Assembly (NCBI RefSeq): GCF_040537815.1
Contig: NZ_JBEWSZ010000007.1
Span: 62,001-126,000, forward strand
Direction of reading: 5' to 3'
Origin: Mesorhizobium shangrilense
GTDB lineage: Bacteria > Pseudomonadota > Alphaproteobacteria > Rhizobiales > Rhizobiaceae
DNA: 64,000 nucleotides
Shown here: in pieces, positions 1 to 64,000 of the stretch
How positions within the stretch are numbered: the stretch's first letter is position 1
Layout of the letters: every line of letters begins with the position of its first letter
Made by a program: the position numbers and the translations under genes
The notes under the pieces: model-generated
The model's input: the letters and a program-made list of their open reading frames with translations, nothing else
Told to the model about the DNA's origin: nothing
Database searches by the model: none

Positions 1-906
1 ACCCACAAGCGTCTGCAGATAGGGCGTAAGCAGGGCTAGCGACGCCAGATAGGTGATGCCAACGATGAAGATGAAGATCATGCTGAGAGCAAAGTTGCGG
101 TCGAGGAAGAGCCTCGGACTTATAAACGGCTTGTCTGCAGTTAGCATGTGAACGACCAGGACGTAGAAGGCGCTGGCGCCGACTATCGCCTCAATCAGAA
201 TCTCGCCGGACGAGAACCAGTCGAGCTGCTCGCCCCGGTCGAGAAACAGCTGCAACGCGGCAATGGACACGCTCAGCATCCCAAAGCCGAACCAGTCGAG
301 GCGGGTGTGGCCGTTCGCCTTGGTTTCCAACACAAAAACGGTGATTCCCCAGTATGCCAAGGCCCCTATCGGCACGTTGATATAGAAGACCCAGCGCCAG
401 CTCAGATTGTCAGTGAGCCAACCTCCAAGTATCGGACCCAGGATTGGGCCGACCATGATCGAAATCCCAAAGAGGGCCATGGCGGGCCCGCGTTCCTTGA
501 CGCTGTAAATGTCGAGCAAGATGCTTTGGGCAATAGGAACCAGACACGCACCGAAGACGCCTTGCAACAGCCTGAAACCGACGATCTGCGCTAACGACTG
601 GGCCAGACCGCACAAGATCGAGGCGAAGACGAAACCTGCGATTGCCGTAAGAAGTATCCGTCTGCGACCAAAGCGGGTCGAAAGGAAGCCGGATAGCGGC
701 GTCACAATAGCAGCGGCCACGATATACGAAGTCAAAACCCAATTGATCTGATCTGCCGAGGCTGCGACGCTGCCTTGAATGTAGGGCAACGCGACATTGG
801 CAATCGTTGTGTCCAGGGCCTGCATGATGACTGCCAGGATCACACACGCGGTGATCGCGCCGCGATTGGCTACCGCTGGAGTGTTGGTTAGAGAGACGTC
901 ATTCAT
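1..906 (-). CDS. DHA2-type MFS drug exporter (5' part)
   Basis: Inner-membrane proton-driven multidrug exporter of the EmrB/QacA (DHA2, 14-helix) group. The frame is open from an ATG at 906 to the window edge (302 codons), so the 3' part is outside. Visible signatures are LDTTIANVALP (residues 31-41, the DHA2 motif of helix 1), the helix 2/3 loop GFLSTRFGRRR (73-83), the antiporter motif C-like GPILGPILGG (153-162) and NVPIG (177-181). About seven hydrophobic helices follow one another with no break. Two TetR-type palindromes lie just upstream, which suggests a drug-inducible efflux gene. The family call is firm; the substrate is unknown. Confidence 0.9.
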   Translation of the reverse strand, partial: MNDVSLTNTPAVANRGAITACVILAVIMQALDTTIANVALPYIQGSVAASADQINWVLTSYIVAAAIVTPLSGFLSTRFGRRRILLTAIAGFVFASILCGLAQSLAQIVGFRLLQGVFGACLVPIAQSILLDIYSVKERGPAMALFGISIMVGPILGPILGGWLTDNLSWRWVFYINVPIGALAYWGITVFVLETKANGHTRLDWFGFGMLSVSIAALQLFLDRGEQLDWFSSGEILIEAIVGASAFYVLVVHMLTADKPFISPRLFLDRNFALSMIFIFIVGITYLASLALLTPYLQTLVG

Positions 907-923
907 GGCTACAACTCGCCCTT

Positions 924-941
924 CTATCTACTAGTTGGTAG
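924..941. promoter_or_regulatory. TetR-type operator, proximal copy
   Basis: CTATCTACTAGTTGGTAG is an imperfect palindrome centred on CTAG, 18 bp upstream of the exporter start. It matches the distal copy at 1004-1019 in CTA(C/T)C..ACTAG..GGTAG. Paired palindromes of this size in front of an efflux gene are typical of TetR/AcrR repressors; the regulator itself is an inference, because no tetR gene is present on the right side. Confidence 0.6.
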
Positions 942-1003
942 CCTAAAGGATCACACCTGAGGCGGTGACTTCTGAAGACCGGCGGACATGCGAGCCCTTC
1001 AAT

Positions 1004-1019
1004 TACCTTCTAGTAGGTA
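1004..1019. promoter_or_regulatory. TetR-type operator, distal copy
   Basis: TACCTTCTAGTAGGTA is a near-perfect palindrome (arms TACCT/AGGTA around CTAG) and a second copy of the element at 924-941. Spacing between centres is about 80 bp. The 1020-1380 stretch beyond it holds no convincing gene, so this probably marks the control region of the exporter alone. Confidence 0.6.
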
Positions 1020-1388
1020 GACTGTCAACGTCGATGAGGCTCGACGTTTGGCAGCTTGAACTTGAGGGATACGAAACAGCGAACTTAGCTGCCAGCGACC
1101 TCTGACGTCTGCTTTCAGGCGGTGACGTGATGATGAGCGGCGACTTGCGGCGCAAAGCTGACGTTCGCAGCGATCAGGGAAATCTGTGCCCTGGCCAATA
1201 GGCGACACGGCTCTGTCCGGCAATCGACCGTTTTCAGGACATGACCAATCTGACATCCACTAGCAATGAAGGCCGGCTTGTTTTTGACGTACGACCAATA
1301 AGTGCTTGGTCAGAAATAGGGGGTTCGAGTCCACGTCGTGGGCCTCTTCAGAAAATGGTATAAAAATCAGCCACTTACGTGGTCGTTT
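1020..1388. other. Gene-free stretch with a tRNA T-arm-like sequence
   Basis: No ORF here has plausible protein character. At 1322-1332 the sequence GGTTCGAGTCC resembles a tRNA T-arm, but the flanking bases do not form a good stem and no tRNA body precedes it. It sits about 60 bp before repeat copy A, so it may be scar sequence from integration near a tRNA. Confidence 0.35.
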
Positions 1389-1513
1389 TGGTGGGCCCGG
1401 AGGGTCATCGTTTTCGACAGGAAATCAATACGTTAGCGGATGGTTCGCCAGCCCATTTCCTTCGTATTCTCTCGTATGGTCTGGCGAACCCAAGGACGAT
1501 GAACGCGACTAAT
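1389..1513 (+). repeat. Long direct repeat, copy A (possible attachment site)
   Basis: A 125-bp unit that recurs at 25696-25816 in the same orientation with roughly 75-80% identity by eye. It opens with TGGTGGGCCCGGAGGG, which is how the complement of a tRNA 3' end (CCA plus acceptor stem) commonly reads. Further in, GGTTCGCCAG (1442-1451) and CTGGCGAACC (1481-1490) form a perfect 10-bp inverted repeat around a 29-nt loop, kept in imperfect form in copy B. Use as an att site or island end is an inference; no integrase gene lies beside it. Confidence 0.6.
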
Positions 1514-1790
1514 TACAGGCTTCGAGATATCGCCGATTTAGCCGCAGGTCGCCAGGAACTCCCTTGTGGTGAATGACCAAAATTGGGCCGTTACCGGACC
1601 GTCCGGCTTGGATCCAAAGGAGCTGCAAGCTGCCGTTCGGCCGTGACCCCGCCATGCGCCCTGTTTTCTTGGTCTACGCCGTAGCCGATCTTCGAAGGGG
1701 TTCCTCTCTCCCCGATTATCGTCTACGCGCCTCGCCGGGCCACACGCTGAGCGATATGACGACGCGCTTACGCCCCCTCTCCTCAAGTTC

Positions 1791-2708
1791 TTACGGACGA
1801 ACGCGGATGACCGTCTTCCCCGTGTGTCGCTCGCTCGCGTTGAAGGTTGCAACGGCCTCGTCGAGGGCCGAAACTTTGCCGATGTTCGTCCGCAGTCGCC
1901 CGTCCCGCACCCGCTGGACGATCTCACTCCGTTGGGCGCGATCGGACTCGACAACGAAGTCAACCGCCAGGCCGTCTGCGGGCCGCGCCTCGGCCGGGCC
2001 GACGACGGTCACCAGCGTTCCTCCGGCCCGGATCAGAGCTGCGGACCGCTTCTGGATGTCCCCGCCGATGACATCGAACACCAGATCGACTCCACCGACG
2101 TCTTCCAGGGCGTCGTTCTCGAGGTCGATGAATTCATTTGCGCCGAAATCCAGTGCCTTCTGTCGGTCGGCGGCGCGTCCGGTGCCGATGACATAGGCGC
2201 CGGCCTCTCGTGCGAGTTGCGTCACCATCGAACCGACCGCGCCGGCTGCGCCATGTGCAAGGACGCTCTGCCCCGCCTGAAGACGGCCGTGCTGAAAGAG
2301 TCCCTGCCACGCGGTCAGACCCGAGATTGGCAGGCTCGCGCCTACTGTGAAATCGACGTCGCCTGGCAGCGGCGCGAGGTTGCGTGCTTCCATGGCAATA
2401 TACTCCGCCAGTGTGCCGTCGCGATACCAATCCGCGAGACCGAACACCCGCTGTCCCACTGAAAGACCCGTGGTGCCGTACCCCAGGGCAGTGACCACTC
2501 CGGCCAGTTCGTGTCCAGGGATCGATGGCGTACGCGCCTGGTCGCGGCGGTCGGTCCAAGTCGAAGGCCACTCCAACTCGGTCGGGACGAAGCCCGACGC
2601 ATGAACCTGAACGACGACGTCGTTTATCGCTGCCTGTGGCTTGGGCCGCTCCACCAGTGTCATGCCGGCCGTTCCCGCAGACTGGTTCGTCACAATGATC
2701 GCTTTCAT
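1791..2708 (-). CDS. Zinc-free quinone oxidoreductase / alcohol dehydrogenase-like (MDR)
   Basis: Predicted cytosolic NADPH-dependent oxidoreductase of the medium-chain dehydrogenase/reductase superfamily, quinone-oxidoreductase branch. The 305-residue protein has the GroES-like N-terminal half with PGHELAGVV (64-72) and the nucleotide-binding stretch AHGAAGAVG (151-159). It lacks the cysteine cluster of a structural zinc lobe, which is normal for this branch. A longer frame starts at 2783, but the ATG at 2708 has GAGGAGA about 8 nt upstream and begins with the usual MKAI. It stands alone. The true substrate (quinone, enone or aldehyde) cannot be read from the sequence. Confidence 0.88.
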   Translation of the reverse strand: MKAIIVTNQSAGTAGMTLVERPKPQAAINDVVVQVHASGFVPTELEWPSTWTDRRDQARTPSIPGHELAGVVTALGYGTTGLSVGQRVFGLADWYRDGTLAEYIAMEARNLAPLPGDVDFTVGASLPISGLTAWQGLFQHGRLQAGQSVLAHGAAGAVGSMVTQLAREAGAYVIGTGRAADRQKALDFGANEFIDLENDALEDVGGVDLVFDVIGGDIQKRSAALIRAGGTLVTVVGPAEARPADGLAVDFVVESDRAQRSEIVQRVRDGRLRTNIGKVSALDEAVATFNASERHTGKTVIRVRP

Positions 2709-2942
2709 GGGTGTCGTCTCCTCAGACATTTGTTGGTTCAGGGTAAATTGCAGGCGCGGAAGGGTCTTTTCGATCTCACGCAACCAGTTATCGACTCGAC
2801 ACTTTCCGCGACGACCTTGATGTCAATTTGCTCGTGTGCCGCAGCGACACGGATCGCCATTGGGGAGCGAACCTGCGTGGTTCAAGCACCGGCGGCGACC
2901 GAGGGTTAACTCGGCCGCTGCCGCATGATGTTAGCAAAGACT

Positions 2943-3329
2943 CTAAGGGTGCGCCGTCTTCAGCGCGCGCTCCCCGCTTTCGGGCGCGTTGAGCGCGAAG
3001 GTGACGAGGAGAACCGCAGCACCGTTCGCCCAGTAGTACCAGGCGTCCAGCCCCTGCAGGCCGAGCACGAAGGGCACGGCGACGAAAGTAATGCCGACGA
3101 GGCGGTCAACCGCGACATGCAGCCCAAATGGCAGCACTCGGACTACACCGGTCCTGTGATTGGTGAACAGGGTCAGAATGAGGGCGGCGACGCCGGTTGC
3201 GACCGACACCCAAAGCGCAAGCGGATTGGCATGGCCGAGTCCGAGCAGGAACGGCGTTGCCATCAGGCTCAGCGCGACGGGATAGTCGAGGAAGGCGTGA
3301 ACGGTCTTTGTGACGAAGCGAATATTCAT
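2943..3329 (-). CDS. SPW-repeat-like small integral membrane protein
   Basis: A 128-residue protein with four hydrophobic segments arranged as two similar halves, the second carrying the aromatic pattern AWYYWANGAA typical of SPW-repeat proteins. Family members are small bacterial membrane proteins of unknown function. The start at 3329 has a CGGAGAG site upstream; a 13-codon longer frame has none. The gene runs opposite to the AraC-type gene that starts about 100 bp away, so the two share a promoter region and may be functionally linked. Confidence 0.72.
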   Translation of the reverse strand: MNIRFVTKTVHAFLDYPVALSLMATPFLLGLGHANPLALWVSVATGVAALILTLFTNHRTGVVRVLPFGLHVAVDRLVGITFVAVPFVLGLQGLDAWYYWANGAAVLLVTFALNAPESGERALKTAHP

Positions 3330-3426
3330 GAGACTCTCCGGTTGATTAAGGACTGGGGACTTGCACACCGCTCATATGGAAGACTATGGGTGACGCTTGG
3401 TGCCAATAACTTTGCTGATCGTCCCG

Positions 3427-4254
3427 ATGGACCCCTTCGCCGCCCTGTTCGCCCATGTAACGCCGACGGCCCGGACGTTCTTCACCGGGAACCTGTGCCA
3501 GACGTTGCAGTTCACTGGCGTGGGCCATTTGCACCTGTTCAAGGCAGGCGCGCTCACGGTCACCCAGAACGGACAAGCCGACCTCGAACTCGTTGAGCCG
3601 ACCCTGCTGTTTTTGCCGCGCGGGCGGACCCACAGTTTCGCAGTTGATCCCGAGCGCGGAGCCGACCTCGTATGCGCGACCGTCGAACTCGGGGGTGCGG
3701 AGGGCAACCCGATTGGCCAGGGCCTGCCTGAATGTGTGGTCCTGCCGCTCGCAGCTCATCCGGCGCTGGGCCCGGTTTGTGATCTGCTGGTCGGCGAAGC
3801 CTTCTCCGAAGCTGGTGGCCGCCAGGCGGCGCTCGACCGGCTGTTCGACTATCTCCTGATCCTAATCGTGCGTCACGTCGTTGAGAGCGGCGCCATTTCG
3901 ACCGGCGTGCTCGCCGGGCTCGCCGACCCACGCCTGGCAAAGGCGCTGACCGCGATGCACGAGGCGCCGAAGAAGCCTTGGAAGCTTGAGGATCTGGCCG
4001 ACGTTGCGGGCATGTCACGCACGCGGTTCGCCGATCATTTTCGGACGCTGGTCGGCCTGACGCCCATTGAGTACCTGACGGTATGGCGCATGACGATCGC
4101 GCGCCAGCTTCTCCGCAAGGGCAAACCGGTCAAGAGTGTCGCGGCACAGGTCGGCTACGACAGCGCGGCCGCCTTCTCGCGCGTGTTCAGTCGGGTGACC
4201 GGGCAGCCGCCGCGGAGTTCGACGCGCTCCGGGATGGATCTCGCTAATCGATGA
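3427..4254 (+). CDS. AraC-family regulator with cupin-type N-terminal domain
   Basis: DNA-binding regulator. Residues 1-170 look like the AraC cupin_6 sensing domain (start MDPFAALF, then the GHLHLFKAG and FLPRGRTHSFA strands). The last 95 residues carry two helix-turn-helix units, the first in LEDLADVAGMSRTRFADHF and the second in SVAAQVGYDSAAAFSRVF. The TTG-initiated form from 3397 is less likely than the ATG at 3427, where the family normally begins. It is divergent from the SPW-like membrane gene and has no catabolic neighbour on its own strand. Inducer unknown. Confidence 0.88.
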   Translation: MDPFAALFAHVTPTARTFFTGNLCQTLQFTGVGHLHLFKAGALTVTQNGQADLELVEPTLLFLPRGRTHSFAVDPERGADLVCATVELGGAEGNPIGQGLPECVVLPLAAHPALGPVCDLLVGEAFSEAGGRQAALDRLFDYLLILIVRHVVESGAISTGVLAGLADPRLAKALTAMHEAPKKPWKLEDLADVAGMSRTRFADHFRTLVGLTPIEYLTVWRMTIARQLLRKGKPVKSVAAQVGYDSAAAFSRVFSRVTGQPPRSSTRSGMDLANR

Positions 4255-4503
4255 ACTCGGCACTAAGCGTCCGTACAATCAACGGCAGCTTGTGGAGCTT
4301 TGCGGAGGAGAATTGAAGTTAATTGTTCCGCGCCGCGGATGTCCGGTCGCAGGCGCAAGGCCGTCCGACAGCCTTGGGGCCGCAAGCGGAACGTCCGCGT
4401 TCGGGATGATTGGGTTAGAAAGCCAACCGTTGCATAGGAGTCTTCTATGGCAACTCGACGGTTTGACATCCAAGACTAAGCGCTAAAGGCGGTAGACAGC
4501 ATT
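4255..4503. other. Intergenic region between convergent regulators
   Basis: About 250 bp between the ends of the AraC-type and LysR-type genes. The short frames here have no ribosome site or recognisable content. No strong terminator hairpin with a T-run was seen. Confidence 0.4.
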
Positions 4504-5391
4504 CTAGGAAAAGTGTTCCTCCAGATAGACACGAAACTCGCGCTCGAACTTCTCCTGCAGCAGTGAGGACATATGGGTGCGGCTGCGCGTCAGGTAGACA
4601 TGACAGGGAACGTAGGGCAAAAACGGCTTGATGACGAGCGTTCCGCGCCAGCGTTCCGCCGAGAACTTGTCGACGATGGAGACGCCAAGCCCCTCGGCCA
4701 CAAGAGCACAAGCGGCGTCGCTGTAGTGAGCCTCGAAACGAGTCTCGACGCGAACGCCCGCATCGTCGAGACTGCGGTTGACGGCCTGACGCGATCCGTC
4801 CTCGCGCCCCAAGGCGATGAAGCTTTCGTCGCGTATGTCGGAGGCTTCGACCGTCTGCTTCCCGCTCAACGGATGTCCCGCAGGCAGCACGCAGACGGAA
4901 GCCGTCTCGAAGATGAGGTCGCAGGTCGTCGCCGGATCGATTACCGGCATCGTCATCAGGCCAATGTCGAGTTGCTTGCTCGCGGCGAGCTCGGCGATCC
5001 GCACTGAAGCTTCGGGTTCCAGCGCCAGCCGCAGCTTCGGGTGGCGCCGGGCGAACGCCCCGATAAAGCGGGGTAGCGCGTAGCTGGCCAGTGCCGGATA
5101 AGCGCCGATGATCAGCCGACCCGCCTCCAACTGCTGAATGTCGGCCGCTAGACGCCGCAGTCGAGCCATACCCTTTACGACATGACCGGCCTCCTCGTGC
5201 AGCAGGTAGGCCTCCGCGGTCGGAGCCAGCCGGCCGCCTTGTCGCACGAACAACTGGATCTTCAGCGTGTGTTCGAGGTTGGCGATGTGGGCGCTAACGG
5301 AAGGCTGCGAGATATGCAGGACATTGGCGGCGCCTATCACCGTCCCCGCATCCATCACCGCGCGAAACGCCTGCAACTGTCTGTAGTTCAT
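4504..5391 (-). CDS. LysR-family regulator of the opine-type locus
   Basis: A 295-residue LysR-type regulator. The N-terminal winged helix-turn-helix (residues 1-60) includes FRAVMDAGTVIGAANVLHISQPSVSAHI cut as the usual LysR helix pair; the rest is a periplasmic-binding-like effector domain. The gene is divergent from the binding protein and oxidase genes that start at 5641, the same arrangement as OccR and NocR with the octopine and nopaline genes of Agrobacterium. It therefore probably activates that operon in response to its substrate. A TATAG-N7-CTATA palindrome lies just upstream at 5410-5426. Confidence 0.92.
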   Translation of the reverse strand: MNYRQLQAFRAVMDAGTVIGAANVLHISQPSVSAHIANLEHTLKIQLFVRQGGRLAPTAEAYLLHEEAGHVVKGMARLRRLAADIQQLEAGRLIIGAYPALASYALPRFIGAFARRHPKLRLALEPEASVRIAELAASKQLDIGLMTMPVIDPATTCDLIFETASVCVLPAGHPLSGKQTVEASDIRDESFIALGREDGSRQAVNRSLDDAGVRVETRFEAHYSDAACALVAEGLGVSIVDKFSAERWRGTLVIKPFLPYVPCHVYLTRSRTHMSSLLQEKFEREFRVYLEEHFS

Positions 5392-5409
5392 TTTCTTTGG
5401 GTCCAGACA

Positions 5410-5426
5410 TATAGGAAAAAGCTATA
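5410..5426. promoter_or_regulatory. Candidate LysR binding site
   Basis: TATAG and CTATA arms separated by 7 bp form a T-N11-A-type interrupted palindrome, 19 bp upstream of the LysR start and about 215 bp upstream of the binding-protein gene. Its position suits autoregulation plus activation of the divergent operon. Assignment is by motif and position only. Confidence 0.5.
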
Positions 5427-5640
5427 GAGAATGAACCTTTTCATATTTGTCAATTGCCCTGGATTTCGCTCTATTCTCCACCTGCTGGAACGAGCTTCCA
5501 GCCAAGTTGGCGCCGGGATTGGCCATCGCGGCACCGCAAACAACCACTGCGCAGAGACTATCGCGATTGCGTCACTGCTCTCCGATCGATGGATTGAGGT
5601 GGCCTCTTCGCGCGCGCAGCCAAACACAAAGAGGGTAACA

Positions 5641-6507
5641 ATGAAAATGGGACTGTTACGGTGGATGGGCCTTGCGGCCAGCGTGTTTATCTTCCTCACA
5701 GGCGCCGCGCATGCGGATAACGCTGGGCAATGGTCGAAGATACGCATCGCGACCGAGGGCGCCTATGCCCCTTGGAACTATACGTCCTCTGACGGCAAGC
5801 TCGCGGGCTATGAGATCGACCTCGCCCAGGAACTGTGTCGCCGCATGAAGGCCGAGTGCGAGATCGTGGCGCAGGACTGGGATGGCATGCTGCCGGCGCT
5901 CAATGCCGGAAAGTTCGACGCCATTATCGCGTCCATGTCTGTGACGCCCGAGCGGCAGAGGGTTGCTTCCTTCTCAGTACCTTACGCCAAGGCGCCCAAC
6001 GCCTTCATGATGATGAAGGATAATCCATTGGCCTCGGAGCTTGGTCCCAGGGTCGACTACAGCCTGAAGAAGGACCCGGATGGCGCCAAGAAGGCGATCG
6101 AGGCGATGGCCGCTTCGCTCAAAGGCAAGGTTCTCGGTGTTCAGGGCTCCTCGACGGCGGCGACATTCGCCACGGCCGAGTTGAAGGACATAGTTGAGAT
6201 CCGCGAGTACAAGACAACGGACGAGCACAACCTTGACCTTGCCGCCGGGCGCGTCGACCTGGTCATGGGCAACATCACCATGTTGAAGGCAGCCATGAAG
6301 CAGCCCGACCTCGCAGGCGCCACGCTTGCCGGCCCTACCTTCATCGAAGGCGTCCTCGGCAGCGGCACGGCGAATGTGGCCATGCGCAAAGACGACACCG
6401 CGCTCAAGGCCAAGTTCGACGCGGCCATCGGCGAGGTCAATGCTGACGGGTTCAATCGCACCCTGACGGACAAGTGGTTTGGGGTCGACATCACGCCCAA
6501 GGATTGA
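5641..6507 (+). CDS. Periplasmic opine/amino-acid-binding protein (ABC)
   Basis: A 288-residue polar amino-acid-type solute receptor (SBP_bac_3). A signal peptide is clear: KMGLLRW, a hydrophobic core and AHA at 23-25. The body starts IRIATEGAYAPWNYT and contains GYEIDLAQELCRRM, standard for lysine/arginine/ornithine and opine receptors such as OccT and NocT. An ATG frame from 5431 exists, but the start at 5641 has AGAGGG upstream and a proper signal sequence. It heads an eight-gene plus-strand run with oxidases and matching permeases, so it probably captures the compound that those oxidases cleave. The exact ligand is unknown. Confidence 0.9.
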   Translation: MKMGLLRWMGLAASVFIFLTGAAHADNAGQWSKIRIATEGAYAPWNYTSSDGKLAGYEIDLAQELCRRMKAECEIVAQDWDGMLPALNAGKFDAIIASMSVTPERQRVASFSVPYAKAPNAFMMMKDNPLASELGPRVDYSLKKDPDGAKKAIEAMAASLKGKVLGVQGSSTAATFATAELKDIVEIREYKTTDEHNLDLAAGRVDLVMGNITMLKAAMKQPDLAGATLAGPTFIEGVLGSGTANVAMRKDDTALKAKFDAAIGEVNADGFNRTLTDKWFGVDITPKD

Positions 6508-6569
6508 ATTCAGCCGGGCGGGTCCAAGCTTGCGGCCCGCCCATACTGTCCATCGGAAAAATTGATAGC

Positions 6570-7670
6570 ATGACCCAGTTTGTTGTTGTGGGTGCCGGGA
6601 TCATCGGCACGTCGATCGCCTATCGCCTCGCCGAGCGGGGACATTCGGTAACAGTTGTGGAGCGCGTCCATCTAGGCGCCGGCACGAGCGGTTCGAGCTT
6701 TGCGTGGACCAACTCGAACGAAAAGACGCCTTACAGCTACCACTTGATCAATGCGCTGGGAATGCGTGCGCATAGAGAGCTGGAGAACGAGTTCGGCGAC
6801 TGCCCATGGCATCATGGCGGGGGCGCGGTCGAATGGCGCTCGAACACGGATGAAGCACAGGAACTCAACGAGCGCGTCGAGCGCCTGATCGGCTGGGGTT
6901 ATCCGGCCGAATGGATTTCGGCGCAAAGGCTGCACCGGCTGGAACCAGCGCTGGTCCAGGGAGCATCGGGCGATGCGAAGATCGCCTATTTCCCCGACGA
7001 AGGCTGGGTGGATCCCAGCGTCTATATAGAATTCTTCCTCGGCAGGGCGCGCTTCCTCGGAGTGAAGCTGCGCTGCGAAACCGTCACCGGCATCGACCTG
7101 AAGGCCGACAAGGTCATCGGCGTCAGGACGGCATCTGGCAAGACGATCGGGGCCGACGTGGTTGTCAACTGCACGGGCCGCTGGGCAAACGATCTCGGCC
7201 AGGATGTGCGCCTGACTTTCCCATTGGCTCCCACGATCGGCCTTGTCGTGGTGACGGCTCCCGCCGCATCGGGTGTGCGCCGAGTGATCCGGACAAGTGG
7301 CATCAATTTGCGCCCCGACGGGGCGGGCCGGATCATGCTGCACAGCGAGCACGACGAACAGGGCCTCACGCTGGAAAGCGGTGCGGACGCGACCGACCCT
7401 GTGGCCGCCGCAATGATCGAGCGCGCGGCGAGGCTCTATCCGGAACTCTCGGGCGTCAGGCCAGAGGCGATGCGCCTGTCGCACCGGGCCATCCCCGGCG
7501 ATGGCGTGTCGGCCGTCGGCCCGGTCCCGCAAGTCAGCGGCTATTATGCCGCCGTCACCCACAGCGGGGCGACGCTGGCGCCCTGGCTGGGGCAAGTGGT
7601 TGCCGCTGAACTGGTGGGAGGGGCCCCGGAAAAGGCGCTCCAGGACTTCCGGCCCGCCCGGTTCTACTGA
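6570..7670 (+). CDS. FAD-dependent amine oxidase (DAO family)
   Basis: A 366-residue flavoprotein of the glycine/D-amino-acid oxidase (DadA-like) family. The N-terminus FVVVGAGIIGTSIAYRLAER is the FAD dinucleotide fold, and GYYAAVTHSGATLAPWLG near the C-terminus is the second FAD contact. Such enzymes oxidise secondary or primary amines to imines. The start at 6570 begins directly with the FAD fold; upstream in-frame codons overlap the binding-protein end. A second DAO-like protein is encoded at 9507, so this one may handle a follow-up amine or a different stereoisomer. Confidence 0.87.
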   Translation: MTQFVVVGAGIIGTSIAYRLAERGHSVTVVERVHLGAGTSGSSFAWTNSNEKTPYSYHLINALGMRAHRELENEFGDCPWHHGGGAVEWRSNTDEAQELNERVERLIGWGYPAEWISAQRLHRLEPALVQGASGDAKIAYFPDEGWVDPSVYIEFFLGRARFLGVKLRCETVTGIDLKADKVIGVRTASGKTIGADVVVNCTGRWANDLGQDVRLTFPLAPTIGLVVVTAPAASGVRRVIRTSGINLRPDGAGRIMLHSEHDEQGLTLESGADATDPVAAAMIERAARLYPELSGVRPEAMRLSHRAIPGDGVSAVGPVPQVSGYYAAVTHSGATLAPWLGQVVAAELVGGAPEKALQDFRPARFY

Positions 7671-7711
7671 CGACGAAACGACGTAACCCCAGCCGTCATC
7701 AGAGAGGCAGC

Positions 7712-8008
7712 ATGTTTCGACGACTTTGGGCAGATGACTTGTCTGCGACGATCTTCTTGGACGGGCGGCCCGTGCTATGCCGGCCAGGCGACAGTGTTGC
7801 CGCGGCATTGCTCGCGGCCGGCGTCGAGCGATTTCGCACAACGCCGGTCAGCGGGGCCGACCGCATGCCCTATTGCATGATCGGCAACTGCTTCGACTGC
7901 CTGATGGAGATCGACGGGCAAGCCGACCGGCAGGCGTGCCTGGTGACTGTTGCTGAAGGAATGCAGGTCTGCTCGCAGTTCGGTACCGGGAGCTTCGGCA
8001 CCCTATGA
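7712..8008 (+). CDS. Small 2Fe-2S subunit of opine/amine oxidase
   Basis: A 98-residue Fer2_4-type ferredoxin-like subunit. Cys55, Cys60, Cys63 and Cys76 form the C-x4-C-x2-C-x12-C pattern expected for a 2Fe-2S cluster, inside PYCMIGNCFDC and the following QACLVTV. Comparable small subunits occur in heterotrimeric opine oxidase, D-hydroxyproline dehydrogenase and HcnABC cyanide synthase. Its stop overlaps the next start as ATGA, showing translational coupling to the FAD/BFD subunit. Presumably passes electrons from flavin to a respiratory acceptor. Confidence 0.9.
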   Translation: MFRRLWADDLSATIFLDGRPVLCRPGDSVAAALLAAGVERFRTTPVSGADRMPYCMIGNCFDCLMEIDGQADRQACLVTVAEGMQVCSQFGTGSFGTL

Positions 8009-9459
8009 CCGTCGCGCGCACCAATTGCGAACTTGCCATCGTAGGCGGCGGCCCCGCAGGTCTGGCCGCCGCCGCGCTTGCCGCCGAGTTGGGCGTGGAA
8101 ACGGTGCTGTTCGACGAGCAGCCGACGCCGGGTGGACAGGTCTACCGCAACATCGAAGCCAACAGCCGCAGGCATGACGCGTTGCGCGATATTCTCGGCG
8201 GCGACTACGCCAAGGGACTTGCGCTGGCGGAACGCTTTCGCAGGAGCGGCGCCGGCTACGAACCGCTGACCGCTATCTGGCAGGTTTCGGCTGGCGGCAA
8301 GCTCGGCGTCTCTCAGAACGGCAAGGCCTATCTGACGAAGGCCGGCAGGGTCATCCTGGCGACCGGCGCGATGGAGCGCCCGTTTCCAATTCCGGGATGG
8401 ACACTTCCAGGAGTCATGGGAGCGGGAGCGGCCCAGACGCTCATGAAGGCGTCCGGCATAGTGCCTGACCGGCCGACTATCATCGCTGGCTCGGGGCCTC
8501 TTACCTATCTCGTGGCCTTCCAGCTTTTAACGGCCGGAGCACCCCTGCATGGCATTATCGACACCTCCGAAAAAGGCCTGTTCGAGACGGGGCTGGCCGC
8601 GCTGCCTTTACTGTCCAGCTTTGCCGGCGATTTGCTCAAGGGCCTGTCCTGGATCGTCGCGCTCGGGAAGGCGCGCGTCCCCTTCTTCAGGGGGCGGAAC
8701 CTTGCGGCCGAAGGCGTTTCTCGCCTAGAGGCCGTCAGCTTCGACAGCGGCGGCAGGCGGCACAGGCTGCCGGCATCGCTTTTGCTTGTTCACGAAGGCG
8801 TGGTCCCCAACAACCAGATCACTGCAAGCCTGCGGTGCAGGCACGTCTGGGACGTGGGTCAGACGGCATGGCATCCGCAGACGGACAAATGGGGCGCGAC
8901 GAGCACGGAACTTATCGCCGTCGCGGGCGATGGCGCAGGCATTGCTGGCGCCAGGTCGGCAGTGCACCGCGGGCGGCTGGCGGCACTCGATGCTGCCTGT
9001 CGCCTGGGCCGCATTTCCCGGACAGAGCGCGACGAACGCGCGCTTCCCGAGCGTCGGGCCGTTCAGCGGGAGAACCGGTTCCGTGCGTTCCTCAACAGCG
9101 CCTATCACCCGACCGAGGCTGTACGCTGGCTGGCCGACGACACAATCGCCTGCCGCTGCGAGGAGGTGACGGCCGGCGAACTGCGCGCGCTCATCTCCGA
9201 GGGCTTCACCGACATCAACCAGTTAAAATCGTTCTCCAGGTGCGGCATGGGCCAGTGCCAGGGCCGAATGTGCGCAGGCACCGTCGCCCGCCTCATGTCG
9301 GACAGCCTGAAAAGCGACATCGAGTCGGTCGGCTATTACCGGCTCCGTCTGCCCATTAAGCCGTTGCCTGTCGCCCAGCTTGCGGAACTCGGCAACGCAG
9401 ACCGCGATTCCAGACCTTTGCTGCCCGTCGTCGAGGGCGATCCGAGCCAGCGCATTTAA
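8005..9459 (+). CDS. Opine/amine oxidase large subunit (OoxA/NoxA/HcnB-like)
   Basis: A 484-residue subunit with an FAD fold at the N-terminus (AIVGGGPAGLAAAALA, residues 11-26), a second nucleotide-binding loop (AGSGPLTYLVA, 161-171) and a C-terminal BFD-like 2Fe-2S domain with Cys383, Cys385, Cys413 and Cys418 (CRCEEV and CGMGQC). This layout is that of OoxA/NoxA in octopine/nopaline oxidase and of HcnB. Together with the small subunit before it and the DAO-like subunit after it, it should form a membrane-associated dehydrogenase that splits an opine or N-substituted amino acid. The electron acceptor and substrate are inferred. Confidence 0.9.
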   Translation: MTVARTNCELAIVGGGPAGLAAAALAAELGVETVLFDEQPTPGGQVYRNIEANSRRHDALRDILGGDYAKGLALAERFRRSGAGYEPLTAIWQVSAGGKLGVSQNGKAYLTKAGRVILATGAMERPFPIPGWTLPGVMGAGAAQTLMKASGIVPDRPTIIAGSGPLTYLVAFQLLTAGAPLHGIIDTSEKGLFETGLAALPLLSSFAGDLLKGLSWIVALGKARVPFFRGRNLAAEGVSRLEAVSFDSGGRRHRLPASLLLVHEGVVPNNQITASLRCRHVWDVGQTAWHPQTDKWGATSTELIAVAGDGAGIAGARSAVHRGRLAALDAACRLGRISRTERDERALPERRAVQRENRFRAFLNSAYHPTEAVRWLADDTIACRCEEVTAGELRALISEGFTDINQLKSFSRCGMGQCQGRMCAGTVARLMSDSLKSDIESVGYYRLRLPIKPLPVAQLAELGNADRDSRPLLPVVEGDPSQRI

Positions 9460-9506
9460 GCGATGCAGAGCGGAAGCGACATGATGAGACGGAATGGAAA
9501 GCTACA

Positions 9507-10649
9507 ATGACCGCGACGAACGCAATCGTGATCGGAGGCGGCATCCACGGTTGTTGCACGGCACTCCATCTCGCGCTCCGGGGCATGCGCCCCATTGTGC
9601 TGGAGAAGAACACCGTCGGCCGCCATGCCTCGGGCGTCAACGCGGGCGGCGTGCGGCAACTCATGCGCCATGCGGCGGAAGTCCCGTTGTCCATGGCTGC
9701 AATGGACAGATGGGAGCGCCTGGACGACCTGCTGGGTCCTAAACTGGCAAAGGACTGTGAATTCATCGGCGGCATCGGGCAGATAGGGATCGCCGCAAGT
9801 GAAGCGGAGATGGATTGGTGCCAGACGCGGGTGGCCGAAATGCGCTCACTCGGCCACGCGTTCGAGGAAGTGATCGACGCCAAAGAACTCAGGCGTCTCG
9901 TTCCCGGGGCAGCCGATATTTGCCGCGGCGGCATCATCTCGCGCCGAGACGGTCATGCGAACCCTTTCCGCACCACGCAATCCTTCCGCTTGCGTGCCGA
10001 ACAGCTTGGCGTTCGCATCATGGAGCGGACGCGCGTGACCGGGCTCGAGCAAGGCGACGGCGGCTGGACGGTCATGACGGATAGCGGCGTCCTCAGGTCG
10101 GACATCGTGGTCAATTGCGGCGGAGCCTGGGCCTGGCAGGTGGCGGCGATGATCGGTGAGCATTTTCCCAGCACGCATTTCGCCTCAACGCTGATGGTCA
10201 CATCTCGCATGCCCCACTTCATCGATCCCGTGGTGATCGGCATCGACCGGGTGCTCTCCTTCAAGCAAACGGAAGCCGGCACCGTCGTCATTGGCGGCGG
10301 TATCCTCGGCGATCCCGATCTGAATGCCGAAACGGCCGACACGGTTGCAGACCGCATGGTGGTGAGCGCCCAGACGGTCTACGACTTCTTCCCGATTCTG
10401 CGCCGCGCGACCATCGTACGAAGCTGGGCAGGGCTGGAAGCATTGATGCCGGACGTCATCCCTGTCATCGGGCCCAGCCAGGTCGCGCGCAACCTCTGGC
10501 ACGCTTTCGGCTTTTCCGGGCACGGGTTCCAACTCGGCCCTATCGTCGGCTCGGTCATCGCAGACCTCGTCGCCGATGGCCAAAGCGCCATTCCGATAGC
10601 CGCGTTCAGCCCGGCCCGCTTCTCGGCAGCCACCGGCACGCCGCGATGA
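9507..10649 (+). CDS. Opine/amine oxidase DAO-like subunit (OoxB/NoxB-like)
   Basis: A 380-residue FAD oxidoreductase of the DAO family. The FAD fold is NAIVIGGGIHGCCTALHLALRG at the N-terminus, and GFSGHGFQLGPIVG near the C-terminus is the conserved flavin-contact loop of this family. In opine oxidases and hydroxyproline dehydrogenase this is the catalytic beta subunit. It lies 47 bp after the FAD/BFD subunit and 39 bp before the first permease, in one transcription run. It differs clearly from the DAO protein at 6570, so the two are not a recent duplication. Confidence 0.9.
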   Translation: MTATNAIVIGGGIHGCCTALHLALRGMRPIVLEKNTVGRHASGVNAGGVRQLMRHAAEVPLSMAAMDRWERLDDLLGPKLAKDCEFIGGIGQIGIAASEAEMDWCQTRVAEMRSLGHAFEEVIDAKELRRLVPGAADICRGGIISRRDGHANPFRTTQSFRLRAEQLGVRIMERTRVTGLEQGDGGWTVMTDSGVLRSDIVVNCGGAWAWQVAAMIGEHFPSTHFASTLMVTSRMPHFIDPVVIGIDRVLSFKQTEAGTVVIGGGILGDPDLNAETADTVADRMVVSAQTVYDFFPILRRATIVRSWAGLEALMPDVIPVIGPSQVARNLWHAFGFSGHGFQLGPIVGSVIADLVADGQSAIPIAAFSPARFSAATGTPR

Positions 10650-10688
10650 CGTACGTTCCTAACCGCAAAGTCACGCAGGTAGCTGGCC

Positions 10689-11408
10689 ATGAATGATTTC
10701 AGGCTGACGACCGTCTTTAGCTTTGCTCCCGACGGCTGGGGTCCCGCCATGTCAGCGGCAACTGCCATGACAATCGCGGTGGCGGTGACGGGGTTCATCG
10801 CCGGGGCGATAATAGGTGCGTTCGGCGCATGGGCGAAGATATCCGGGAGCACCGTCGTCCGTGCGCTCGCTGATGGTTACACAACAGTCCTGCGCGGAAT
10901 TCCCGACCTCCTGGTCATCTACCTTTTCTATTTCGGCTCCAGCGCCATCCTCACGCCGATCGGCCGGCTCTTCGGCGCCCAAGGCTTCCTAAGCCTGCCG
11001 GCCTTCTTCGCTGGCGCCATGGCGATTGCCATCGTGTCAGGCGCCTATCACACGGAAGTCTTCCGCGGCGCGTACCAAGTGGTCGCGCGCGGGGAGATCG
11101 AGGCAGCCTACGCTACGGGTATGTCGCCTGCGCTAGCCTTCCGTCGCATCATCGCGCCTCTGACACTGCGTTTCGCCGTGCCCGGACTTGCGAATATCTG
11201 GCAGCTCGTCCTGAAGGAATCGTCGCTGATCTCGGTGACGGGGCTCGTAGAAATCCTGCGTCAGGCGCAGATCGGTGCAGGTTCGACCAAGCAGCCCTTC
11301 TCCTTCTTCCTGGCGGCGGCAATCCTCTATTTGCTCATCTCTTCCGCTTCGGGATGGGCGCTGCAATACGCCGAAAGACACTTCACCCGCGGTCTCAGGA
11401 GAGGATAA
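10689..11408 (+). CDS. ABC permease, opine/amino-acid type (OccQ/NocQ-like)
   Basis: A 239-residue inner-membrane permease of the HisM/HisQ group with about five hydrophobic helices. The EAA loop that contacts the ATPase is visible as ARGEIEAAYATGMSPALAFRRI. It pairs with the permease that begins at 11408, whose ATG shares its A with this gene's TAA stop (TAATG). The pair should form a heterodimeric channel for the ligand of the binding protein at 5641. Confidence 0.92.
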   Translation: MNDFRLTTVFSFAPDGWGPAMSAATAMTIAVAVTGFIAGAIIGAFGAWAKISGSTVVRALADGYTTVLRGIPDLLVIYLFYFGSSAILTPIGRLFGAQGFLSLPAFFAGAMAIAIVSGAYHTEVFRGAYQVVARGEIEAAYATGMSPALAFRRIIAPLTLRFAVPGLANIWQLVLKESSLISVTGLVEILRQAQIGAGSTKQPFSFFLAAAILYLLISSASGWALQYAERHFTRGLRRG

Positions 11409-12130
11409 TGGATTTTTCCTTCCTTCTCGTTGCCTCTCAGCGGCTGCTGCCCGGCGTTCCGTTGACCCTGCAATTGATGTCCATCTCGGTGGCGCTCGGA
11501 ATGGTCCTCGCCCTGATCCTGGCGCTGCTACGGCTTTCGGGCATTCGGCCGCTCGAGTGGGCTGCGAGGGCCTACATCTTCGTGTTTCGCTCGACCCCGC
11601 TGCTGGTGCAGATCTTTCTGATCTACTACGGCCTCAGCCAGTGCCCGACGCTTCGCTACAGCATGCTGTGGCCGATCCTTCGCCAACCTTACTGGTGCGC
11701 TATCATCGCGCTTGCTCTGAACACGGCCGCCTATGGCAGCGAGATAATCCGGGGCGGCCTGCAGTCCGTGCCGGAGGGCCAGATCGAGGCCGCCCGTGCC
11801 TGCGGCATGAGCCGCTTCACGGTGTTCCGACGCATCGTCCTGCCCCTTGCCATCCGCCAGGCCCTGCCTGCTTACGGCAACGAAATCATCCTGATGGTGA
11901 AGGCGACGGCGCTGGCTTCGGTGATCACCATGATGGAAATCACCGGCCTTGCGGCCAAACTGATTTCCGAAACCTACCGCGCGGTCGAGGTCTTCGTCGT
12001 CGCGGGAAGCATCTATCTGATTATCAATTATGTTATCACGCGCGTCATCCACTTCCTGGAACACAGGCTGACGCCGCATCTGAGGTCTGCTCCGAGGCCG
12101 ATCGTCATCGAGAGGGAAGACGCAGTATGA
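11408..12130 (+). CDS. ABC permease, opine/amino-acid type (OccM/NocM-like)
   Basis: A 240-residue partner permease. It opens with LLPGVPLTLQLMSISVALG, the usual first-helix pattern of polar amino-acid permeases, and carries the EAA loop PEGQIEAARACGMSRFTVFRRI. Start and stop overlap the flanking genes by 1 and 4 nt, so the transport genes are tightly coupled. A conserved aspartate or asparagine usual in helix 3 lies in FRSTPLLVQIFLIYYG. Function follows from family and context. Confidence 0.92.
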   Translation: MDFSFLLVASQRLLPGVPLTLQLMSISVALGMVLALILALLRLSGIRPLEWAARAYIFVFRSTPLLVQIFLIYYGLSQCPTLRYSMLWPILRQPYWCAIIALALNTAAYGSEIIRGGLQSVPEGQIEAARACGMSRFTVFRRIVLPLAIRQALPAYGNEIILMVKATALASVITMMEITGLAAKLISETYRAVEVFVVAGSIYLIINYVITRVIHFLEHRLTPHLRSAPRPIVIEREDAV

Positions 12131-12921
12131 GTGAAATGCAGTCGCAGCAAAGCCCTCTTGCCGGTGCGGTTCCAGCCGTTCGCATCCGCGACCTGCGGAA
12201 AGCCTACGGGGCTTTCGACGTACTGAAGGGCGTTTCACTGGACGCCTGTGATGGTGATGTCGTCTCGATCCTCGGATCCTCCGGCTCGGGCAAGTCCACG
12301 ATGCTACGCTGCATCAACATGCTGGAAATCCCGACCGGAGGCGAAGTCTCCATCGGCGGCGAGATGATGCGGATGAAGCAGACGAAGTCCGGGCCGCGGC
12401 CTGCCGACCGGGCACAGGTCGACCGCCTGCGTGCCCGCATCGGCATGGTCTTTCAGAGTTTCAACCTCTGGTCGCACAAGACGATTCTGGAAAACGTCAT
12501 CGAAGCCCCGGTTCACGTCCAAGGTCGCCCGCGCGCAGAGTGCGTTGAGGAGGCGAAGGAGCTTCTTGCTAAGGTAGGCATCGCGGATAAGATCAATCAC
12601 TATCCGATACACCTTTCCGGTGGCCAGCAGCAGCGTGCTGCCATCGCCCGTGCGCTCGGCCAGCGCCCCCGCGTCATGCTGTTCGACGAACCGACGTCCG
12701 CGCTGGACCCCGAACTTGTCGGGGAGGTACTGAAAGTCATGCGTGCACTGGCGGAAGAAGGGCGGACCATGCTGGTGGTCACGCACGAGATGGGCTTCGC
12801 GCGAGACGTTTCGAGCAAGGTCGTCTTTCTTCATAAGGGGATCGTCGAAGAGCAAGGGCCGCCGGAGGAAGTCTTTAGCTCAAGCCGATCGGAACGTTTC
12901 CGGCAATTCTTAACGCGGTGA
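12127..12921 (+). CDS. ABC ATP-binding protein, opine/amino-acid type (OccP/NocP-like)
   Basis: A 264-residue ATPase energising the two preceding permeases. Walker A is GSSGSGKST (50-58), Q-loop Gln110, signature LSGGQ (163-167), Walker B VMLFDE (183-188) and H-loop His220. The insertion of about 15 residues before the Q-loop (around MKQTKSGPRPADRAQ) is typical of HisP/OccP-type ATPases. Its ATG overlaps the permease stop as ATGA. It ends the opine-type operon, 142 bp from the convergent end of the next ABC system. Confidence 0.94.
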   Translation: MSEMQSQQSPLAGAVPAVRIRDLRKAYGAFDVLKGVSLDACDGDVVSILGSSGSGKSTMLRCINMLEIPTGGEVSIGGEMMRMKQTKSGPRPADRAQVDRLRARIGMVFQSFNLWSHKTILENVIEAPVHVQGRPRAECVEEAKELLAKVGIADKINHYPIHLSGGQQQRAAIARALGQRPRVMLFDEPTSALDPELVGEVLKVMRALAEEGRTMLVVTHEMGFARDVSSKVVFLHKGIVEEQGPPEEVFSSSRSERFRQFLTR

Positions 12922-13063
12922 TGAGCAATCCGCGCTTCACCGCTGTCGCCTCATCGGTTGCACATGCGAAATCAGACAAGACGTTTGGATGCCGGCTATG
13001 GGGCCGAGAGCCGACTTTCCGCTTCCCGATATTCGACTGGAAAAGCAGCCCTTTCCAAGAAGC

Positions 13064-13807
13064 CTAATGCTTCAAAATCTGGCTGAGGAACAACTTCGTT
13101 CGATCATGGCTCGGGTTGCCGAAAAACGCGTCGGGCGTGCCCTCCTCGACGATCTGCCCAGCGTCCATGAAGATCACCCGGTCGGCGACCGCACGCGCAA
13201 AACCCATCTCGTGCGTCACACAGACCATGGTCATGCCGTCGCGAGCCAATCCCGTCATCGTCTCTAGCACCTCGGACACCATTTCCGGATCGAGGGCGGA
13301 GGTCGGTTCGTCGAACAGCATGACAGCCGGCTTCATGCACAGGCTGCGGGCGATCGCCACGCGTTGCTGCTGGCCGCCGGACAGTTGGATGGGGAACTTG
13401 TTCGCCTGCTCGGGAATGCGGACCCGCTCGAGGAACTTCAGCGCGGTCTTGCGCGCCTCCTTTTCCGACACGCCCTTCACCCACATCGGGCCGGCCATGC
13501 AGTTCATCAGCACCGTCATGTGCGGAAACAGGTTGAAGTGCTGGAAGACCATGCCGACGTTGGAGCGCACGGCGGCGACGTTGCCCATCTTGCCATGCAG
13601 CGCAACGCCGTTGACGGTGATATCGCCCTCTTGATGCGCCTCCAGGCGATTGAAGCAGCGGATGAGCGTCGATTTGCCGGAACCCGAGGGCCCGCAGATA
13701 ACGATCCGCTCGCCCTTGTGGACGGTCAGGTTAATGTCCTTCAGCGCGTGGAACTGGCCGTACCATTTGGAAACGGCCTTGGCTTCAATGATGGCCGGAG
13801 CGCTCAT
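13064..13807 (-). CDS. ABC ATP-binding protein of the second amino-acid transporter
   Basis: A 247-residue GlnQ/AapP-type ATPase. Walker A is GPSGSGKST (39-47), signature LSGGQ (142-146) and Walker B VMLFDE. It starts at 13807 inside the permease stop (ATGA overlap); a longer frame back to 14113 reads antisense-like low-complexity sequence and is rejected. Last gene of a seven-gene minus-strand run that contains catabolic enzymes, so it probably imports their amino-acid-like substrate or a precursor. Confidence 0.93.
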
Positions 13808-14865
13808 CGCACCTTGCTCCTGTGGTAGTGCCGTTCGATCCGCGACTGAACCAGTTCGAGGCAGATCGACAACATCCAGTAGATCATGGCTGCCGAAATC
13901 AGCATCTCCATGTGCTGGAAGGTCTTCTGGCCGAGGGTGCGCGCTAGGAACATCAGCTCCCAAACGCCAATGACCGAGACCAGCGAGGAATCCTTCAGCA
14001 TCGAGATGAACTGGTTGCCCGTCGGCGGAATGATGACCGGCAGCGCCTGCGGCAGGATGATCCGGCGCATGGTCAGCGCGAAGCCGAAGCCCATGGAGCG
14101 CGACGCCTCCCATTGGCCGTGATCGATGCTCTGTATGCCGGAGCGGAAGATCTCGGTCATGTAGGCGCCGTAGCAGAGCGAAAGCGCCAGGATGCCAGCA
14201 GGCACGGCATTGATGACGAAGCCGAGTTGCGGCAGGCCGAGATAGATCAGGTAGACCTGCATGAGCAGCGGAAGGCCGCGGAAGAAGGAGGTGTAGAAGC
14301 TGGCGATGGCGTAGGCGAAGCCATTGCTGGAAAGCTTGGCGACCGCGCCGGCGACCGCGATGACGGAAGCGATGACAATCGAGATCGCCGAAACGTAGAG
14401 CGTGGTGACAACGCCCTGGCTGATCAGAAACGGCAGCTTCTCCCTGATGAAGGGCAGGCTGAGATGGAAGGTCTCGAAGAAGGCAATGAACAGCAGCAGC
14501 AGTTCGAGCCAGACGATGCCGATCTGGAACTTGAGCGGCGCGAAACCGATCAGCACGACGTTCAAGGTGAAGATCACCGCGATGGCGAAGGCAATGGCAA
14601 AGCGGCCGTAAAGGCCGCTCACCGACGGTTCGCCGATCACCGGACGCATCAGTTCGGCAAAGCTGGTGCCCGACATGTTGAAAGCCATGAAGAGAAGCAG
14701 AACGACGCCGAACATCGTCGCCACGAACCAGGGTTTGTGGACAAGGATTTCGGCTTCGACGGTATCCGGATAAAGCATCTTGAGCACCGGCTGTTCGGCG
14801 ACCTGCCGGGGCAGGCCGCCTTTTTGAGGGGCTAGTTTGTTTTCGAATAATCCTGCCCGTACCAT
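13804..14865 (-). CDS. ABC permease of the second amino-acid transporter, N-terminally extended
   Basis: A 353-residue permease. The C-terminal 220 residues are a standard amino-acid permease (EAA loop [22 protein letters not shown]). Before it are about 130 extra residues with three more hydrophobic segments ([50 protein letters not shown]), making it a single-gene permease in which no second permease is encoded. The upstream start is uncertain: 14865 overlaps the binding-protein end by 34 bp, while the ATG at 14778 also lacks a strong ribosome site. The channel is presumably a homodimer. Confidence 0.86.
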
Positions 14866-15665
14866 TTTTCGGAAAGCTTGCTCAGCGTGCCGTCCTCCTT
14901 CATTGCTTTCACGGCGTCGGCGATCTTGGCGCAGAGTTCGGGATCGCCGCGTTCGATGGCGACCGCCAGCGGCTCGTAGAAGACCGGATCGCCCAGCTGC
15001 TTGATCGGGTAACCGGCCTTCTCGGCATCGAGGATCGACGGCAGCGAAGAGACCACCGCATCCAGGCGCACGCCGTCGCCGAGGCGAAGGTCGTCAAAGG
15101 CGGTCGTCGAATTCTCGTAGGAGTGGACCTCCTTCGGGTTGAGCTTGTACTCGAATGGCGGCGCGCCGGCGGCATCGAGTGTCAGATCCTTCTTGGCATA
15201 GGCCTCGAAGGTGGAGGTGCTGGTGGCGCCGACCACCTTGCCGTCGAGGTCCGCCGGCGTCTTGGCCTTGCTGTCCTTGTGCACGGCAACGGCCGCCGGT
15301 GTGTAATAGTAGACCGCCGGAAAATCGAAGATCTCGGCGCGCTTCTTGGTCGGCGTCATCGAGCCGGCATGCATGTCCCAGCGCCCTGCCCAATGGCCGG
15401 CGGTGATGATGTCCCAGCCGGGCGTGATGAACTCGACCTTGACGCCGAGGTGCTTGCCGATCGCTTTGGCGACGTCGACATCGAAGCCGTCCAGCTCGTT
15501 GCTGGCATTCACGAAGGACTGCGGCGCCCAGTTGGCATCGGTCGCCACCTTGAGGGTGCCGGCCGCCATCACGCGGTCGAGCACCGCGCCTGCGTGAGCA
15601 GGATATGCGCCGAGCGCAAGCGCCACCGCGGCCATCGTCACGTGTCGTCTGTTCCAGATTGTCAT
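14832..15665 (-). CDS. Periplasmic amino-acid-type binding protein (ABC)
   Basis: A 277-residue SBP_bac_3 receptor. The signal peptide runs through [15 protein letters not shown] with a cut near residue 26; the mature part begins [15 protein letters not shown] and contains the ligand-loop pattern [18 protein letters not shown]. It stands 265 bp downstream of the hydrolase gene and overlaps the permease. The gap may carry its own promoter, giving more receptor than enzymes. The ligand should be an amino-acid-like compound linked to the monooxygenase pathway upstream. Confidence 0.9.
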
Positions 15666-15930
15666 GTGCGTATTCCCCTGTTGTTGTTCAGTCCCTTGCG
15701 GTCACGATGGTTCAGCCGGTCGTGACTTCGCAATTTCGTGCCGACCAGGTCGGCGTCCTCTCCCAAAGGCTCGCGGATTTAGCGACCTCGCGGCCGGTCC
15801 GGTCTTCCGATGCCGCGGAGGATGTTTGCCGTCGCCATTCCCCCGATCACAGGGAAGGGGCCGGCCTGATGCCGGCAAAGTGTCGTGTGAAGCTTGGGGC
15901 CGGCGTCGCTCTCCTGCCTCGCGAAGGTTG
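15666..15930. other. Leader region between hydrolase and binding-protein genes
   Basis: No gene on either strand. This is the only gap above 30 bp inside the catabolic operon up to the transporter, and may hold an internal promoter. No clear hairpin terminator was seen. Confidence 0.35.
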
Positions 15931-16755
15931 CTATCCATGGGCCGCCGCCCTCTTGCCACCTTGACCCAACAGAAAAACGTCCATCACCGCGGCAATCCGA
16001 GCCGGCGCCTCGATCAGGATCGAATGGCGAAGTCCGGGCAGGATGGCGAGTTGCGACCCTTGCACCTGTTCGTGCATCAGCCGTGCCATGCGCGGGCTGG
16101 AACCCTGGTCGTCCTCGCCGGTCACAATCAGCGTCGGGCAGGTGATGCGGTCGAGAACGCCGCCGAAATCGGTTTCGGCCAGAACGCGATAGGCGGCCGC
16201 ATAGCAGTCGCGGTCGTTTTCAGCGTCACGCCGGCGCAACTCGGCGATGACCTCCGGGTTGCTGTCCTGAAAATCCTCCGTCAGCCAGCGCGACAGCGAG
16301 GCGGCATGATGCGCCGAAGCGTCACTCGCCATCAGCGCCGCCAGCCGGCCACGCACCGCGTGCCGTTCCTCGGGCGTGCGGCCGGCAACCGTCGACAGCA
16401 GCACCAGTTTCTGCAGGCGCTCGGCATGCGTCAGCGCCAGGCGCTGCGCGATCAGGCCACCCAGCGAAAACCCCGCCAGATGGAAGGTGGCAAACCCCAC
16501 ATGGTCGGCCAGCGCCAGCGTCTCCTTGACGAAATCGTCGATCTCGTAGCGGCCCTTGACCCGGCTGGAGCGGCCATGACCGCGCAGGTCGAAGGTGAGG
16601 ACCGCGAAGCGATCTTTCAGTTGGCCCGCCACGCCATTCCAGGCTTCGAGATAGGAGCCGACACCATGGATGCAGACCAGCGGCACGCCGCCCTCACCCT
16701 CAAGGCGCCAGTTGAGCAGCACACCCTCGACATCGAGCTGGCCGGAGCGCGCCAT
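15931..16755 (-). CDS. Alpha/beta-fold hydrolase
   Basis: A 274-residue hydrolase. HG of the oxyanion hole is at 30-31, the nucleophile elbow GFSLG gives Ser97, the acid is Asp215 or Asp216 in VTGEDDQ, and His244 lies in GLRHSILIEA. The fold and motif spacing match small carboxylesterases and C-C hydrolases. The ATG at 16755 follows the monooxygenase stop by 2 bp, so the two are co-translated. It probably hydrolyses the product of the flavin monooxygenase step. The substrate is unknown. Confidence 0.92.
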   Translation of the reverse strand: MARSGQLDVEGVLLNWRLEGEGGVPLVCIHGVGSYLEAWNGVAGQLKDRFAVLTFDLRGHGRSSRVKGRYEIDDFVKETLALADHVGFATFHLAGFSLGGLIAQRLALTHAERLQKLVLLSTVAGRTPEERHAVRGRLAALMASDASAHHAASLSRWLTEDFQDSNPEVIAELRRRDAENDRDCYAAAYRVLAETDFGGVLDRITCPTLIVTGEDDQGSSPRMARLMHEQVQGSQLAILPGLRHSILIEAPARIAAVMDVFLLGQGGKRAAAHG

Positions 16756-16757
16756 GG

Positions 16758-17834
16758 TCACGCCCTCGCCGCCTGTCGCGCCCTGTCGCGCTCCCGGGCC
16801 GCAAAAACCGGCATCACCTCGTCGACCCACAGCTTGATCGTCTTCTTCTGCAGCTCGAATGGCAGGTTGAACGTCAGGCCGAGGCAATATTGGTCGACGC
16901 CCGCCGCTTCATAGTCGAGCAGCTTCTCGATCACCTCGTCGGGCGTGCCGAACATCAGGTTGCGGCGGATGTTTTCCGGATTGTAGTTGTCCTTGCCCTT
17001 GACGCTCTCGTAGGGGACGGCTTCGGGAAAGCCGTTTTGCACGGTGCCGATGTTCTGGAACAGGTTCTCGAAGGCGCGGCCGTAGTCGATGGCATGCCCG
17101 ACCGCGATCTCCCAGTCCTGCGCCCGTTCGTAGACGCAGGTGCGCCGCTGCATCATCAGGCGCGGGCGCAGCACCTCCGGATGATCGGCGACGGCCTTGC
17201 GGAATTTCTCGCCGAGCACGGCGATCTCGGCCGCCGGCGCCGACAAGGGCGTCGACAGGATCGAAGCGCCGATGCCCACCGCCCAGTCGAAGGTGCCGGG
17301 ATCACGCGCGGCCACCCAGATCGGCGGATGCGGCTTCTGCAGTGGCTTCGGCACGCCGGCGGCGAGCGGGAACTTCCAGTAATCGCCGTCATGGGCATAA
17401 TCCTGCGCCCACAGCTTCTTCACCGCCGGCACCAGCTCCTTCAGATAGGCAACGCCTTCCTGCTGTGGCATGCCGCCGGCCATGCGGTCGAACTCGTATT
17501 GGTACGAACCGCGCGCGATGCCGAACTCCAGCCGACCGCCGGTCAGGTGATCGCAAAGTGCCGCCTCCCCCGCCAGCCGGATCGGGCTCCAGTAGGGCGC
17601 GACCAGCGTCGAGGTGCCGAGCCGGATCTGCTCGGTATGCTGGGCAAGCCAGGTCAGCGTCATCAGCGGGTTGGGCGAGATCGTGCATTCGATCGTGTGA
17701 TGCTCCGCCGTCCACAGCGTCTCGAAGCCACCCTCATCGGCCAGGCGCGCCAGGTCGAGCAGATTGCTCTTCACCTTTGCCATCGGCATGTCGGGCGAGA
17801 AGCGTTCCATGGTCAGCGAAACGGCGAATTTCAT
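16758..17834 (-). CDS. Luciferase-like flavin-dependent monooxygenase (LLM class)
   Basis: A 358-residue bacterial-luciferase-family TIM-barrel enzyme using FMNH2 or F420; next to a flavin reductase, FMNH2 is likely. Visible family features are ETLWTAEHHTIECTISPNPL near residue 40-60, IRLGTSTLVAPYWSPIRLAGE, GRLEFGIARGSYQYEFD and IWVAARDPGTFDWA. The start at 17834 has GGGAGA upstream; the frame from 17891 has no such site. Context (flavin reductase, aldehyde dehydrogenase, hydrolase) suggests a two-component monooxygenase opening a small or heterocyclic substrate. Known relatives also include alkanal and limonene-type oxygenases. Confidence 0.92.
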   Translation of the reverse strand: MKFAVSLTMERFSPDMPMAKVKSNLLDLARLADEGGFETLWTAEHHTIECTISPNPLMTLTWLAQHTEQIRLGTSTLVAPYWSPIRLAGEAALCDHLTGGRLEFGIARGSYQYEFDRMAGGMPQQEGVAYLKELVPAVKKLWAQDYAHDGDYWKFPLAAGVPKPLQKPHPPIWVAARDPGTFDWAVGIGASILSTPLSAPAAEIAVLGEKFRKAVADHPEVLRPRLMMQRRTCVYERAQDWEIAVGHAIDYGRAFENLFQNIGTVQNGFPEAVPYESVKGKDNYNPENIRRNLMFGTPDEVIEKLLDYEAAGVDQYCLGLTFNLPFELQKKTIKLWVDEVMPVFAARERDRARQAARA

Positions 17835-17862
17835 GTCGGTCTCCCGGTCGTTGCGTCGTTGG

Positions 17863-19374
17863 TCAGCGAAGGCGGATGATGAAGGGGTCATGCATGGCGC
17901 CGGAGTAGTCGATGACGACGTTCTTCAGGCGCGAGAACTCCTCCATGGCGTCGAAGCCGCCGCGCCGCCCGTAGCCGCTCTCCTTGAAGCCGCCATTGGC
18001 GGACATGAAGGAGGAAGCGCGGTAGGTATTGACCCAGACCGTGCCGGCCTCGACATTCCTGGCGAAGCGCAGCGCGCGGTTGATGTCCCGCGTCCAGATA
18101 CCGGAGGCCAGCCCATAGCGTGTGTCGTTGGCGAGCTGGATCATCTCGTCTTCCGAAGAGAACGGCATGACGCCGACAACGGGCCCGAACAGTTCCTCTT
18201 GCATGAAGTCCATGCCGTTATCGGCATCGGTCATCACGGTCGGCTCGAAATACCAGCCTCCGGCAAGCTCGGCCGCCTGCGGCCGCCTGCCGCCGGCAGC
18301 GATGCTCGCGCCCTGGCGCACGCCCGAGGCGACATAGGTTTCCACCTTGGCAAGCTGCGCCGACAGCGCCAGCGGACCGATGTCGGTTTCCTCCAGCGTC
18401 GGCGATCCGACCCGCACGCGCCTCGTGCGCTCGACCAGCGCCTCGACGAAGCGATCGTAGACGCTGGCCTCGACGAAACAGCGCGAACCGGCGACGCAGG
18501 TCTGCCCCGCCGCCGCGAACACACCGGACACGACGCCGTTGACGGCATGGTCGATGTCGACATCGCCGAAGACGACATGCGGCGACTTGCCGCCGAGCTC
18601 CATCGAGCAGGGAATGAGGTTTTCCGCCGCATTGGCGGCAATGCGGCGTCCCGTCACCGTCGAACCGGTGAAGACGAATTTGGCGATACCAGGGTGGCGC
18701 GTCAGCGCGTCCCCCGCCACGGCACCGGTGCCGGTGACGACATTGACGACGCCGGCGGGAAAGCCGGCTTCCATGATCAGCTCGGCCAGAGCGAGCGTCG
18801 AGGCCGTGGCATGCTCGGACGGCTTGACGACCACAGTGTTGCCGAGCGCCAGGCATGGCGCCAGCGTGCCGGTGAGCAGCATCAGCGGCGAGTTCCACGG
18901 CGTGATCATGCCGACGACGCCGATCGGCTCGCGCAGGTTGAAGTTGAGCATGTCGAGCTTGTTGACGGGAATCGTGTCGCCGAGCAGCTTGTCGGCCATC
19001 CCGGCGAAATAGGTGTAGCTGTCGGGCATGGCGCGCATCTGCGCCCGCATTTCCTTGAGCAGCTTGCCATTGTCGCGTGTCTCGATCAGCGCCAGCTCGT
19101 CGGCGTGCTCCAGCACAAGTTCCGCCAGCCGGCGAACGAGCTTACCCCGGTCGGTCTGGGTCATGCGCCGCCAAGCTGGATTTGCGAAAGCGGAACGCGC
19201 GGCCTCGACAGCCGCGCCGACATCCTCGGCATCGGCCTCGGCGAACTGGTACCAGGGCTTGCCGGTGGTCGGGTCGAAACTGTCGATGTACTGCCCGCCT
19301 TTCGGGGCCACGAACGCACCGTTGATGAACAGGTTCTGGCGTGAGCCTTCGAGCGATCCGACCGTCGTTTTCAT
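17863..19374 (-). CDS. NAD(P)-dependent aldehyde dehydrogenase
   Basis: A 503-residue aldehyde dehydrogenase. Catalytic Cys293 lies in AAAGQTCVAGSR, general base Glu259 in MELGGKSPHVV, Asn161 in PWNSPL and Lys184 in VVVKPSEHA. Length and motifs are standard. It should oxidise the aldehyde released in the pathway to an acid. It lies 22 bp after the flavin reductase gene and 28 bp before the monooxygenase gene. Substrate range cannot be inferred. Confidence 0.94.
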   Translation of the reverse strand: MKTTVGSLEGSRQNLFINGAFVAPKGGQYIDSFDPTTGKPWYQFAEADAEDVGAAVEAARSAFANPAWRRMTQTDRGKLVRRLAELVLEHADELALIETRDNGKLLKEMRAQMRAMPDSYTYFAGMADKLLGDTIPVNKLDMLNFNLREPIGVVGMITPWNSPLMLLTGTLAPCLALGNTVVVKPSEHATASTLALAELIMEAGFPAGVVNVVTGTGAVAGDALTRHPGIAKFVFTGSTVTGRRIAANAAENLIPCSMELGGKSPHVVFGDVDIDHAVNGVVSGVFAAAGQTCVAGSRCFVEASVYDRFVEALVERTRRVRVGSPTLEETDIGPLALSAQLAKVETYVASGVRQGASIAAGGRRPQAAELAGGWYFEPTVMTDADNGMDFMQEELFGPVVGVMPFSSEDEMIQLANDTRYGLASGIWTRDINRALRFARNVEAGTVWVNTYRASSFMSANGGFKESGYGRRGGFDAMEEFSRLKNVVIDYSGAMHDPFIIRLR

Positions 19375-19396
19375 GCTGTCTGTCCTGCGTGGAACA

Positions 19397-20374
19397 TCAT
19401 TCGGACGCGGCCTGCGTCCACGATTGCGACTGGCCGTCGATCATGGCGACGCGGCCGCCGTCACCGGTGTCGATGTAGATGCCGAAGCGCTTGTCCTGGC
19501 GCTCGCGCGCATAGCGGCGCAGCATGGCGCGCAATTCATGCGTGGCGATCCGCTCATAGGGCAGCGCGTCGACGGAAAAGAAGGCGTGGCCATCCGGCAG
19601 CGCGGCCTGCGCGCTCTCACGGCTCAGTTCGGCGCGGTAGATCAGATAGCCCGGGTCGCTGTCGGCGACGTCGAACACCGAATAGAGGAAGGTGTTTTCA
19701 GGGACGAGGCTAAGCGCCTCGCCGCCATCGAGGACGAGCTGGCTGTCGGCCTTGCGGCGCCGCGCCGTCGGCAGCACCCAGCCTCCCTTGCCATCGCTGC
19801 GCAAAAGGATGCGGTTTCCGGCTTCGACCAGATAGCCGATGATCATGTCCTGCGAGGCCAGCCAGCCGGCGGGCAGCGGATCCTTCACGCTGGCGTAACG
19901 GCCGCGGCAAAATCCGAGCGGCGCCGATGGGCTGGTGCCGAAAGCCTGGACCTGGCCGATCAGGATGATGTGGTCGCCGGCCTCGATGCGGTTGTGAACG
20001 GTGCAGTCGAACCATGTCAGGCTGTCGGTCAGGATCGGCGCGCCGGTGTGGGCGCGGTCATGGTTGACCGACTGGAATTTGTCCGCCGCTTTGGACGCGA
20101 ACACCGAAGAAATTTCGACCTGGCCTTCATGCAGGAAATTGACCGCGAAGGACCGTGTTTCGTTGAAGGCGGGAAAGCTCGCCGCCGCCTTGCCGACGCA
20201 GACCAGGAGCAATGGCGGGTCAAGCGAGACCGAGGTGAAGGAGTTGGCGGTCATGCCGCGCGGATTGCCGTCGCAATCGCGCGTGGTGATGACGGTGACG
20301 CCGGTGACGAAGGTGCCGAAGGCACGACGCAAGGCGATCGGATCGATCGTCCTTTGTGCCACCGCGTCCGCCAT
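19397..20374 (-). CDS. Flavin reductase with C-terminal extra domain
   Basis: A 325-residue protein. Residues 8-165 form a flavin reductase domain (RRAFGTFVTGVTVITT, GMTANSFTSVSLDPPLLLVCV), which supplies reduced FMN to a monooxygenase. The last 150 residues form a second domain, starting near SQDMIIGYLVEAGNRILLRS, with a GGWVLPTAR stretch that recalls Nudix folds, although a Nudix box is not seen. Start at 20374 has GGAGG upstream; 48 extra codons to 20518 are rejected. It is the first gene of the operon and the natural partner of the luciferase-like enzyme. Confidence 0.88.
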   Translation of the reverse strand: MADAVAQRTIDPIALRRAFGTFVTGVTVITTRDCDGNPRGMTANSFTSVSLDPPLLLVCVGKAAASFPAFNETRSFAVNFLHEGQVEISSVFASKAADKFQSVNHDRAHTGAPILTDSLTWFDCTVHNRIEAGDHIILIGQVQAFGTSPSAPLGFCRGRYASVKDPLPAGWLASQDMIIGYLVEAGNRILLRSDGKGGWVLPTARRRKADSQLVLDGGEALSLVPENTFLYSVFDVADSDPGYLIYRAELSRESAQAALPDGHAFFSVDALPYERIATHELRAMLRRYARERQDKRFGIYIDTGDGGRVAMIDGQSQSWTQAASE

Positions 20375-20547
20375 TGCTTTCCTCCATAGTGTCGGATGAA
20401 AGCTAGGCAGGAGCCGGCCGGCGTTCTTCCTCCGGTCTGTAGGAAAGATGGCGCAGCGTGCTGCTGTTATCCCGAGCAAGCGCGAGCGCGGCGAACCTGA
20501 GCTTGCGGCGGCTCGCATCGCAACAGTGGTGGCGAGGTCAGGAGAGT

Positions 20548-22347
20548 CTAGCGGGCTGCCGGCACGCGGCTGTCGATGATGCCGCTGAGACGGATCGCCA
20601 GTTCAACCGCGAAGCGCTGTTCGGGCGTGTCGAGACGGATCCCGAAGAGTTCCTCGATGCGCGACAGGCGATAGCGCAAGGTGGTGACATGCAGGCCGAT
20701 TGCGTCGGCGCAGGCCTGGCTGCGGCAGCCCTCGCGCAGATAGGCAAACAGCGTGTCCAGATAGGGCGTGCCGTGCTCGCGGTCATGCGCGATCAGGGCG
20801 CCGATACTGTCCTCGACAAAGCCGCGCACGTCGGGAGCGTCGGCGGCGGCGACCAATATCGGCAGCGGGCCGAAATCCTGGCCGGCGAAGACACCGGTGC
20901 GCCCGAAGGAACGGCCGATCCGGATCATGCGGCGGCACCGCTCCCAGGCGATGGGATAATCTCCCAGCGCGGCACAGGCCTCGGAAAGCACGACCACCGG
21001 TTCGCGTTCGAAATAGCGGCCGAGCTCGGCCGCGATCCTGTGCGGCAATTTCGCGAAGCGCGCGCCGTCCTGCCCGGCATCGGCAGGAACCAGGCAGACA
21101 AGCCCATCTTCCACCGCGATTGCCGTGCCGGCAATGCCGGCCTGCTGCAGGAGACGCATGAGCGCATGATGCGGATCGGCAAGGCCGATAGCACCGTCCT
21201 TCGCCTGCTCGGCGAGGTCGACGACGATCATCTTCTGCGCAACGCTCAAGTCGAGCCCCAGCCGGCGGGCGCGATTGACGATATCGGCCTCGTCGCGCCA
21301 GCGGCGCTCCGCCACCTCCAGGAAAAGCTCGGTTAGCGAACGCGTTTCGAAACGGAAGCGCACGAAGCTGCGCATCATCTGCACGCTGAGCGCGAATTTG
21401 GTGCTGTCGAGCAGCATCTGGTCGAGCTGGCCCGATGCCTGCGGCGTCGGGAAAATCATCAGCGCGCCAACCACTTCGGCGTCGATGGTGAGCGGCTCGA
21501 TGCGCACCGAAAGCTTGAGCTGTCGCTTGCCGTCATCGACAAACAGCGTCTCGGTGTGGCGCCCGTCGGACGCGCTACGCGCTATCTTGAAGATCTGCCG
21601 GCTCAGCGTTCCACTCACCGCCTGCTGCCAGGAGGCGATGTCGAAATGCGCCTCGCTCGGGGAACGGCCGGCGACGACTAGATTGGCATGGAAATCGATC
21701 ACCACCACCGGATTGGGCAGAAGCTCGCTGACCTTTTCGGCGAGCGAGACCACGGACCCGTCCGACAAGGCCTGCTGCAAAAGCGAGGTGTGCGCCGAAA
21801 GCGCGCGTTGCAGGCGTTCGCCAGCCTGCTTCTCCTGGCGCAGCCGATGCTGCTTCTCGACCGCGATCTCGCCCAGATGCACGATCATGCCGATGAAGGC
21901 GATATCCTCCGCCGTCACTTCGGTGATCTCGCGCGAGACGACGGTCAGCACCATCGGCCGGCCGTCTTCGTCGACGCAGTTCATCGGCATAACCAGCACG
22001 CTGCGGTAGTCGCGCTCGAAGGCCTCGCGGCGATAGCCCGGGAATTCCTCTGACACCCGCGCGTCCCTGATATAGACCGGTTCATTGCGGTTGAGCGCGA
22101 CGATCGAGGGACTGGTGGCCAGTTCCCAGCGGTCCGGCAGCGTGCGGTGAATGAGCGTCGGATCGTGGCGCACGATGACATAGGCGTGGCCATGCGGTGC
22201 ATCGATGCCCATGATCGAGCCCAACGTCCATTTGGCATGACGGCAGGCCGCCAGCACGAGGTCGCGCAGCACGGACTGGAGATCGCCGCCCGAATTGATG
22301 AGGCTGGCGGCGTCCCGCAAGGAGAGAATTTGCGACTCGTGGTCCAC
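20548..22347 (-). CDS. PucR/CdaR-type regulator with N-terminal GAF-like domain
   Basis: A 599-residue regulator. Residues 1-165 resemble a GAF sensor domain, followed by a helical linker rich in Gln and Arg and a central domain. The last 60 residues hold the PucR C-terminal helix-turn-helix (YLDTLFAYLREGCRSQACADAIGLH cut into its two helices, then TTLRYRLSRIEELFG). PucR-type proteins often control purine, amino-acid or polyamine breakdown. The gene lies 173 bp upstream of the flavin-reductase operon on the same strand and is divergent from the AA_synth gene, so it probably controls both. Confidence 0.88.
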   Translation of the reverse strand: MDHESQILSLRDAASLINSGGDLQSVLRDLVLAACRHAKWTLGSIMGIDAPHGHAYVIVRHDPTLIHRTLPDRWELATSPSIVALNRNEPVYIRDARVSEEFPGYRREAFERDYRSVLVMPMNCVDEDGRPMVLTVVSREITEVTAEDIAFIGMIVHLGEIAVEKQHRLRQEKQAGERLQRALSAHTSLLQQALSDGSVVSLAEKVSELLPNPVVVIDFHANLVVAGRSPSEAHFDIASWQQAVSGTLSRQIFKIARSASDGRHTETLFVDDGKRQLKLSVRIEPLTIDAEVVGALMIFPTPQASGQLDQMLLDSTKFALSVQMMRSFVRFRFETRSLTELFLEVAERRWRDEADIVNRARRLGLDLSVAQKMIVVDLAEQAKDGAIGLADPHHALMRLLQQAGIAGTAIAVEDGLVCLVPADAGQDGARFAKLPHRIAAELGRYFEREPVVVLSEACAALGDYPIAWERCRRMIRIGRSFGRTGVFAGQDFGPLPILVAAADAPDVRGFVEDSIGALIAHDREHGTPYLDTLFAYLREGCRSQACADAIGLHVTTLRYRLSRIEELFGIRLDTPEQRFAVELAIRLSGIIDSRVPAAR

Positions 22348-22511
22348 GCCTGATCTTCCGCCACTCGCGAAGGGCGAATTTAAGCCGTCGCGGATATACG
22401 AACGCTACACCGCTTCCAAGCGGGGCGCACGCCGATTCTTCCTACGAACCGGAGGAATACCCGCCGATTGGCGCTCACTAGATTTGAGCTTCCACGTGGA
22501 GAGGCCAAATC

Positions 22512-23093
22512 ATGGAATTGCGAAAAGTCTGTACCTTCATCGAGGAAGTCCACCTTGAAGGCGGCAGGGCGGCCGCCAGGCCGGTGACATCGATCGTCGT
22601 CGCCGCCGTCTTGGGCAATCCATGGGCCGGGCGCGGCTTTGTCGAGGATTTGCGGCCGGAGATTGTCGCCATCGCACCCCGGCTCGGGCAGGAACTCACG
22701 CGCCGCCTGATTGGGCTGATGCCGGCGGAACGCATCGAAAGCTACGGCAAGGCCGCCGCCGTCGGAACCGCCGGCGAGATCGAGCATGCCTCCGCCATGA
22801 TCCACACGCTGCGCTTCGGCAATGTTTTCCGCGACGCCGTCGGCGGCACGACCTATCTCGAATTCTGCAACACCCGCAACGCGCCGGGCGCGCTGCTGTC
22901 ATTGCCGATGATGCACAAGAGCGAGAACGGTCGCCGCTCGCATTTCATCACTGCCAACTTCCAGATCGCCGATGGACCGGCCGCCGACGAAATCGTCGTA
23001 GCCATCGGCGCGGCGGATGGCGGCCGCCTCCATCCGCGGATCGCGGATCGTTTTCAGGACATGAAGGAGATGGAGCAGGAAGCAGCGATGTGA
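22512..23093 (+). CDS. AA_synth family protein (DUF1185)
   Basis: A 193-residue protein that matches the amino-acid-synthesis family (PF06684) by its pattern LRKVCTFIEEVHLEGGRA, AAVLGNPWAGRGF and the C-terminal GAADGGRLHPRIADR. The family is poorly characterised; its members often sit beside luciferase-like monooxygenases and flavin reductases in Rhizobiales. The gene is divergent from the PucR-type regulator. No catalytic residues can be named with confidence. It probably belongs to the same pathway as the minus-strand operon. Confidence 0.84.
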   Translation: MELRKVCTFIEEVHLEGGRAAARPVTSIVVAAVLGNPWAGRGFVEDLRPEIVAIAPRLGQELTRRLIGLMPAERIESYGKAAAVGTAGEIEHASAMIHTLRFGNVFRDAVGGTTYLEFCNTRNAPGALLSLPMMHKSENGRRSHFITANFQIADGPAADEIVVAIGAADGGRLHPRIADRFQDMKEMEQEAAM

Positions 23094-23337
23094 TGCTTGC
23101 GCTGCATCCCCTGCGCTGTCGTCGATGATGTCCGCTTTCGAGAATCGGCGCAGCTGACCTCAACGGCGGACATTGGGCGCGTTGCGGTCCGGCAGCTTTG
23201 GGGCCGAGGAACGAACCGGCTGCGCGGGAGGGGCGCTTGCGGTTGAGGTAGAGATCAAGAACCGATCGTCGCGCTCGCGTCGAGCGTCGTTCGGCTGGAG
23301 CAGAGCATGGCGGGCTTCTTCAACAAGGAGCCTGACC

Positions 23338-24000
23338 ATGCACCATCCCATTCTCGATGCAGCGATCAGCCCGCTGCGCCAGCGGCTGATCGACGACATG
23401 AACATGCGGCGTTTCTCAAACGACGCTTTCGACGAACTTGCCCGCCGCTGGCTGCCCATCCTCAACGATTTCGACGAGCAGGGTGTCGATCTCTGCTTCG
23501 AAATCCACCCTTGTGAGGACGTTCACGACGGGCTGACCTTCGAAATGTTCCTCGAGCGCGTCGGCAACCACCCGCGCTGCAACATCCTCTACGACCCCAG
23601 CCACTTCGTGCTGCAGGCTTTGGACTATCTGGCGTTCATCGATCACTACCACGAGCGCATCAAGATGTTCCACGTCAAGGACGCGGAGTTTCGGCCCGAC
23701 GGCAAGACCGGTGCATATGGCGGCTTCCAGCCGTGGTCCAAGCGCGCCGGGCGCTTCCGGTCGCTCGGCGGCGGCCAGGTGGATTTCGGAACCATCTTTA
23801 CGAAGCTGTCCACCTACGGCTTCGACGGATGGGCAACCCTTGAATGGGAATGCTTCATCAAGAACCCGGAAGACGGCGCGGCGGAAGGCGCCGAATTCAT
23901 CCGAAAACACATCATCCGTGTCGCCGACCGGGCGTTCGACGACTTTGTGAAATCTGGCGCCAACAAGGACGCTAACCGGGCAATGCTCGGGCTTGACTGA
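23338..24000 (+). pseudogene. Chimera: integrase N-terminus joined to 5'-truncated sugar phosphate isomerase
   Basis: One open frame of 220 codons made from two unrelated genes. Residues 1-27 (MHHPILDAAISPLRQRLIDD, then MNMRRFS) are the start of a tyrosine-recombinase-type integrase, complete with its leader and start site. From about residue 28 on the sequence is the C-terminal two-thirds of a xylose-isomerase-like sugar phosphate isomerase/epimerase: VDLCFEIHPCEDVHDG, NILYDPSHFVLQ, IKMFHVKDAEF and WATLEWECF. The isomerase lacks its first TIM-barrel strands. It lies 13 bp before a Gfo/Idh/MocA dehydrogenase, its usual partner in inositol/sugar operons. Probably not functional as an isomerase. 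Confidence 0.85.
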
Positions 24001-24013
24001 GGCATAGACAGAA

Positions 24014-25210
24014 ATGTCCGACACGACGACGAAGAAACCCCTCCGGCTGGGCATGATTGGCGGCGGCCAGGGGGCCTATATCGGCAACATCCACCGCATC
24101 GCCGCTAGACAGGACGGCGCCTGGCAACTCGTCGCCGGCGCGTTCGATGTCGACTCGGCCCGCGGACACGCGTTTGCGGCCCGCGAAGGCCTCGACCCTT
24201 CCCGGTCTTATGACGACTACAAGGCCATGATCAAAGGTGAGCTCGAGCGCGACGACAAAATCGACGCCGTTGCCATTTGCACGCCTAACTTCACGCATTT
24301 CCCCATCAGCAAAGCATTCCTGGAAGCAGGCTTCGACGTGATTTGCGAGAAGCCGCTGACAGCGACGTTGGAGGACGCCATCGCGCTAGAGAGACTGGTG
24401 CGCGACAGCGATAGGTTCATGGGCGTGACCTACACCTATTCGGGCTACCCGATGGTGCACGAGGCCCGACACATGGTCGCCACCGGCCAGCTCGGCAAGA
24501 TCCGCACCGTTCAGGTCGAATATTCGCTTGAGTGGATGGCGACTGCCATCGAGACGGAGGGTAATGCACAAGCGGCGTGGCGCACCGATCCCAAGAAGAA
24601 CGGCCGAGGTGGTTCGATCGGCGATATCGGCACCCATGCCTACCACCTGGCGGGTTTCGTATCTGGCCTGAAGCTCGAATCTCTCACGGCGGATCTCGCC
24701 ACGTTCGTCCAGGGACGTGCCCTCGATGATAATGCTCACGTTCTGCTGCGTTACCAAGGCGGCGCCCGCGGACTGCTGTGGTCCTCGCAAGTGGCGCTCG
24801 GATCATCAAATGGCGTGCGTCTGCGCGTCTTCGGCGAGAAAGCTTCGCTGTCCTGGTTCCAGGAGCAGCCGAACGAGCTCGTCCATGCGCGCCTTGGCGG
24901 ACGAACCGAGATCATCAAGCGCGGCGCCGATGATCTCAGCAAAGCAGCAAAGGCCCGTACCCGCACGCCGCCGGGACATCCCGAGGGATATCTGGAGGCG
25001 TTCGCCAACCTCTATGCCGGATTTGCGGAAGCGATCCACGCCAAGCGCGAGAAGCGCGAGCCGTCAGCCATTGGTCGCGATATCCCCACTGCCTATGATG
25101 GACTGAAGGGTGTTGCCTTCGTCGACGCTGTCGTTGACAGCGCAAGCGCGCAAGACCTTTCCTGGCTGACGCCTGTGGCTGTGAAGACCTTAATCGCGAC
25201 GACATGCTAA
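24014..25210 (+). CDS. Gfo/Idh/MocA family oxidoreductase
   Basis: A 398-residue NAD(P)-dependent sugar or inositol dehydrogenase. The Rossmann start is LRLGMIGGGQGAYIGNIHR, and the family marker CEKPL follows FDVI near residue 117-121. GGSIGDIGTHAYHL carries the catalytic histidine region. The end of the protein (AQDLSWLTPVAVKTLIATTC) does not look like the family C-terminus, so the last residues may be read-through into foreign DNA. With the broken isomerase upstream, this was likely part of a sugar or inositol-derivative pathway whose promoter side was lost. Confidence 0.9.
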   Translation: MSDTTTKKPLRLGMIGGGQGAYIGNIHRIAARQDGAWQLVAGAFDVDSARGHAFAAREGLDPSRSYDDYKAMIKGELERDDKIDAVAICTPNFTHFPISKAFLEAGFDVICEKPLTATLEDAIALERLVRDSDRFMGVTYTYSGYPMVHEARHMVATGQLGKIRTVQVEYSLEWMATAIETEGNAQAAWRTDPKKNGRGGSIGDIGTHAYHLAGFVSGLKLESLTADLATFVQGRALDDNAHVLLRYQGGARGLLWSSQVALGSSNGVRLRVFGEKASLSWFQEQPNELVHARLGGRTEIIKRGADDLSKAAKARTRTPPGHPEGYLEAFANLYAGFAEAIHAKREKREPSAIGRDIPTAYDGLKGVAFVDAVVDSASAQDLSWLTPVAVKTLIATTC

Positions 25211-25695
25211 GTCGCGCGAGCAGGGTTGTGAGCGGCGTACCATGATGTGCCGCGATGTCTTAATCTCCGTAGGCCGGATGACTCACAGCGCCCCGATCCT
25301 CGACATTAACCTCGACTAGCTTTGACCTTCAGTTGCTGATTGAGGCTTTGGAGAGCTAAACCGGAGAACGTCAGTTGCGCGCAATGGGGCCGCCTAGAGA
25401 TGGTTCAGGTCTCCTATGTCCCGCCGGTTTGCACAGCGCCTTCAAGCATCTTGAGCCTGCGGCCGAGTTCAGAACCCGCCTAATTGTACGTCGTTGCCGC
25501 CGATCACCGCACGCATCGCTGAAGGGTCTTTCGAAGCCGGGAGTGTTGAGCTACCTGTGACGAGTGCCATCAACGAGACGGAGAAAATTGACGAACGGGC
25601 CCAAAACCATTTCACCCAAAGGCAGAGACTTAACCGACAACGCTCAATTCAAACTCAAAGAATTAAGCGTAAGTCACTGATTTAAATAACGATAA
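25211..25695. other. Gene-free stretch before repeat copy B
   Basis: About 480 bp with only short frames and no ribosome sites of note. Towards the end it becomes A/T-rich (AATTAAGCGTAAGTCACTGA, ATTTAAATAACG), the same type of transition that precedes repeat copy A. Probably decayed intergenic sequence. Confidence 0.4.
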
Positions 25696-25816
25696 TGGTG
25701 GGCCGGAGGGACGTCGTCTTTTCAACAAAAACAAACAGTTAGCGGGTGGTTCGCCCAGCCATATCCTTCGTATGTTCTCGTATGGTCTGGCGACCCGAAG
25801 AAGAGACCCGACTAAT
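25696..25816 (+). repeat. Long direct repeat, copy B (possible attachment site)
   Basis: A 121-bp second copy of the unit at 1389-1513, same orientation. Shared blocks include TGGTGGGCC.GGAGGG, GTTAGCGG.TGGTTCGCC, TCCTTCGTAT, TCTCGTATGGTCTGGCGA and CGACTAAT. The hairpin arms are GGTTCGCCCAG (25748-25758) and CTGGCGACC (25787-25795), slightly decayed compared with copy A. Together the copies bracket 24.2 kb. Confidence 0.6.
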
Positions 25817-25848
25817 GCAGACCCAAAAGCGCGGCCCAGTGGCTCGCG

Positions 25849-26109
25849 TTATACAGGAGAAATGTACTGGTGATATGGCCCTCTGAGGTTCGATTTATCA
25901 GCGCCAACGCAAAAGCGATTTATCAGCCGGACAAGCTCCTCGCCCTGTTCGGCGACGATCTTGCCGCGCTCGTCCGGTCGCGCGTTTGAAAGAGCTTTCC
26001 ACAGCCGGCTTTGCCGCTCGCAGAGATCCGCGAGGTCGGAGCACTCCTGTACATTTAATTTCAGAAGGTCACGTGCCGTCACCGGTCCAATGCCGGAGGG
26101 CGTGGTCAC
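25849..26109 (-). CDS. Hypothetical small protein
   Basis: An 86-residue frame starting with GTG. The composition is protein-like and helical (LLKLNVQECSDLADLCERQS, EQGEELVRLINRFC), with no recognised domain. The ribosome site is weak. It lies at the edge of a phage/IS-rich zone, so it may be a phage-derived small gene. Real but unassigned is the best reading. Confidence 0.45.
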   Translation of the reverse strand: MTTPSGIGPVTARDLLKLNVQECSDLADLCERQSRLWKALSNARPDERGKIVAEQGEELVRLINRFCVGADKSNLRGPYHQYISPV

Positions 26110-26351
26110 GCCCAGGGAAAGATACCCTTCCGGGACGGTGCCTTTGGCGTTCGTCGCCGATTGGCGGCAGATGACATCGAATATCTGATCGACGGCCTGC
26201 CTGGCGCCGGCGACGCGCGAAGGGTGATCCGTATCGGCTGCGGCGTGCGGCAGAAGCTGAAGCTTGCCGCAATGCCTCTCGACCAGGTCAGGGAACTCCT
26301 GAACCCCAGCCGGAAGAGAAGCGCGCCCCGGCCGTAAACCCGAAGAAGTCG

Positions 26352-26879
26352 GTGTTCCCCGATTACATCATCTGCTTGGAAGACGGGAAGAAGTTCAAGT
26401 CGCTCAAGCGGCACCTGAGGACGGTCTATGGACTGACGCCGGACACGTATCGCGCGAAATGGGGGCTGCCTGCCGATTATCCGATGGTGGCAGTTAGTTA
26501 TTCCGAAAAACGTTCAAAATTGGCGAAGGCATCAGGTCTCGGTCGGAAGGCTGCAGTTCGTAGGGGTCTCTTTGAAATTCAAGAGACCCCTATGTCATTG
26601 ATTTTAAACGACGCAAAATTGCGTCCCGTTAAGTCTTTGATTTTGAACGGTCGAAAATTCGCACCCGACAATGACTCTCCAACTTTGGGGGCTTGGTCGC
26701 CGATGCCAACCTTGCTTACTGCAAAGCCGGATACTCCCGCGCCCAATGACAGGTCCTTTACGCCGTCTTGGGCTACTACGTCAAAGTTTGTTGCGAGCCC
26801 GTTCTTTCAGTGCTTTAGTCGGCTCTATAAAAATGGGCTGGGGAGCCAAATTAATGCGTATGCGAGTTGGGCCTGCTAA
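26352..26879 (+). CDS. MucR/Ros-type regulator, atypical and possibly truncated
   Basis: Residues 1-70 are the MucR/Ros zinc-finger-like DNA-binding domain: FPDYIICLEDGKKFKSLKRHL, then TYRAKWGLPADYPMVA and LAKASGLGRK. Rhizobial members act as global repressors or nucleoid-like silencers. The position of the second zinc-ligand His (normally HL.THY) is Val here (HLRTVYG), as in Mesorhizobium Ros homologues reported to work without zinc. The codons before the GTG at 26352 also read like MucR (RAPAVNPKKS) but lead to a stop without the usual N-terminus. After GLGRK the C-terminus is alien and contains a strong hairpin. Function is doubtful. Confidence 0.6.
   Translation: MFPDYIICLEDGKKFKSLKRHLRTVYGLTPDTYRAKWGLPADYPMVAVSYSEKRSKLAKASGLGRKAAVRRGLFEIQETPMSLILNDAKLRPVKSLILNGRKFAPDNDSPTLGAWSPMPTLLTAKPDTPAPNDRSFTPSWATTSKFVASPFFQCFSRLYKNGLGSQINAYASWAC
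26561..26592. other. Perfect 12-bp stem-loop inside the MucR-like frame
   Basis: TAGGGGTCTCTT and AAGAGACCCCTA form a perfect stem with an 8-nt loop, right where the sequence stops resembling MucR. There is no T-run after it, so it is not a typical intrinsic terminator. It is followed at 26610-26625 by an interrupted palindrome GACGCAA-AA-TTGCGTC. Together they look like regulatory DNA that the longer frame merely reads through. Confidence 0.55.
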
Positions 26880-27066
26880 GCGGGAAGGCACGTCTCGAAC
26901 CATCTTCGATCGACCTTTGATTACTGGCGATGTCAGGTGCGAAACAAGCGGAGCGGTGACCGTGTCGATCGAGGCTGAAGGCGTCTATACCGACGGCTCG
27001 AGATACCGATACTCGATTGAATTCACGCTCAATGACCTACAATCTGTGATGGCCGGACGCAGCTGA
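26854..27066 (+). CDS. Hypothetical small protein (phage-like context)
   Basis: About 70 residues. GGGGAG lies upstream of the ATG at 26854, and the second half TVSIEAEGVYTDGSRYRYSI is beta-rich and clearly protein-like. The longer frame back to 26671 has a poor N-terminus overlapping the MucR-like frame and is rejected. No domain recognised. It may be a small phage or plasmid protein. Confidence 0.55.
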   Translation: MRMRVGPAKREGTSRTIFDRPLITGDVRCETSGAVTVSIEAEGVYTDGSRYRYSIEFTLNDLQSVMAGRS

Positions 27067-27299
27067 TCGGCTTGCTTTCGGTACGATCGCGTCGCAAACG
27101 GTGCGTAGGGGGAACGCTCGGGATGCATGGGAACCACCTCCTTCCGATCCCGCTATGGCGACGAGCAGCAGCTTCCGCGATCGCGCCATTTGTCGTTATT
27201 TAGGTTCTGCTAATTTTGGTGCGGCGGAGACCCCTACCCCCGTCAGGCCAGCGCGGCTTACAAGGCAATTGTCTTCACCGGCAACCGCACTGGCCACTG

Positions 27300-27527
27300 C
27301 TACCGCTTCTTGGGCTTCGGGGTGATCTCCTCATCCCGGACCTTGTAGCCAATTTCCGCTCCCAGGGCCAACGCCTTCGCCTTGTCCTTGGTCGTCAACA
27401 CGGTGCGCCAGAGCGGCTTTTCGAACACGCTCACGACGTAGGTGGTCACGAGATCATCTTCCCGATATCTCTGTACTCCCAAAATCTTTATCCGCACTTT
27501 AACTAATGTAGGTAATAATCCTACCAA
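27300..27527 (-). CDS. Hypothetical small protein
   Basis: A 75-residue frame with an ordered, mixed strand/helix composition (VKVRIKILGVQRYRED, TTYVVSVFEKPLWRTVLTT, KAKALALGAEIGYKV) and a basic tail ending KPKKR. Abuts a plus-strand small gene start at 27528, so the two share a divergent control region. No function can be assigned. Confidence 0.55.
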   Translation of the reverse strand: MVGLLPTLVKVRIKILGVQRYREDDLVTTYVVSVFEKPLWRTVLTTKDKAKALALGAEIGYKVRDEEITPKPKKR

Positions 27528-27560
27528 ATGGCGTTCTATCGACTCGCGGGGCTGAGTGGA

Positions 27561-27860
27561 ATGACTGACCTTATCGATGAGGATGAACTTCCAAAAACGA
27601 TTCCATCCAAACGCTGGCGCACATTAGCTCTGACGACAACGCAGTTCGTCCCACCGATCATTTCGATAGGATGTGCCATGGCAGTCGGTTATTTTGCGTA
27701 CGCTGTCTCGAACCAAAAGCCGCCAGCCGACATTGCGGCGCTGGCAGTGTCAATCTTAAAGTCCAGCGATGCTTCCCCTGAAATGCGAGACTGGGCAGCG
27801 GACGCTCTAGGAATACAGACCGACATTCCAATGCCGGCAAAATCTATCCGGCAGCAATGA
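27561..27860 (+). CDS. Hypothetical single-pass membrane protein
   Basis: Starts at ATG 27561 (MTDLIDEDELPKT; an ATG at 27528 is also possible). One hydrophobic helix (TTQFVPPIISIGCAMAVGYF, residues about 26-45) follows an acidic N-terminus; the rest is soluble and helical. The TGA overlaps the next ATG (ATGA at 27857), giving coupled translation with the following gene. In a phage-remnant setting it could be a membrane partner of a lysis or exclusion function, but nothing proves this. Confidence 0.55.
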   Translation: MTDLIDEDELPKTIPSKRWRTLALTTTQFVPPIISIGCAMAVGYFAYAVSNQKPPADIAALAVSILKSSDASPEMRDWAADALGIQTDIPMPAKSIRQQ

Positions 27861-28093
27861 AAAACATGCAGAACAACGCAGCCGAATTGCTAGCCGCGCT
27901 TGGCGACTGCATCGAAGCCATCAAACTGCACCTTGCTACAATGGACGACGCTCAACTCGAAAAGCTCTTGGATCCCATGCCGAAGAAATCGGCCCCCGGT
28001 AGTGCGGAGATGGTGATGCTGGTGATGCTCTATCGGGAGCTCGAATCCCGCAACCATGGGAACGTGCTGCCCTTCCCGGTCGGCAAGGCATAG
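27857..28093 (+). CDS. Hypothetical small protein coupled to membrane protein
   Basis: A 78-residue, mainly helical protein (NNAAELLAALGDCIEAIK, DDAQLEKLLDPMP, AEMVMLVMLYRELESR). Its ATG overlaps the previous stop by 4 nt. No family recognised. The pair looks like a small two-gene unit of phage or plasmid origin. Confidence 0.6.
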   Translation: MKNMQNNAAELLAALGDCIEAIKLHLATMDDAQLEKLLDPMPKKSAPGSAEMVMLVMLYRELESRNHGNVLPFPVGKA

Positions 28094-28129
28094 GCGCACG
28101 CGGCCAAACCGAGGCAAACCCCGCCAGTT

Positions 28130-28421
28130 CACCGCCCGCATAGTGGTGCCCTTTGCACCCGCCGAATGGCCCAGCTTGTCCATAGCGCCCGATGTCGTCG
28201 CGAGCGCCCCAGTCCATTCCTCAATTTTTCCCGTGTAAGGAATGTTCACCATCTCATTGATGCGCCTCTGCATAGGAGTCATCGACGCTCTTGCCCATCG
28301 TCTCGAATTGCTTCGAGATACCGGCGGTTGACGCTGTAATATCCTGGCCAAGCTGCGTAAGCTGGCGCTTGATGGTGCTGGTGTCCATGCTGATTACAAG
28401 GTCGTCGCTGTTGCTGGCCAT
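28130..28421 (-). pseudogene. Prophage tail tape-measure protein, 5' remnant with frameshift
   Basis: An ATG at 28421 with GAGGGG upstream starts MASNSDDLVISMDTSTIKRQ, continues through AGISKQFETMGKSVDDS and stops at 28254. The next frame continues the same protein as MQRRINEMVNI and EEWTGAL. This is the N-terminal pattern of rhizobial prophage tape-measure proteins, in which an IQKQFD..GK stretch is followed by QKRINEMVG and KEWTGALA. One frameshift near 28265 splits it, and everything past about residue 100 is missing, replaced by the oppositely oriented small genes. Confidence 0.62.
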
Positions 28422-28488
28422 CGACGCCCCTCACGTCTTCCGCAAGCGCCTCAAGATAGGTCGCCCATTTCTCCTTGGCTTCGCCGAA

Positions 28489-29067
28489 GACGAAGAGTAC
28501 TTCGGCGCCTTCCTCGCGGCGGTGCTGGCTGGGTCGACCGACCCGGACAAGCAGGTCATCCAGCGGGCGGCGCGCACGCGAGCAATCAAGCATTGCGGAA
28601 CCGGATCGAGAGAGCGAAGAGGACCAACCGCACACAGGGCGGTGATGAGAGCGTCATCTGGACTTCCGAGCAGGACCGCGTCCGGAAGGTGGTCGTCAAG
28701 AACGCGCGCGGCCACGTATATTACGAGCTGACGGAGGCGATGCTGACCGAACCTAGCCGCGTTTGGTTAGGCCTCTGTGCTGAACGCCGAGCAGCGGACC
28801 GCTTTCGACGAAGTGTCGTGGCCCAACACGTGGCCGGAGGTCGGAAGTCGCATGTTGACGCGCCTGCTGACGGGCGAAGACCTCGTTGGCAGTTGGATCA
28901 TGGTCCAGAAGAGCGTTCATCGCTATGGGGTCACCCAGCGAGACGGAGGGCTGAACACTGCCTGTGAGAACGTATGCGCTTCCGGCCTAGTTTACATTGT
29001 CGGGATGGCCCTAGCAGGCGAGGCTCGAACTGCGAGCGGTGACGAAGAGCCAGTGCATGCGCGATAG
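28489..29067 (+). pseudogene. HNH-endonuclease-associated protein remnant, two frameshifts
   Basis: Three overlapping frames continue one protein: EEYFGAFLAAVLAGSTDPDK (from 28489), then RNRIERAKRTNRTQGGDESV through VVKNARGHVYYELTEAMLTEP (from about 28587), then NAEQRTAFDEVSWPNTWPEV through GSWIMVQKSVHRYG (from about 28777). The breaks fall near 28587 and 28770. The pattern KNARGH-x3-E..EP..(L/V)..AF......PE(V/L)GSR is familiar from the C-terminal part of HNH-type proteins on rhizobial phages and plasmids (from memory, moderate certainty). The HNH core itself is not present. Dead gene. Confidence 0.5.
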
Positions 29068-29222
29068 AGCCGTGGTGATCTCCTCCACCATGCCGTCAGC
29101 GAAGTAGTCGTGCGCTGGATCGCCGCTCAATTCTCGAAGGGCAGGACCGCGATCGAGGGTTTGTCAGAAAGCGCTGGCTCCCGGGCCTGAGGCGAGCAGC
29201 CTCTCGATGCCCGATGAGATGA

Positions 29223-29522
29223 ATGCGGTCCTCATCGATCACATATCATCGCCGCGATCGTTCGGATGGGGCCGTCGGCATCCGGACCAAGGGCCTTGCG
29301 AATAGGCGTCGACGATCTGGCCGTGCTTTCGACGGTGTGTCGGAGCAGTTGTTCAGCCGCCATGTCGCCTTTGAGCCAGGTTTCTCTTTCACGTCTCCGG
29401 AAGCCGGATGCGACAGGTGCAAGCGGCCGGCGACGGTGCACATCTTGGTCGAGCCGTACGCCTACGTCTGTCCGGAATGCCTCGAAGACGATCCCGCTCT
29501 CACTCAGGACCTGAACGGTTGA
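29223..29522 (+). CDS. Questionable small protein with two CxxC pairs
   Basis: The last 40 residues of a 99-codon frame contain CDRCKRPATVHILVEPYAYV followed by CPECLE, which could form a zinc ribbon. The first 60 residues are arginine-rich and unlike a protein. A minus-strand frame over the same DNA is about equally plausible. It is reported only because of the paired cysteines. Confidence 0.22.
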   Translation: MRSSSITYHRRDRSDGAVGIRTKGLANRRRRSGRAFDGVSEQLFSRHVAFEPGFSFTSPEAGCDRCKRPATVHILVEPYAYVCPECLEDDPALTQDLNG

Positions 29523-29811
29523 CGGCGGGTCATCGCTGTCGATCTTTTCCATTCAGGATGGACAGCGGAGAGGATCATCGTATATCGATACTGAGATGCC
29601 TCGCGCTCACGGGCATACATGCTTTTGGCGACGAACGTGATTTCCAAGCCGCCGTCAGGGGCCGTTACTGCGTGAGATTAGGTGATCGGTCGGTCGTAAA
29701 TCGTGGTTGGTTATGTACCTTCGCGCGTCGCAGCGCCGACTTTGACAAGCTTCGAATGGTCCTCCGCTATGGTTGAATCCCCCTTCCCGGTGGGGATGAT
29801 GGCAACCTAAG
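29523..29811. other. Gene-free stretch
   Basis: Nothing with coding character or clear repeats was seen between the questionable zinc-ribbon frame and the aldehyde-dehydrogenase fragment. Confidence 0.35.
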
Positions 29812-29815
29812 ATTT

Positions 29816-30034
29816 TAAGTGTCCAATGCCCGCTGTCATGGGGTTTGCTTCGCGCGTCATTTTAGTTCTTTCTGTAACAAGCTGCTCAACAAGCTCGTCA
29901 TAGACATCTTCGTGGATGATGGCGCGACACAGCGCTGAGCAAATCTGTCCGGCATGGTAGAAAGCGTCCCAGCGGACGGAATCGACGACCTGATCCAGAT
30001 CGGCGTCTGCGCGGATGATGGCCGCGGATTTCGA
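29816..30034 (-). pseudogene. Aldehyde dehydrogenase fragment
   Basis: About 73 codons resembling the active-site region of aldehyde dehydrogenases: IRADADLDQVVDSVRWDAFY, then HAGQICSALCR with the catalytic Cys, then EDVYDELVEQLV. The rest of a roughly 480-residue enzyme is absent on both sides, and the upstream residues in the frame are unrelated. It is a scar of a lost gene, close to the IS110-family element. Confidence 0.75.
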
Positions 30035-30380
30035 AGCCGTTGCGCCGGTGTCATCCGTGTTCACACTGATGCCGCGACTCGACTTCGCTTCGCCTCCAAT
30101 GACCGCTTTGGGGCCGTGTATGGACGGCTCTCCGTTGGCAAGGGGTCTTTGAGACTTTGCAGTTGCTGGTTGGTGCGGCCATGTTTCCGACCTATAGGTG
30201 CGGCCTGTCATGTGCCGCTGGCCATAATGCCGTTCGCGCGGCTCAGTCCCGATCGAAAGCTCGCACTCGAAGTGCACGGCCCCAGTGGGTTCTCCTGATC
30301 CGGCGGTTTCAACCGGCTTTGTGCATTAGCTCCTGTCCGCCTTTTCCAACCTCGTCGGCGATCGCGCGCCTTGTTTCGTT

Positions 30381-31406
30381 CTATGCGATGACCGGCTCCC
30401 TGTAGCGCTCGCCGCCGGTCATCCACGCCCAGACCATGCGGGCTGTCTTGTTAGCCAGCGCAACCGCCGCGACCTTGGTCGTTCGTCGTGCCATCAACTG
30501 CACGAGCCATGGCCGCCTGGTCCCGTTCCGCTCAGCATAGCGGATGACCGCCATTGCGCCGGCGACGAGCCACTGGCGTAGATATCGATTACCGGCTTTG
30601 GAGATGCTGCCGAGCTTCTCCTTGCCCCCGCTCGAGTTCTGCTTTGGCACGAGTCCGATCCAGGCCGAAAGGCATCGCCCCGACTTGAATGCGTGCGGAT
30701 CGGCGACGGTCGCGACGAACGCACTCGCCAGCAGCGGGCCGACGCCTGGAATCTCCATCAACCTACGACCCAGCTCGGTCTCTCGCGCACTCGCCCGGAC
30801 CCGGCGATCGTTTTCGAGGATCTGTTCCTTTACGACCCGGAGCTGTGCCTCCAGCATTTGCAGGCAAAGCCGTGCGTCAGCGGGTATCCTCGCGTCGTTC
30901 TCGTCGTTGATGACGGTGAGCAGTTGCTCGATTCCATTGCGTCCGATCGGCGCCACGATCCCGAACTCGGATAGGTGCGCCCGCAACGCGTTAGATATCT
31001 GTGTGCGCTGGCGGTTGAGCATCAACCTAACCCGATGCAGCATCATCACACTCTGTTGCTCGGGCGACTTCACCGGCACGAAGCGCATCGTCGGCCGGGT
31101 CACCGCCTCACAGATCGCCTCTGCATCTGCAGCGTCGTTCTTCTGCCGCTTCAGATATGGCTTCACATACTGTGCCGGCAGCAGCCGCACATCGTGGCCA
31201 AGTGCGATGAGCTCACGAGCCCAATAATGCGACGAACTGCACGCCTCGATCCCGACCAGGCATCGCGGCAGGCTCTTGAAGAATGCCAGCACGCGCCCAC
31301 GCGTAAGCTTTCTGCGGACGGCAACCTCACCAGCCGCATCCACGCCGTGGACCTGAAACACGGACTTCGCGATATCTAGACCGATCGTCGTAACGTTGCT
31401 CATCAT
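30381..31406 (-). CDS. IS110-family transposase
   Basis: A 341-residue transposase. The N-terminal DEDD domain begins TTIGLDIAKSVFQVHGVDA with the first catalytic Asp, followed by LVGIEACSSSHYWARELIAL (Glu) and KNDAADAEAICEAVTRP (Asp pair). The C-terminal Transposase_20 domain shows MEIPGVGPLLASAFVATVAD and SISKAGNRYLRQWLVAGAM. It is full-length and looks intact. Element ends were not fixed; IS110 relatives often lack terminal inverted repeats. Flanked by two different gene fragments, so it or an earlier event accompanied deletions here. Confidence 0.93.
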   Translation of the reverse strand: MMSNVTTIGLDIAKSVFQVHGVDAAGEVAVRRKLTRGRVLAFFKSLPRCLVGIEACSSSHYWARELIALGHDVRLLPAQYVKPYLKRQKNDAADAEAICEAVTRPTMRFVPVKSPEQQSVMMLHRVRLMLNRQRTQISNALRAHLSEFGIVAPIGRNGIEQLLTVINDENDARIPADARLCLQMLEAQLRVVKEQILENDRRVRASARETELGRRLMEIPGVGPLLASAFVATVADPHAFKSGRCLSAWIGLVPKQNSSGGKEKLGSISKAGNRYLRQWLVAGAMAVIRYAERNGTRRPWLVQLMARRTTKVAAVALANKTARMVWAWMTGGERYREPVIA

Positions 31407-31518
31407 AGCGCTCCTCCAGCTCTAATCCCGCGATCATACCGCAGGGAGGGAGGAGAGCCGTCCACCGCACCAAATGCGGACGGTCAACTCTTGGAGTCAG
31501 GTGTCTTGAAAGCGGACT

Positions 31519-31728
31519 TCAGGTCGGCGCGAACAGCATCACGCCGACCCAAACCGCGCGTTTGAGGGCGTCGACGCCGACGGCGATGAAATTCTTTACA
31601 TAGTCAAGCTGCTTCGCGACGTCTTTTGGCGCGTCTTCACCTGGATGCCGGAGCCTTTTTTGGCTGCCGTCGACGCTGACCAATGTTGGCTTCTGATCCA
31701 AAAACGACGACCAGATATCAACTTTCAA
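31519..31728 (-). pseudogene. Possible sugar ABC binding-protein fragment
   Basis: Within 69 codons, the stretch DVAKQLDYVKNFIAVGVDA resembles the ribose-type periplasmic binding proteins (pattern QL..V..FIA.GVDAI), and KPTLVSVDG before it fits the preceding strand. The remainder does not match. It overlaps the end of the aldolase gene by 4 bp and faces the IS110 element. Probably a remnant of a transporter gene that once continued the operon. Confidence 0.4.
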
Positions 31729-32624
31729 GAGGGGACTAGGTTGGCCAGATCCGAAATCGTCCGTCGAATTATCTCTTCCACCTTCGATCGTTCCTCACCG
31801 GTGATCGGGTAACGTGGCCTTCGGACATGTTCTGGAGCGCCATAGACCAAGTGCTCAACAAATTTGATGTATTGGACCAGCTTAACGTCGGTATCGAGGT
31901 GGAATGCCGGCGTCATCAATCGGTACAAAGGAAGTGCCCCCGCGAAGTCACCGTTGCGTGCCATGTTGAATAACGACACGCACTCTGCCGGCCATGCATT
32001 GGTCATGCCGGACACCCAGCCGACGACGCCGAGCGCAAGGCTTTCAAGGATGAGATCGTCGACGCCGCAGAAGATGTCGAAGCGGTCGCCAAAGGCGTTG
32101 AACAGGTCGGTTACGCGCCGGATGTCGCCTGTCTCTTCCTTGATGGCGACGATACCGGGTACATCGACCAGCGCCTTCAGGGTTTCGACATCGACATCCA
32201 CCTTGTAGGCAATGGGGTTGTTGTAGATCATGACAGGCAGATCGCTCGCCTCGGCGACGGCCTTGTACCATGCGACCGTTTCACGGCGATCCGTGCGGTA
32301 GGCAAGACTTGGAAAGGTCATCAGGCCCTGCGCGCCGAGCTTCTGATAGTTCCGCGCCGCGGCGATGGCATTATCGGTCGACAGTTCTGCCAGACCTGAT
32401 AGGAGCGGCACCCTGCCCGCGACAACCTCGCTCGCCGCCGCGACGACGGCGTCGCGCTCCTGCTGCGTCAACGTGGCGTTTTCACCCAGCATCGGCAAGA
32501 TGATGACGCCCGAGACGCCGTTCTTGATCTGACGATCGATGCTTGCCTGGGTGGCCGGCAGATCGATCGATCCCGATGCCTGCATCTTGGTGGTAACCGC
32601 GGGGAAAAGGCCGGTCCAGGTCAT
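31725..32624 (-). CDS. Dihydrodipicolinate synthase-family aldolase
   Basis: A 299-residue class I aldolase/lyase of the DHDPS/NAL family. The Schiff-base lysine is Lys162 in AIKEETGD and the catalytic tyrosine is Tyr134 in YNNP. The usual GTTGE loop is replaced by LPMLGENATL, as in non-lysine family members acting on sugar acids or hydroxyproline products. AGGAGA precedes the ATG. It is last in the operon uxaA-like/tautomerase/hyuA/hyuB, 73 bp after hyuB. Likely cleaves a 2-oxo acid made by that pathway. Confidence 0.92.
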   Translation of the reverse strand: MTWTGLFPAVTTKMQASGSIDLPATQASIDRQIKNGVSGVIILPMLGENATLTQQERDAVVAAASEVVAGRVPLLSGLAELSTDNAIAAARNYQKLGAQGLMTFPSLAYRTDRRETVAWYKAVAEASDLPVMIYNNPIAYKVDVDVETLKALVDVPGIVAIKEETGDIRRVTDLFNAFGDRFDIFCGVDDLILESLALGVVGWVSGMTNAWPAECVSLFNMARNGDFAGALPLYRLMTPAFHLDTDVKLVQYIKFVEHLVYGAPEHVRRPRYPITGEERSKVEEIIRRTISDLANLVPS

Positions 32625-32697
32625 GTCTTGATCTCCTCTTGCTCGCGGACGTTTTGCCCGCTTCGTTGAAGTCGAATGGATTCATGGGCTGGCTGAG

Positions 32698-34356
32698 TCA
32701 CCCGTTGGTCCCATAATCGGCAGCCGCGCTCGCGGCGGTGATTTTCTCGTTGCGCAGGTCCGTCGCGATCGCCCGGGGATCGCGACGCGCCGGATCGCCC
32801 CAGCCACCACCGCCCGCCTGTTCGTGGCGGATGACCGTGTCCTTGCCGATCTCCAGCGTCACCTTGGCCGGCAACACGCGCCATTCGTCGCCCTGCTTGA
32901 TCAGGTTCCTCGAGCTGGCCGCCGGCCGGCCGCCGAACAGCCCGTAGGGTGGATGCTCGTGACGGTCGGCACGCAATTGCAGGACGGCGGTGTCCGCCAG
33001 CGACCGGTATTGCCTGTTCAACCCGAGGCCTCCGCGATACTGCCCGGCGCCGCCGGAATCCACTCGCAGCGAATATTCTTCCATCAGCAAGGGATAGCGT
33101 GCCTCGATGGTCTCGATGGGCAGGTTCGACATGTTCTGGCTGGGATTGGTGATGCCCTCGATGCCGTCCTTGTCCGATCGGCCGCCCCAGGCGCCGTTGA
33201 TCATGTCGACGAAGACGAACGGTTTGCGCTCCGGCCCGTGGTAGCCACCGATAGCGACCACCGTGTTGCCGCCCTCGCCCGCCGCCATCAGCCGCTTCGG
33301 TGTGATTTGCGCCAGCGCGCCCATGACCGTATCGACGACGCGATAGCCGGTCAGCGCCCGCGCCGCGACAGGCGCCGGCATGGTCGGGTTCAAGATCGAG
33401 CCCTCAGGCGCCGTCACCGTGATGCAGCGGTAGACACCGGCATTGTTGGGTACATCGTGGTCGAGCGCGCAGCGTATAGTGAGATAGGTCGAGGATTTGA
33501 CGAAGGAAAGCGTCGCGTTGATCGCGCCTTTCACCTGCGGCGATGAGCCAGTGAAGTCGACCCACAGATGGTCACCCTTGACAGTGATCCGACAGACGAT
33601 CGGAATGGGTACCGGCGAGAAACCATCGCCGTCGATGTAGTCGGTGAAGGTATAGTCCCCATCCAGCCAGCCGGCGATCGCCTTACGCGTCAGCTCCTCG
33701 CCATAGTCGATCAGCCGGTCGAAATAGACATCCAGTTCATCGCCGTGGCGTGCGAACAGGCTGAGCATTTCGCGCTCGCCGATATTGCAGGTGGCGTATT
33801 GCGCATCGAGGTCGCCGAGCACGAGATCGGGCAGCCGCACATTCTTCTCGATGATCTTGAACAGCGTCTTGTTGGGGATGCCGCGCTCGTAGAGCTTCAT
33901 CGGCGCGATGCGGAGACCTTCCTGGAAGATCTCGGTCGAGTCGGAGGCATTCGATCCGGGCACGCGACCGCCAACATCGCAATGATGGGCGATGACTACC
34001 GAAAAGCCGAGCAGGCGTTCGCTAGAAAAGATCGGCTTGAACATGAAGATGTCGGGAAGATGCATGCCGCCGTCATAGGGATCGTTGAGCACGATCACGT
34101 CGCCCGGGAACATGTCGTCCCGAAAGCGCTCGATGATCACGTCCATCGCATCGGGTACGGCACCAAGATGCAGCGCGACCGTCTTGGCCTGGCTAAGGAT
34201 GCGCCCCTTGGCATCGCAGATCGTCACCGAATAGTCGAGCACGTCGCGCACGATCGGCGAGCGCGCCGTGCGCATAACGGCATAGGCCATATCGTCGACG
34301 ATGGTGTCGAGGCCGGACTTGATGACGGCGAAGGTGATGGGATCGGTGACGCTCAC
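32698..34356 (-). CDS. Hydantoinase B/oxoprolinase-family subunit (HyuB-like)
   Basis: A 552-residue protein starting with GTG at 34356, whose GTGA overlaps the hyuA stop. Markers are DPITFAVIKSGLDTIVDDMA, AKGRILSQAKTVALHLGAVP, NDPYDGGMHLPDI and GAGQYRGGLGLNRQYR. HyuA and HyuB together form ATP-dependent hydantoinases, 5-oxoprolinase-like enzymes or acetone/acetophenone carboxylase relatives. Which reaction applies here cannot be told from the sequence, and no third small subunit (HyuC-like amidase) is present. Confidence 0.92.
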   Translation of the reverse strand: MSVTDPITFAVIKSGLDTIVDDMAYAVMRTARSPIVRDVLDYSVTICDAKGRILSQAKTVALHLGAVPDAMDVIIERFRDDMFPGDVIVLNDPYDGGMHLPDIFMFKPIFSSERLLGFSVVIAHHCDVGGRVPGSNASDSTEIFQEGLRIAPMKLYERGIPNKTLFKIIEKNVRLPDLVLGDLDAQYATCNIGEREMLSLFARHGDELDVYFDRLIDYGEELTRKAIAGWLDGDYTFTDYIDGDGFSPVPIPIVCRITVKGDHLWVDFTGSSPQVKGAINATLSFVKSSTYLTIRCALDHDVPNNAGVYRCITVTAPEGSILNPTMPAPVAARALTGYRVVDTVMGALAQITPKRLMAAGEGGNTVVAIGGYHGPERKPFVFVDMINGAWGGRSDKDGIEGITNPSQNMSNLPIETIEARYPLLMEEYSLRVDSGGAGQYRGGLGLNRQYRSLADTAVLQLRADRHEHPPYGLFGGRPAASSRNLIKQGDEWRVLPAKVTLEIGKDTVIRHEQAGGGGWGDPARRDPRAIATDLRNEKITAASAAADYGTNG

Positions 34357-36431
34357 GAGGCGGCCTCCAAGGTCGCGACGAGACTGCCGGTCGCATCGGG
34401 TTCGACCCACGCTCTCGGTGGAATGACGATGGTCGTGTCCGCGCCCTCGATGATCACCGGCCCAGCCACGGTAGCCGTCACCGCCTCGCGCCTTGTGATC
34501 GGTGTTTCGGTGGCCGTGATGCGCCCGAAATGCACCATGCGCCTTTCCTCGCCCCGATCGACTTCCGTCAGCGCGGCTTTCAGCGCGGTGAAATCGAGTG
34601 GGGCGGAGACACGGGCCTGCGCGTGCAGCCTCAAGGCCACGGCTTCCACCGCATCGATCGGCGTGTAGCCGTAGGTGTTGCGGTAAGCCGCGATGAAGGC
34701 CGGTCGCAGCGATGCAGTGTCAAACGGGCCGGAGAACGGGATGGACAGCGACGCATCCTGGCCCTCGAGCCGCAGGTCGATCTGCTCGGTACAGATCACT
34801 GTGTCCGCCGCATAACCCTGCGCGACCAGAGCCTCCGTCGCGGCAACGCGCATCTCCTGCCTGAGCGCCGCGACTTGCGACGGGTCCAGACGATCAAGCC
34901 TTGCCTGTGCCGATCGCAGTTCATGATGCTCGACGTCGCCGGCAAGCATGCCCATCGCCGTGAACACGCCGGGCGCCGGCGGAAACACCACGCGCACGAT
35001 GCCGAGTGTCCTTGCCAGGTCGCAAGCGTGTACCGGGCCGGAGCCGCCGAAAGCGAGCAGTGTCAGCTCGCGCGGATCAAGGCCACGCTCGACGGTGACG
35101 GCGCGGATGGCTCGAACCATGTTGGCGTTGGCGATCTCGCGGATGCCATAGGCAGCGGCCTCGATGGAAAGGCCAAGCGGTGCGCCGAGCGTCTTGCCAA
35201 TCGCTTCACGCGCCGCCTCGACATCCAGCTTCAGAGAGCCGCCGGCCAGCCGGGGCGGCAGGTAGCCCAGCACGACATTGGCGTCGGTTACCGTCGGTCG
35301 CGAGCCGCCCAAGCGATAGCAGACGGGACCAGGAGCCGCGCCCGCTGAAAGCGGCCCGACGGTCAGCAGGCCCGCCGCATCGATAGCCGCGATCGAGCCC
35401 GCGCCATTGCCGACCTCGGCCACATCCACCGTCGGCACCCGCATCATGTAGCCGCCGGCCTTGATGAAGCGTGACGGCACGGACATGCCGGTGCGGAATT
35501 CATATTCATGGGTGCGGCTCAGCACGCCGCGATGGACAAGGGCGGCCGAGGCCGTCGTCCCGCCCATATCAAAGGCGACAAGATTCGGCTCCTTGATGAC
35601 GGCGGCAAGGCGTTCGGCGCCCACGGCACCGGAAGAGCGGCCGGATGAGATGAAGAATACCGGATTCTTCCGTGCGGTGGCGGATGCGGAGAGCCCGCCA
35701 TTGGAATTGCCGATCAGCAACGGGGCTGTCACGCCGACAACGCGCAACTTGCTTTCCAGGCGGTCGAGGTATCCGCGCAGCGCAGGCAGGACATAGGCGT
35801 TGACGACCGTGGTCGAGGTCCGCTCGTATTCTCCGGCTTCCGGCAGCACATCCACGGATGCGGTCAGGGCAATCCGTGGAAACGCCTGCGAGAAGATGCG
35901 CGCCGCGATGCGCTCGTTCTCGGGGTTCTTGTAGGAGTTGAGGAAGCAGATGGCGACGGATTCGATGTCTTCGGCCTGGAAGAAGGCGCCGGCCGAGAGC
36001 ACATCATCCGCGTGTAGCGGAATGCTGACGGAGCCGTCGGCAAGCGTGCGTTCGGCCACCTCCAGGCGGTAGCGCCTGGCAACCAGAGGCTCGGGCTTGT
36101 CCCATGTCAGATCGAACATGCCGGGCGTGCGCAACCGCCCGATCTCCAGCACGTCGCGAAAGCCCCTGGTTGTGATCAGGCCGGTGCGCGCGCCAAGCTT
36201 CTGCAGGAGCGTGTTCGAGCCAACCGTGGTGCCGTGCAGCACTTCGGTCAGCGCCGCGGGCGCCATGCCGGCCGCAGCGAGGACTACGGCCATGCCCGAT
36301 ATCACCGCGTCCTCGGGCACAGAAGGCGTCGAACTGACCTTGGCCGAGAAGGTCAGCCCATCGCTTGCAAGCAGCACGAGATCGGTGAAGGTACCGCCTA
36401 TGTCGACGCTGAGCCGCCCTGTCCGGCGCAT
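34353..36431 (-). CDS. Hydantoinase A/oxoprolinase-family subunit (HyuA-like)
   Basis: A 692-residue ATP-binding subunit. The actin-like fold opens with SVDIGGTFTDLVLLASDG, followed by LHGTTVGSNTLLQKLGA and ATR-type GLITTRGFRDVLEIGR; DMGGTTASAALVHRG is the second phosphate loop. Length matches bacterial HyuA. It starts 6 bp after the tautomerase stop and overlaps hyuB, so the two subunits are co-translated. Together they probably use ATP to open a lactam, hydantoin or related ring, or to carboxylate a ketone. Confidence 0.93.
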   Translation of the reverse strand: MRRTGRLSVDIGGTFTDLVLLASDGLTFSAKVSSTPSVPEDAVISGMAVVLAAAGMAPAALTEVLHGTTVGSNTLLQKLGARTGLITTRGFRDVLEIGRLRTPGMFDLTWDKPEPLVARRYRLEVAERTLADGSVSIPLHADDVLSAGAFFQAEDIESVAICFLNSYKNPENERIAARIFSQAFPRIALTASVDVLPEAGEYERTSTTVVNAYVLPALRGYLDRLESKLRVVGVTAPLLIGNSNGGLSASATARKNPVFFISSGRSSGAVGAERLAAVIKEPNLVAFDMGGTTASAALVHRGVLSRTHEYEFRTGMSVPSRFIKAGGYMMRVPTVDVAEVGNGAGSIAAIDAAGLLTVGPLSAGAAPGPVCYRLGGSRPTVTDANVVLGYLPPRLAGGSLKLDVEAAREAIGKTLGAPLGLSIEAAAYGIREIANANMVRAIRAVTVERGLDPRELTLLAFGGSGPVHACDLARTLGIVRVVFPPAPGVFTAMGMLAGDVEHHELRSAQARLDRLDPSQVAALRQEMRVAATEALVAQGYAADTVICTEQIDLRLEGQDASLSIPFSGPFDTASLRPAFIAAYRNTYGYTPIDAVEAVALRLHAQARVSAPLDFTALKAALTEVDRGEERRMVHFGRITATETPITRREAVTATVAGPVIIEGADTTIVIPPRAWVEPDATGSLVATLEAAS

Positions 36432-36437
36432 GGCCAG

Positions 36438-36623
36438 CTACTTGTCAGCCACCAGCTTCCCGCCGATGCCCCAGTCGTGCTTCTCGACATCCTCGAAGAC
36501 GATCTCGACCGCGTCAGGCCCACATTTCAGGATGCGGGCAGCCTCGCGCGTCACCACCTCGACGAACTCCCGCTTCTGGTCGATGCTGCGTCCCTTGAGC
36601 AGCCTGACACTGATTGTCGGCAT
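36438..36623 (-). CDS. 4-oxalocrotonate tautomerase-family protein
   Basis: A 61-residue protein beginning Met-Pro (MPTISVRLLKGRSIDQKREF), so processing would expose the catalytic Pro1 of the tautomerase superfamily. Length fits a hexameric 4-OT-type enzyme. Residues around Arg11 and Arg39 were not individually checked. It lies 15 bp after the altronate-dehydratase-type gene and 6 bp before hyuA. In this operon it may convert an enol or 2-oxo intermediate between tautomers. Confidence 0.9.
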   Translation of the reverse strand: MPTISVRLLKGRSIDQKREFVEVVTREAARILKCGPDAVEIVFEDVEKHDWGIGGKLVADK

Positions 36624-36638
36624 GATTTCTCCTCTGAT

Positions 36639-38171
36639 CTATAGCCATGCGTTGACGTGCCAGGGCGCGAACTCGTCGTCGCCATAGCCGAGCAGTTCGC
36701 TCTTGGTTGCCTTGCCCGAAGCGGTGGCGATCATCTCGCGAAAGATCACCTCGCCCATCTCTTCGATGGAACAGTCGCCGTCGAGGATCGTCCCGCAATT
36801 GATGTCCATGTCCTCTTCCATGCGGGCGAACATCTCGGAATTGGTGGCAAGCTTGACCGAGGGCGCGGGCCGACAGCCGAAGCAAGAGCCGCGCCCGGTG
36901 GTGAAGGCGATGAGATTGGCGCCGCTCGCCACCTGGCCGGTCGCCGACATCGGATCGAAGCCGGGCGAGTCCATGAACACCAGGCCTCGTTTGTCGATGG
37001 GCCGCCCATAACCGTAGACCTCGACGAGATTGGTGGTGCCGCCCTTGGCCACGGCGCCCAGCGATTTTTCCAGGATGGTCGTCAGCCCACCCGCCTTGTT
37101 GCCCGGCGACGGGTTGTTGTCGAAGCCCTGCGGCTCCCTGCTGGTGTACTCGTCCCACCATTCGAGCAGGCCGATCAGCCTCTGCCCGACCTCGTCGCTA
37201 ACGGCGCGTTCCAGCAGCAGGTTCTCGGCGCCATAGATTTCCGGCGTCTCCGCCAGGATGGCGGTGCCGCCGCAGGCGACGAGCCGGTCGACCGCTGCAC
37301 CCAGCGCCGGATTGGCGGAGATTCCGGAAAAACTGTCGGAGCCGCCGCATTGAAGGCCGACCATGATTTCACCCGCCGGAATCTTCTGGCGCTGTTTCGT
37401 CGCCGCCTTTTCCAGCATGGCTTCGACCATCTCAATGCCGCGCGAGATGCTGGAACGGGTGCCGCCGGTTTCCTGCATCACCAGCTTGGCCAGGCCGTCG
37501 CCGAGTTCGAGCTTTTCCTCCTCGATCAACTGGTCGATCTGGTTGTCCTCGCAACCGAGCCCGACAAGCAGCACGCCGGAAAAATTCGGGTGCCGCGCGT
37601 AGCCGGCCAGGGTCCGGCGCAACATCTTCATCGACATCGAACCGTCGGCGACGCTGCAGCCGGATTTATGCGTCAGCGCCACCACGCCATCGACGCCCGG
37701 ATAGGGCAGCAGCCGGCCCGGATCGCGGAAATGATCGGCGACCATCCGCGCCACGAGCGCCGAGCAGTTCACCGAGGTGAGCACGCCGACATAGTTACGC
37801 GTGCCGACCTTGCCGTCGGCGCGCAGATAACCTTCAAAGGTCGGGATATCCGAAGGCTCCCTGGCAGGCGCATTCGACAGCCGCGTGCCGATGGCATGCC
37901 CGGCCATCGACGCCTCGAAACCCATATTGTGGAGGTGCACATGCGACCCGGCGGCAATCGCGCTGGTGGCGAGGCCGATCGGCTGGCCGAGACGATGGAT
38001 GACTTCGCCCTGCCCCAGTGGGCGAAGCGCTACCTTGTGGCCGAAGGGGATAGCGGCGGCCGCCCGCAGGTCGAACGGGGCCAGAACTTCGCCGGCAAAG
38101 ATGTCGCGCAGCGCAACCGCCACCTCGTCGCCGGGCTTCAGCTGCAGCACCGCACTTTTCACTTGCGCCAT
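36639..38171 (-). CDS. UxaA/GarD-family altronate- or galactarate-type dehydratase
   Basis: A 510-residue iron-dependent sugar-acid dehydratase. The small N-terminal SAF-like part (AGSHVHLHNMGF) and the large catalytic part are fused as in UxaA; GYLRADGKVGTRNYVGVL and GLQCGGSDSFSGISANPALG are strong family markers. The ATG at 38171 has AGGAGTG upstream; a 40-codon extension was rejected. It heads a five-gene minus-strand operon and faces the GntR regulator across a control region with repeated operators. The likely product is a 2-keto-3-deoxy acid for the DHDPS-like aldolase. Confidence 0.93.
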   Translation of the reverse strand: MAQVKSAVLQLKPGDEVAVALRDIFAGEVLAPFDLRAAAAIPFGHKVALRPLGQGEVIHRLGQPIGLATSAIAAGSHVHLHNMGFEASMAGHAIGTRLSNAPAREPSDIPTFEGYLRADGKVGTRNYVGVLTSVNCSALVARMVADHFRDPGRLLPYPGVDGVVALTHKSGCSVADGSMSMKMLRRTLAGYARHPNFSGVLLVGLGCEDNQIDQLIEEEKLELGDGLAKLVMQETGGTRSSISRGIEMVEAMLEKAATKQRQKIPAGEIMVGLQCGGSDSFSGISANPALGAAVDRLVACGGTAILAETPEIYGAENLLLERAVSDEVGQRLIGLLEWWDEYTSREPQGFDNNPSPGNKAGGLTTILEKSLGAVAKGGTTNLVEVYGYGRPIDKRGLVFMDSPGFDPMSATGQVASGANLIAFTTGRGSCFGCRPAPSVKLATNSEMFARMEEDMDINCGTILDGDCSIEEMGEVIFREMIATASGKATKSELLGYGDDEFAPWHVNAWL

Positions 38172-38191
38172 CACCCACTCCTGTCGGACGT

Positions 38192-38227
38192 CAATCAAAC
38201 ACAGTTTTGCTTGATTGTCAGCAATCA
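38192..38227. promoter_or_regulatory. GntR-type operator cluster
   Basis: CAATCAA (38192-38198) and TTGATTG (38211-38217) form an inverted repeat with 12-bp spacer. It overlaps TGATTGTCAGCAATCA (38212-38227), a perfect 6-bp palindrome with 4-bp spacer. The first element recurs in the TRAP/aldolase control region at 44675-44699. The position immediately upstream of the dehydratase gene and divergent from the GntR gene suits a FadR-type repressor. Confidence 0.65.
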
Positions 38228-38299
38228 GCAAACATAAATTTTGATCGAAGCGATAGGCATGGGAACGAGACCGCACATCGCCACTAGGCAAGATCGTTA

Positions 38300-38311
38300 A
38301 TTGTCAGCAAT
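38300..38311. promoter_or_regulatory. Second ATTGTCAGCAAT box
   Basis: An exact second copy of ATTGTCAGCAAT, also present at 38214-38225, 44 bp upstream of the GntR start. Exact 12-base repetition in a 180-bp divergent promoter region supports binding by the adjacent regulator and autoregulation. Confidence 0.6.
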
Positions 38312-38354
38312 GCAGGTTGCGTGGCCATGAGCGGCGGAATATGAAGGGGCATCC

Positions 38355-39074
38355 GTGGCCATGAGTCGTTTGATGACAAAGCTTACAAGTCTCAAGTCGG
38401 AAAAGCGGCTGCTCGATCGCAGAGCCGCCGACCAGATCCGCTCGCATATTCTGGAAGGCGTACTTCCCGCTGGCGAGCGCCTGCTCGAGACCCAGCTTTC
38501 CGAGGAGCTCGAAGTCAGCCGCGGAACCGTGCGTTCGGCGCTGGCGCAACTGGCCAACGAGGGACTTGTCCAGCAGGTCGCCTTCACGCGCTGGGAAGTG
38601 TCAGGCACCTCCACGGTCGATGCCTGGGAAATCTATACGCTGCGCGGCGCGCTCGAAGGGCTGGGCGCGCGCCTTGCCGCGGCTAACGTGACCGAAGCGG
38701 ATGGCGCGCGCCTGCGCGGCATCGCCGACGACCTCCTTCACGCCATTCGAGAGGGCCGTTTCCAGGACGCGACAGGCATCGATTTCGACCTGCATACCGC
38801 TATAATCGAACTCGCCAAGCATAAGCGCCTGGCTGAACAGCACCGCTTCATCGTCCAGCAGGTTCGCTTCCACATGGTGCAGTCGGGCTTCCTGCCCAAC
38901 GACTATGAGGAGTTGATCGCCGAGCACAAGGCATTGATCGAAGCGGTGATCGCCGGCGATGCCGACCGTGCCGAAAAGCTCGCGCGCAATCATAACGACG
39001 CCGAGGTCAAGCTTCTGGCGAAACTGCTGAAGCAAGGCGGCAGCGCCAAGCCCATTCGCGAAAAGGCATCCTGA
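38355..39074 (+). CDS. GntR-family regulator, FadR/FCD type
   Basis: A 239-residue transcription factor. The winged HTH occupies residues 20-80 (RAADQIRSHILEGVLPAGERL, LSEELEVSRGTVRSALAQLA), and the C-terminal FCD ligand domain follows with IDFDLHTAIIELAKHKRL and a metal-type HKALIEAVIAGDADRAE stretch. Such proteins usually bind a sugar acid or carboxylic acid and repress its degradation genes. Two exact 12-bp boxes lie in its promoter region. The likely regulon is the dehydratase/hyu operon and the TRAP/AldA operon. Confidence 0.93.
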   Translation: MAMSRLMTKLTSLKSEKRLLDRRAADQIRSHILEGVLPAGERLLETQLSEELEVSRGTVRSALAQLANEGLVQQVAFTRWEVSGTSTVDAWEIYTLRGALEGLGARLAAANVTEADGARLRGIADDLLHAIREGRFQDATGIDFDLHTAIIELAKHKRLAEQHRFIVQQVRFHMVQSGFLPNDYEELIAEHKALIEAVIAGDADRAEKLARNHNDAEVKLLAKLLKQGGSAKPIREKAS

Positions 39075-39113
39075 AGCTTTCGCTCGTCTGGACCATCTGT
39101 CCCTGCAGGCAGC

Positions 39114-40151
39114 CTAGCACGCCGCCAGCGCCTCGCGCAGATTGTCGCTGAGGATGATCGTCTCCCCGGCAAAGCCACGCAGTGCGGTGCGGATCAGATC
39201 CAGATCGATCTCGGCGCTGTGTTCGCGAGAATAACCGCCGAGCGCCTCGGCATCGCCGGGATAGCGTCCGTCAGGGTGCTGGTAGAGGTCCATTCCCGCA
39301 ACCACGATGCGCTCGGGTTTGAGCGCGGCGGCAATTGCAATCATCAGCGCGCCGTTGGTCGGGATCATCGGCCCGGAAAGATCGGTTAGGGACGGATCGA
39401 ATTCATCAAGAAAGGCATAGCCAGCCGATGGCGGGCGCATCGCCCTGATATGGCGAGACAAGATGGGTCGGCCGACAGCCGCCGTTGGAAACACGATGAC
39501 CGGCCGTGCCTCAGGACCGGGAAGATCGGGATCGGCGGTGAACACCACGCCCGGACCGGTCATCCAGCCCCGTCCCCGCCAGTTCCAGTTGACCCTGAAC
39601 AGCGCGGCATCGCCGAAATCCGCCAGCCTCTGGTCTTCGGATGACGGCCCGTTGCCAAGGCAGATAATCGTTCTTGGCTTTTCGAGCCTTTCGGCAAGAC
39701 CATCCAGCGAAGCGATGCGCCGACCGCCGAACAGGTCGATCAAGAATGTACCGGTGAAGGACGACTTCCTCGACAAGGCCAGCGGCGGCGGCAGCATCGT
39801 CGCAAGCATCGAGGACGTCGTGAGCTGGCTGTTATCGAGAAACCCCGCAGGCCCACTCCTCGCGAGCCAAGTCGGGCCGATCAACAGGACCGCATCCAGT
39901 CGCCGTTGCCAATGTTGCATGAAGACGGAATGCGGAACGGGCAGCACGATCTCGTGCGGATAGCGCTTGCGCAATCCATCAACGCCACCGGCGGCGGCCA
40001 GGACAAGACGATACTCGGCACGCTGTCTGAGCGCGGCATCCACAGTGGGATAAAGCCGATCTATCTCTTCCGCCGTGCCGGCAAGCACGACCGTCGGCCG
40101 GCCCTTGGGCAGAAGCAGCCCGAACCGCTGCAATTCATCGGCAAAACTCAT
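39114..40151 (-). CDS. GT29-like (sialyltransferase-type) glycosyltransferase
   Basis: A 345-residue protein. The C-terminal half has an L-motif-like ICLGNGPSSE (163-172), FRVNW (185-189), an S-motif-like PTNGALM (264-270) and GMDLY (286-290), which is the sequence pattern of GT29 and related sialyltransferase-fold enzymes. The first 150 residues resemble no firm family, though GRPTVVLAGTAEE is Rossmann-like. It is downstream of the AldA-like gene by 93 bp in the same direction and convergent with the GntR gene. A role in decorating a surface polysaccharide or nucleotide-sugar chemistry would be unusual in a catabolic operon. Confidence 0.62.
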   Translation of the reverse strand: MSFADELQRFGLLLPKGRPTVVLAGTAEEIDRLYPTVDAALRQRAEYRLVLAAAGGVDGLRKRYPHEIVLPVPHSVFMQHWQRRLDAVLLIGPTWLARSGPAGFLDNSQLTTSSMLATMLPPPLALSRKSSFTGTFLIDLFGGRRIASLDGLAERLEKPRTIICLGNGPSSEDQRLADFGDAALFRVNWNWRGRGWMTGPGVVFTADPDLPGPEARPVIVFPTAAVGRPILSRHIRAMRPPSAGYAFLDEFDPSLTDLSGPMIPTNGALMIAIAAALKPERIVVAGMDLYQHPDGRYPGDAEALGGYSREHSAEIDLDLIRTALRGFAGETIILSDNLREALAAC

Positions 40152-40244
40152 CGCACCGCCTGCGCCGTTGCGGCCAGATTTACGGTCCTGCCGGCAAAGG
40201 CGCAATGCCTTGCCGACAGGACCGCGCCCCTGCCCAACGGGAAC

Positions 40245-41720
40245 TCAAGCGTAGTTGACGTAGACGGTCTTCTTCTGGAAGTAGGCGTCGAGCCCATACT
40301 TGCCGTCCTCGCCGCCGATGCCGCTGTCGCGGATGCCGGCGTGATACGCATGCACGGCGTCGCCGCCCGGCCTGTTGACGTAGATTTCGCCAAACTTCAG
40401 CTCGCGCACCAGGCGCATCACCCGGCGCATGTCCTTGGTGAAGACATAGGCCGAAAGGCCGTAGTTCGATTCATTGGCGAGCCGCAGACCCTCGTCGAAA
40501 TCGCCGACCGTCATCACCGGCACCACGGGGCCAAAAACTTCCTCCTGCATGATACGCATCTGGTTATCGGCGACCGTCATCACCGTCGGTTCGTACCAGT
40601 GCCCGCGCGCGAACTCGCCATCGGTCAGGCGCCGACCTCCCGTCAGCACTTCCGCGCCGGCAGCGCGTGCGGCATCGACCATGCGTTCGACCTTGTCGAG
40701 TTCCATGCCGCTGAATTTCGGCCCGACATCGACCATCGTGGTGGGATCGCCGACCTTCAGGGCCTTCACCGCGCGGGTGAATTTGTCCAGGAACTCCTCG
40801 GCAACGCGCCGGTGCACATACATGCGTTCGTTGCAGATGCAGATCTGGCCGCAATTCTCGAAACGGGACAGCACCGCGGCACGGACGGCGGCGCCGATGT
40901 CGGCATCCTCGGCCACGACAAACGGCGCCTTGCCACCGAGTTCGAGCCGCAGCAGCTTCAGGTCGTCGGCTGCGGCGCGGAAGATTTCCTTGCCGGCGCG
41001 CACGCTGCCGGTGAGCGTGATCAGGCGCGGGATGGGATGGCGCACCAGTGCCGCACCTATTCCCTCGCCGGTGCCGCTGACGACATTGATGACACCGGGC
41101 GGGAAGTCGAGCTGCGACGATAGTTGCGCGATCTCCAGCGCCGAGATCGGTGTGCCCTCGTGCGACTTGATGACTATGGTGTTTCCCGCCAGCAGCGCCG
41201 GTCCCATCTTGCGGCACATCAGCGCCGCAGGATAGTTCCAGGCGGTCAGGGCGATCACGACGCCGTGGGCGACACGCTGGATCCAGATCTGCTCATCGGG
41301 CATATCCGAGGGTATGATATCGCCGGTGATGCGGCGGGCCTCTTCCGCGGCATAGGTGAGATAGAGTGCTGCGCCCTCGATCTCGCCGCGCGCCTCCTGG
41401 ATCGGCTTGCCCTGTTCGGCAACGACGATGCGCGCAAGGCGCTCGCGGTTTTCGAGGATCAGCCGCGCGAGATCCTTCAGCAATTGGCCGCGTGTGGCCG
41501 GCGGCAGTGCCTCCCACGCCGGCTGGGCGGCGCGAGCGGCGACCAGTGCGCGGTCGGCGTCATCCTCGCCGCCTCTGGGCACGGAGGCGATGATCGCTTG
41601 CGTCGCCGGGTTCTCGACATCGATCCATTCCTTGACGGTGGAATCCACCCACTCGCCATTGATGTAGTGGCGATAGCGGTCGGTGCCCTTAACGAGCTCC
41701 TTCATGGCCGGCATGTGCAA
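40245..41720 (-). CDS. AldA-like lactaldehyde/glycolaldehyde dehydrogenase
   Basis: A 491-residue NAD-dependent aldehyde dehydrogenase. Catalytic Cys294 is in SRFENCGQICICNERMYVH and Glu260 in RLELGGKAPFVV. The SRF.NCGQ.C.CNERMYVH pattern and the GDAVHAYHAGIRDSGIGG tail are close to E. coli AldA, which oxidises lactaldehyde, glycolaldehyde and related short hydroxyaldehydes. Starts at 41720 or 41705 are both possible. It follows the TRAP permease gene by 13 bp. In this operon it would oxidise the aldehyde released by a 2-keto-3-deoxy acid aldolase. Confidence 0.93.
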   Translation of the reverse strand: MHMPAMKELVKGTDRYRHYINGEWVDSTVKEWIDVENPATQAIIASVPRGGEDDADRALVAARAAQPAWEALPPATRGQLLKDLARLILENRERLARIVVAEQGKPIQEARGEIEGAALYLTYAAEEARRITGDIIPSDMPDEQIWIQRVAHGVVIALTAWNYPAALMCRKMGPALLAGNTIVIKSHEGTPISALEIAQLSSQLDFPPGVINVVSGTGEGIGAALVRHPIPRLITLTGSVRAGKEIFRAAADDLKLLRLELGGKAPFVVAEDADIGAAVRAAVLSRFENCGQICICNERMYVHRRVAEEFLDKFTRAVKALKVGDPTTMVDVGPKFSGMELDKVERMVDAARAAGAEVLTGGRRLTDGEFARGHWYEPTVMTVADNQMRIMQEEVFGPVVPVMTVGDFDEGLRLANESNYGLSAYVFTKDMRRVMRLVRELKFGEIYVNRPGGDAVHAYHAGIRDSGIGGEDGKYGLDAYFQKKTVYVNYA

Positions 41721-41733
41721 ATCCTGAACTGGT

Positions 41734-43041
41734 TCAATGGAACACCCCCTCCGTCACGTAGCCAGCCATTTCCGGCAGCCAGAGCGTGATGTGGGGAACG
41801 AAGACGAGGACGAAGAGCGCCACGATCATCATGCCGAGAAGGACCCAGATTTCCCGCAGGATGGCGCCGACCTTGATCCCGGTGATGCCGGAGACGAGAT
41901 AGAGCACCTGCCCCATCGGCGGATGGATCAGGCCGATCATCATGTTCACCGTCGAGACGACGCCGAAATAGACCGGATCAATGCCGAGTTCGCGAACGGT
42001 GGGCATCAGGATCGGTATGACAATCAGCAGCAGCAGCAGCGTATCGAACAGTGCTCCAAGGACGATGAAGAGCAAGGTGACCGCGAACATGAACATGGTC
42101 GGGCCCATGTGCAGCGATGCGATCCACACACCGAGCATTTCGGGTAGCTGCTCGGCCGCCACGATATAGTTCATCACCACGGCACCGGCGATGGTGACGG
42201 CGACCATCGCGGTCGACTTGGAAGATTCCCGAAGCACCTCGAATAGTTTGCGGGGCGTCATGGTGCGGTACCAGAACACCGCCAGCATCAGGGCGACGAA
42301 GGAGGCGACCGCCGCGGCCTCGGTCGGCGTGACCGCCCCGGAATAGATTCCGCCCAGCAGGATGGCTGGCAGCAGCAGCGTCGGCCCGGCGTCGCGGGTC
42401 ACGGCTATGGCTTCGGCACGCGTCGGCTTGGGTTGCGTCGGAAAATTCTGCAGCCGTGCCTGAACCGCCACGACCCCCATCATCACCAGGGCCAGGAACA
42501 GGCCCGGCAGGACGCCACCGAGGAAGAGATAGCCGATCGACGTGTTGGTGACGACGCCGTAGAGCACCATCGGGATGGAAGGCGGAATGATTGGGCCGAG
42601 AATGGCCGATGTGGACGTCAGCGCGCCCGCGAAACCCGGCCGGTAGCCGGCCTTGATCATCATGTCGATCGAGATCTTGCCGGGACCCGCGGCATCGGCC
42701 AGCGCACTGCCGCTCATGCCCGCGAAGATGACGCTGGCAATGATGTTGACGTGGGCCAGCCCACCGCGGAACCGGCCGACCAGCAGGCTGGCGAAGCCGA
42801 ACATCTTGTCGGTCATTTCGCCCGCGTTCATCAGTTCCGCCGAAAAAATGAACAGCGGCACGGCCAGCATGACGAAATCGCCATAGATGCCGTTGAGGCT
42901 CTGGCTCGCCACCAGCCCGATGTCCTGGCCGGTAATCAGGAAATAGACGATGCCGGATGCAAGCATGGCATAGCCCAGCGGCATTCCGATGAACGTCCAG
43001 ATAAAGAACAGGACGAACATCACTTCGGCTGCAAAGGACAT
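41734..43041 (-). CDS. dctM: TRAP transporter large permease
   Basis: A 435-residue, 12-helix DctM-type channel subunit. Features include FIWTFIGMPLGYAMLASGIV at the N-terminus and FAGMSGSALADAAGPGKISI, the conserved stretch of TRAP large subunits, followed by GPIIPPSIPMVLYG. It lies 9 bp after the small-permease gene and imports an organic acid with the Na+ or H+ gradient together with its receptor. Substrate is probably a sugar acid or hydroxy acid, from context. Confidence 0.95.
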   Translation of the reverse strand: MSFAAEVMFVLFFIWTFIGMPLGYAMLASGIVYFLITGQDIGLVASQSLNGIYGDFVMLAVPLFIFSAELMNAGEMTDKMFGFASLLVGRFRGGLAHVNIIASVIFAGMSGSALADAAGPGKISIDMMIKAGYRPGFAGALTSTSAILGPIIPPSIPMVLYGVVTNTSIGYLFLGGVLPGLFLALVMMGVVAVQARLQNFPTQPKPTRAEAIAVTRDAGPTLLLPAILLGGIYSGAVTPTEAAAVASFVALMLAVFWYRTMTPRKLFEVLRESSKSTAMVAVTIAGAVVMNYIVAAEQLPEMLGVWIASLHMGPTMFMFAVTLLFIVLGALFDTLLLLLIVIPILMPTVRELGIDPVYFGVVSTVNMMIGLIHPPMGQVLYLVSGITGIKVGAILREIWVLLGMMIVALFVLVFVPHITLWLPEMAGYVTEGVFH

Positions 43042-43050
43042 GAGTGGTTC

Positions 43051-43530
43051 CTAGAGATGCTGTTCCCAGCCTGGCCGAAAAAGCTGCCAAAGCCGGCGTA
43101 ACGCATTGACGACGACCGCGACGACGAAGATGAGAAAGCAGCCGAAGACGAGTTGCAGGGGGACATGCAACAGCATCGACCGGCGGCGGCCGAGGAAGGA
43201 AATGTAGTCGTATGTCCCTGGGATCGCGGCGAGGAATACCAGCGCCAGCGACAGGCTGATGAAGATTGCGACAGCACGTCTCCCGGCGGGTGGAAACCAG
43301 CCATAGATCACGTCGAAGACGATGTGCTGCCGCTCCTTGAGCAGTATGTCGCTGGTCCAGAACACGATCCACACATAGCCGATGACACAGAGCTCATTCG
43401 ACCAGGCGATCGGCGCGTTGAAAACGTAGCGGGCGAAGATCCCGATCACGAAGCCGGAGAACATCAGGGCAAAAGCCACGACGCTCACCGACTCCGCGAA
43501 CCGTCTCCAGATGACTGCGAGATTCCCCAT
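43051..43530 (-). CDS. dctQ: TRAP transporter small permease
   Basis: A 159-residue DctQ-type subunit with four hydrophobic helices (FALMFSGFVIGIFARYVFN, SNELCVIGYVWIVFWTS, VAIFISLSLALVFLAAI, LVFGCFLIFVVAVVVNAL). The start of helix 2 (WSNELCVI) is characteristic. It sits between the receptor gene (9 bp upstream) and the large permease gene (9 bp downstream). Confidence 0.94.
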   Translation of the reverse strand: MGNLAVIWRRFAESVSVVAFALMFSGFVIGIFARYVFNAPIAWSNELCVIGYVWIVFWTSDILLKERQHIVFDVIYGWFPPAGRRAVAIFISLSLALVFLAAIPGTYDYISFLGRRRSMLLHVPLQLVFGCFLIFVVAVVVNALRRLWQLFRPGWEQHL

Positions 43531-43539
43531 CGACCGGTC

Positions 43540-44565
43540 TTAAGCGGCGCCGATACGGTCGAGCATGCCCTTTGGCCAATTCTTTGAAAAATCTGAATTG
43601 ACGAAGGCATCCAGCACATGTTTGCGGAAGGCGTCGACATCCGGGGTCGTCACCGTGTTGCCATGCGCCTCGAAGAAGGCCTTGCCGTCATTCTCCGTCG
43701 CGATCACGCCGTCGTCGTTTACCTTCTTGGCCGCATCCTCGGCGGCGAGGACCGCTTTCTTCTCGTCTTCGCTCAGCCCGTCCCAGAATGGTTTCGGCAT
43801 GGTGAAGAAGACATTCGCCACCTGATGACCGGTCAGCACGACCTGCTTCGACACCTCGTAGAACTTCGACGCCATGGCGTCCGGCAGCGGGTTTTCGAGC
43901 CCGTCGATCGTGCCTGTCTGCATTGCCAGATAGACTTCTTCGAAAGCCAGTGGCGTGGCGCTGGCGCCCAGCGCGTTGCCAAGGAACTGCCAGGCATCCG
44001 AGCCAGGCATGCGCAGCTTCACGCCCTTGAGATCCGTCGGCACCTTGACGGTGCGGGGCGTGCGCAGGATGACATGACGTGTGCCAAGGTATTGGCTTCT
44101 GACGATCTGCAGCTTCAGGTCGCTCGCCACCTTGTCCTTGAATTCCTTGCCGACCTCGCCGTCATAGACCGCGTCAAGGTGCTTGGCATCGCGGAACAGA
44201 TAACCGGTGGTGAAGATCGAGTATTCCGGGATCAACTCCGCGATATCGGACGGTGACGTCAGCGCAACTTCCAGATTGCCGCGCTGCATGGCCTCGATTT
44301 CCGACCCTTGGGCGAACAGCGTGCCATTGTAGTGCAGCTGCACATCGAAAGCGCCCGGCATCGACTTGTCGAGTTGCGCCTTGAAGGCCTGCAGTGCCTT
44401 CGATTGCCATTCGGTATCGGGACCCGGCGTCGACGCCCGGATGACCTTGCCCGCCGCAAGCGCAAGGCGCGAGACAAAGGGCGCCGCCAAGACGCCGAGG
44501 GCGCCGGCAACCACCGTGCGGCGGCCAACGGCTCGATTGAGAAATGAAGTCTCCTGTCTGCTCAT
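43540..44565 (-). CDS. dctP: TRAP transporter periplasmic receptor (DctP type)
   Basis: A 341-residue receptor. The signal sequence GRRTVVAGALGVLAAPFVS has an RR pair, so export by the Tat path is possible. The body shows SDAWQFLGNALGASATPLAF, the arginine-bearing substrate loop region, and EVYLAMQTGTIDGLENP, standard in DctP receptors. The ATG at 44565 has GGAGGGG upstream; the longer frame to 44778 is rejected. First gene of the TRAP/AldA operon and divergent from a DHDPS-like gene. Confidence 0.94.
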   Translation of the reverse strand: MSRQETSFLNRAVGRRTVVAGALGVLAAPFVSRLALAAGKVIRASTPGPDTEWQSKALQAFKAQLDKSMPGAFDVQLHYNGTLFAQGSEIEAMQRGNLEVALTSPSDIAELIPEYSIFTTGYLFRDAKHLDAVYDGEVGKEFKDKVASDLKLQIVRSQYLGTRHVILRTPRTVKVPTDLKGVKLRMPGSDAWQFLGNALGASATPLAFEEVYLAMQTGTIDGLENPLPDAMASKFYEVSKQVVLTGHQVANVFFTMPKPFWDGLSEDEKKAVLAAEDAAKKVNDDGVIATENDGKAFFEAHGNTVTTPDVDAFRKHVLDAFVNSDFSKNWPKGMLDRIGAA

Positions 44566-44674
44566 GTTCTTCCCCTCCTGCGTCGCTGTTTGGTGCGCCT
44601 TAGATGGCGCGCGACCTGACAAGCAGATGTTTTCACTCTCGCCACAAATCGTCAAGCTGAATGTTGACAATAGG

Positions 44675-44699
44675 CAATCAATCATCATTTGTTTGATCG
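44675..44699. promoter_or_regulatory. Shared GntR-type operator at the TRAP promoter
   Basis: CAATCAA (44675-44681) and TTGATCG (44693-44699) with an 11-bp spacer repeat the architecture of the site at 38192-38217. It lies in the 175-bp gap between the divergent dctP and aldolase genes. The match suggests that the GntR protein encoded 6 kb away controls both operons. Confidence 0.6.
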
Positions 44700-44740
44700 A
44701 CGGAGCTCGCCAGCTCCCGCGAACGCGAGTGAATGCTTTG

Positions 44741-45727
44741 ATGAAAACCCTTGCTCTGCCGAGGACCGATTGCCTCATGGTGGCGGCGGCAACGCCATTG
44801 ACGGCCGACCTTCACCCCGATGTCGGGATGCTCGTGCGGCATATCGGCATGTTGTTCGAGGCTGGCTGCGACGGCATCGCATTGTTCGGCACTACCGGCG
44901 AAGGCACAGAGTTCTCAGCCGAGGACCGGATGGGAGGGCTCGACGGCATCATTGGCTCGGGCATCGCGCCGGAGCGGCTTATCGTGTCGGTCGGCGCGCT
45001 GTCGATCCCCGACATTGTTAGGTTGGCGCATCATGCGCTCAACTATGCTGTTGACAGCCTGCTGCTGATGCCGCCCTGCGTCTATCGCGGTGGCATCACC
45101 GAGGACGGCACCTTTCGGTTCTACGCCACCGTGATCGACCACATCGCGCGGGCCGACCTGAAACTATGCCTCTATCATTTCCCCGATATTTGCGGCGTGC
45201 CGCTGACGCCGCGCATCATCCGCAGGCTGGACGAGGCCTATCCGGGCATCATTACCGGCGTGAAGGACAGCGGCGGCGATCTTGATTATACCGAGGCCCT
45301 GATCCGCCGCTTCTCGCACCTGTCGATCTATACCGGTTCGGAAATCCATCTGCCGCAGGCGCTGGCGGCGGGCGCACGCGGCACCATATGTGGCCTTGGC
45401 AACGCGATGCCACGCCTGATGCGCGCCATGTTGGACGCGCCGACCGCTTTTGATCGCCGCAAGCTGGTGCCGTTGCTCCTAAGTGGCGACGCCATTCTTT
45501 CGAGACAGCCTTTCCCGGCGTCGGTGAAGGCCGTGCTCGCGTCGGCAAGTGGCGATGCGGGTTGGAACCGAGTCCTCCCGCCAATGTCGGAAATTGCAAT
45601 GCCCGACAGAAATTGGCTACTGCAGGATTTCTTCCGCTGGGAGCGAAACCTGCCGCACGAATGGCAGACTTTTCAAGCTAGCGTTCCAGAGGTAGAGTCG
45701 CAGGCAATCAAAATCCGGCGGGCCTAG
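44741..45727 (+). CDS. Dihydrodipicolinate synthase-family aldolase, second copy
   Basis: A 328-residue DHDPS/NAL-family enzyme with GTTGEG at 50-55, catalytic Tyr145 in LYHFPD and Schiff-base Lys175 in GVKDSGGD. It is only distantly like the copy at 31725, so it is not a tandem duplicate. The longer frame from 44366 overlaps dctP antisense and is rejected. It is divergent from the TRAP genes and shares their control region. Probable role is cleavage of a 2-keto-3-deoxy acid to pyruvate and an aldehyde for the AldA-like enzyme. Confidence 0.93.
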   Translation: MKTLALPRTDCLMVAAATPLTADLHPDVGMLVRHIGMLFEAGCDGIALFGTTGEGTEFSAEDRMGGLDGIIGSGIAPERLIVSVGALSIPDIVRLAHHALNYAVDSLLLMPPCVYRGGITEDGTFRFYATVIDHIARADLKLCLYHFPDICGVPLTPRIIRRLDEAYPGIITGVKDSGGDLDYTEALIRRFSHLSIYTGSEIHLPQALAAGARGTICGLGNAMPRLMRAMLDAPTAFDRRKLVPLLLSGDAILSRQPFPASVKAVLASASGDAGWNRVLPPMSEIAMPDRNWLLQDFFRWERNLPHEWQTFQASVPEVESQAIKIRRA

Positions 45728-45950
45728 TTGGGTGGTGTATAGCGCAAGATTTCACCGGTAAGAGGGACTTGCCGAGGGCAGCCAGTCTGCTGTGGCCAAA
45801 CTCCGATACTACAATCTGGTGCATCGAAGTTCGCTTAGGGCATTTCTGATATTCAATCGCGACCCCAAACGAGGTCGACCGTAATGTCCGCTTGTGGCGA
45901 TGGCCGAGCTAAGTTCAATGGCCAAAATGCGGCGCAGAACGGTCGGCCTC
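45728..45950. other. Gene-free stretch
   Basis: No coding frame of note. The segment includes CGACCGTAATGTCCGCTTG (45877-45895), a type of sequence often seen near rhizobial IS scars, and it leads directly into the truncated IS481-type gene. Confidence 0.35.
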
Positions 45951-46469
45951 CTAAGTGTTTAGGCCCGGCATTTGATGGATGGGGTCGAGCCTGAAACGTT
46001 CGGGCTCTTTTGTCCAGCTCCTGCAGATGAACTCGTAGGGTGTAAGGCCTTTGAGGGTCTTGAGCCTGCGCGCGAAATTGTAGGCTGAGACGAAGTCTGC
46101 AAGGTGCTGACGCAGTTGATCGTGATCGTCATAGTGGAAGCGCTTGACGGTCGCTTCCTTGATGGTTCGGTTCATCCGCTCGACCTGACCATTCGTCCAG
46201 GGATGCTTGATCTTTGTGAGCCTGTGCTCGATGCCATGTTCGTCGCAGACGCGATCGAAGATGTGCTCGAAGGCGTAGCGGTGGCGTTCCTGGCTCGTGA
46301 ACTGGATGCCGTTGTCGGTCAAAATGGTATGGATTGCATAGGGCACGGCCGCGATCAGGTCACGAAGGAACTGGGCCACCGCCATCTTGCCCGCCGTCTC
46401 GTGCAATTGCGCATAGGCGAACTTGGACGTCCGATCGATGGCAACGAAGAGACGCAGCTTGGTAGCCAA
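45951..46469 (-). pseudogene. IS481-family transposase, 5'-truncated
   Basis: The frame holds 172 residues of the rve integrase-core part: KLRLFVAIDRTSKFAYAQLH, HTILTDNGIQFTSQ, then WTNGQVERMNRTIKEATVKR and FNFARR-like YNFARRLKTLKGLTPYEF, ending with the family's HQMPGLNT. A full IS481 transposase has about 310 residues; the N-terminal HTH and first DDE Asp are missing. Upstream DNA does not continue it. Inactive remnant. Confidence 0.88.
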
Positions 46470-46668
46470 GGGCGGTCGCCGATCAAGAACTCCATCAACG
46501 CAATAGCGCCCCGTGTCTGACTCGAACTACCTCACTCTTTAAGACGTCATCGCTCACTACTGCGGACAGCTGAGCGAAGAGACGCTTCGCAACTAGCGTT
46601 GCATGTGGATCTTCAGCTCAGCGTCGTAACACTGGGCGAGCGCGCCACTTGGCGTCTTCGTACTGGGC

Positions 46669-47128
46669 TCATATGCTCAATAAAAAGGCCGGTCTCGATT
46701 TCCGCCAGCCAGCTTTGCGGGCGGCCGCTTCAGAGCAAAACCACCGCTCCCCCTTCCAAAGGCTTATACGTGTCTGCCAGTAATATTCCTGTCCGGGGAA
46801 CATGGTAGATGCGCTCGCCTGTGTTGTAGCTGATATTGCCCTTGATGTTGCAGCCTACGAGAGGTGGGCCGATTTCAAGGGTCAGCAAGCCGGCCAGGAA
46901 TGCGCCGCCCGCAAAGATGGACACCCACCACGACGGGTTGCCAGAACGACGACGGCGTTTGCCGGCGGTACCCTTGCGCCACTGTCCAGAGCGATTGTCG
47001 TAGGGGTGCTTGTCCACGCCCCTCTTCCCCCAGGGCAGAATGCGACCTCTTGCCGTTTGGAGTCCAGATGCGGCTAGTTCACCGGCCCTGTGGAGCGCCA
47101 ATGCTTGAATGTGGCACCGTGCTTTCAT
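46669..47128 (-). pseudogene. Membrane-anchored protein with GNISYNTGERIYHVPGQ motif, single frameshift
   Basis: The first frame carries a basic N-terminus, a membrane segment (WWVSIFAGGAFLAGLLTL) and GCNIKGNISYNTGERIYHVP; the next frame then continues exactly as GQEYYWQTRISLWKGERWFC and SEAAARKAGWRKS to a stop at 46669. The joined sequence is the C-terminal motif of a rhizobial family often annotated as ExoI/thermonuclease-like or succinoglycan-related. The break is one extra C in a CCCC run near 46794-46797 (GGGG on the plus strand). It is either a real one-base frameshift or a sequencing error. The start is uncertain; the first 30 codons may be artificial. Confidence 0.65.
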
Positions 47129-47178
47129 CCCCTACCGCCCTGAATTCCTGTATGCTTGGCGCAAAGGAACGACCAAAA

Positions 47179-47364
47179 ATGGCCTTCACTGTCATCTGGT
47201 ACGGAAGACAGGGCATCGTCGACAAGGAGACGTTCGACGCCGAGAAGACTGCGAAAGACCATGCAATCTCGATGTTCCAGACCCGAAAAGGTGACGATGG
47301 AATCGTCGCCGTTGAAGTTCGTAACGACAACGGCGCTGTGGTCTTTAGCCATGCGGAGAACTAG
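47179..47364 (+). CDS. Hypothetical small protein
   Basis: A 61-residue protein with AAGGA ahead of the ATG at 47179. The body alternates strands and a helix (FTVIWYGRQGIVDKETFDAE, DGIVAVEVRNDNGAVVFSHA). No known domain. The longer frame from 46864 reads through non-coding DNA and is rejected. Similar short proteins appear in rhizobial genomes, from memory only. Confidence 0.6.
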   Translation: MAFTVIWYGRQGIVDKETFDAEKTAKDHAISMFQTRKGDDGIVAVEVRNDNGAVVFSHAEN

Positions 47365-47707
47365 CGATGGCCATCCGGTCTCGCGCAGTCGCTACCCAAC
47401 CGTAGGGGCGGCTTCACCGGCCCCGTAGAGCCCTACAAGATCCAAAGGGCGGTCTGGGGACTTCCTTCACCGTTTGCAGAAGCACCTGATTCAGAGCCAC
47501 CAGTGCACGGTGGCGATCTGAACTGGACGAAATTCTCGGCTACTCTGTTAGCTTGATTTGCCTGCCGGCTGAATGTCGACTTTGACCCAAGCGGACATCG
47601 GCACTCATGCCACGACCACCCTACGCGGTAGCGACGCACCACCTCCACGATGCGGCATTGGGGCGGAGAGCCAGCGGTCGGCCTCAATATGTGCTTAGGC
47701 TCGTCGA
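47365..47707. other. Gene-free stretch
   Basis: No convincing frame, repeat or RNA gene. The region lies between two small hypothetical genes and may be decayed IS flank. Confidence 0.35.
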
Positions 47708-47899
47708 TCACGACTCACCGATGTCGACGACGGTCGCTAGGTCGCAGATCATCTGAGAGTGGAACATCACGGGCCGGCCGTCCCGCGGATCAATTCCGAA
47801 GGAATGCGTCATGACGGGCTCGAAGGCGCCGAGCGCATCCTGCTCCGCGTTGAGGTTGTCCCAGTCCTCGTAGCGGTGCTCCGCGCCTGCCTTGTCCAT
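47708..47899 (-). CDS. Hypothetical small acidic protein
   Basis: A 63-residue protein with a strong GGGGGAG site 5 nt before the ATG at 47899 (a frame from 47911 is also open). Sequence is acidic and ordered (DWDNLNAEQDALGAFEPVMT, SFGIDPRDGRPVMFHSQ). No family recognised. Confidence 0.5.
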   Translation of the reverse strand: MDKAGAEHRYEDWDNLNAEQDALGAFEPVMTHSFGIDPRDGRPVMFHSQMICDLATVVDIGES

Positions 47900-48061
47900 C
47901 TGCTCCCCCATCCGCCGGCTATCGCAAAAATGACAGCAAGGGCGGCAACGGCCCGGCTACCACAGTCGAATACGCGCCCGGGAGCGGTCGACCCGAACTA
48001 TGCGCAAGACAGGCATATCTTTCGCAGCTAATGTTCCAGCGCTGCAGGGAGACAACGGCCG

Positions 48062-48964
48062 ATGAAGAGCCAAGAAATTCTGGCCAACACCACCCGTCTC
48101 GGCCCAGTTCATCTGCGCGTCGTCGACATTCCAGCCGCCTTACCGGTCTGGCGTGACGTGGTCGGCCTCTCGACCCTGACCAGGGACGGCGGGATCGCCG
48201 AATTCGGCGTCGACGGCAAGACCCTTATTGTGCTGCACGCCGGGGCAGCAACCGTCCTGCCGTCAAAGTCTCGCGATCTTTTTCATGTCGCCATCCATGT
48301 CACGACACGCAAGGAATTGGCCCGAGTCGCCGCCCGGCTGCGGGCCTCCGGCCTGAGGCACAGCGCCCAGGATCACCTGATCTCGGAATCCCTTTACGTT
48401 TCCGACCCTTCCGGCAACGGGATCGAGATCTGCTTCGACACGCCCGGGCGCTTCGCTTCTAGGGAAGAGATGGCTGGCGGCGGTGTTTCGCTTGTCGCCA
48501 AGGACGGCACAAGGCATTCCGGGCTCGAACCTCTGGATATCGATCGATTGCTGCGGCAGCTCGACCCGGCGGACCGTGTCAAAGTTCCGCTGGCGGCGGA
48601 TACCTTCATCGGTCACATTCATATGCGCGCGCGGTCGCCCGAAACGCTGATGGCGTTCTACCTCAGCGTGCTTGGCTTCAGGCCACATATCCAGTCTGCA
48701 ACGTTTGGCCTGTTCGACTGCGGCACCGAGGAACGCCCACACATGGTGGCGTTCAACATCTGGGCTCGCGACGAGCTGAAGGAGCCACCGCTCGGCGCGG
48801 CAGGTCTGGAGCATTTTACCGTCGTGCTTCCCACCCGGGAAGACCTCGCGGCCGTCGCGCGACGTCTCGGCGATGCGCACGTGCCCTCGCTACAAACGGA
48901 CGGGGCGCTGGACCTCTCCGACCCTGAGGGAAACCGCCTGCGGATGGTGCTCGCAAGCGACTGA
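48062..48964 (+). CDS. CatE-like extradiol dioxygenase/glyoxalase-fold protein (two VOC domains)
   Basis: A 300-residue protein with two vicinal-oxygen-chelate modules, the size of Bacillus CatE-type catechol 2,3-dioxygenases. In the N-terminal module His17, His75 or His79, and Glu122 (GNGIEI) fit a metal triad. In the C-terminal module His185 or His187 and His251 are present but the glutamate place is Arg294 (GNRLRM). In the usual enzymes the active metal sits in one module, so the active site may be in the first module here. It stands alone, 35 bp before a sulfotransferase-like gene. Confidence 0.85.
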   Translation: MKSQEILANTTRLGPVHLRVVDIPAALPVWRDVVGLSTLTRDGGIAEFGVDGKTLIVLHAGAATVLPSKSRDLFHVAIHVTTRKELARVAARLRASGLRHSAQDHLISESLYVSDPSGNGIEICFDTPGRFASREEMAGGGVSLVAKDGTRHSGLEPLDIDRLLRQLDPADRVKVPLAADTFIGHIHMRARSPETLMAFYLSVLGFRPHIQSATFGLFDCGTEERPHMVAFNIWARDELKEPPLGAAGLEHFTVVLPTREDLAAVARRLGDAHVPSLQTDGALDLSDPEGNRLRMVLASD

Positions 48965-48998
48965 TCTGACGGCTGTAGGCCTGAACCCGGGGGGGACA

Positions 48999-49601
48999 AT
49001 GGCGATAAGGGTAATCGGAACGGGCTTTGGCCGGACAGGAACGGATTCGATGCGCGAGGCGCTGACGATCCTCGGCTTCGGCCCCTGTCACCACATGTTC
49101 GAAGTCATGGCCAATGAAGACCAGAAGCGGCTTTGGCGTGCGCTGGCGAAGGGCACGGCACCAGACTGGAACCAGCTGTTTGCGGGCTACGCGTCCTGCA
49201 TCGACTGGCCCTCGGCGCACTATTGGCGTGACCTGATTGAGTTCTACCCGGACGCCCGGGTCATCCTGACATGCCGATCGCCGGAAAGCTGGTGGAAAAG
49301 CTTCGAGAAAACGATCCTGGCAGGCATCAGCCAGAGCACGGATCAGGAGTCGCTGGGTCTTGCCTTGATCTCCAGGCAGGTCTTCGGCGGCCGGCCGCAC
49401 GATCGCGCCAATGCCATAGCCGTCTACGAAGCCAATGTAAGGGCGGTCATTGCGACAGTGCCGCCGGGTCGGCTGCTGGTCCACAATCTGGGAGATGGGT
49501 GGAAGCCGATCTGCCTGCATCTCGGTGTGCCGGTGCCGGACCAGTCCTATCCCAATCGCAACAACACCAAGGACTTTCAGTCGGCTCTTGCACAGAACTA
49601 G
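48999..49601 (+). CDS. Sulfotransferase-family protein
   Basis: A 200-residue protein with the 5'-PAPS phosphate loop IGTGFGRTGTDSMREAL near the N-terminus and VILTCRSPESWWKSFEKT, the 3'-phosphate region of the family. Rhizobial relatives are short sulfotransferase-type proteins of unknown acceptor. It has a GGGGGG-rich region 5 nt before the ATG at 48999 and follows the CatE-like gene by 34 bp, so the two may be co-transcribed. No Nod-factor sulfation genes are nearby. Confidence 0.85.
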   Translation: MAIRVIGTGFGRTGTDSMREALTILGFGPCHHMFEVMANEDQKRLWRALAKGTAPDWNQLFAGYASCIDWPSAHYWRDLIEFYPDARVILTCRSPESWWKSFEKTILAGISQSTDQESLGLALISRQVFGGRPHDRANAIAVYEANVRAVIATVPPGRLLVHNLGDGWKPICLHLGVPVPDQSYPNRNNTKDFQSALAQN

Positions 49602-49865
49602 TCAGACCGTCTGCAAGGGGTGGAAGCAGACCTTCGGATCAAAGGACCGGTGACCGTGATGCGCCCACAAGGAGACGTTCGCTGCTGTCGGGTTGTGCAA
49701 GCATCGTAAATTGCACCGTTACTAGGGCAGCCCGGCGGCGCGGAGGGCCTCGCCGAGAGAGACCGCGAGCGCCGGCGCGCAATTCACGCCTGAAAATTGC
49801 CTCGCTCTCGGCCCGCCCGTGTCGATGAATTTGCGACCTCAATCTGAGTGACCTATGCTCAAGCA
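49602..49865. other. Gene-free stretch
   Basis: No good coding frame. Contains GCCCGGCGGCGCGGAGGGCC (49731 onward), which is G/C-rich but forms no clear terminator with a T-run. Confidence 0.35.
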
Positions 49866-50363
49866 ATGCAACATCTCAGTTCGTTGACCGCCAGGCCCCC
49901 GCATGGATATTCCGACAAAGAACTCGATGCCTTTGTCAAGTTGGTTGTTTCGGAGGGCGAAGTTTCCCACTATGGGCTGCTTGAACGCATCAAGGGTGCG
50001 CGGGGCCTAGTCATGCTCTATGACGGTAAGAAGCTGGTCGGAACTGCCGCGATTAAAAATCCAGAGCCGGACTATCGAACCGCCGTCTTTGCCAAATCGA
50101 AATCAAATGCGGACGCCGCCGCCTACCCAGTCGAACTAGTGTATGTGGTCGTCGCAGAAAGCCATCGCCGTCATAAATTGGGCTGGCGTCTCGTCGACGC
50201 GGCGCTGTCATTCGCAAGCGGATCAGCCGTGTTCGCTACAACGCACAGCAATAATGCCGCCATGCGGCGAATCTTGCCGGCTCGCGGTTTCACGGCCAAT
50301 GGGTCTCCCTACCCGTCCACCGAACATCCCGGTCAGGAAATTCATCTGTTCCTTCGTGGGTAA
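49866..50363 (+). CDS. GNAT-family N-acetyltransferase
   Basis: About 165 residues. The acetyl-CoA motif A region is VELVYVVVAESHRRHKLGWR, close to the usual R/Q-x-x-G-x-G/A although the final glycine pair is altered. HSNNAAMRRILPARGF is the alpha4/beta6 part common in GNATs. A GTG at 49848 would add six residues. No linked genes reveal the substrate. Confidence 0.8.
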   Translation: MQHLSSLTARPPHGYSDKELDAFVKLVVSEGEVSHYGLLERIKGARGLVMLYDGKKLVGTAAIKNPEPDYRTAVFAKSKSNADAAAYPVELVYVVVAESHRRHKLGWRLVDAALSFASGSAVFATTHSNNAAMRRILPARGFTANGSPYPSTEHPGQEIHLFLRG

Positions 50364-50564
50364 GCGCCCTGAGGACCGAACCTGGCCCTATAGCCCGAGC
50401 ACGCGGTCTTGTTCGACTTGCGGCAGAAAGCTTAGGATCCCTCGAGGAACGACTGCAGCGCCAACCGCGCCGATCCGCCGGTAACGTGCAGAGCCTACGA
50501 GGCGCAGCATGGCTAACCCCTCGCCCCTCATGCAACTGTCGTGGCTGACTGATAGGGTGAGCAC
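50364..50564. other. Short gene-free stretch
   Basis: About 200 bp with nothing beyond short frames between the GNAT and VOC genes. Confidence 0.3.
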
Positions 50565-50948
50565 ATGGTCAAATTTCAGCCCGATGGCTGGCGCACCGTC
50601 ACACCAAGAATCGTCACCGACGACGTCAGGGGCTTGGTCGAATTTCTCAAAACCGTATTCGACGCGACCGGCGAGTATCGGACTGGGGCGCCGGCAGAGA
50701 TGAAGATTGGCGACTCTATCGTGATGGTCAGCGGCGATGGCGAACGCGAAGCAATGCCGGCTTTCCTCTATGTGTATGTAGAAGACACTGACGAAACGTA
50801 CCGGCGTGCAATCGGTGCGGGCGGAGAGTCGATTGAGGAACCTAAGGACACGCCTTATGGCGACCGCCGAGCGATGATGCAGGATGCGTGGGGGAATAGA
50901 TGGCAGATCGGGACACATCGGGAAGACTTGTCAGTCAACGAAATTTGA
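50565..50948 (+). CDS. PhnB-like VOC-superfamily protein
   Basis: A 127-residue single-module glyoxalase-fold protein. It begins with TPRIVTDDVRGLVEFLKTVF, typical of PhnB-type proteins, and ends with MMQDAWGNRWQIGTH, where the metal Glu of true glyoxalases is Gln. PhnB-like proteins usually lack a proven reaction. Its neighbours give no clue. Confidence 0.86.
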   Translation: MVKFQPDGWRTVTPRIVTDDVRGLVEFLKTVFDATGEYRTGAPAEMKIGDSIVMVSGDGEREAMPAFLYVYVEDTDETYRRAIGAGGESIEEPKDTPYGDRRAMMQDAWGNRWQIGTHREDLSVNEI

Positions 50949-51044
50949 GAATGCATGCGCGGAAGCTGACTTGTTCCGGTTGGGATGAGTCCTGTCCAAC
51001 CGCTCCGCCCTAGCGTGTTAACGCTAATCAGAGGCACGGACACA

Positions 51045-51215
51045 TCAATCTTCTTTAGCGGACTTTTTCAAACCGGCCAGCATCATCGTCCAATTTTTCT
51101 TGAGTTCGGCCTTGGTCTTTTCGTCAACCTTGGCAGCAGGACCCATGTCGATCAGCCCCCACGTCACCCTTGTCTTGTTCTCGTCCGAGTCGAGCGCAGC
51201 GGAAATCGATCTAGC
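51045..51215 (-). pseudogene. SRPBCC/AHSA1-family C-terminal fragment
   Basis: The frame's last 50 residues (DENKTRVTWGLIDMGPAAKV, then LKKNWTMMLAGLKKSAKED) are the C-terminal helix and preceding strand of a polyketide-cyclase/SRPBCC fold. The rest (about 100 residues) is missing: upstream codons read into the 3' end of the formate dehydrogenase gene and are unrelated. A truncation product from a past rearrangement. Confidence 0.7.
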
Positions 51216-52425
51216 TCGGATCACTCCTGGCCTTGAAGCGTGCTGCCTCTTCCGAACCGCGGGTGGCGTCTCCCACGCTGTAGGAATGCGCACCGGCGCC
51301 GGCGAGCTTGCCGCCATCGACGATCAGATATTCCTCACGGATCGGCCGGCCTTCGAACCAGCATTCGAGAATTTCGCGGGTGCCTGCGGCGTAGCGCGCC
51401 TGGGCGGAGAGCGACGATCCTGAAATGTGCGGCGTCATGCCGTGATGCGGCATCGATCGCCACGGATGATCCTTGGGAGCCGGTTGCGGGAACCAGACGT
51501 CGCCGGCATAGCCAGCGAGTTGGCCACTCTCCAGCGCGCGGGCGATGGCGTCACGATTGCAGATCTTGCCGCGCGCCGTGTTCACCAGATAGGCGCCGCG
51601 TTTCATCCTGGCGATCATCGTCTCGTCGAAGAGGTTCTCCGTCTCCGGATGCAGAGGTGCATTGATCGTGACCACGTCGCAGACGCCGACCATGGATGCG
51701 GGATCCTGGTGGAAGGTGGCGCCAAGTTCTTTCTCGACCGCCTCAGCCAGTCGGTGGCGATCGGTGTAGTGCAACTTGACGTCGAACGGCTTTAGCCGGC
51801 GCAATACCGCGCTGCCGATCCGGCCGGCGCCGACGGTTCCGATCTGCATGCCCTCGATATCGTAGGAGCGTGCGACGCAGTCGGCGATATTCCAGCCGCC
51901 TTTCACGACCCACTGGTAGGACGGGATGTAGTTGCGCACGAGCCCCAGGATCATCATGACCACATGCTCGGACACGCTGATCGAATTGCAATAAGTCACC
52001 TCGGCGACCGTGATGCCGCGGTCCATGGCGGCCTGAAGATCGACATGATCGGATCCGATGCCGGCGGTGATCGCAAGCTTCAGTCTGCTTGCCTTGGCTA
52101 TTCGTTCTTCGGTCAGATATGCCGGCCAGAACGGCTGCGAGATCACGATTTCGGCGTCGACGAGTTCGCGTTCAAAAATGCTGTCGGGACCGTCTTTGTC
52201 CGAGGTCACTACCAGGCTGTGGCCCGCGCCTTCGAGAAATTTCCTCAGACCGAGTTCGCCCGACACGCTACCGAGCAAGACCCCTGGTTCAAAGTTAATG
52301 GTCTTCGGCGTGGGAAGTGTCTGGCCGCCGGGATAGCGGTCGAGCTTCGGCAAGCCGTCCCGCGCATATTTTGTCGGATAACCGTCGACCGGATCGTCAT
52401 AGAGGACGCAAACGACCTTTGCCAT
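51211..52425 (-). CDS. fdh: NAD-dependent formate dehydrogenase
   Basis: A 404-residue D-2-hydroxyacid-dehydrogenase-family enzyme that oxidises formate to CO2 and makes NADH. All key residues of Pseudomonas sp. 101 FDH are present, shifted by one: Asn147, Arg285, Gln314 (WFPQPAPKDHPW), His333 and Ser335 (TPHISGS), plus Asp222 for NAD preference and GAGRIG (199-204). It begins at the ATG 52425, as the family does; the frame to 52488 is too long. It stands alone, so it is likely a one-carbon or formaldehyde detoxification/energy gene acquired with the island. Confidence 0.95.
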   Translation of the reverse strand: MAKVVCVLYDDPVDGYPTKYARDGLPKLDRYPGGQTLPTPKTINFEPGVLLGSVSGELGLRKFLEGAGHSLVVTSDKDGPDSIFERELVDAEIVISQPFWPAYLTEERIAKASRLKLAITAGIGSDHVDLQAAMDRGITVAEVTYCNSISVSEHVVMMILGLVRNYIPSYQWVVKGGWNIADCVARSYDIEGMQIGTVGAGRIGSAVLRRLKPFDVKLHYTDRHRLAEAVEKELGATFHQDPASMVGVCDVVTINAPLHPETENLFDETMIARMKRGAYLVNTARGKICNRDAIARALESGQLAGYAGDVWFPQPAPKDHPWRSMPHHGMTPHISGSSLSAQARYAAGTREILECWFEGRPIREEYLIVDGGKLAGAGAHSYSVGDATRGSEEAARFKARSDPS

Positions 52426-53037
52426 TGTGTATCTCCCTTCGTCTGACAACGAAGAGGAAGACGCTCTGTTGTTAACGCTGCCGGCCAACTATGGCCGGCA
52501 CGGCGATGCTCTGTTGAATCGCTGGTGGGGAGCAGACTCATCTGCCGGCGCTTCCTCATTCGGAAAGATGTGCGCTATCGCGTATTACATGGAAGACCCG
52601 GGCATGGTTTCAAGTGCTGCGGGCGGCACTGGTGCAGCGTTTGAGCTCCTTTGTTTCAGACCTCGCGCACGGTATGCTGACAACAAATGATTGATGCGGA
52701 CACTTCAGAAATGCCGAGGTTGGGCACCGTGCATCATGATCACTGACAGGTTCCGACTTCCCAGGCCTCAAGGGCTTCTGCATCCCCCAAAGATTGCAAA
52801 CAACCTGTTAGTCAGCGCTTATCAAGCAGAGGAATCTCGCATCGCTTGCCGCTCAGACGGTATTGCAGCCAGTTCGCAACGCTCACCGATGTCACCTGGA
52901 AATGGCGAAAGTGACGAGACAGACAGGCAGCTTATGCAAGTCCTGATCAAGTTCGAGTTGCGGACGCACTAGCCAGCGCTACAAGGCTAGCCTTTCCACA
53001 ATGCGGGCCGTTTGTTGTCTTTTTACAGAAGATACGA
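52426..53037. other. Gene-free stretch upstream of formate dehydrogenase
   Basis: About 600 bp without a convincing gene on either strand. Frames such as 52691-52972 lack ribosome sites and family features. The first part should carry the formate dehydrogenase promoter. Confidence 0.4.
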
Positions 53038-53069
53038 AAACGCCGCTCGACCGGAAGGGAGCGGCGTTT
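53038..53069 (-). terminator. Intrinsic-type hairpin, minus strand
   Basis: AAACGCCGCTC and GAGCGGCGTTT form a perfect 11-bp stem with a 10-nt loop; on the minus strand it is followed by TTTTCG. It would terminate minus-strand transcription coming from the tRNA-like 3' end at 53108-53135 or beyond. Confidence 0.65.
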
Positions 53070-53107
53070 ACCAAGTGTGGTGTCCTACCCTAGACGAAAC
53101 CCCGATT

Positions 53108-53135
53108 TGGTCGGGGCCGTCGGACTTGAACCGAC
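53108..53135 (-). ncRNA. tRNA-like 3' end with encoded CCA
   Basis: Minus strand: GTCGG-TTCAAGT-CCGAC is a perfect 5-bp T-arm with canonical loop, followed by GGCCCCG, A and CCA. This is the exact 3' layout of a tRNA or tmRNA. No matching 5' acceptor strand (CGGGGCC) or anticodon arm was found within 90 nt upstream, and the DNA is followed by a small CCCCGA/TCGGGG hairpin and then the larger terminator. Best read as a tRNA or tmRNA remnant, or a tRNA-like att scar. Confidence 0.5.
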
Positions 53136-53474
53136 GTTTCCAGCTTGTTCGCTATCAGTCTATAAGTGGTGTTTTCCTGTCGTCCTTGCAAGCGCCATCG
53201 GCGCAGCTTTGCAGGGTGTGCAAGGATAGTCGGAGTCGATACAATTCCATCCGAATTCCGCAATTGAACGACCGCTGCTTTCCGGCTTCCGTGACGCGCA
53301 CACTTGCTGGTTCTGCCGTCAGCAACGTCATCAATCGACCGGTCGCGTTCGACGCGGCTCGGAACGGCGATGATGCAACGATATCCTGACTCGCCGTAAC
53401 GGCAGACGCTGGCCCTGTCGCCTAACTGCTCCGCCACTGTTTTCAGCGGAGCCATAAGCCCGCGCCGAAAAATA

Positions 53475-53819
53475 CTAGAAGCCCCGCTCCTGCGGGGTTT
53501 TTCGTTGGGGGAAGCGTTGCGGCGACATCGACGGGTGATCCGCAGGAGAGGGAGCAGCGCCAGAGATCAGCGATGCGGCTTGGTCGGCACAAGACGACGG
53601 CAGGCCAACCTCACCAAGCCACTCGTCGTAGTGATGGTTTAGGGCCAACAACAACTCGTCTGGCTGATCCATGCCGCTTTGGAACAACTCGATGATTTGA
53701 CGGCCAAGACGTTCCCTGGCCGGATCACCCACTGCTATCCCGGCCTGATGGCAATAATCATCGACCACTGTGGCCAGTATTGAAAGCTGCTTTGAGTCCG
53801 CTGAGTCATTGAACGTCAT
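53475..53819 (-). CDS. Conserved hypothetical protein
   Basis: A 114-residue protein with a good GGGAG site before the ATG. Helices are obvious (SKQLSILATVVDDYCHQAG, RERLGRQIIELFQSGMDQ, PDELLLALNHHYDEWL); the tail is proline-rich and probably disordered. Rhizobial proteins of this type are annotated only as hypothetical. Its last codons overlap a CCCCGC-TCCT-GCGGGG hairpin with TTTTT on the plus strand. Confidence 0.68.
   Translation of the reverse strand: MTFNDSADSKQLSILATVVDDYCHQAGIAVGDPARERLGRQIIELFQSGMDQPDELLLALNHHYDEWLGEVGLPSSCADQAASLISGAAPSPADHPSMSPQRFPQRKTPQERGF
53482..53502 (+). terminator. Intrinsic terminator, plus strand
   Basis: CCCCGC-TCCT-GCGGGG with TTTTT directly after it. 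It lies inside the last codons of the minus-strand gene, so it can act from the plus strand, but no plus-strand gene is recognised upstream. A minus-strand role is also possible, because the hairpin is symmetrical. Confidence 0.55.
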
Positions 53820-53879
53820 TATCGCTTCTCCCTTTGTTGGGCGAAAGCGTGGTGGTCTCTTCCACTCGCCGGCTTGCCG

Positions 53880-54126
53880 GGAAGGTGCAGGCGACCATCG
53901 ATATATAGTGTGCCGGTTTGGTACATACGACTCAATTTGAACTCGTTGGCAGCCTTCATGACGATGAAGGCCGGACTGTTGATCAGGTCGTGCGCCCTGA
54001 GCAGACGATAGACCGAAGCCTCATCGACGCTCGCCCGCCGCCGGTATCGGCGTCATGAAGTTCGAGCGGCAATACTTCACCATGCCCTCGACCTTGCCCT
54101 TGTCGTTCCCCTTTGGCGGGAGCGCA
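53880..54126 (-). mobile_element. Fused remnants of IS21 (IstA) and IS3 (OrfB) transposases
   Basis: At about 54041-54126 the minus strand reads LPPKGNDKGKVEGMVKYCRS then NFMTPIP, a core stretch of IS21 IstA. It is joined at about 54032 to SVDEASVYRLLRAHDLINSP, AFIVMKAANEFK, a stretch of IS3-family OrfB. Neither continues beyond 30-35 codons. Two unrelated transposases spliced together, so a deletion hot spot. Confidence 0.75.
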
Positions 54127-54147
54127 CTAGCCGAAGAAGCTCTTTAA

Positions 54148-55068
54148 TCAGTGATCCCACAATATCTCCTGGAGCATTTCCTCGAGCGAGTACGGCGAAA
54201 TTCCAAGTTCTCCAAATCCCGGCATCTCCGGCGATGACACGTTGTCGACCTGCATCAGTTCCACTTGATTCCGAGTGACGGGCGGGCTCGGGAGCATTTC
54301 GGCGAACCAAGCCAGCGCGTGCCAAGCGGCAAATGGGATTGGAATCAGTTTGGGCTTAAGACCGGCTTCGTGCGCAACGGCTCTGAGAAATTCCTTGTAA
54401 GAGTAGACGCGAGGACCGCCGCACTCATACGTGATCGCATGCGTTTCCGTCCCCTGCAGCACTCTTGCGGTCGCCTCTGCCACATCGCCCACATAGGCCG
54501 GCTGCAATCTCGTCAGGCCGCGACCGAACATCGGATAGATTGGAAGCCGGCGGAGAAGTTTGAGGATAATGGTGAAAAACGCGTCATCCGGTCCGAACAT
54601 CACCGCCGGGCGGATGATAGTGGCGTCAGCAAACGCGGCACGCACCACCAGTTCGCCTTCGCCACGCTTGCGGATGTAGAGCGACGGCGAGGCAACATCG
54701 GAGCCGATTCCTGAAATGTGAGCGAGCCGTTCGACGCCAGCTCGGTGTGCTTGGGCTGCAACCCGCCGAGCTGACTCGACATGCACGGAATGAAAGGTCT
54801 CCTGTCCCTGTTCGACATAAAGACTGACCGCATTTACAACACCGTAAGCACCGGCAAGTGCATCGGCGATCGCCCGCTCATCGTGGATATTGGCTTCGAC
54901 CGATTGAAGTTGCGGATCATCAGAACCAAACAGCTTCTTGGCCCGTTCCGGATGTCTTGATGCAATCCGAACGAAAAACTCACCATCGCGGAGATGCCGA
55001 ACAACGCGGCGGCCGAGAAACCCGGTTCCACCGAACACGGTGACGACGCGATGGTTCATGGCAGCCAT
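54148..55068 (-). CDS. NAD(P)-binding protein related to complex I NDUFA9
   Basis: A 306-residue atypical short-chain dehydrogenase. The dinucleotide fold VVTVFGGTGFLGRRVVRHLR opens the protein, and the region LPIYPMFGRGLTRLQPAYVG is typical of the NDUFA9-like (complex I assembly-associated) branch. It has no clear Ser-Tyr-Lys triad, as usual for this group. Start is at 55068 or 9 bp inside. Its neighbours include two nuoD sequences, which fits a past nuo-related context. Confidence 0.88.
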   Translation of the reverse strand: MAAMNHRVVTVFGGTGFLGRRVVRHLRDGEFFVRIASRHPERAKKLFGSDDPQLQSVEANIHDERAIADALAGAYGVVNAVSLYVEQGQETFHSVHVESARRVAAQAHRAGVERLAHISGIGSDVASPSLYIRKRGEGELVVRAAFADATIIRPAVMFGPDDAFFTIILKLLRRLPIYPMFGRGLTRLQPAYVGDVAEATARVLQGTETHAITYECGGPRVYSYKEFLRAVAHEAGLKPKLIPIPFAAWHALAWFAEMLPSPPVTRNQVELMQVDNVSSPEMPGFGELGISPYSLEEMLQEILWDH

Positions 55069-55135
55069 GGCTTAGACTTTGTCAGCTCATGTCGGCCGTC
55101 TCGACCCGGCGGTTCAGGTCATGTGGGCGGCACGC

Positions 55136-55462
55136 CTACTGACCACTATCTATCACCTGGGCTACCTCGTACAGATTGGAATCGATCTCGTCCGGCAACT
55201 GATCGAAATGACCCCACTCCTTCCGGAATTCCGGCGATTGATGAGCCGATCGCAAGAGATCGCGATTCTGCCATTGGACGTAGCTGACGATGCGCCGCTC
55301 GTCGAAGCTGCGATGCAGGCTGATTGAGATGAAGCCAGGCTGGCGCGCCATAAAGCGCGCCCGCTCGGTCATGACGGACAATGCCTCGGCCTGCTTGTCC
55401 GGTTCAGAATTGACGATGGTGATTTGGGTGACGGGTTGATTGTCGGTTCGGATGTGTGGCAT
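55136..55462 (-). CDS. Antibiotic-biosynthesis monooxygenase-like (ABM) protein
   Basis: A 108-residue dimeric alpha+beta-barrel protein. ITIVNSEPDKQAEALSVMTE and PGFISISLHRSFDERRIVSY are the family's first strand/helix and beta-hairpin. The ATG at 55462 has AGGT upstream; a GTG at 55501 overlaps the previous stop as GTGA and could also start it. ABM proteins act on quinones or heme or have no known substrate. It follows the pterin dehydratase gene. Confidence 0.82.
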   Translation of the reverse strand: MPHIRTDNQPVTQITIVNSEPDKQAEALSVMTERARFMARQPGFISISLHRSFDERRIVSYVQWQNRDLLRSAHQSPEFRKEWGHFDQLPDEIDSNLYEVAQVIDSGQ

Positions 55463-55497
55463 AGGGACCTCGCTAGATTGGCAATGGATTTGCCGTG

Positions 55498-55863
55498 TCA
55501 CTGCTGGCGGTCGAGGGGCCGCCCCGAGCGATCGAGCACCCGATCGATCTTGCTCGCCATGATGAAATCGTTCTCGTGCAGTCCTTTGATCTTCTTGGTG
55601 CTCAGGGAAACCGTCACATAACCCCAGCCGAAGCTGATGTCGGGGTGATGGCCCTCGGTTTCGGCGAGCTCACCGATCTCCTGAACAAGGGCGAGCGCGT
55701 CCCGGAAATTGCGGCATCGAAAGCTCCGCTGGATGCGGTGGGCATCGTCACCCAGCTCCCAATCAGGAGCCTGTGCCTGGAAGCGTTGGGCTTCATCACG
55801 CGTGAGCGGTGGGACGCCGCCGCGACAAGGCGTACATGTTTTCTCGGCAAGAGGGTCGGTCAT
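55498..55863 (-). CDS. phhB: Pterin-4a-carbinolamine dehydratase
   Basis: A 121-residue enzyme that recycles tetrahydrobiopterin after aromatic amino-acid hydroxylation. EGHHPDISFGWGYVTVSLST carries the paired histidines and the conserved W/Y/V strand. Its length is normal. No phenylalanine hydroxylase gene is near, so the partner must be elsewhere or the protein acts in molybdopterin or other pterin metabolism. Overlaps or abuts the ABM-like gene. Confidence 0.93.
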   Translation of the reverse strand: MTDPLAEKTCTPCRGGVPPLTRDEAQRFQAQAPDWELGDDAHRIQRSFRCRNFRDALALVQEIGELAETEGHHPDISFGWGYVTVSLSTKKIKGLHENDFIMASKIDRVLDRSGRPLDRQQ

Positions 55864-55914
55864 GTTCTTGTCTCCAAGACCATTTTTAGCAGCAAAAACG
55901 ACAGCGACGAGCGC

Positions 55915-55989
55915 CTATCGATCGATCTCCCCGAACACGATGTCGAGCGAACCGATGATCGCCGAGATATCGGCTCGTAAATGCCCGCG
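55915..55989 (-). pseudogene. nuoD 3' remnant
   Basis: On the minus strand the frame [20 protein letters not shown] followed by GEIDR and a TAG stop matches the last 25 codons of the complete nuoD gene at 62732 ([20 protein letters not shown], then EIDR). It is preceded by the end of groEL, with no further nuoD sequence. An old duplication or insertion left only this tail. Confidence 0.85.
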
Positions 55990-56031
55990 TCGCTGGCCTT
56001 CCGTCGTCCTGGCTATAGTTTCAGGCGCCGC

Positions 56032-57690
<1,659 letters not shown>

Positions 57691-57725
57691 TCAGTCTAGA
57701 AATTAGGAGAGCGCAAATCGCCCGG

Positions 57726-58040
57726 TCAGGCGGCTTTCTTGGCCGCTTTGGTCTTCTCGACGATGCCCATAATGTCGCTCTCCTTCATGATCAGGAGATC
57801 CTCGCCGTCGATCTTGACCTCCGTGCCGGACCATTTGCCGAACAGGATGAGATCGCCGGCCTTGACGTCGAGCGGGATCAGCTTGCCGCTCTCATCACGC
57901 GAGCCCGGGCCGACGGCGATCACTTCGCCTTCCTGAGGCTTTTCCTTGGCGGTGTCGGGAATGATGATTCCGCCCTTGGATTTGTTGTCGCCTTCAGCGC
58001 GCCGAATGACGACGCGGTCGTGGAGTGGTCGGAATTTCAT
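57726..58040 (-). CDS. groES: Co-chaperonin GroES
   Basis: A 104-residue co-chaperonin. [20 protein letters not shown] is the family start, followed by the mobile loop [16 protein letters not shown] and [20 protein letters not shown]. The start at 58040 is chosen over 58082 because it begins with the usual MKFRPLHDR. It precedes groEL by 50 bp and follows the CIRCE element by 56 bp. Confidence 0.97.
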
Positions 58041-58096
58041 TGGGGGTTCTTTCTGCCGCCGCACATAGAGCGACTGCAACACTTAAGATAGCCCCT

Positions 58097-58123
58097 TTGG
58101 CACTCGAATGATAGGAGTGCCAA
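58097..58123 (-). promoter_or_regulatory. CIRCE element (HrcA operator)
   Basis: TTGGCACTC (58097-58105), nine bases and GAGTGCCAA (58115-58123) form a perfect inverted repeat of the CIRCE class (consensus TTAGCACTC-N9-GAGTGCTAA). It lies 56 bp upstream of groES, where HrcA represses heat-shock chaperonin operons. Confidence 0.95.
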
Positions 58124-58366
58124 ATTTTCCAGGCTTGCCTGGCGACGCGTTCATTCACCTGCCGGCAATCGCCCTGCAGAGTTCGGCGCAACAGATGGTG
58201 CAGCTCAGCCCAGCCGACCTCGACGCCGCTCTCGAAAAGGACCTTGGATATTCATGACCGTACCATCCCTCATGCAACGCAGCCTTCCCGCGTGGGGAGA
58301 GCTTGCCTGCGCTGCGGCTTTCCATGCGAGCCGCTTCAAAAATGATGCTGCGGAACGGCGCTGGCT
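58124..58366. other. Stretch between groESL promoter and hypothetical gene
   Basis: The two genes on both sides run leftward. Short frames here (for example 58141-58256 plus strand, ending PADLDAALEKDLGYS) look partly protein-like, but none has a start or family. The first bases should hold the groESL promoter. Confidence 0.35.
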
Positions 58367-58804
58367 TTATCCGAGGAACGCGGCGCGCAACCGAGCGAAC
58401 ACGCCGGGCTGTTTCCCGGCACGCACCGCACGGATGTGACGGGCGGCCGTAGCGGCGGTCACCGTCGCGCCAAAATGACAATAGCAGATGATCTCATGCA
58501 ATTGCCTGTCGGTCAGTTCGAAGAAGCGCTTTGCTTCGCCGTAGTTGTCGTTTTCCAACCCGGCGGCGCGGAGGACAGGATCCTCGAAAGCGACTGAGAT
58601 CGGCGAGCCGTCGCCGCGCATGGCCACGCGTGCTCTAACCGGCTGATACTCGGTCTGAGGCAGTGTCGAGAGACGCCGGTCAGGGTTCCGTTCGAGGAGC
58701 TCTGCCCAGCGTTCAAGACGTTCGCTGCGCGACATGGCTTGGCGCGGGTAGCCCTGATCGATTTCGGCGACGATCTGCAGTTGCTCGATCGTCTGGTGCT
58801 TCAT
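58367..58804 (-). CDS. Conserved hypothetical protein
   Basis: A 145-residue protein with a helical N-terminus (IEQLQIVAEIDQGYPRQAMS, RSERLERWAELLERNPDRRL) and a C-terminal half rich in His and Cys (TDRQLHEIICYCHFGATVT). No assigned domain. Rhizobial proteins of similar length and start are known only as hypothetical. It is on the same strand as groESL, upstream of it. Confidence 0.75.
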   Translation of the reverse strand: MKHQTIEQLQIVAEIDQGYPRQAMSRSERLERWAELLERNPDRRLSTLPQTEYQPVRARVAMRGDGSPISVAFEDPVLRAAGLENDNYGEAKRFFELTDRQLHEIICYCHFGATVTAATAARHIRAVRAGKQPGVFARLRAAFLG

Positions 58805-59163
58805 GTTGGCCTCCTATTCGAACAATAGTTGGTCCACGTATTTCCTACTTATACCCTGAGGCCAGCGTGACTCCAGCGGATCGTGAAGTCCAATCACGAT
58901 GATGCCTGGAGGGCTTCGTTCACGCAGATGTGGAGGCTTCGCAAAGATCCGGCCATTAATTTGGCGAACGCGGTCAAACGCGCGGCTGTTCGACGATGTT
59001 GGTCTGGAGTCCGTGCGATCGAGGTGATCGACGGGCAGAGTCTGTGCTGGAGTAGCCCGCTCCATTGCTGGCCGGGCAGCGGGATCGAGGGAGTGGCAGT
59101 TTAGCTTCGAAACCGCCGAAGGCCGGGCTGATGTGGAGTTCTCCGCCCGGTCGTTAGGCCCTT
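58805..59163. other. Gene-free stretch
   Basis: No convincing gene. The plus-strand frame 58883-59104 has no ribosome site and unusual Trp/Arg-rich content, and was rejected. Confidence 0.35.
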
Positions 59164-59370
59164 GTGGCTCCAGTGTACGACTTCCGGCACGACCTAGCGC
59201 CTGGCTACTCAGTAGGATCGCAGTTTGTCCGTGTCGAAACCATTATCGAAGTTACCCGGCCCGATGGCGGAGTGTTGCGGATTGCGCGCGATCCAAGGAC
59301 CGGTCCGTCCAACAAGTTGAGCGGAAGCCATCTCAAAAGCGGTCCAGGCTGTGCGTCGTCAGGATCGTAG
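59164..59370 (+). CDS. Questionable small protein
   Basis: 68 codons with a beta-type core (SVGSQFVRVETIIEVTRPDG, GVLRIARDP) that looks real, but the ends are poor and there is no clear ribosome site. It may be a fragment of a longer gene. Confidence 0.3.
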   Translation: MAPVYDFRHDLAPGYSVGSQFVRVETIIEVTRPDGGVLRIARDPRTGPSNKLSGSHLKSGPGCASSGS

Positions 59371-59462
59371 CCGAACCAGCGAAACAGCCAATCAGGTGTC
59401 CCTTCCTTCGACCTTTAGAGACTGAGCAGTCAGCTGCCTCCAAGCGAAAATGACGATCGCTC

Positions 59463-59582
59463 TCACTGCTGTGGCGCTGGTATCGGTGTGCCGCCAAACC
59501 AACCAGCCGCATACGCAATCGCGACCAATACCACGATCACGGCTACCACGCCGTACCAGAGGCGCCTGTCCTTGAGATCCAT
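59463..59582 (-). CDS. Very small single-pass membrane protein
   Basis: 39 residues beginning MDLKDRRLWYGVVAVIVVLV, with one transmembrane helix and a PIPAPQQ tail. The ribosome site AGGAGGT stands 5-6 nt before the ATG at 59582, among the strongest in the window. Likely a real micro-membrane protein; no function known. Confidence 0.72.
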   Translation of the reverse strand: MDLKDRRLWYGVVAVIVVLVAIAYAAGWFGGTPIPAPQQ

Positions 59583-59838
59583 CGTTACCTCCTGCCCGCT
59601 ACGTGTTGGCCACTGTGCGAATTCCTTGAACCTTTGGCCGTCATTTCCCAGATGAGCGACCCATTTGCCCTCTGGTAGGCACACAGTAGGCTGGATAAGG
59701 GTCTTTGAGACGCGCGCAATACGACCGCGCCGGCATGATCGCCAGCGGCCGCGACCGATGCCATCCAGCGCCCGTGTGATCGAAGCGGCGCGCGTTATCC
59801 TGATCTTCCAGCACGGCTCCGCGCAGCCGCACCCCTCA
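59583..59838. other. Gene-free stretch
   Basis: Nothing clear on either strand. The minus-strand frame here is only an upstream extension of the small membrane protein. Confidence 0.35.
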
Positions 59839-60513
59839 TTAGACCGTTTCGAGCCGACTGAACCGAACTGGGATGAGTTTCCGAGTCTTGAGTTGCCCTG
59901 CCGCATCCTTGTCGATGACAGTCAGCAACTGTACTTTTTCAGATCCCACAGGCAGAACCAGGCGTCCCCCTGGCTTGAGCTGCTCAAGCAAAGCCGGCGG
60001 CGTCGGCTCAGCCGCCACCGTGACCAGGATCTTCTCGAATGGGGCGTGCTCAGGCCAGCCACGAGACCCGTCTCCGACACGAATGCCGACATTGGAGGAG
60101 CCGAGGCCCTGCAGGAGAGACCCGGCATAGCTTGCGAATTCTTCGATGATTTCGACGCTCCAAACTTGCCCGGCGAGTTCCGCGAGGATTGCGGCTTGGT
60201 AGCCCAGGCCGGTGCCGATCTCCAGCACTGCCTCGTGCGGTTGGGGAGCAAGGAGATCGGTCATGAGAGCGACGATGAAGGGCTGCGAGACGGTTTTGTC
60301 GAAGCCGATCGGCAGCGGCATGTCCTCGTAGGCATAAGGCGCAAACGGGGCTGGCACGAAGCGATGCCGCGGCACCCGCCGCATCGCTGGCATCACCCGC
60401 TCATCGAGCGTCGCCTTGCCGAGTTCTTCGCTTGCAAGGTCGGCCTGGATTGCAATCACCTCGACCATGTGCCTGCGTAGAACCGCGAGGTGCTCTTCGT
60501 TCATCGGCTTCAT
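59839..60513 (-). CDS. pcm: Protein-L-isoaspartate O-methyltransferase
   Basis: A 224-residue SAM-dependent repair enzyme for isoaspartyl damage. VLEIGTGLGYQAAILAELAG is the SAM-binding motif I, and DKTVSQPFIVALMTDLL is the substrate-loop motif (pattern G..S.P..VA.M). It starts at MKPMNEEHL or at the internal Met. Protects long-lived proteins in stationary phase or in bacteroids. No operon partner. Confidence 0.95.
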   Translation of the reverse strand: MKPMNEEHLAVLRRHMVEVIAIQADLASEELGKATLDERVMPAMRRVPRHRFVPAPFAPYAYEDMPLPIGFDKTVSQPFIVALMTDLLAPQPHEAVLEIGTGLGYQAAILAELAGQVWSVEIIEEFASYAGSLLQGLGSSNVGIRVGDGSRGWPEHAPFEKILVTVAAEPTPPALLEQLKPGGRLVLPVGSEKVQLLTVIDKDAAGQLKTRKLIPVRFSRLETV

Positions 60514-60695
60514 GACGGTGGGGCGTTCCTCAACCAGTCTGCTGCCTGATAGCCTTATACCCTGTTCGTCTTGTCACAGTAACCATGTCGTCGAGAACGC
60601 GGCTTCGGTTGGGGCGGGTTGTACCGCCCTGCTATTTCGTCCCCGTCCTTGGTGCTCTCCCGTTCCTCGCACCGGGGGGTGGAACGGCGTGCGCA

Positions 60696-60803
60696 TCAGA
60701 AGCTCGCCAGCCAGGCGACAACACCGATATTGCGGATCGCCAGCCAGTTGAGCACCAATAGGCCGAACGCCAAAACGACGCCGAACCCTGCGCTGTCGCT
60801 CAC
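60696..60803 (-). CDS. Very small single-pass membrane protein
   Basis: 35 residues starting with GTG at 60803, with AAGGAG six bases upstream. DSAGFGVVLAFGLLVLNWLA forms one helix, followed by a short second hydrophobic stretch (IGVVAWLASF). Longer frames lack a site. It resembles the one at 59463 in size and setting. Confidence 0.6.
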   Translation of the reverse strand: MSDSAGFGVVLAFGLLVLNWLAIRNIGVVAWLASF

Positions 60804-61058
60804 CGGCTCCTTCCCGTGCTGATCGTGCGTGATCTGGTGATTGACGATGACCGAACCTGGGCGAGCCAGCAGCGCTATTCGCGCTGCAGGCGAGGCGAGG
60901 GCGAACGCCGGCACAGCCGGCGCGGCGCTTCCGTTGCATTTACGCCGCCTCCGGACCGTCACTACGGCGCTGTTTGGATGCGCGTTCCGGCCTCCGCTTC
61001 CGCCGAGGCCAGCAGTAGCGGCTCATTTCTCGAGCTTCCACGGACAACCGGAATAAAG

Positions 61059-61856
61059 CTAAAAATCGCGACTCGGTCCGTAGTCGCCGATTGGCGCGAC
61101 ATGCGAGACCAAGCCGGTCTCGGGCGACCAGGCGTGGAGCGCAAAGCCCGGAGGCTCGAGGATAAATCGGGTGGGCTGGCCCGGGCGAAGATCAAGCGCC
61201 AGCTGATGCGCCACTCCGGGCACAACGAAGCCGACCGTGCCGGCCCAGCGACGGGTGATGGGGCGATGGTGATGGCCGGCGACCACGCATTCAATTTCAG
61301 GATGGCTTTCGACAAGCCCCGCGAATGCGCTGTCGGTTCGGCACATCGTCGCGTCCATCCCGCTGACACCGGTAACGAAGGGTGGGTGATGCATGAAGAC
61401 CAGCGTCGGGCGACCGTCGCCTTCAGCGAGACGATCGGCAAACCAAGCCGCTCGTGCGGCGCAGATAGCACCGCCGACCTTTTCCGGCACCACCGTGTCG
61501 AGGCCGATGAGCCGAACTGGAAAATCCTCGACAACGTAATGCAGAAAATCCTCAGCTTGGCGCAGATAGGGATAGGCCGCGGCGAGGCCATCGCGCATCG
61601 CCTCGCGCCGGTCGTGATTGCCCGGAATAACGAATACCGGCATTGCCAGGCGCGACAAGATATCAACCACGAGACCGTACTCGTCCGGGCTCCCGCTATC
61701 GGCAAGATCGCCCGTGACGAGGACGCAATCGGGAACAGGGTCCAGGGCAGCGATCGTGGCAATGGCGCGCCGCGTCATGGCATTGGTGTCGATGCCAGCA
61801 TATACCATTTGGCCAACGGGATGGACATGGAAGTCGCTAATCTGCGCAACGAGCAT
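61059..61856 (-). CDS. CpdA-like metallophosphoesterase
   Basis: A 265-residue calcineurin-like phosphoesterase, class III phosphodiesterase type. Metal ligands are Asp8 and His10 (ISDFH), Asp50 (VTGDLAD), Asn80 and His81 (IPGNHD), then FMHHPPF and the GHHHRP motif. Cyclic-AMP or other cyclic phosphodiester hydrolysis is the usual role of CpdA-like enzymes; the substrate here is not determined. A cAMP link would matter for symbiotic regulation. Confidence 0.92.
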   Translation of the reverse strand: MLVAQISDFHVHPVGQMVYAGIDTNAMTRRAIATIAALDPVPDCVLVTGDLADSGSPDEYGLVVDILSRLAMPVFVIPGNHDRREAMRDGLAAAYPYLRQAEDFLHYVVEDFPVRLIGLDTVVPEKVGGAICAARAAWFADRLAEGDGRPTLVFMHHPPFVTGVSGMDATMCRTDSAFAGLVESHPEIECVVAGHHHRPITRRWAGTVGFVVPGVAHQLALDLRPGQPTRFILEPPGFALHAWSPETGLVSHVAPIGDYGPSRDF

Positions 61857-62036
61857 GGAAAGAAGTCCAAGTGGAGGGATAAGGGGGCGCCGGTTGGCGC
61901 CCGTGCGGTGAATGGAGTGGCGCCGATGCGGATCGGTACCTTACCTGCTCCGAAGCCGTGAGCTTTCGGAGCCCTGCTATCTCATCAGAGCCTGAGTTTC
62001 CAGGCAAGGCGTTCGGCCCATCCTCGGGGGGAGACC
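61857..62036. other. Gene-free stretch before MITE-like repeat
   Basis: The 282-codon minus-strand frame 61837-62685 spans this region but looks non-coding. Nothing else is seen. Confidence 0.35.
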
Positions 62037-62163
62037 GGTAATTTTGCGGGGGTAAATTCCGCCCCTTGATCGAGGTAATCCATTCGATCGTCGCGACGAA
62101 AACGACCGTGTTGGATCGGACCTTGCTGCCAATCCCTGTAGACACTACCCCAGCAAAATTACC
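62037..62163. repeat. MITE-like inverted repeat element
   Basis: GGTAATTTTGCGGGGGTA (62037-62054) and, inverted, GGTAATTTTGCTGGGGTA (62146-62163) match at 17 of 18 positions and enclose 91 bp with no gene. Similar GGTAATTTTGC arms occur at the ends of IS21-family elements, from memory. It could be a non-autonomous derivative or a solo pair of IS ends. Confidence 0.6.
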
Positions 62164-62731
62164 GCTCTCACGATTTACATGTCCAAGGCAACAGCTCCGA
62201 GGCACGGCTTTCACCATTTGGCCACATCTGTAGCAGCCGAGGGCCACAACTAAGGGATACTCTTTGTTGCCATCAAGATGATCCTCCTTCGAGCAAACGG
62301 GAACGGAAAGATCGTGCGCATGCTGACGACAATCGCCGTCCTTTTGGCACTCGGCTGGCGTCGCCAGTTTACGCTCAATCCCCGGGCGCGCAACTTCCCC
62401 AAGATGTAACCCAGGCTCCGGCAATTTCGTGTGACCAGACTTCACGAGCGTAGCGGTCATCGACATCGAGGATTTGCCTCCGGAATAGATCGGAGGTCGA
62501 TGCCGTGATTGCCCAAACGAGCTCGGAAGAGTGGTATATCCTGCAAAGTTCGATCGATGCGACGCCACCTGCCGTGTCGGTGTCGGCAGCGGTCGGGCTG
62601 GATTCGTCGCATGTGGTCGCTCATCGGTAACGATGGCCCAGACGACGACTTGATTTGATCGCCGGTCAGGCGCCGCACTTTGCATCGGGCGTTCGAGATC
62701 GACTGCGAATTACGAGGCCGGAAGGATTGCC
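62164..62731. other. Gene-free stretch upstream of nuoD
   Basis: About 570 bp with no convincing gene. Includes the region where promoter signals for the solitary nuoD must lie; none was identified with confidence. Confidence 0.35.
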
Positions 62732-63922
62732 ATGGCCGAGGCCGCAATTCGCAACTTCACCATCAATTTCGGACCGCAGCATCCGGCCGCGCATGGTGTC
62801 TTGCGGCTCGTGCTTGAACTCGATGGCGAGGTCGTCAAGCGCGTCGATCCGCATATCGGCCTGCTGCATCGCGGGACCGAGAAGCTCATAGAGCACAAGA
62901 ACTATCTGCAGGCCCTGCCCTATTTCGACCGGCTCGACTACGTCGCGCCGATGAATCAGGAGCATGCATTCTGCCTCGCCGTCGAGAAGCTGCTCGAAAT
63001 ATCGGTTCCGCGACGCGGACAGCTCATCCGTGTCCTTTTTTGCGAAATCGGCCGACTTCTGTCGCACCTTCTCAATGTGACGACGCAAGCCATGGATATC
63101 GGCGCGCTGACCCCGCCGCTCTGGGGTTTTGCCGAACGCGAGAAGCTGATGGTCTTCTACGAGCGCGCTTCCGGCGCCCGCATGCACGCGAATTATTTCC
63201 GGGTCGGCGGCGTGCATCAGGATCTGCCTCCGAAGCTTCTGGACGACATCTGGGATTTCTGTGACCCGTTCCTCAAGGTCTGCGACAATCTCGAAGTGCT
63301 GCTCACAGACAACCGCATCTTCAAGCAACGCAACGTCGATATCGGCGTGATCGGTCTTCACGATGCCTGGGCTTGGGGCTTCTCCGGCGTGATGGTACGC
63401 GGATCGGGCGCGGCCTGGGATTTGCGCAAGGCGCAGCCATATGAATGTTACCCCGAGATGGATTTCGACATTCCCATCGGCAAGAACGGGGACTGCTATG
63501 ACCGCTATCTCGTCCGCATGGAGGAAATGCGCCAGTCGGTGCGGATCATGAAGCAATGCCTGGAAAAATTACGGTCGCCGGAAGGCCGGGGCCCGGTCGC
63601 ACTTCCAAATCAAAAGATCACGCCACCGTCGCGTGCCGAGATGAAACGCTCGATGGAAGCGACGATCCATCATTTCAAACTTTACACGGAAGGGCATCAC
63701 GTGCCCGCCGGGCAGGTATACGCTGCGGTCGAAGCACCGAAGGGTGAGTTCGGCGTTTATTTGATTTCCGATGGCAGCAATGTTCCGTACCGGTGCAAAA
63801 TCCGAGCACCCTCCTTCGCCCATCTGCAGGCAATGGATTTCTTGTGTCGGGGCCACATGATCGCCGATGTCTCTGCGATCATTGGTTCGCTCGACATCGT
63901 GTTCGGTGAGATCGATCGTTAA
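62732..63922 (+). CDS. nuoD: NADH-quinone oxidoreductase subunit D, complete solitary copy
   Basis: A 396-residue 49-kDa-type subunit of complex I, which helps form the quinone pocket. The start [20 protein letters not shown] is intact with the HP..HG pattern, as are [20 protein letters not shown] and the end [18 protein letters not shown]. No other nuo gene lies within the visible 9 kb on the left or the 78 bp on the right. The organism should have a full nuo operon elsewhere, so this is probably a duplicate. Confidence 0.95.
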
Positions 63923-64000
63923 GCCGAGTTGCACATCTCGGCTGCTGGAAGATAGGCCTACAATCGCAGGATCATCCGTGGTTTATCGAAGTCGGGCAAA

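Follow-up and report, generated by a model that had tools for sequence, protein, structure and literature searches.

Direct repeats flanking catabolic genes in Mesorhizobium shangrilense as probable worn att sites of a tandem accretion array at tRNA-Met

Two direct repeats in a 64,000-nt window (the whole stretch of DNA analysed) of Mesorhizobium shangrilense contig C7 are very probably worn att sites in a tandem accretion array of integrative elements that target tRNA-Met, most of them reduced to integrase-less remnants, as judged from sequence comparison. Array growth by accretion is a known kind of genome growth and is seen here in unusual detail. The initial annotation had described two repeats of about 120 bp in the same orientation, and these are real: copies A and B (Table 1) align within the window at 78.7% identity over 127 columns (93 bits, E 7e-22), while the second-best window match to copy A has an E value of 0.025. 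No other full copy was found in this genome (8.35 Mb, 49 contigs), and copy A had no match in phage records.

Table 1. Features of the two repeats, their flanks and the interval between them, in window positions
Feature	Position	Strand	Remark
Copy A	1389-1513	+	64,000-nt window, contig NZ_JBEWSZ010000007.1 (C7), M. shangrilense
Copy A core TGGTGGGCCCGGAGGG	1389-1404	+	reverse complement of tRNA-Met(CAT) 3' end
Copy A P'-arm / integrase C-terminal tail frame GGPGG-SSFSTGNQYVSGWFASPFPSYSLVWSGEPKDDERD-stop	1405-1512	+	TAA at 1510-1512
Inverted arm-type site GGTTCGCCA	1442-1450	-	left half of the supposed hairpin, intact in A
Pair of CGTAT direct repeats, spacing exactly 10 bp	1463-1477	+	present too in sister (Q) tail consensus
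Arm-type site TGGCGAACC	1482-1490	+	right half of the supposed hairpin, intact in A
Left flank of A, carries GGGGGTTCGAGTCC at 1319-1332	1319-1388	+	flank type common to L045, L059 and L150; L055 one G short
Copy B	25696-25816	+	same strand as copy A
Copy B core	25696-25710	+	one base deleted relative to tRNA
Copy B P'-arm / tail frame TSSFQQKQTVSGWFAQPYPSYVLVWSGDPKKRPD-stop	25711-25816	+	arm sites worn
Copy B arm sites, worn	25748-25756, 25788-25796		counterpart of the GGTTCGCCA/TGGCGAACC inverted repeat of A
Left flank of B AAATAACGATAA	25684-25695	+	as beside integrase at tRNA-Met
Block 1	about 1401-4291		homologous to G025 and G022
Block 2	about 4499-12921		opine-type: LysR, binding protein, DAO-type oxidases, SoxA-like subunit, ABC transporter
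Block 3, 10.2 kb	about 12998-23181		ABC importer, luciferase-like monooxygenase, aldehyde dehydrogenase, flavin reductase, PucR-type regulator
Block 4	about 23199-25690		xylose-isomerase-like TIM barrel and Gfo/Idh/MocA dehydrogenase genes

The start of each repeat had been likened to the complement of a tRNA 3' end, and this match can now be named. All 16 bases of the A core match the terminal 16 nt, including CCA, of a tRNA-Met(CAT) gene on contig C2 of the same genome, and B agrees apart from one missing base; no tRNA gene was found within the window. On C2, this tRNA-Met abuts a tyrosine integrase of 413 aa (PF00589, E 4.5e-12) whose open reading frame reads through the core bases, and no integrase was recognised beside A or B themselves. 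Among 30 integrase loci examined, ARAGORN placed tRNA-Met at 16 and found it absent at 14. Integrases ending in GGTRTPNQAVMSRRL occur at 15 loci, all within those 16, the last of which (L091) has a frameshifted copy. Integrases of a second class (46-48% identity) also adjoin tRNA-Met, at eight of nine loci examined. An integron was considered and rejected, as the integrase scores 20.6 bits on TIGR02249 against a cut-off of 265 and is therefore not IntI-type.

Read in frame, the repeat corresponds to an integrase C-terminal tail. In public protein P0056 an integrase is fused to an A-type tail, and P0122 is built likewise with a different last part; these were the only two database proteins found to combine an integrase with a V-type tail. 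Since the core runs into the tail in A and B, and integrase-tail fusions exist, A and B look like P'-arm halves of an attP. The integrase C terminus appears to be replaced on integration: behind the same core stands the tail in P0056 and P0122, and antisense tRNA elsewhere. In some copies whose core is of TTAGTCGC type, a stop falls at the core, and a search of the M. shangrilense genome with one 24-base form of that core, allowing up to three mismatches, gave no match. Codon positions in the tail are about equally conserved (0.91/0.88/0.86), which leaves a conserved tail peptide unsupported; the constraint looks like that on DNA binding sites.

Three arm sites of the motif TGGCGAACC lie left of the core at the C2 integrase and two, inverted, lie right of the core in A; no exact arm site is seen in the near left flank of A or B. 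Per site, the exact motif occurs at 0.68 and 0.50 to the right of V cores and at 0.15 to the left, against backgrounds of 0.005 and 0.004, the right-side figure not being independent of the way in which the sites were identified. The V profile was built from copies recognised by their similarity to A and B. The conserved hairpin proposed in the initial annotation survives as an inverted repeat, intact in A and worn in B, but selection has not kept it as a structure: across 287 arm-pair cells there is no compensatory change, 256 cells being unchanged and 31 altered on one side or broken. Together with the lack of any Rfam match at A or B, this led to the rejection of an RNA or DNA hairpin element, and the 'hairpin' is, by its motifs, two inverted arm-type sites. 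Between them, the paired CGTAT may be a binding site for a directionality factor or for the integrase. An upstream protein of 112 aa shows weak similarity to Xis of Tn916.

These features suggest the following scheme. In the circular element, the integrase frame would cross the 16 bp of core, identical with the 3' end of tRNA-Met, and finish in an A/B-type tail. The attP would carry three direct arm sites within the integrase gene, ahead of the core, and two inverted sites past the core, within the tail. On integration at tRNA-Met, the integrase would be joined to antisense tRNA, giving the new ending GGTRTPNQAVMSRRL, and the far end of the integrated element would keep X-core-tail. Each newcomer would enter at the tRNA, displace older elements outward and add a core-tail junction, always in one direction. 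The integrase would have been lost from many older elements, and the 24 kb between A and B would be a composite of integrase-less remnants with catabolic genes. Strand exchange would have taken place at these sites and in this order, and elements of the array may be mobile today, the core of B being damaged. Two predictions follow: attP should have five arm sites, and the integrase should end differently according to where it lies.

The bracketed DNA had earlier been interpreted as a possible integrated element with ends from a tRNA-proximal att site. The att origin holds, with the tRNA-Met core and an integrase at that tRNA, but the ends of one element do not: past the core, A and B both continue with the P'-arm side and hence represent successive junctions. 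That they form the attL and attR of a single, simple integrative element of 24 kb, as direct repeats with a tRNA 3' core around coherent catabolic genes might imply, is very unlikely, since they share about 105 bp past the core on the same side, like two P' arms and unlike attL/attR, the scanned ORFs of the interval match no integrase family (PF00589 included), and its parts match other genomes separately. As a caution, a gene block enclosed by direct repeats is not necessarily a single element.

The content of the interval points the same way. Its genes are indeed catabolic and transport genes, as the initial annotation held, but they do not form a single unit: sequence comparison shows a mosaic of four or more blocks, each with its own distribution among genomes. 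Block 1 matches G025 over 1401-4215 (93%, tail included), where a class-1 integrase fragment follows directly, and G022 over 1587-4291 (96%). Block 2 has a single 83% match in each of G125, G128, G113 and G104, stopping at the block end, and block 4 matches G144 at 85% over 23420-25182. Block 3 has sharp ends in several genomes and in G039 has an att site on either side, at distances of about 140 and 95 bp. A V site lies inside the examined flanks at only 3 of 20 block-3 loci, which led to the rejection of block 3 as a pure att cassette and indicates that it also moves by other means. No unbroken 24 kb appeared in relatives among the matches listed from 146 genomes, with the best two candidates per genome scored; the integrase search likewise scored a capped set of candidates. 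Accretion is suggested as the source of part of the catabolic variation near tRNA-Met.

The repeat extends far beyond this genome. The copy B query matches 102 of 146 genus genomes at E <= 1e-3, many with several matches (at most five candidates scored per genome in nearly all genomes), a figure to be read as a count of matches at that threshold because the weakest may be tRNA-plus-integrase ends only, like the match on C2. Among the matches listed, at least 150 from 81 genomes have E <= 2.2e-11, and in all 31 pairs of neighbours up to 200 kb apart the two sites point the same way, at odds with randomly oriented copies scattered without relation to islands. Where an integrase and a tail are paired, the tail lies upstream on the same strand in 24 of 28 cases, downstream in 3 and on the opposite strand in 1; these polarity counts come from the 150 listed matches, typed by hand, and 46 integrase matches of about 75% identity or more, excluding fragments adjoining another integrase match and isolated fragments in G085 and G075. 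The sites are also synteny breakpoints, both flanks being shared in 1 of 23 flank-sharing pairs (22 sharing a single flank) compared with 11 of 16 (5 single) at control points placed in the same loci (Fisher p 2.6e-5). A dispersed non-coding repeat, whether REP/MITE-like or an RNA hairpin, that lies beside operons by chance is extremely improbable: the many matches, often several to a genome, and the inverted repeat would suit it, but the strict polarity, the tRNA core, the integrase fusions, the empty Rfam result and the lack of compensatory changes would not. The 120-bp repeat can serve as a searchable marker of element junctions in Mesorhizobium.

Left flanks were classed at 92 sites: the 74 with a V tail fall into P1 (32), P2 (5) and other (37), and the 18 with a Q tail into P1 (12), P2 (1) and other (5), with matches accepted to E 0.01, some of them weak, and the Q profile trained partly on Q-P1 sites. 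The sites without a recognised flank class, which count against the array reading, include both A and B, the longer left flank of B lying below the P1 profile threshold. The left flank of A is probably the end of another element, and no integrase ORF was recognised in it. Three sister-type sites lie on C7 left of the window, at about 2460, 3732 and 57011, oriented as A and B. The left flank at C7:57011 is the arm of the second integrase class (profile E 7.9e-19), preceded by a worn second-class integrase end (34% over residues 298-400, E 3.8e-12). Neither the sister-type sites nor the integrase-tail reading of the repeat had been noticed in the initial annotation.

In such chimeric junctions, the arm of one integrase class is joined to the tail of the other, with the short core alone in common. 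They bear on whether co-orientation and breakpoints could be due to old att sites recombining by homology, site-specific exchange having ended with the first integrations. We regard this as unlikely, even though each site offers about 120 bp of repeat, with worn ones like B perhaps still able to pair, and some blocks move without sites, for a short core offers little length for homologous recombination. Within the accretion array, contig C7 may be the outer part of the tRNA-Met island on C2. The stretch C2:910759-918759 resembles array-zone DNA of G134 and G036, and C7:132000-140000 gave scattered, uninformative matches when a C7-C2 link was sought by synteny. It is conceivable, if doubtful, that the arrays form a genus-wide catabolic cassette system, in which integrase-less operon blocks bounded by core-tail sites would be moved in trans by the integrase resident at tRNA-Met, and exchange of the integrase tail, for tRNA or a neighbour's arm, would switch activity between circular and integrated states. 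In a family sample, model R1 matched 12 of 297 genomes and 8 of 109 genera; four of the 12 belong to Mesorhizobium, the M. shangrilense genome included, and some of the other matches are weak.

Comparable arrangements have been described. The Dehalococcoides ssrA arrays are reported as tandem islands at one RNA gene, bounded by repeats of its 3' end and with conserved flanks; some islands are without integration genes, and the 3' end of the dsiB integrase gene overlaps att (PMC3146451). Tandem islands at an RNA gene are common to both, whereas Dehalococcoides has a CcrB-like recombinase and tmRNA and Mesorhizobium here has a tyrosine recombinase, tRNA-Met, two integrase classes on one core and catabolic operons. 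In the account of CIME accretion, decayed elements retain att sites and newcomers integrate alongside in tandem (PMC5704250); here, one P'-arm repeat marks the chain in more than half of the sampled genus. In phage Mx8 of Myxococcus, the attP core lies inside int, and integration gives int a new 3' end that is described as altering integrase specificity (PMC6070905); the Mesorhizobium integrase resembles it in sequence arrangement, with the core within the gene. The attP of ICEMlSymR7A is described with a core flanked by five arm-type sites for IntS, of motif TGKTGGTATC (PMC11963761), and five sites of one motif, TGGCGAACC, are predicted here for the tRNA-Met integrase. Closest in host is IntM/attM of the Mesorhizobium tripartite ICEs, a tyrosine integrase with a met-tRNA target, for which att pairs are described (PMC5882170, PMC8627217, PMC9973854), in contrast to the chains of lone P' arms in the array. 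Both integrase classes also lie against tRNA-Met in the same genus, a likeness of target and type rather than of compared sequence. For strain CA8, an ICE located at met-tRNA has been reported, and this strain holds the tRNA-Met integrase described here (L177).

The two direct repeats in like orientation described in the initial annotation were borne out: copies A and B are 79% identical and co-oriented, and searches of the genome found no other full copy. Their start, previously likened to the complement of a tRNA 3′ end, is just that. The exact core, TGGTGGGCCCGGAGGG, occurs twice genome-wide, in A and in the tRNA-Met(CAT) gene on contig C2, and a third genome match to the first part of B, at 97% across 31 positions, falls on the 3′ end of this same gene. 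Directly adjoining this gene is a 413-aa ORF of the tyrosine recombinase family (PF00589), whose final codons are antisense tRNA, ending ..NNDNGGPGGTRTPNQAVMSRRL. Relatives of this integrase occur in 72 of 146 genus genomes (E ≤ 1e-40; both integrase classes pooled). That ending is found in 15 of 30 integrase loci, all 15 with tRNA-Met present, as it also is beside one frameshifted copy (L091). The remaining 14 lack the tRNA, and in most of them the integrase reaches or crosses the core and then enters different sequence; they include L088, without a readable integrase end, and L090, which is out of frame. Immediately upstream of the C2 integrase, a 112-aa ORF with weak Tn916-Xis similarity (E 0.013) is a candidate directionality factor.

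Translated, the repeat looks like an alternative C-terminus of the integrase. In an alignment of the repeat family (32 rows), A through the core reads GGPGG-SSFSTGNQYVSGWFASPFPSYSLVWSGEPKDDERD up to a stop codon, and the tail of B, the P′ arm after the core, reads TSSFQQKQTVSGWFAQPYPSYVLVWSGDPKKRPD, also up to a stop, though the B core lacks one base. One database integrase ends in GGPGGSSFSTGNQYVSGWFANPFLSYSLVWSGEPNDDKRD (P0056), and a second (P0122) has the same kind of tail with a different last part. Given these fusions and the reading of the A/B tails, integration into tRNA-Met would be expected to place X-core-tail at the element's far end. The tail looks constrained as DNA, since conservation hardly differs between codon positions (0.91, 0.88 and 0.86).

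Coordinates of features of the repeats, tails and blocks
Feature	Sequence	Position	Remark
T-arm-like GGGGGTTCGAGTCC	window	1319–1332	left of A
Repeat A	window	1389–1513	
Block 3	window	12998–23181	
Second copy of block 3	own genome, C1	4046016–4056350	76–82%
Short segment	window	23199–23418	possibly insertion-sequence DNA
Repeat B	window	25696–25816	
Segment just right of B	window	25835–26289	possible insertion-sequence remnant
Q tail	C7	~2460	
Q tail	C7	3732	
Q tail	C7	57011	
Worn Q tail	C2	887886	strand of C2 integrase
112-aa ORF	L014	10783–11121	

B matches 102 of the 146 genomes (E ≤ 1e-3), with 150 matches listed (E ≤ 2.2e-11) from 81 genomes. Among the matches listed, neighbours within 200 kb share orientation in 31 of 31 pairs. 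Likewise among these, the tail lies upstream of the integrase on the same strand in 24 of 28 pairs within 300 kb (it is downstream in three, two of these tails having an integrase fragment no more than 150 bp away, and on the opposite strand in one). In two single-contig genomes (G038 and G005), one strand carries the tail or tails, then a class-1 integrase with a sister (Q) tail, then, ~287 and 342 kb further on, respectively, a class-2 integrase at tRNA-Met. The polarity of the C7 sites is as expected if C7 is the outward portion of the tRNA-Met island on C2, and C2:910759–918759 resembles DNA in array zones of G134 and G036, but C7:132000–140000 showed no link to the island; the placement of C7 is inferred.

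Class 2 is 46–48% identical to class 1 and lies at tRNA-Met, with a different arm sequence, in eight of nine fetched loci, the ninth (L203) having neither tRNA-Met nor a tRNA-derived ending. Serial integration at a single tRNA predicts the chimeric junctions observed, which join the arm of one class to the tail of the other. The left flank of the last C7 Q tail is a class-2 arm, upstream of which lies a worn class-2 integrase end (34% over residues 298–400, E 3.8e-12). With P1 and P2 as left-flank profiles and V as the A/B-type tail, 92 sites divide into V-P1 32, V-P2 5, Q-P1 12, Q-P2 1 and other 42, under lenient thresholds and with a Q profile partly trained on Q-P1 sites.

Sites coincide with breaks in synteny. 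Among 70 V sites, flank homology covered both sides in one pair and one side in 22, versus 11 and five at control points 650–750 bp away (Fisher p 2.6e-5). Longer flanks of 91 sites with either tail gave one pair sharing both sides, 73 sharing just the left, which is mostly the integrase gene, and ten just the right. Over 937 bp, the right flank of A and a G025 site are 91% identical; the left flank of the G025 site does not match that of A, and an integrase fragment follows there ~2.8 kb further on.

The proposed hairpin stands as an inverted repeat, two inverted copies of TGGCGAACC, but not as a selected structure, with compensated changes in 0 of 287 cells. The same arm motif occurs three times in direct orientation ahead of the core within the C2 integrase gene, and is computed to be enriched around sites. 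The consensus sequences of the two tail classes each contain a pair of CGTAT repeats with a spacing of exactly 10 bp, a candidate protein-binding site.

Excerpts of published accounts describe integration at met-tRNA in Mesorhizobium (PMC5882170, PMC8627217, PMC9973854) and, for comparison with the tRNA-Met arrays, tandem genomic islands of Dehalococcoides at an RNA gene, where the integrase gene overlaps its own att site (PMC3146451), and CIME accretion (PMC5704250). Also comparable are the exchanged integrase 3′ end of Mx8 (PMC6070905), with these integrase endings, and the five-armed attP of ICEMlSymR7A (PMC11963761), with the predicted tRNA-Met attP. Excerpts of the open-licence papers searched gave no description of the A/B repeat. 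Tandem accretion is a known kind of array, of which the Mesorhizobium tRNA-Met case is new and well resolved.

A single 24-kb element between A and B had been suggested, but the interval matches the 146 genomes searched as separate blocks. The limits of block 3 are sharp in several genomes. In G039 it is flanked by two sites, at distances of ~140 and 95 bp, and G098 and G059 have one site ~80–105 bp to its left; in the other 17 of 20 fetched loci no V site was found within the fetched flanks. Movement bounded by att sites is therefore no more than one route among several. The own genome holds a diverged second copy of most of the block. The short segment, 91–95% identical in several genomes, is also present immediately past the Q-tailed class-1 integrase of G005 and G038, and possibly marks a lost junction.

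A second core form, near TATGTTAGTCGCTGAGGG, bears the same P′ arm (L034, L042, L047, L061, L107, L122 and others). The T-arm-like sequence also lies left of three other copies, and of a fourth one G short, and is perhaps a third element class. The segment beside B matches many genomes over ~420–455 bp at 76–84%.
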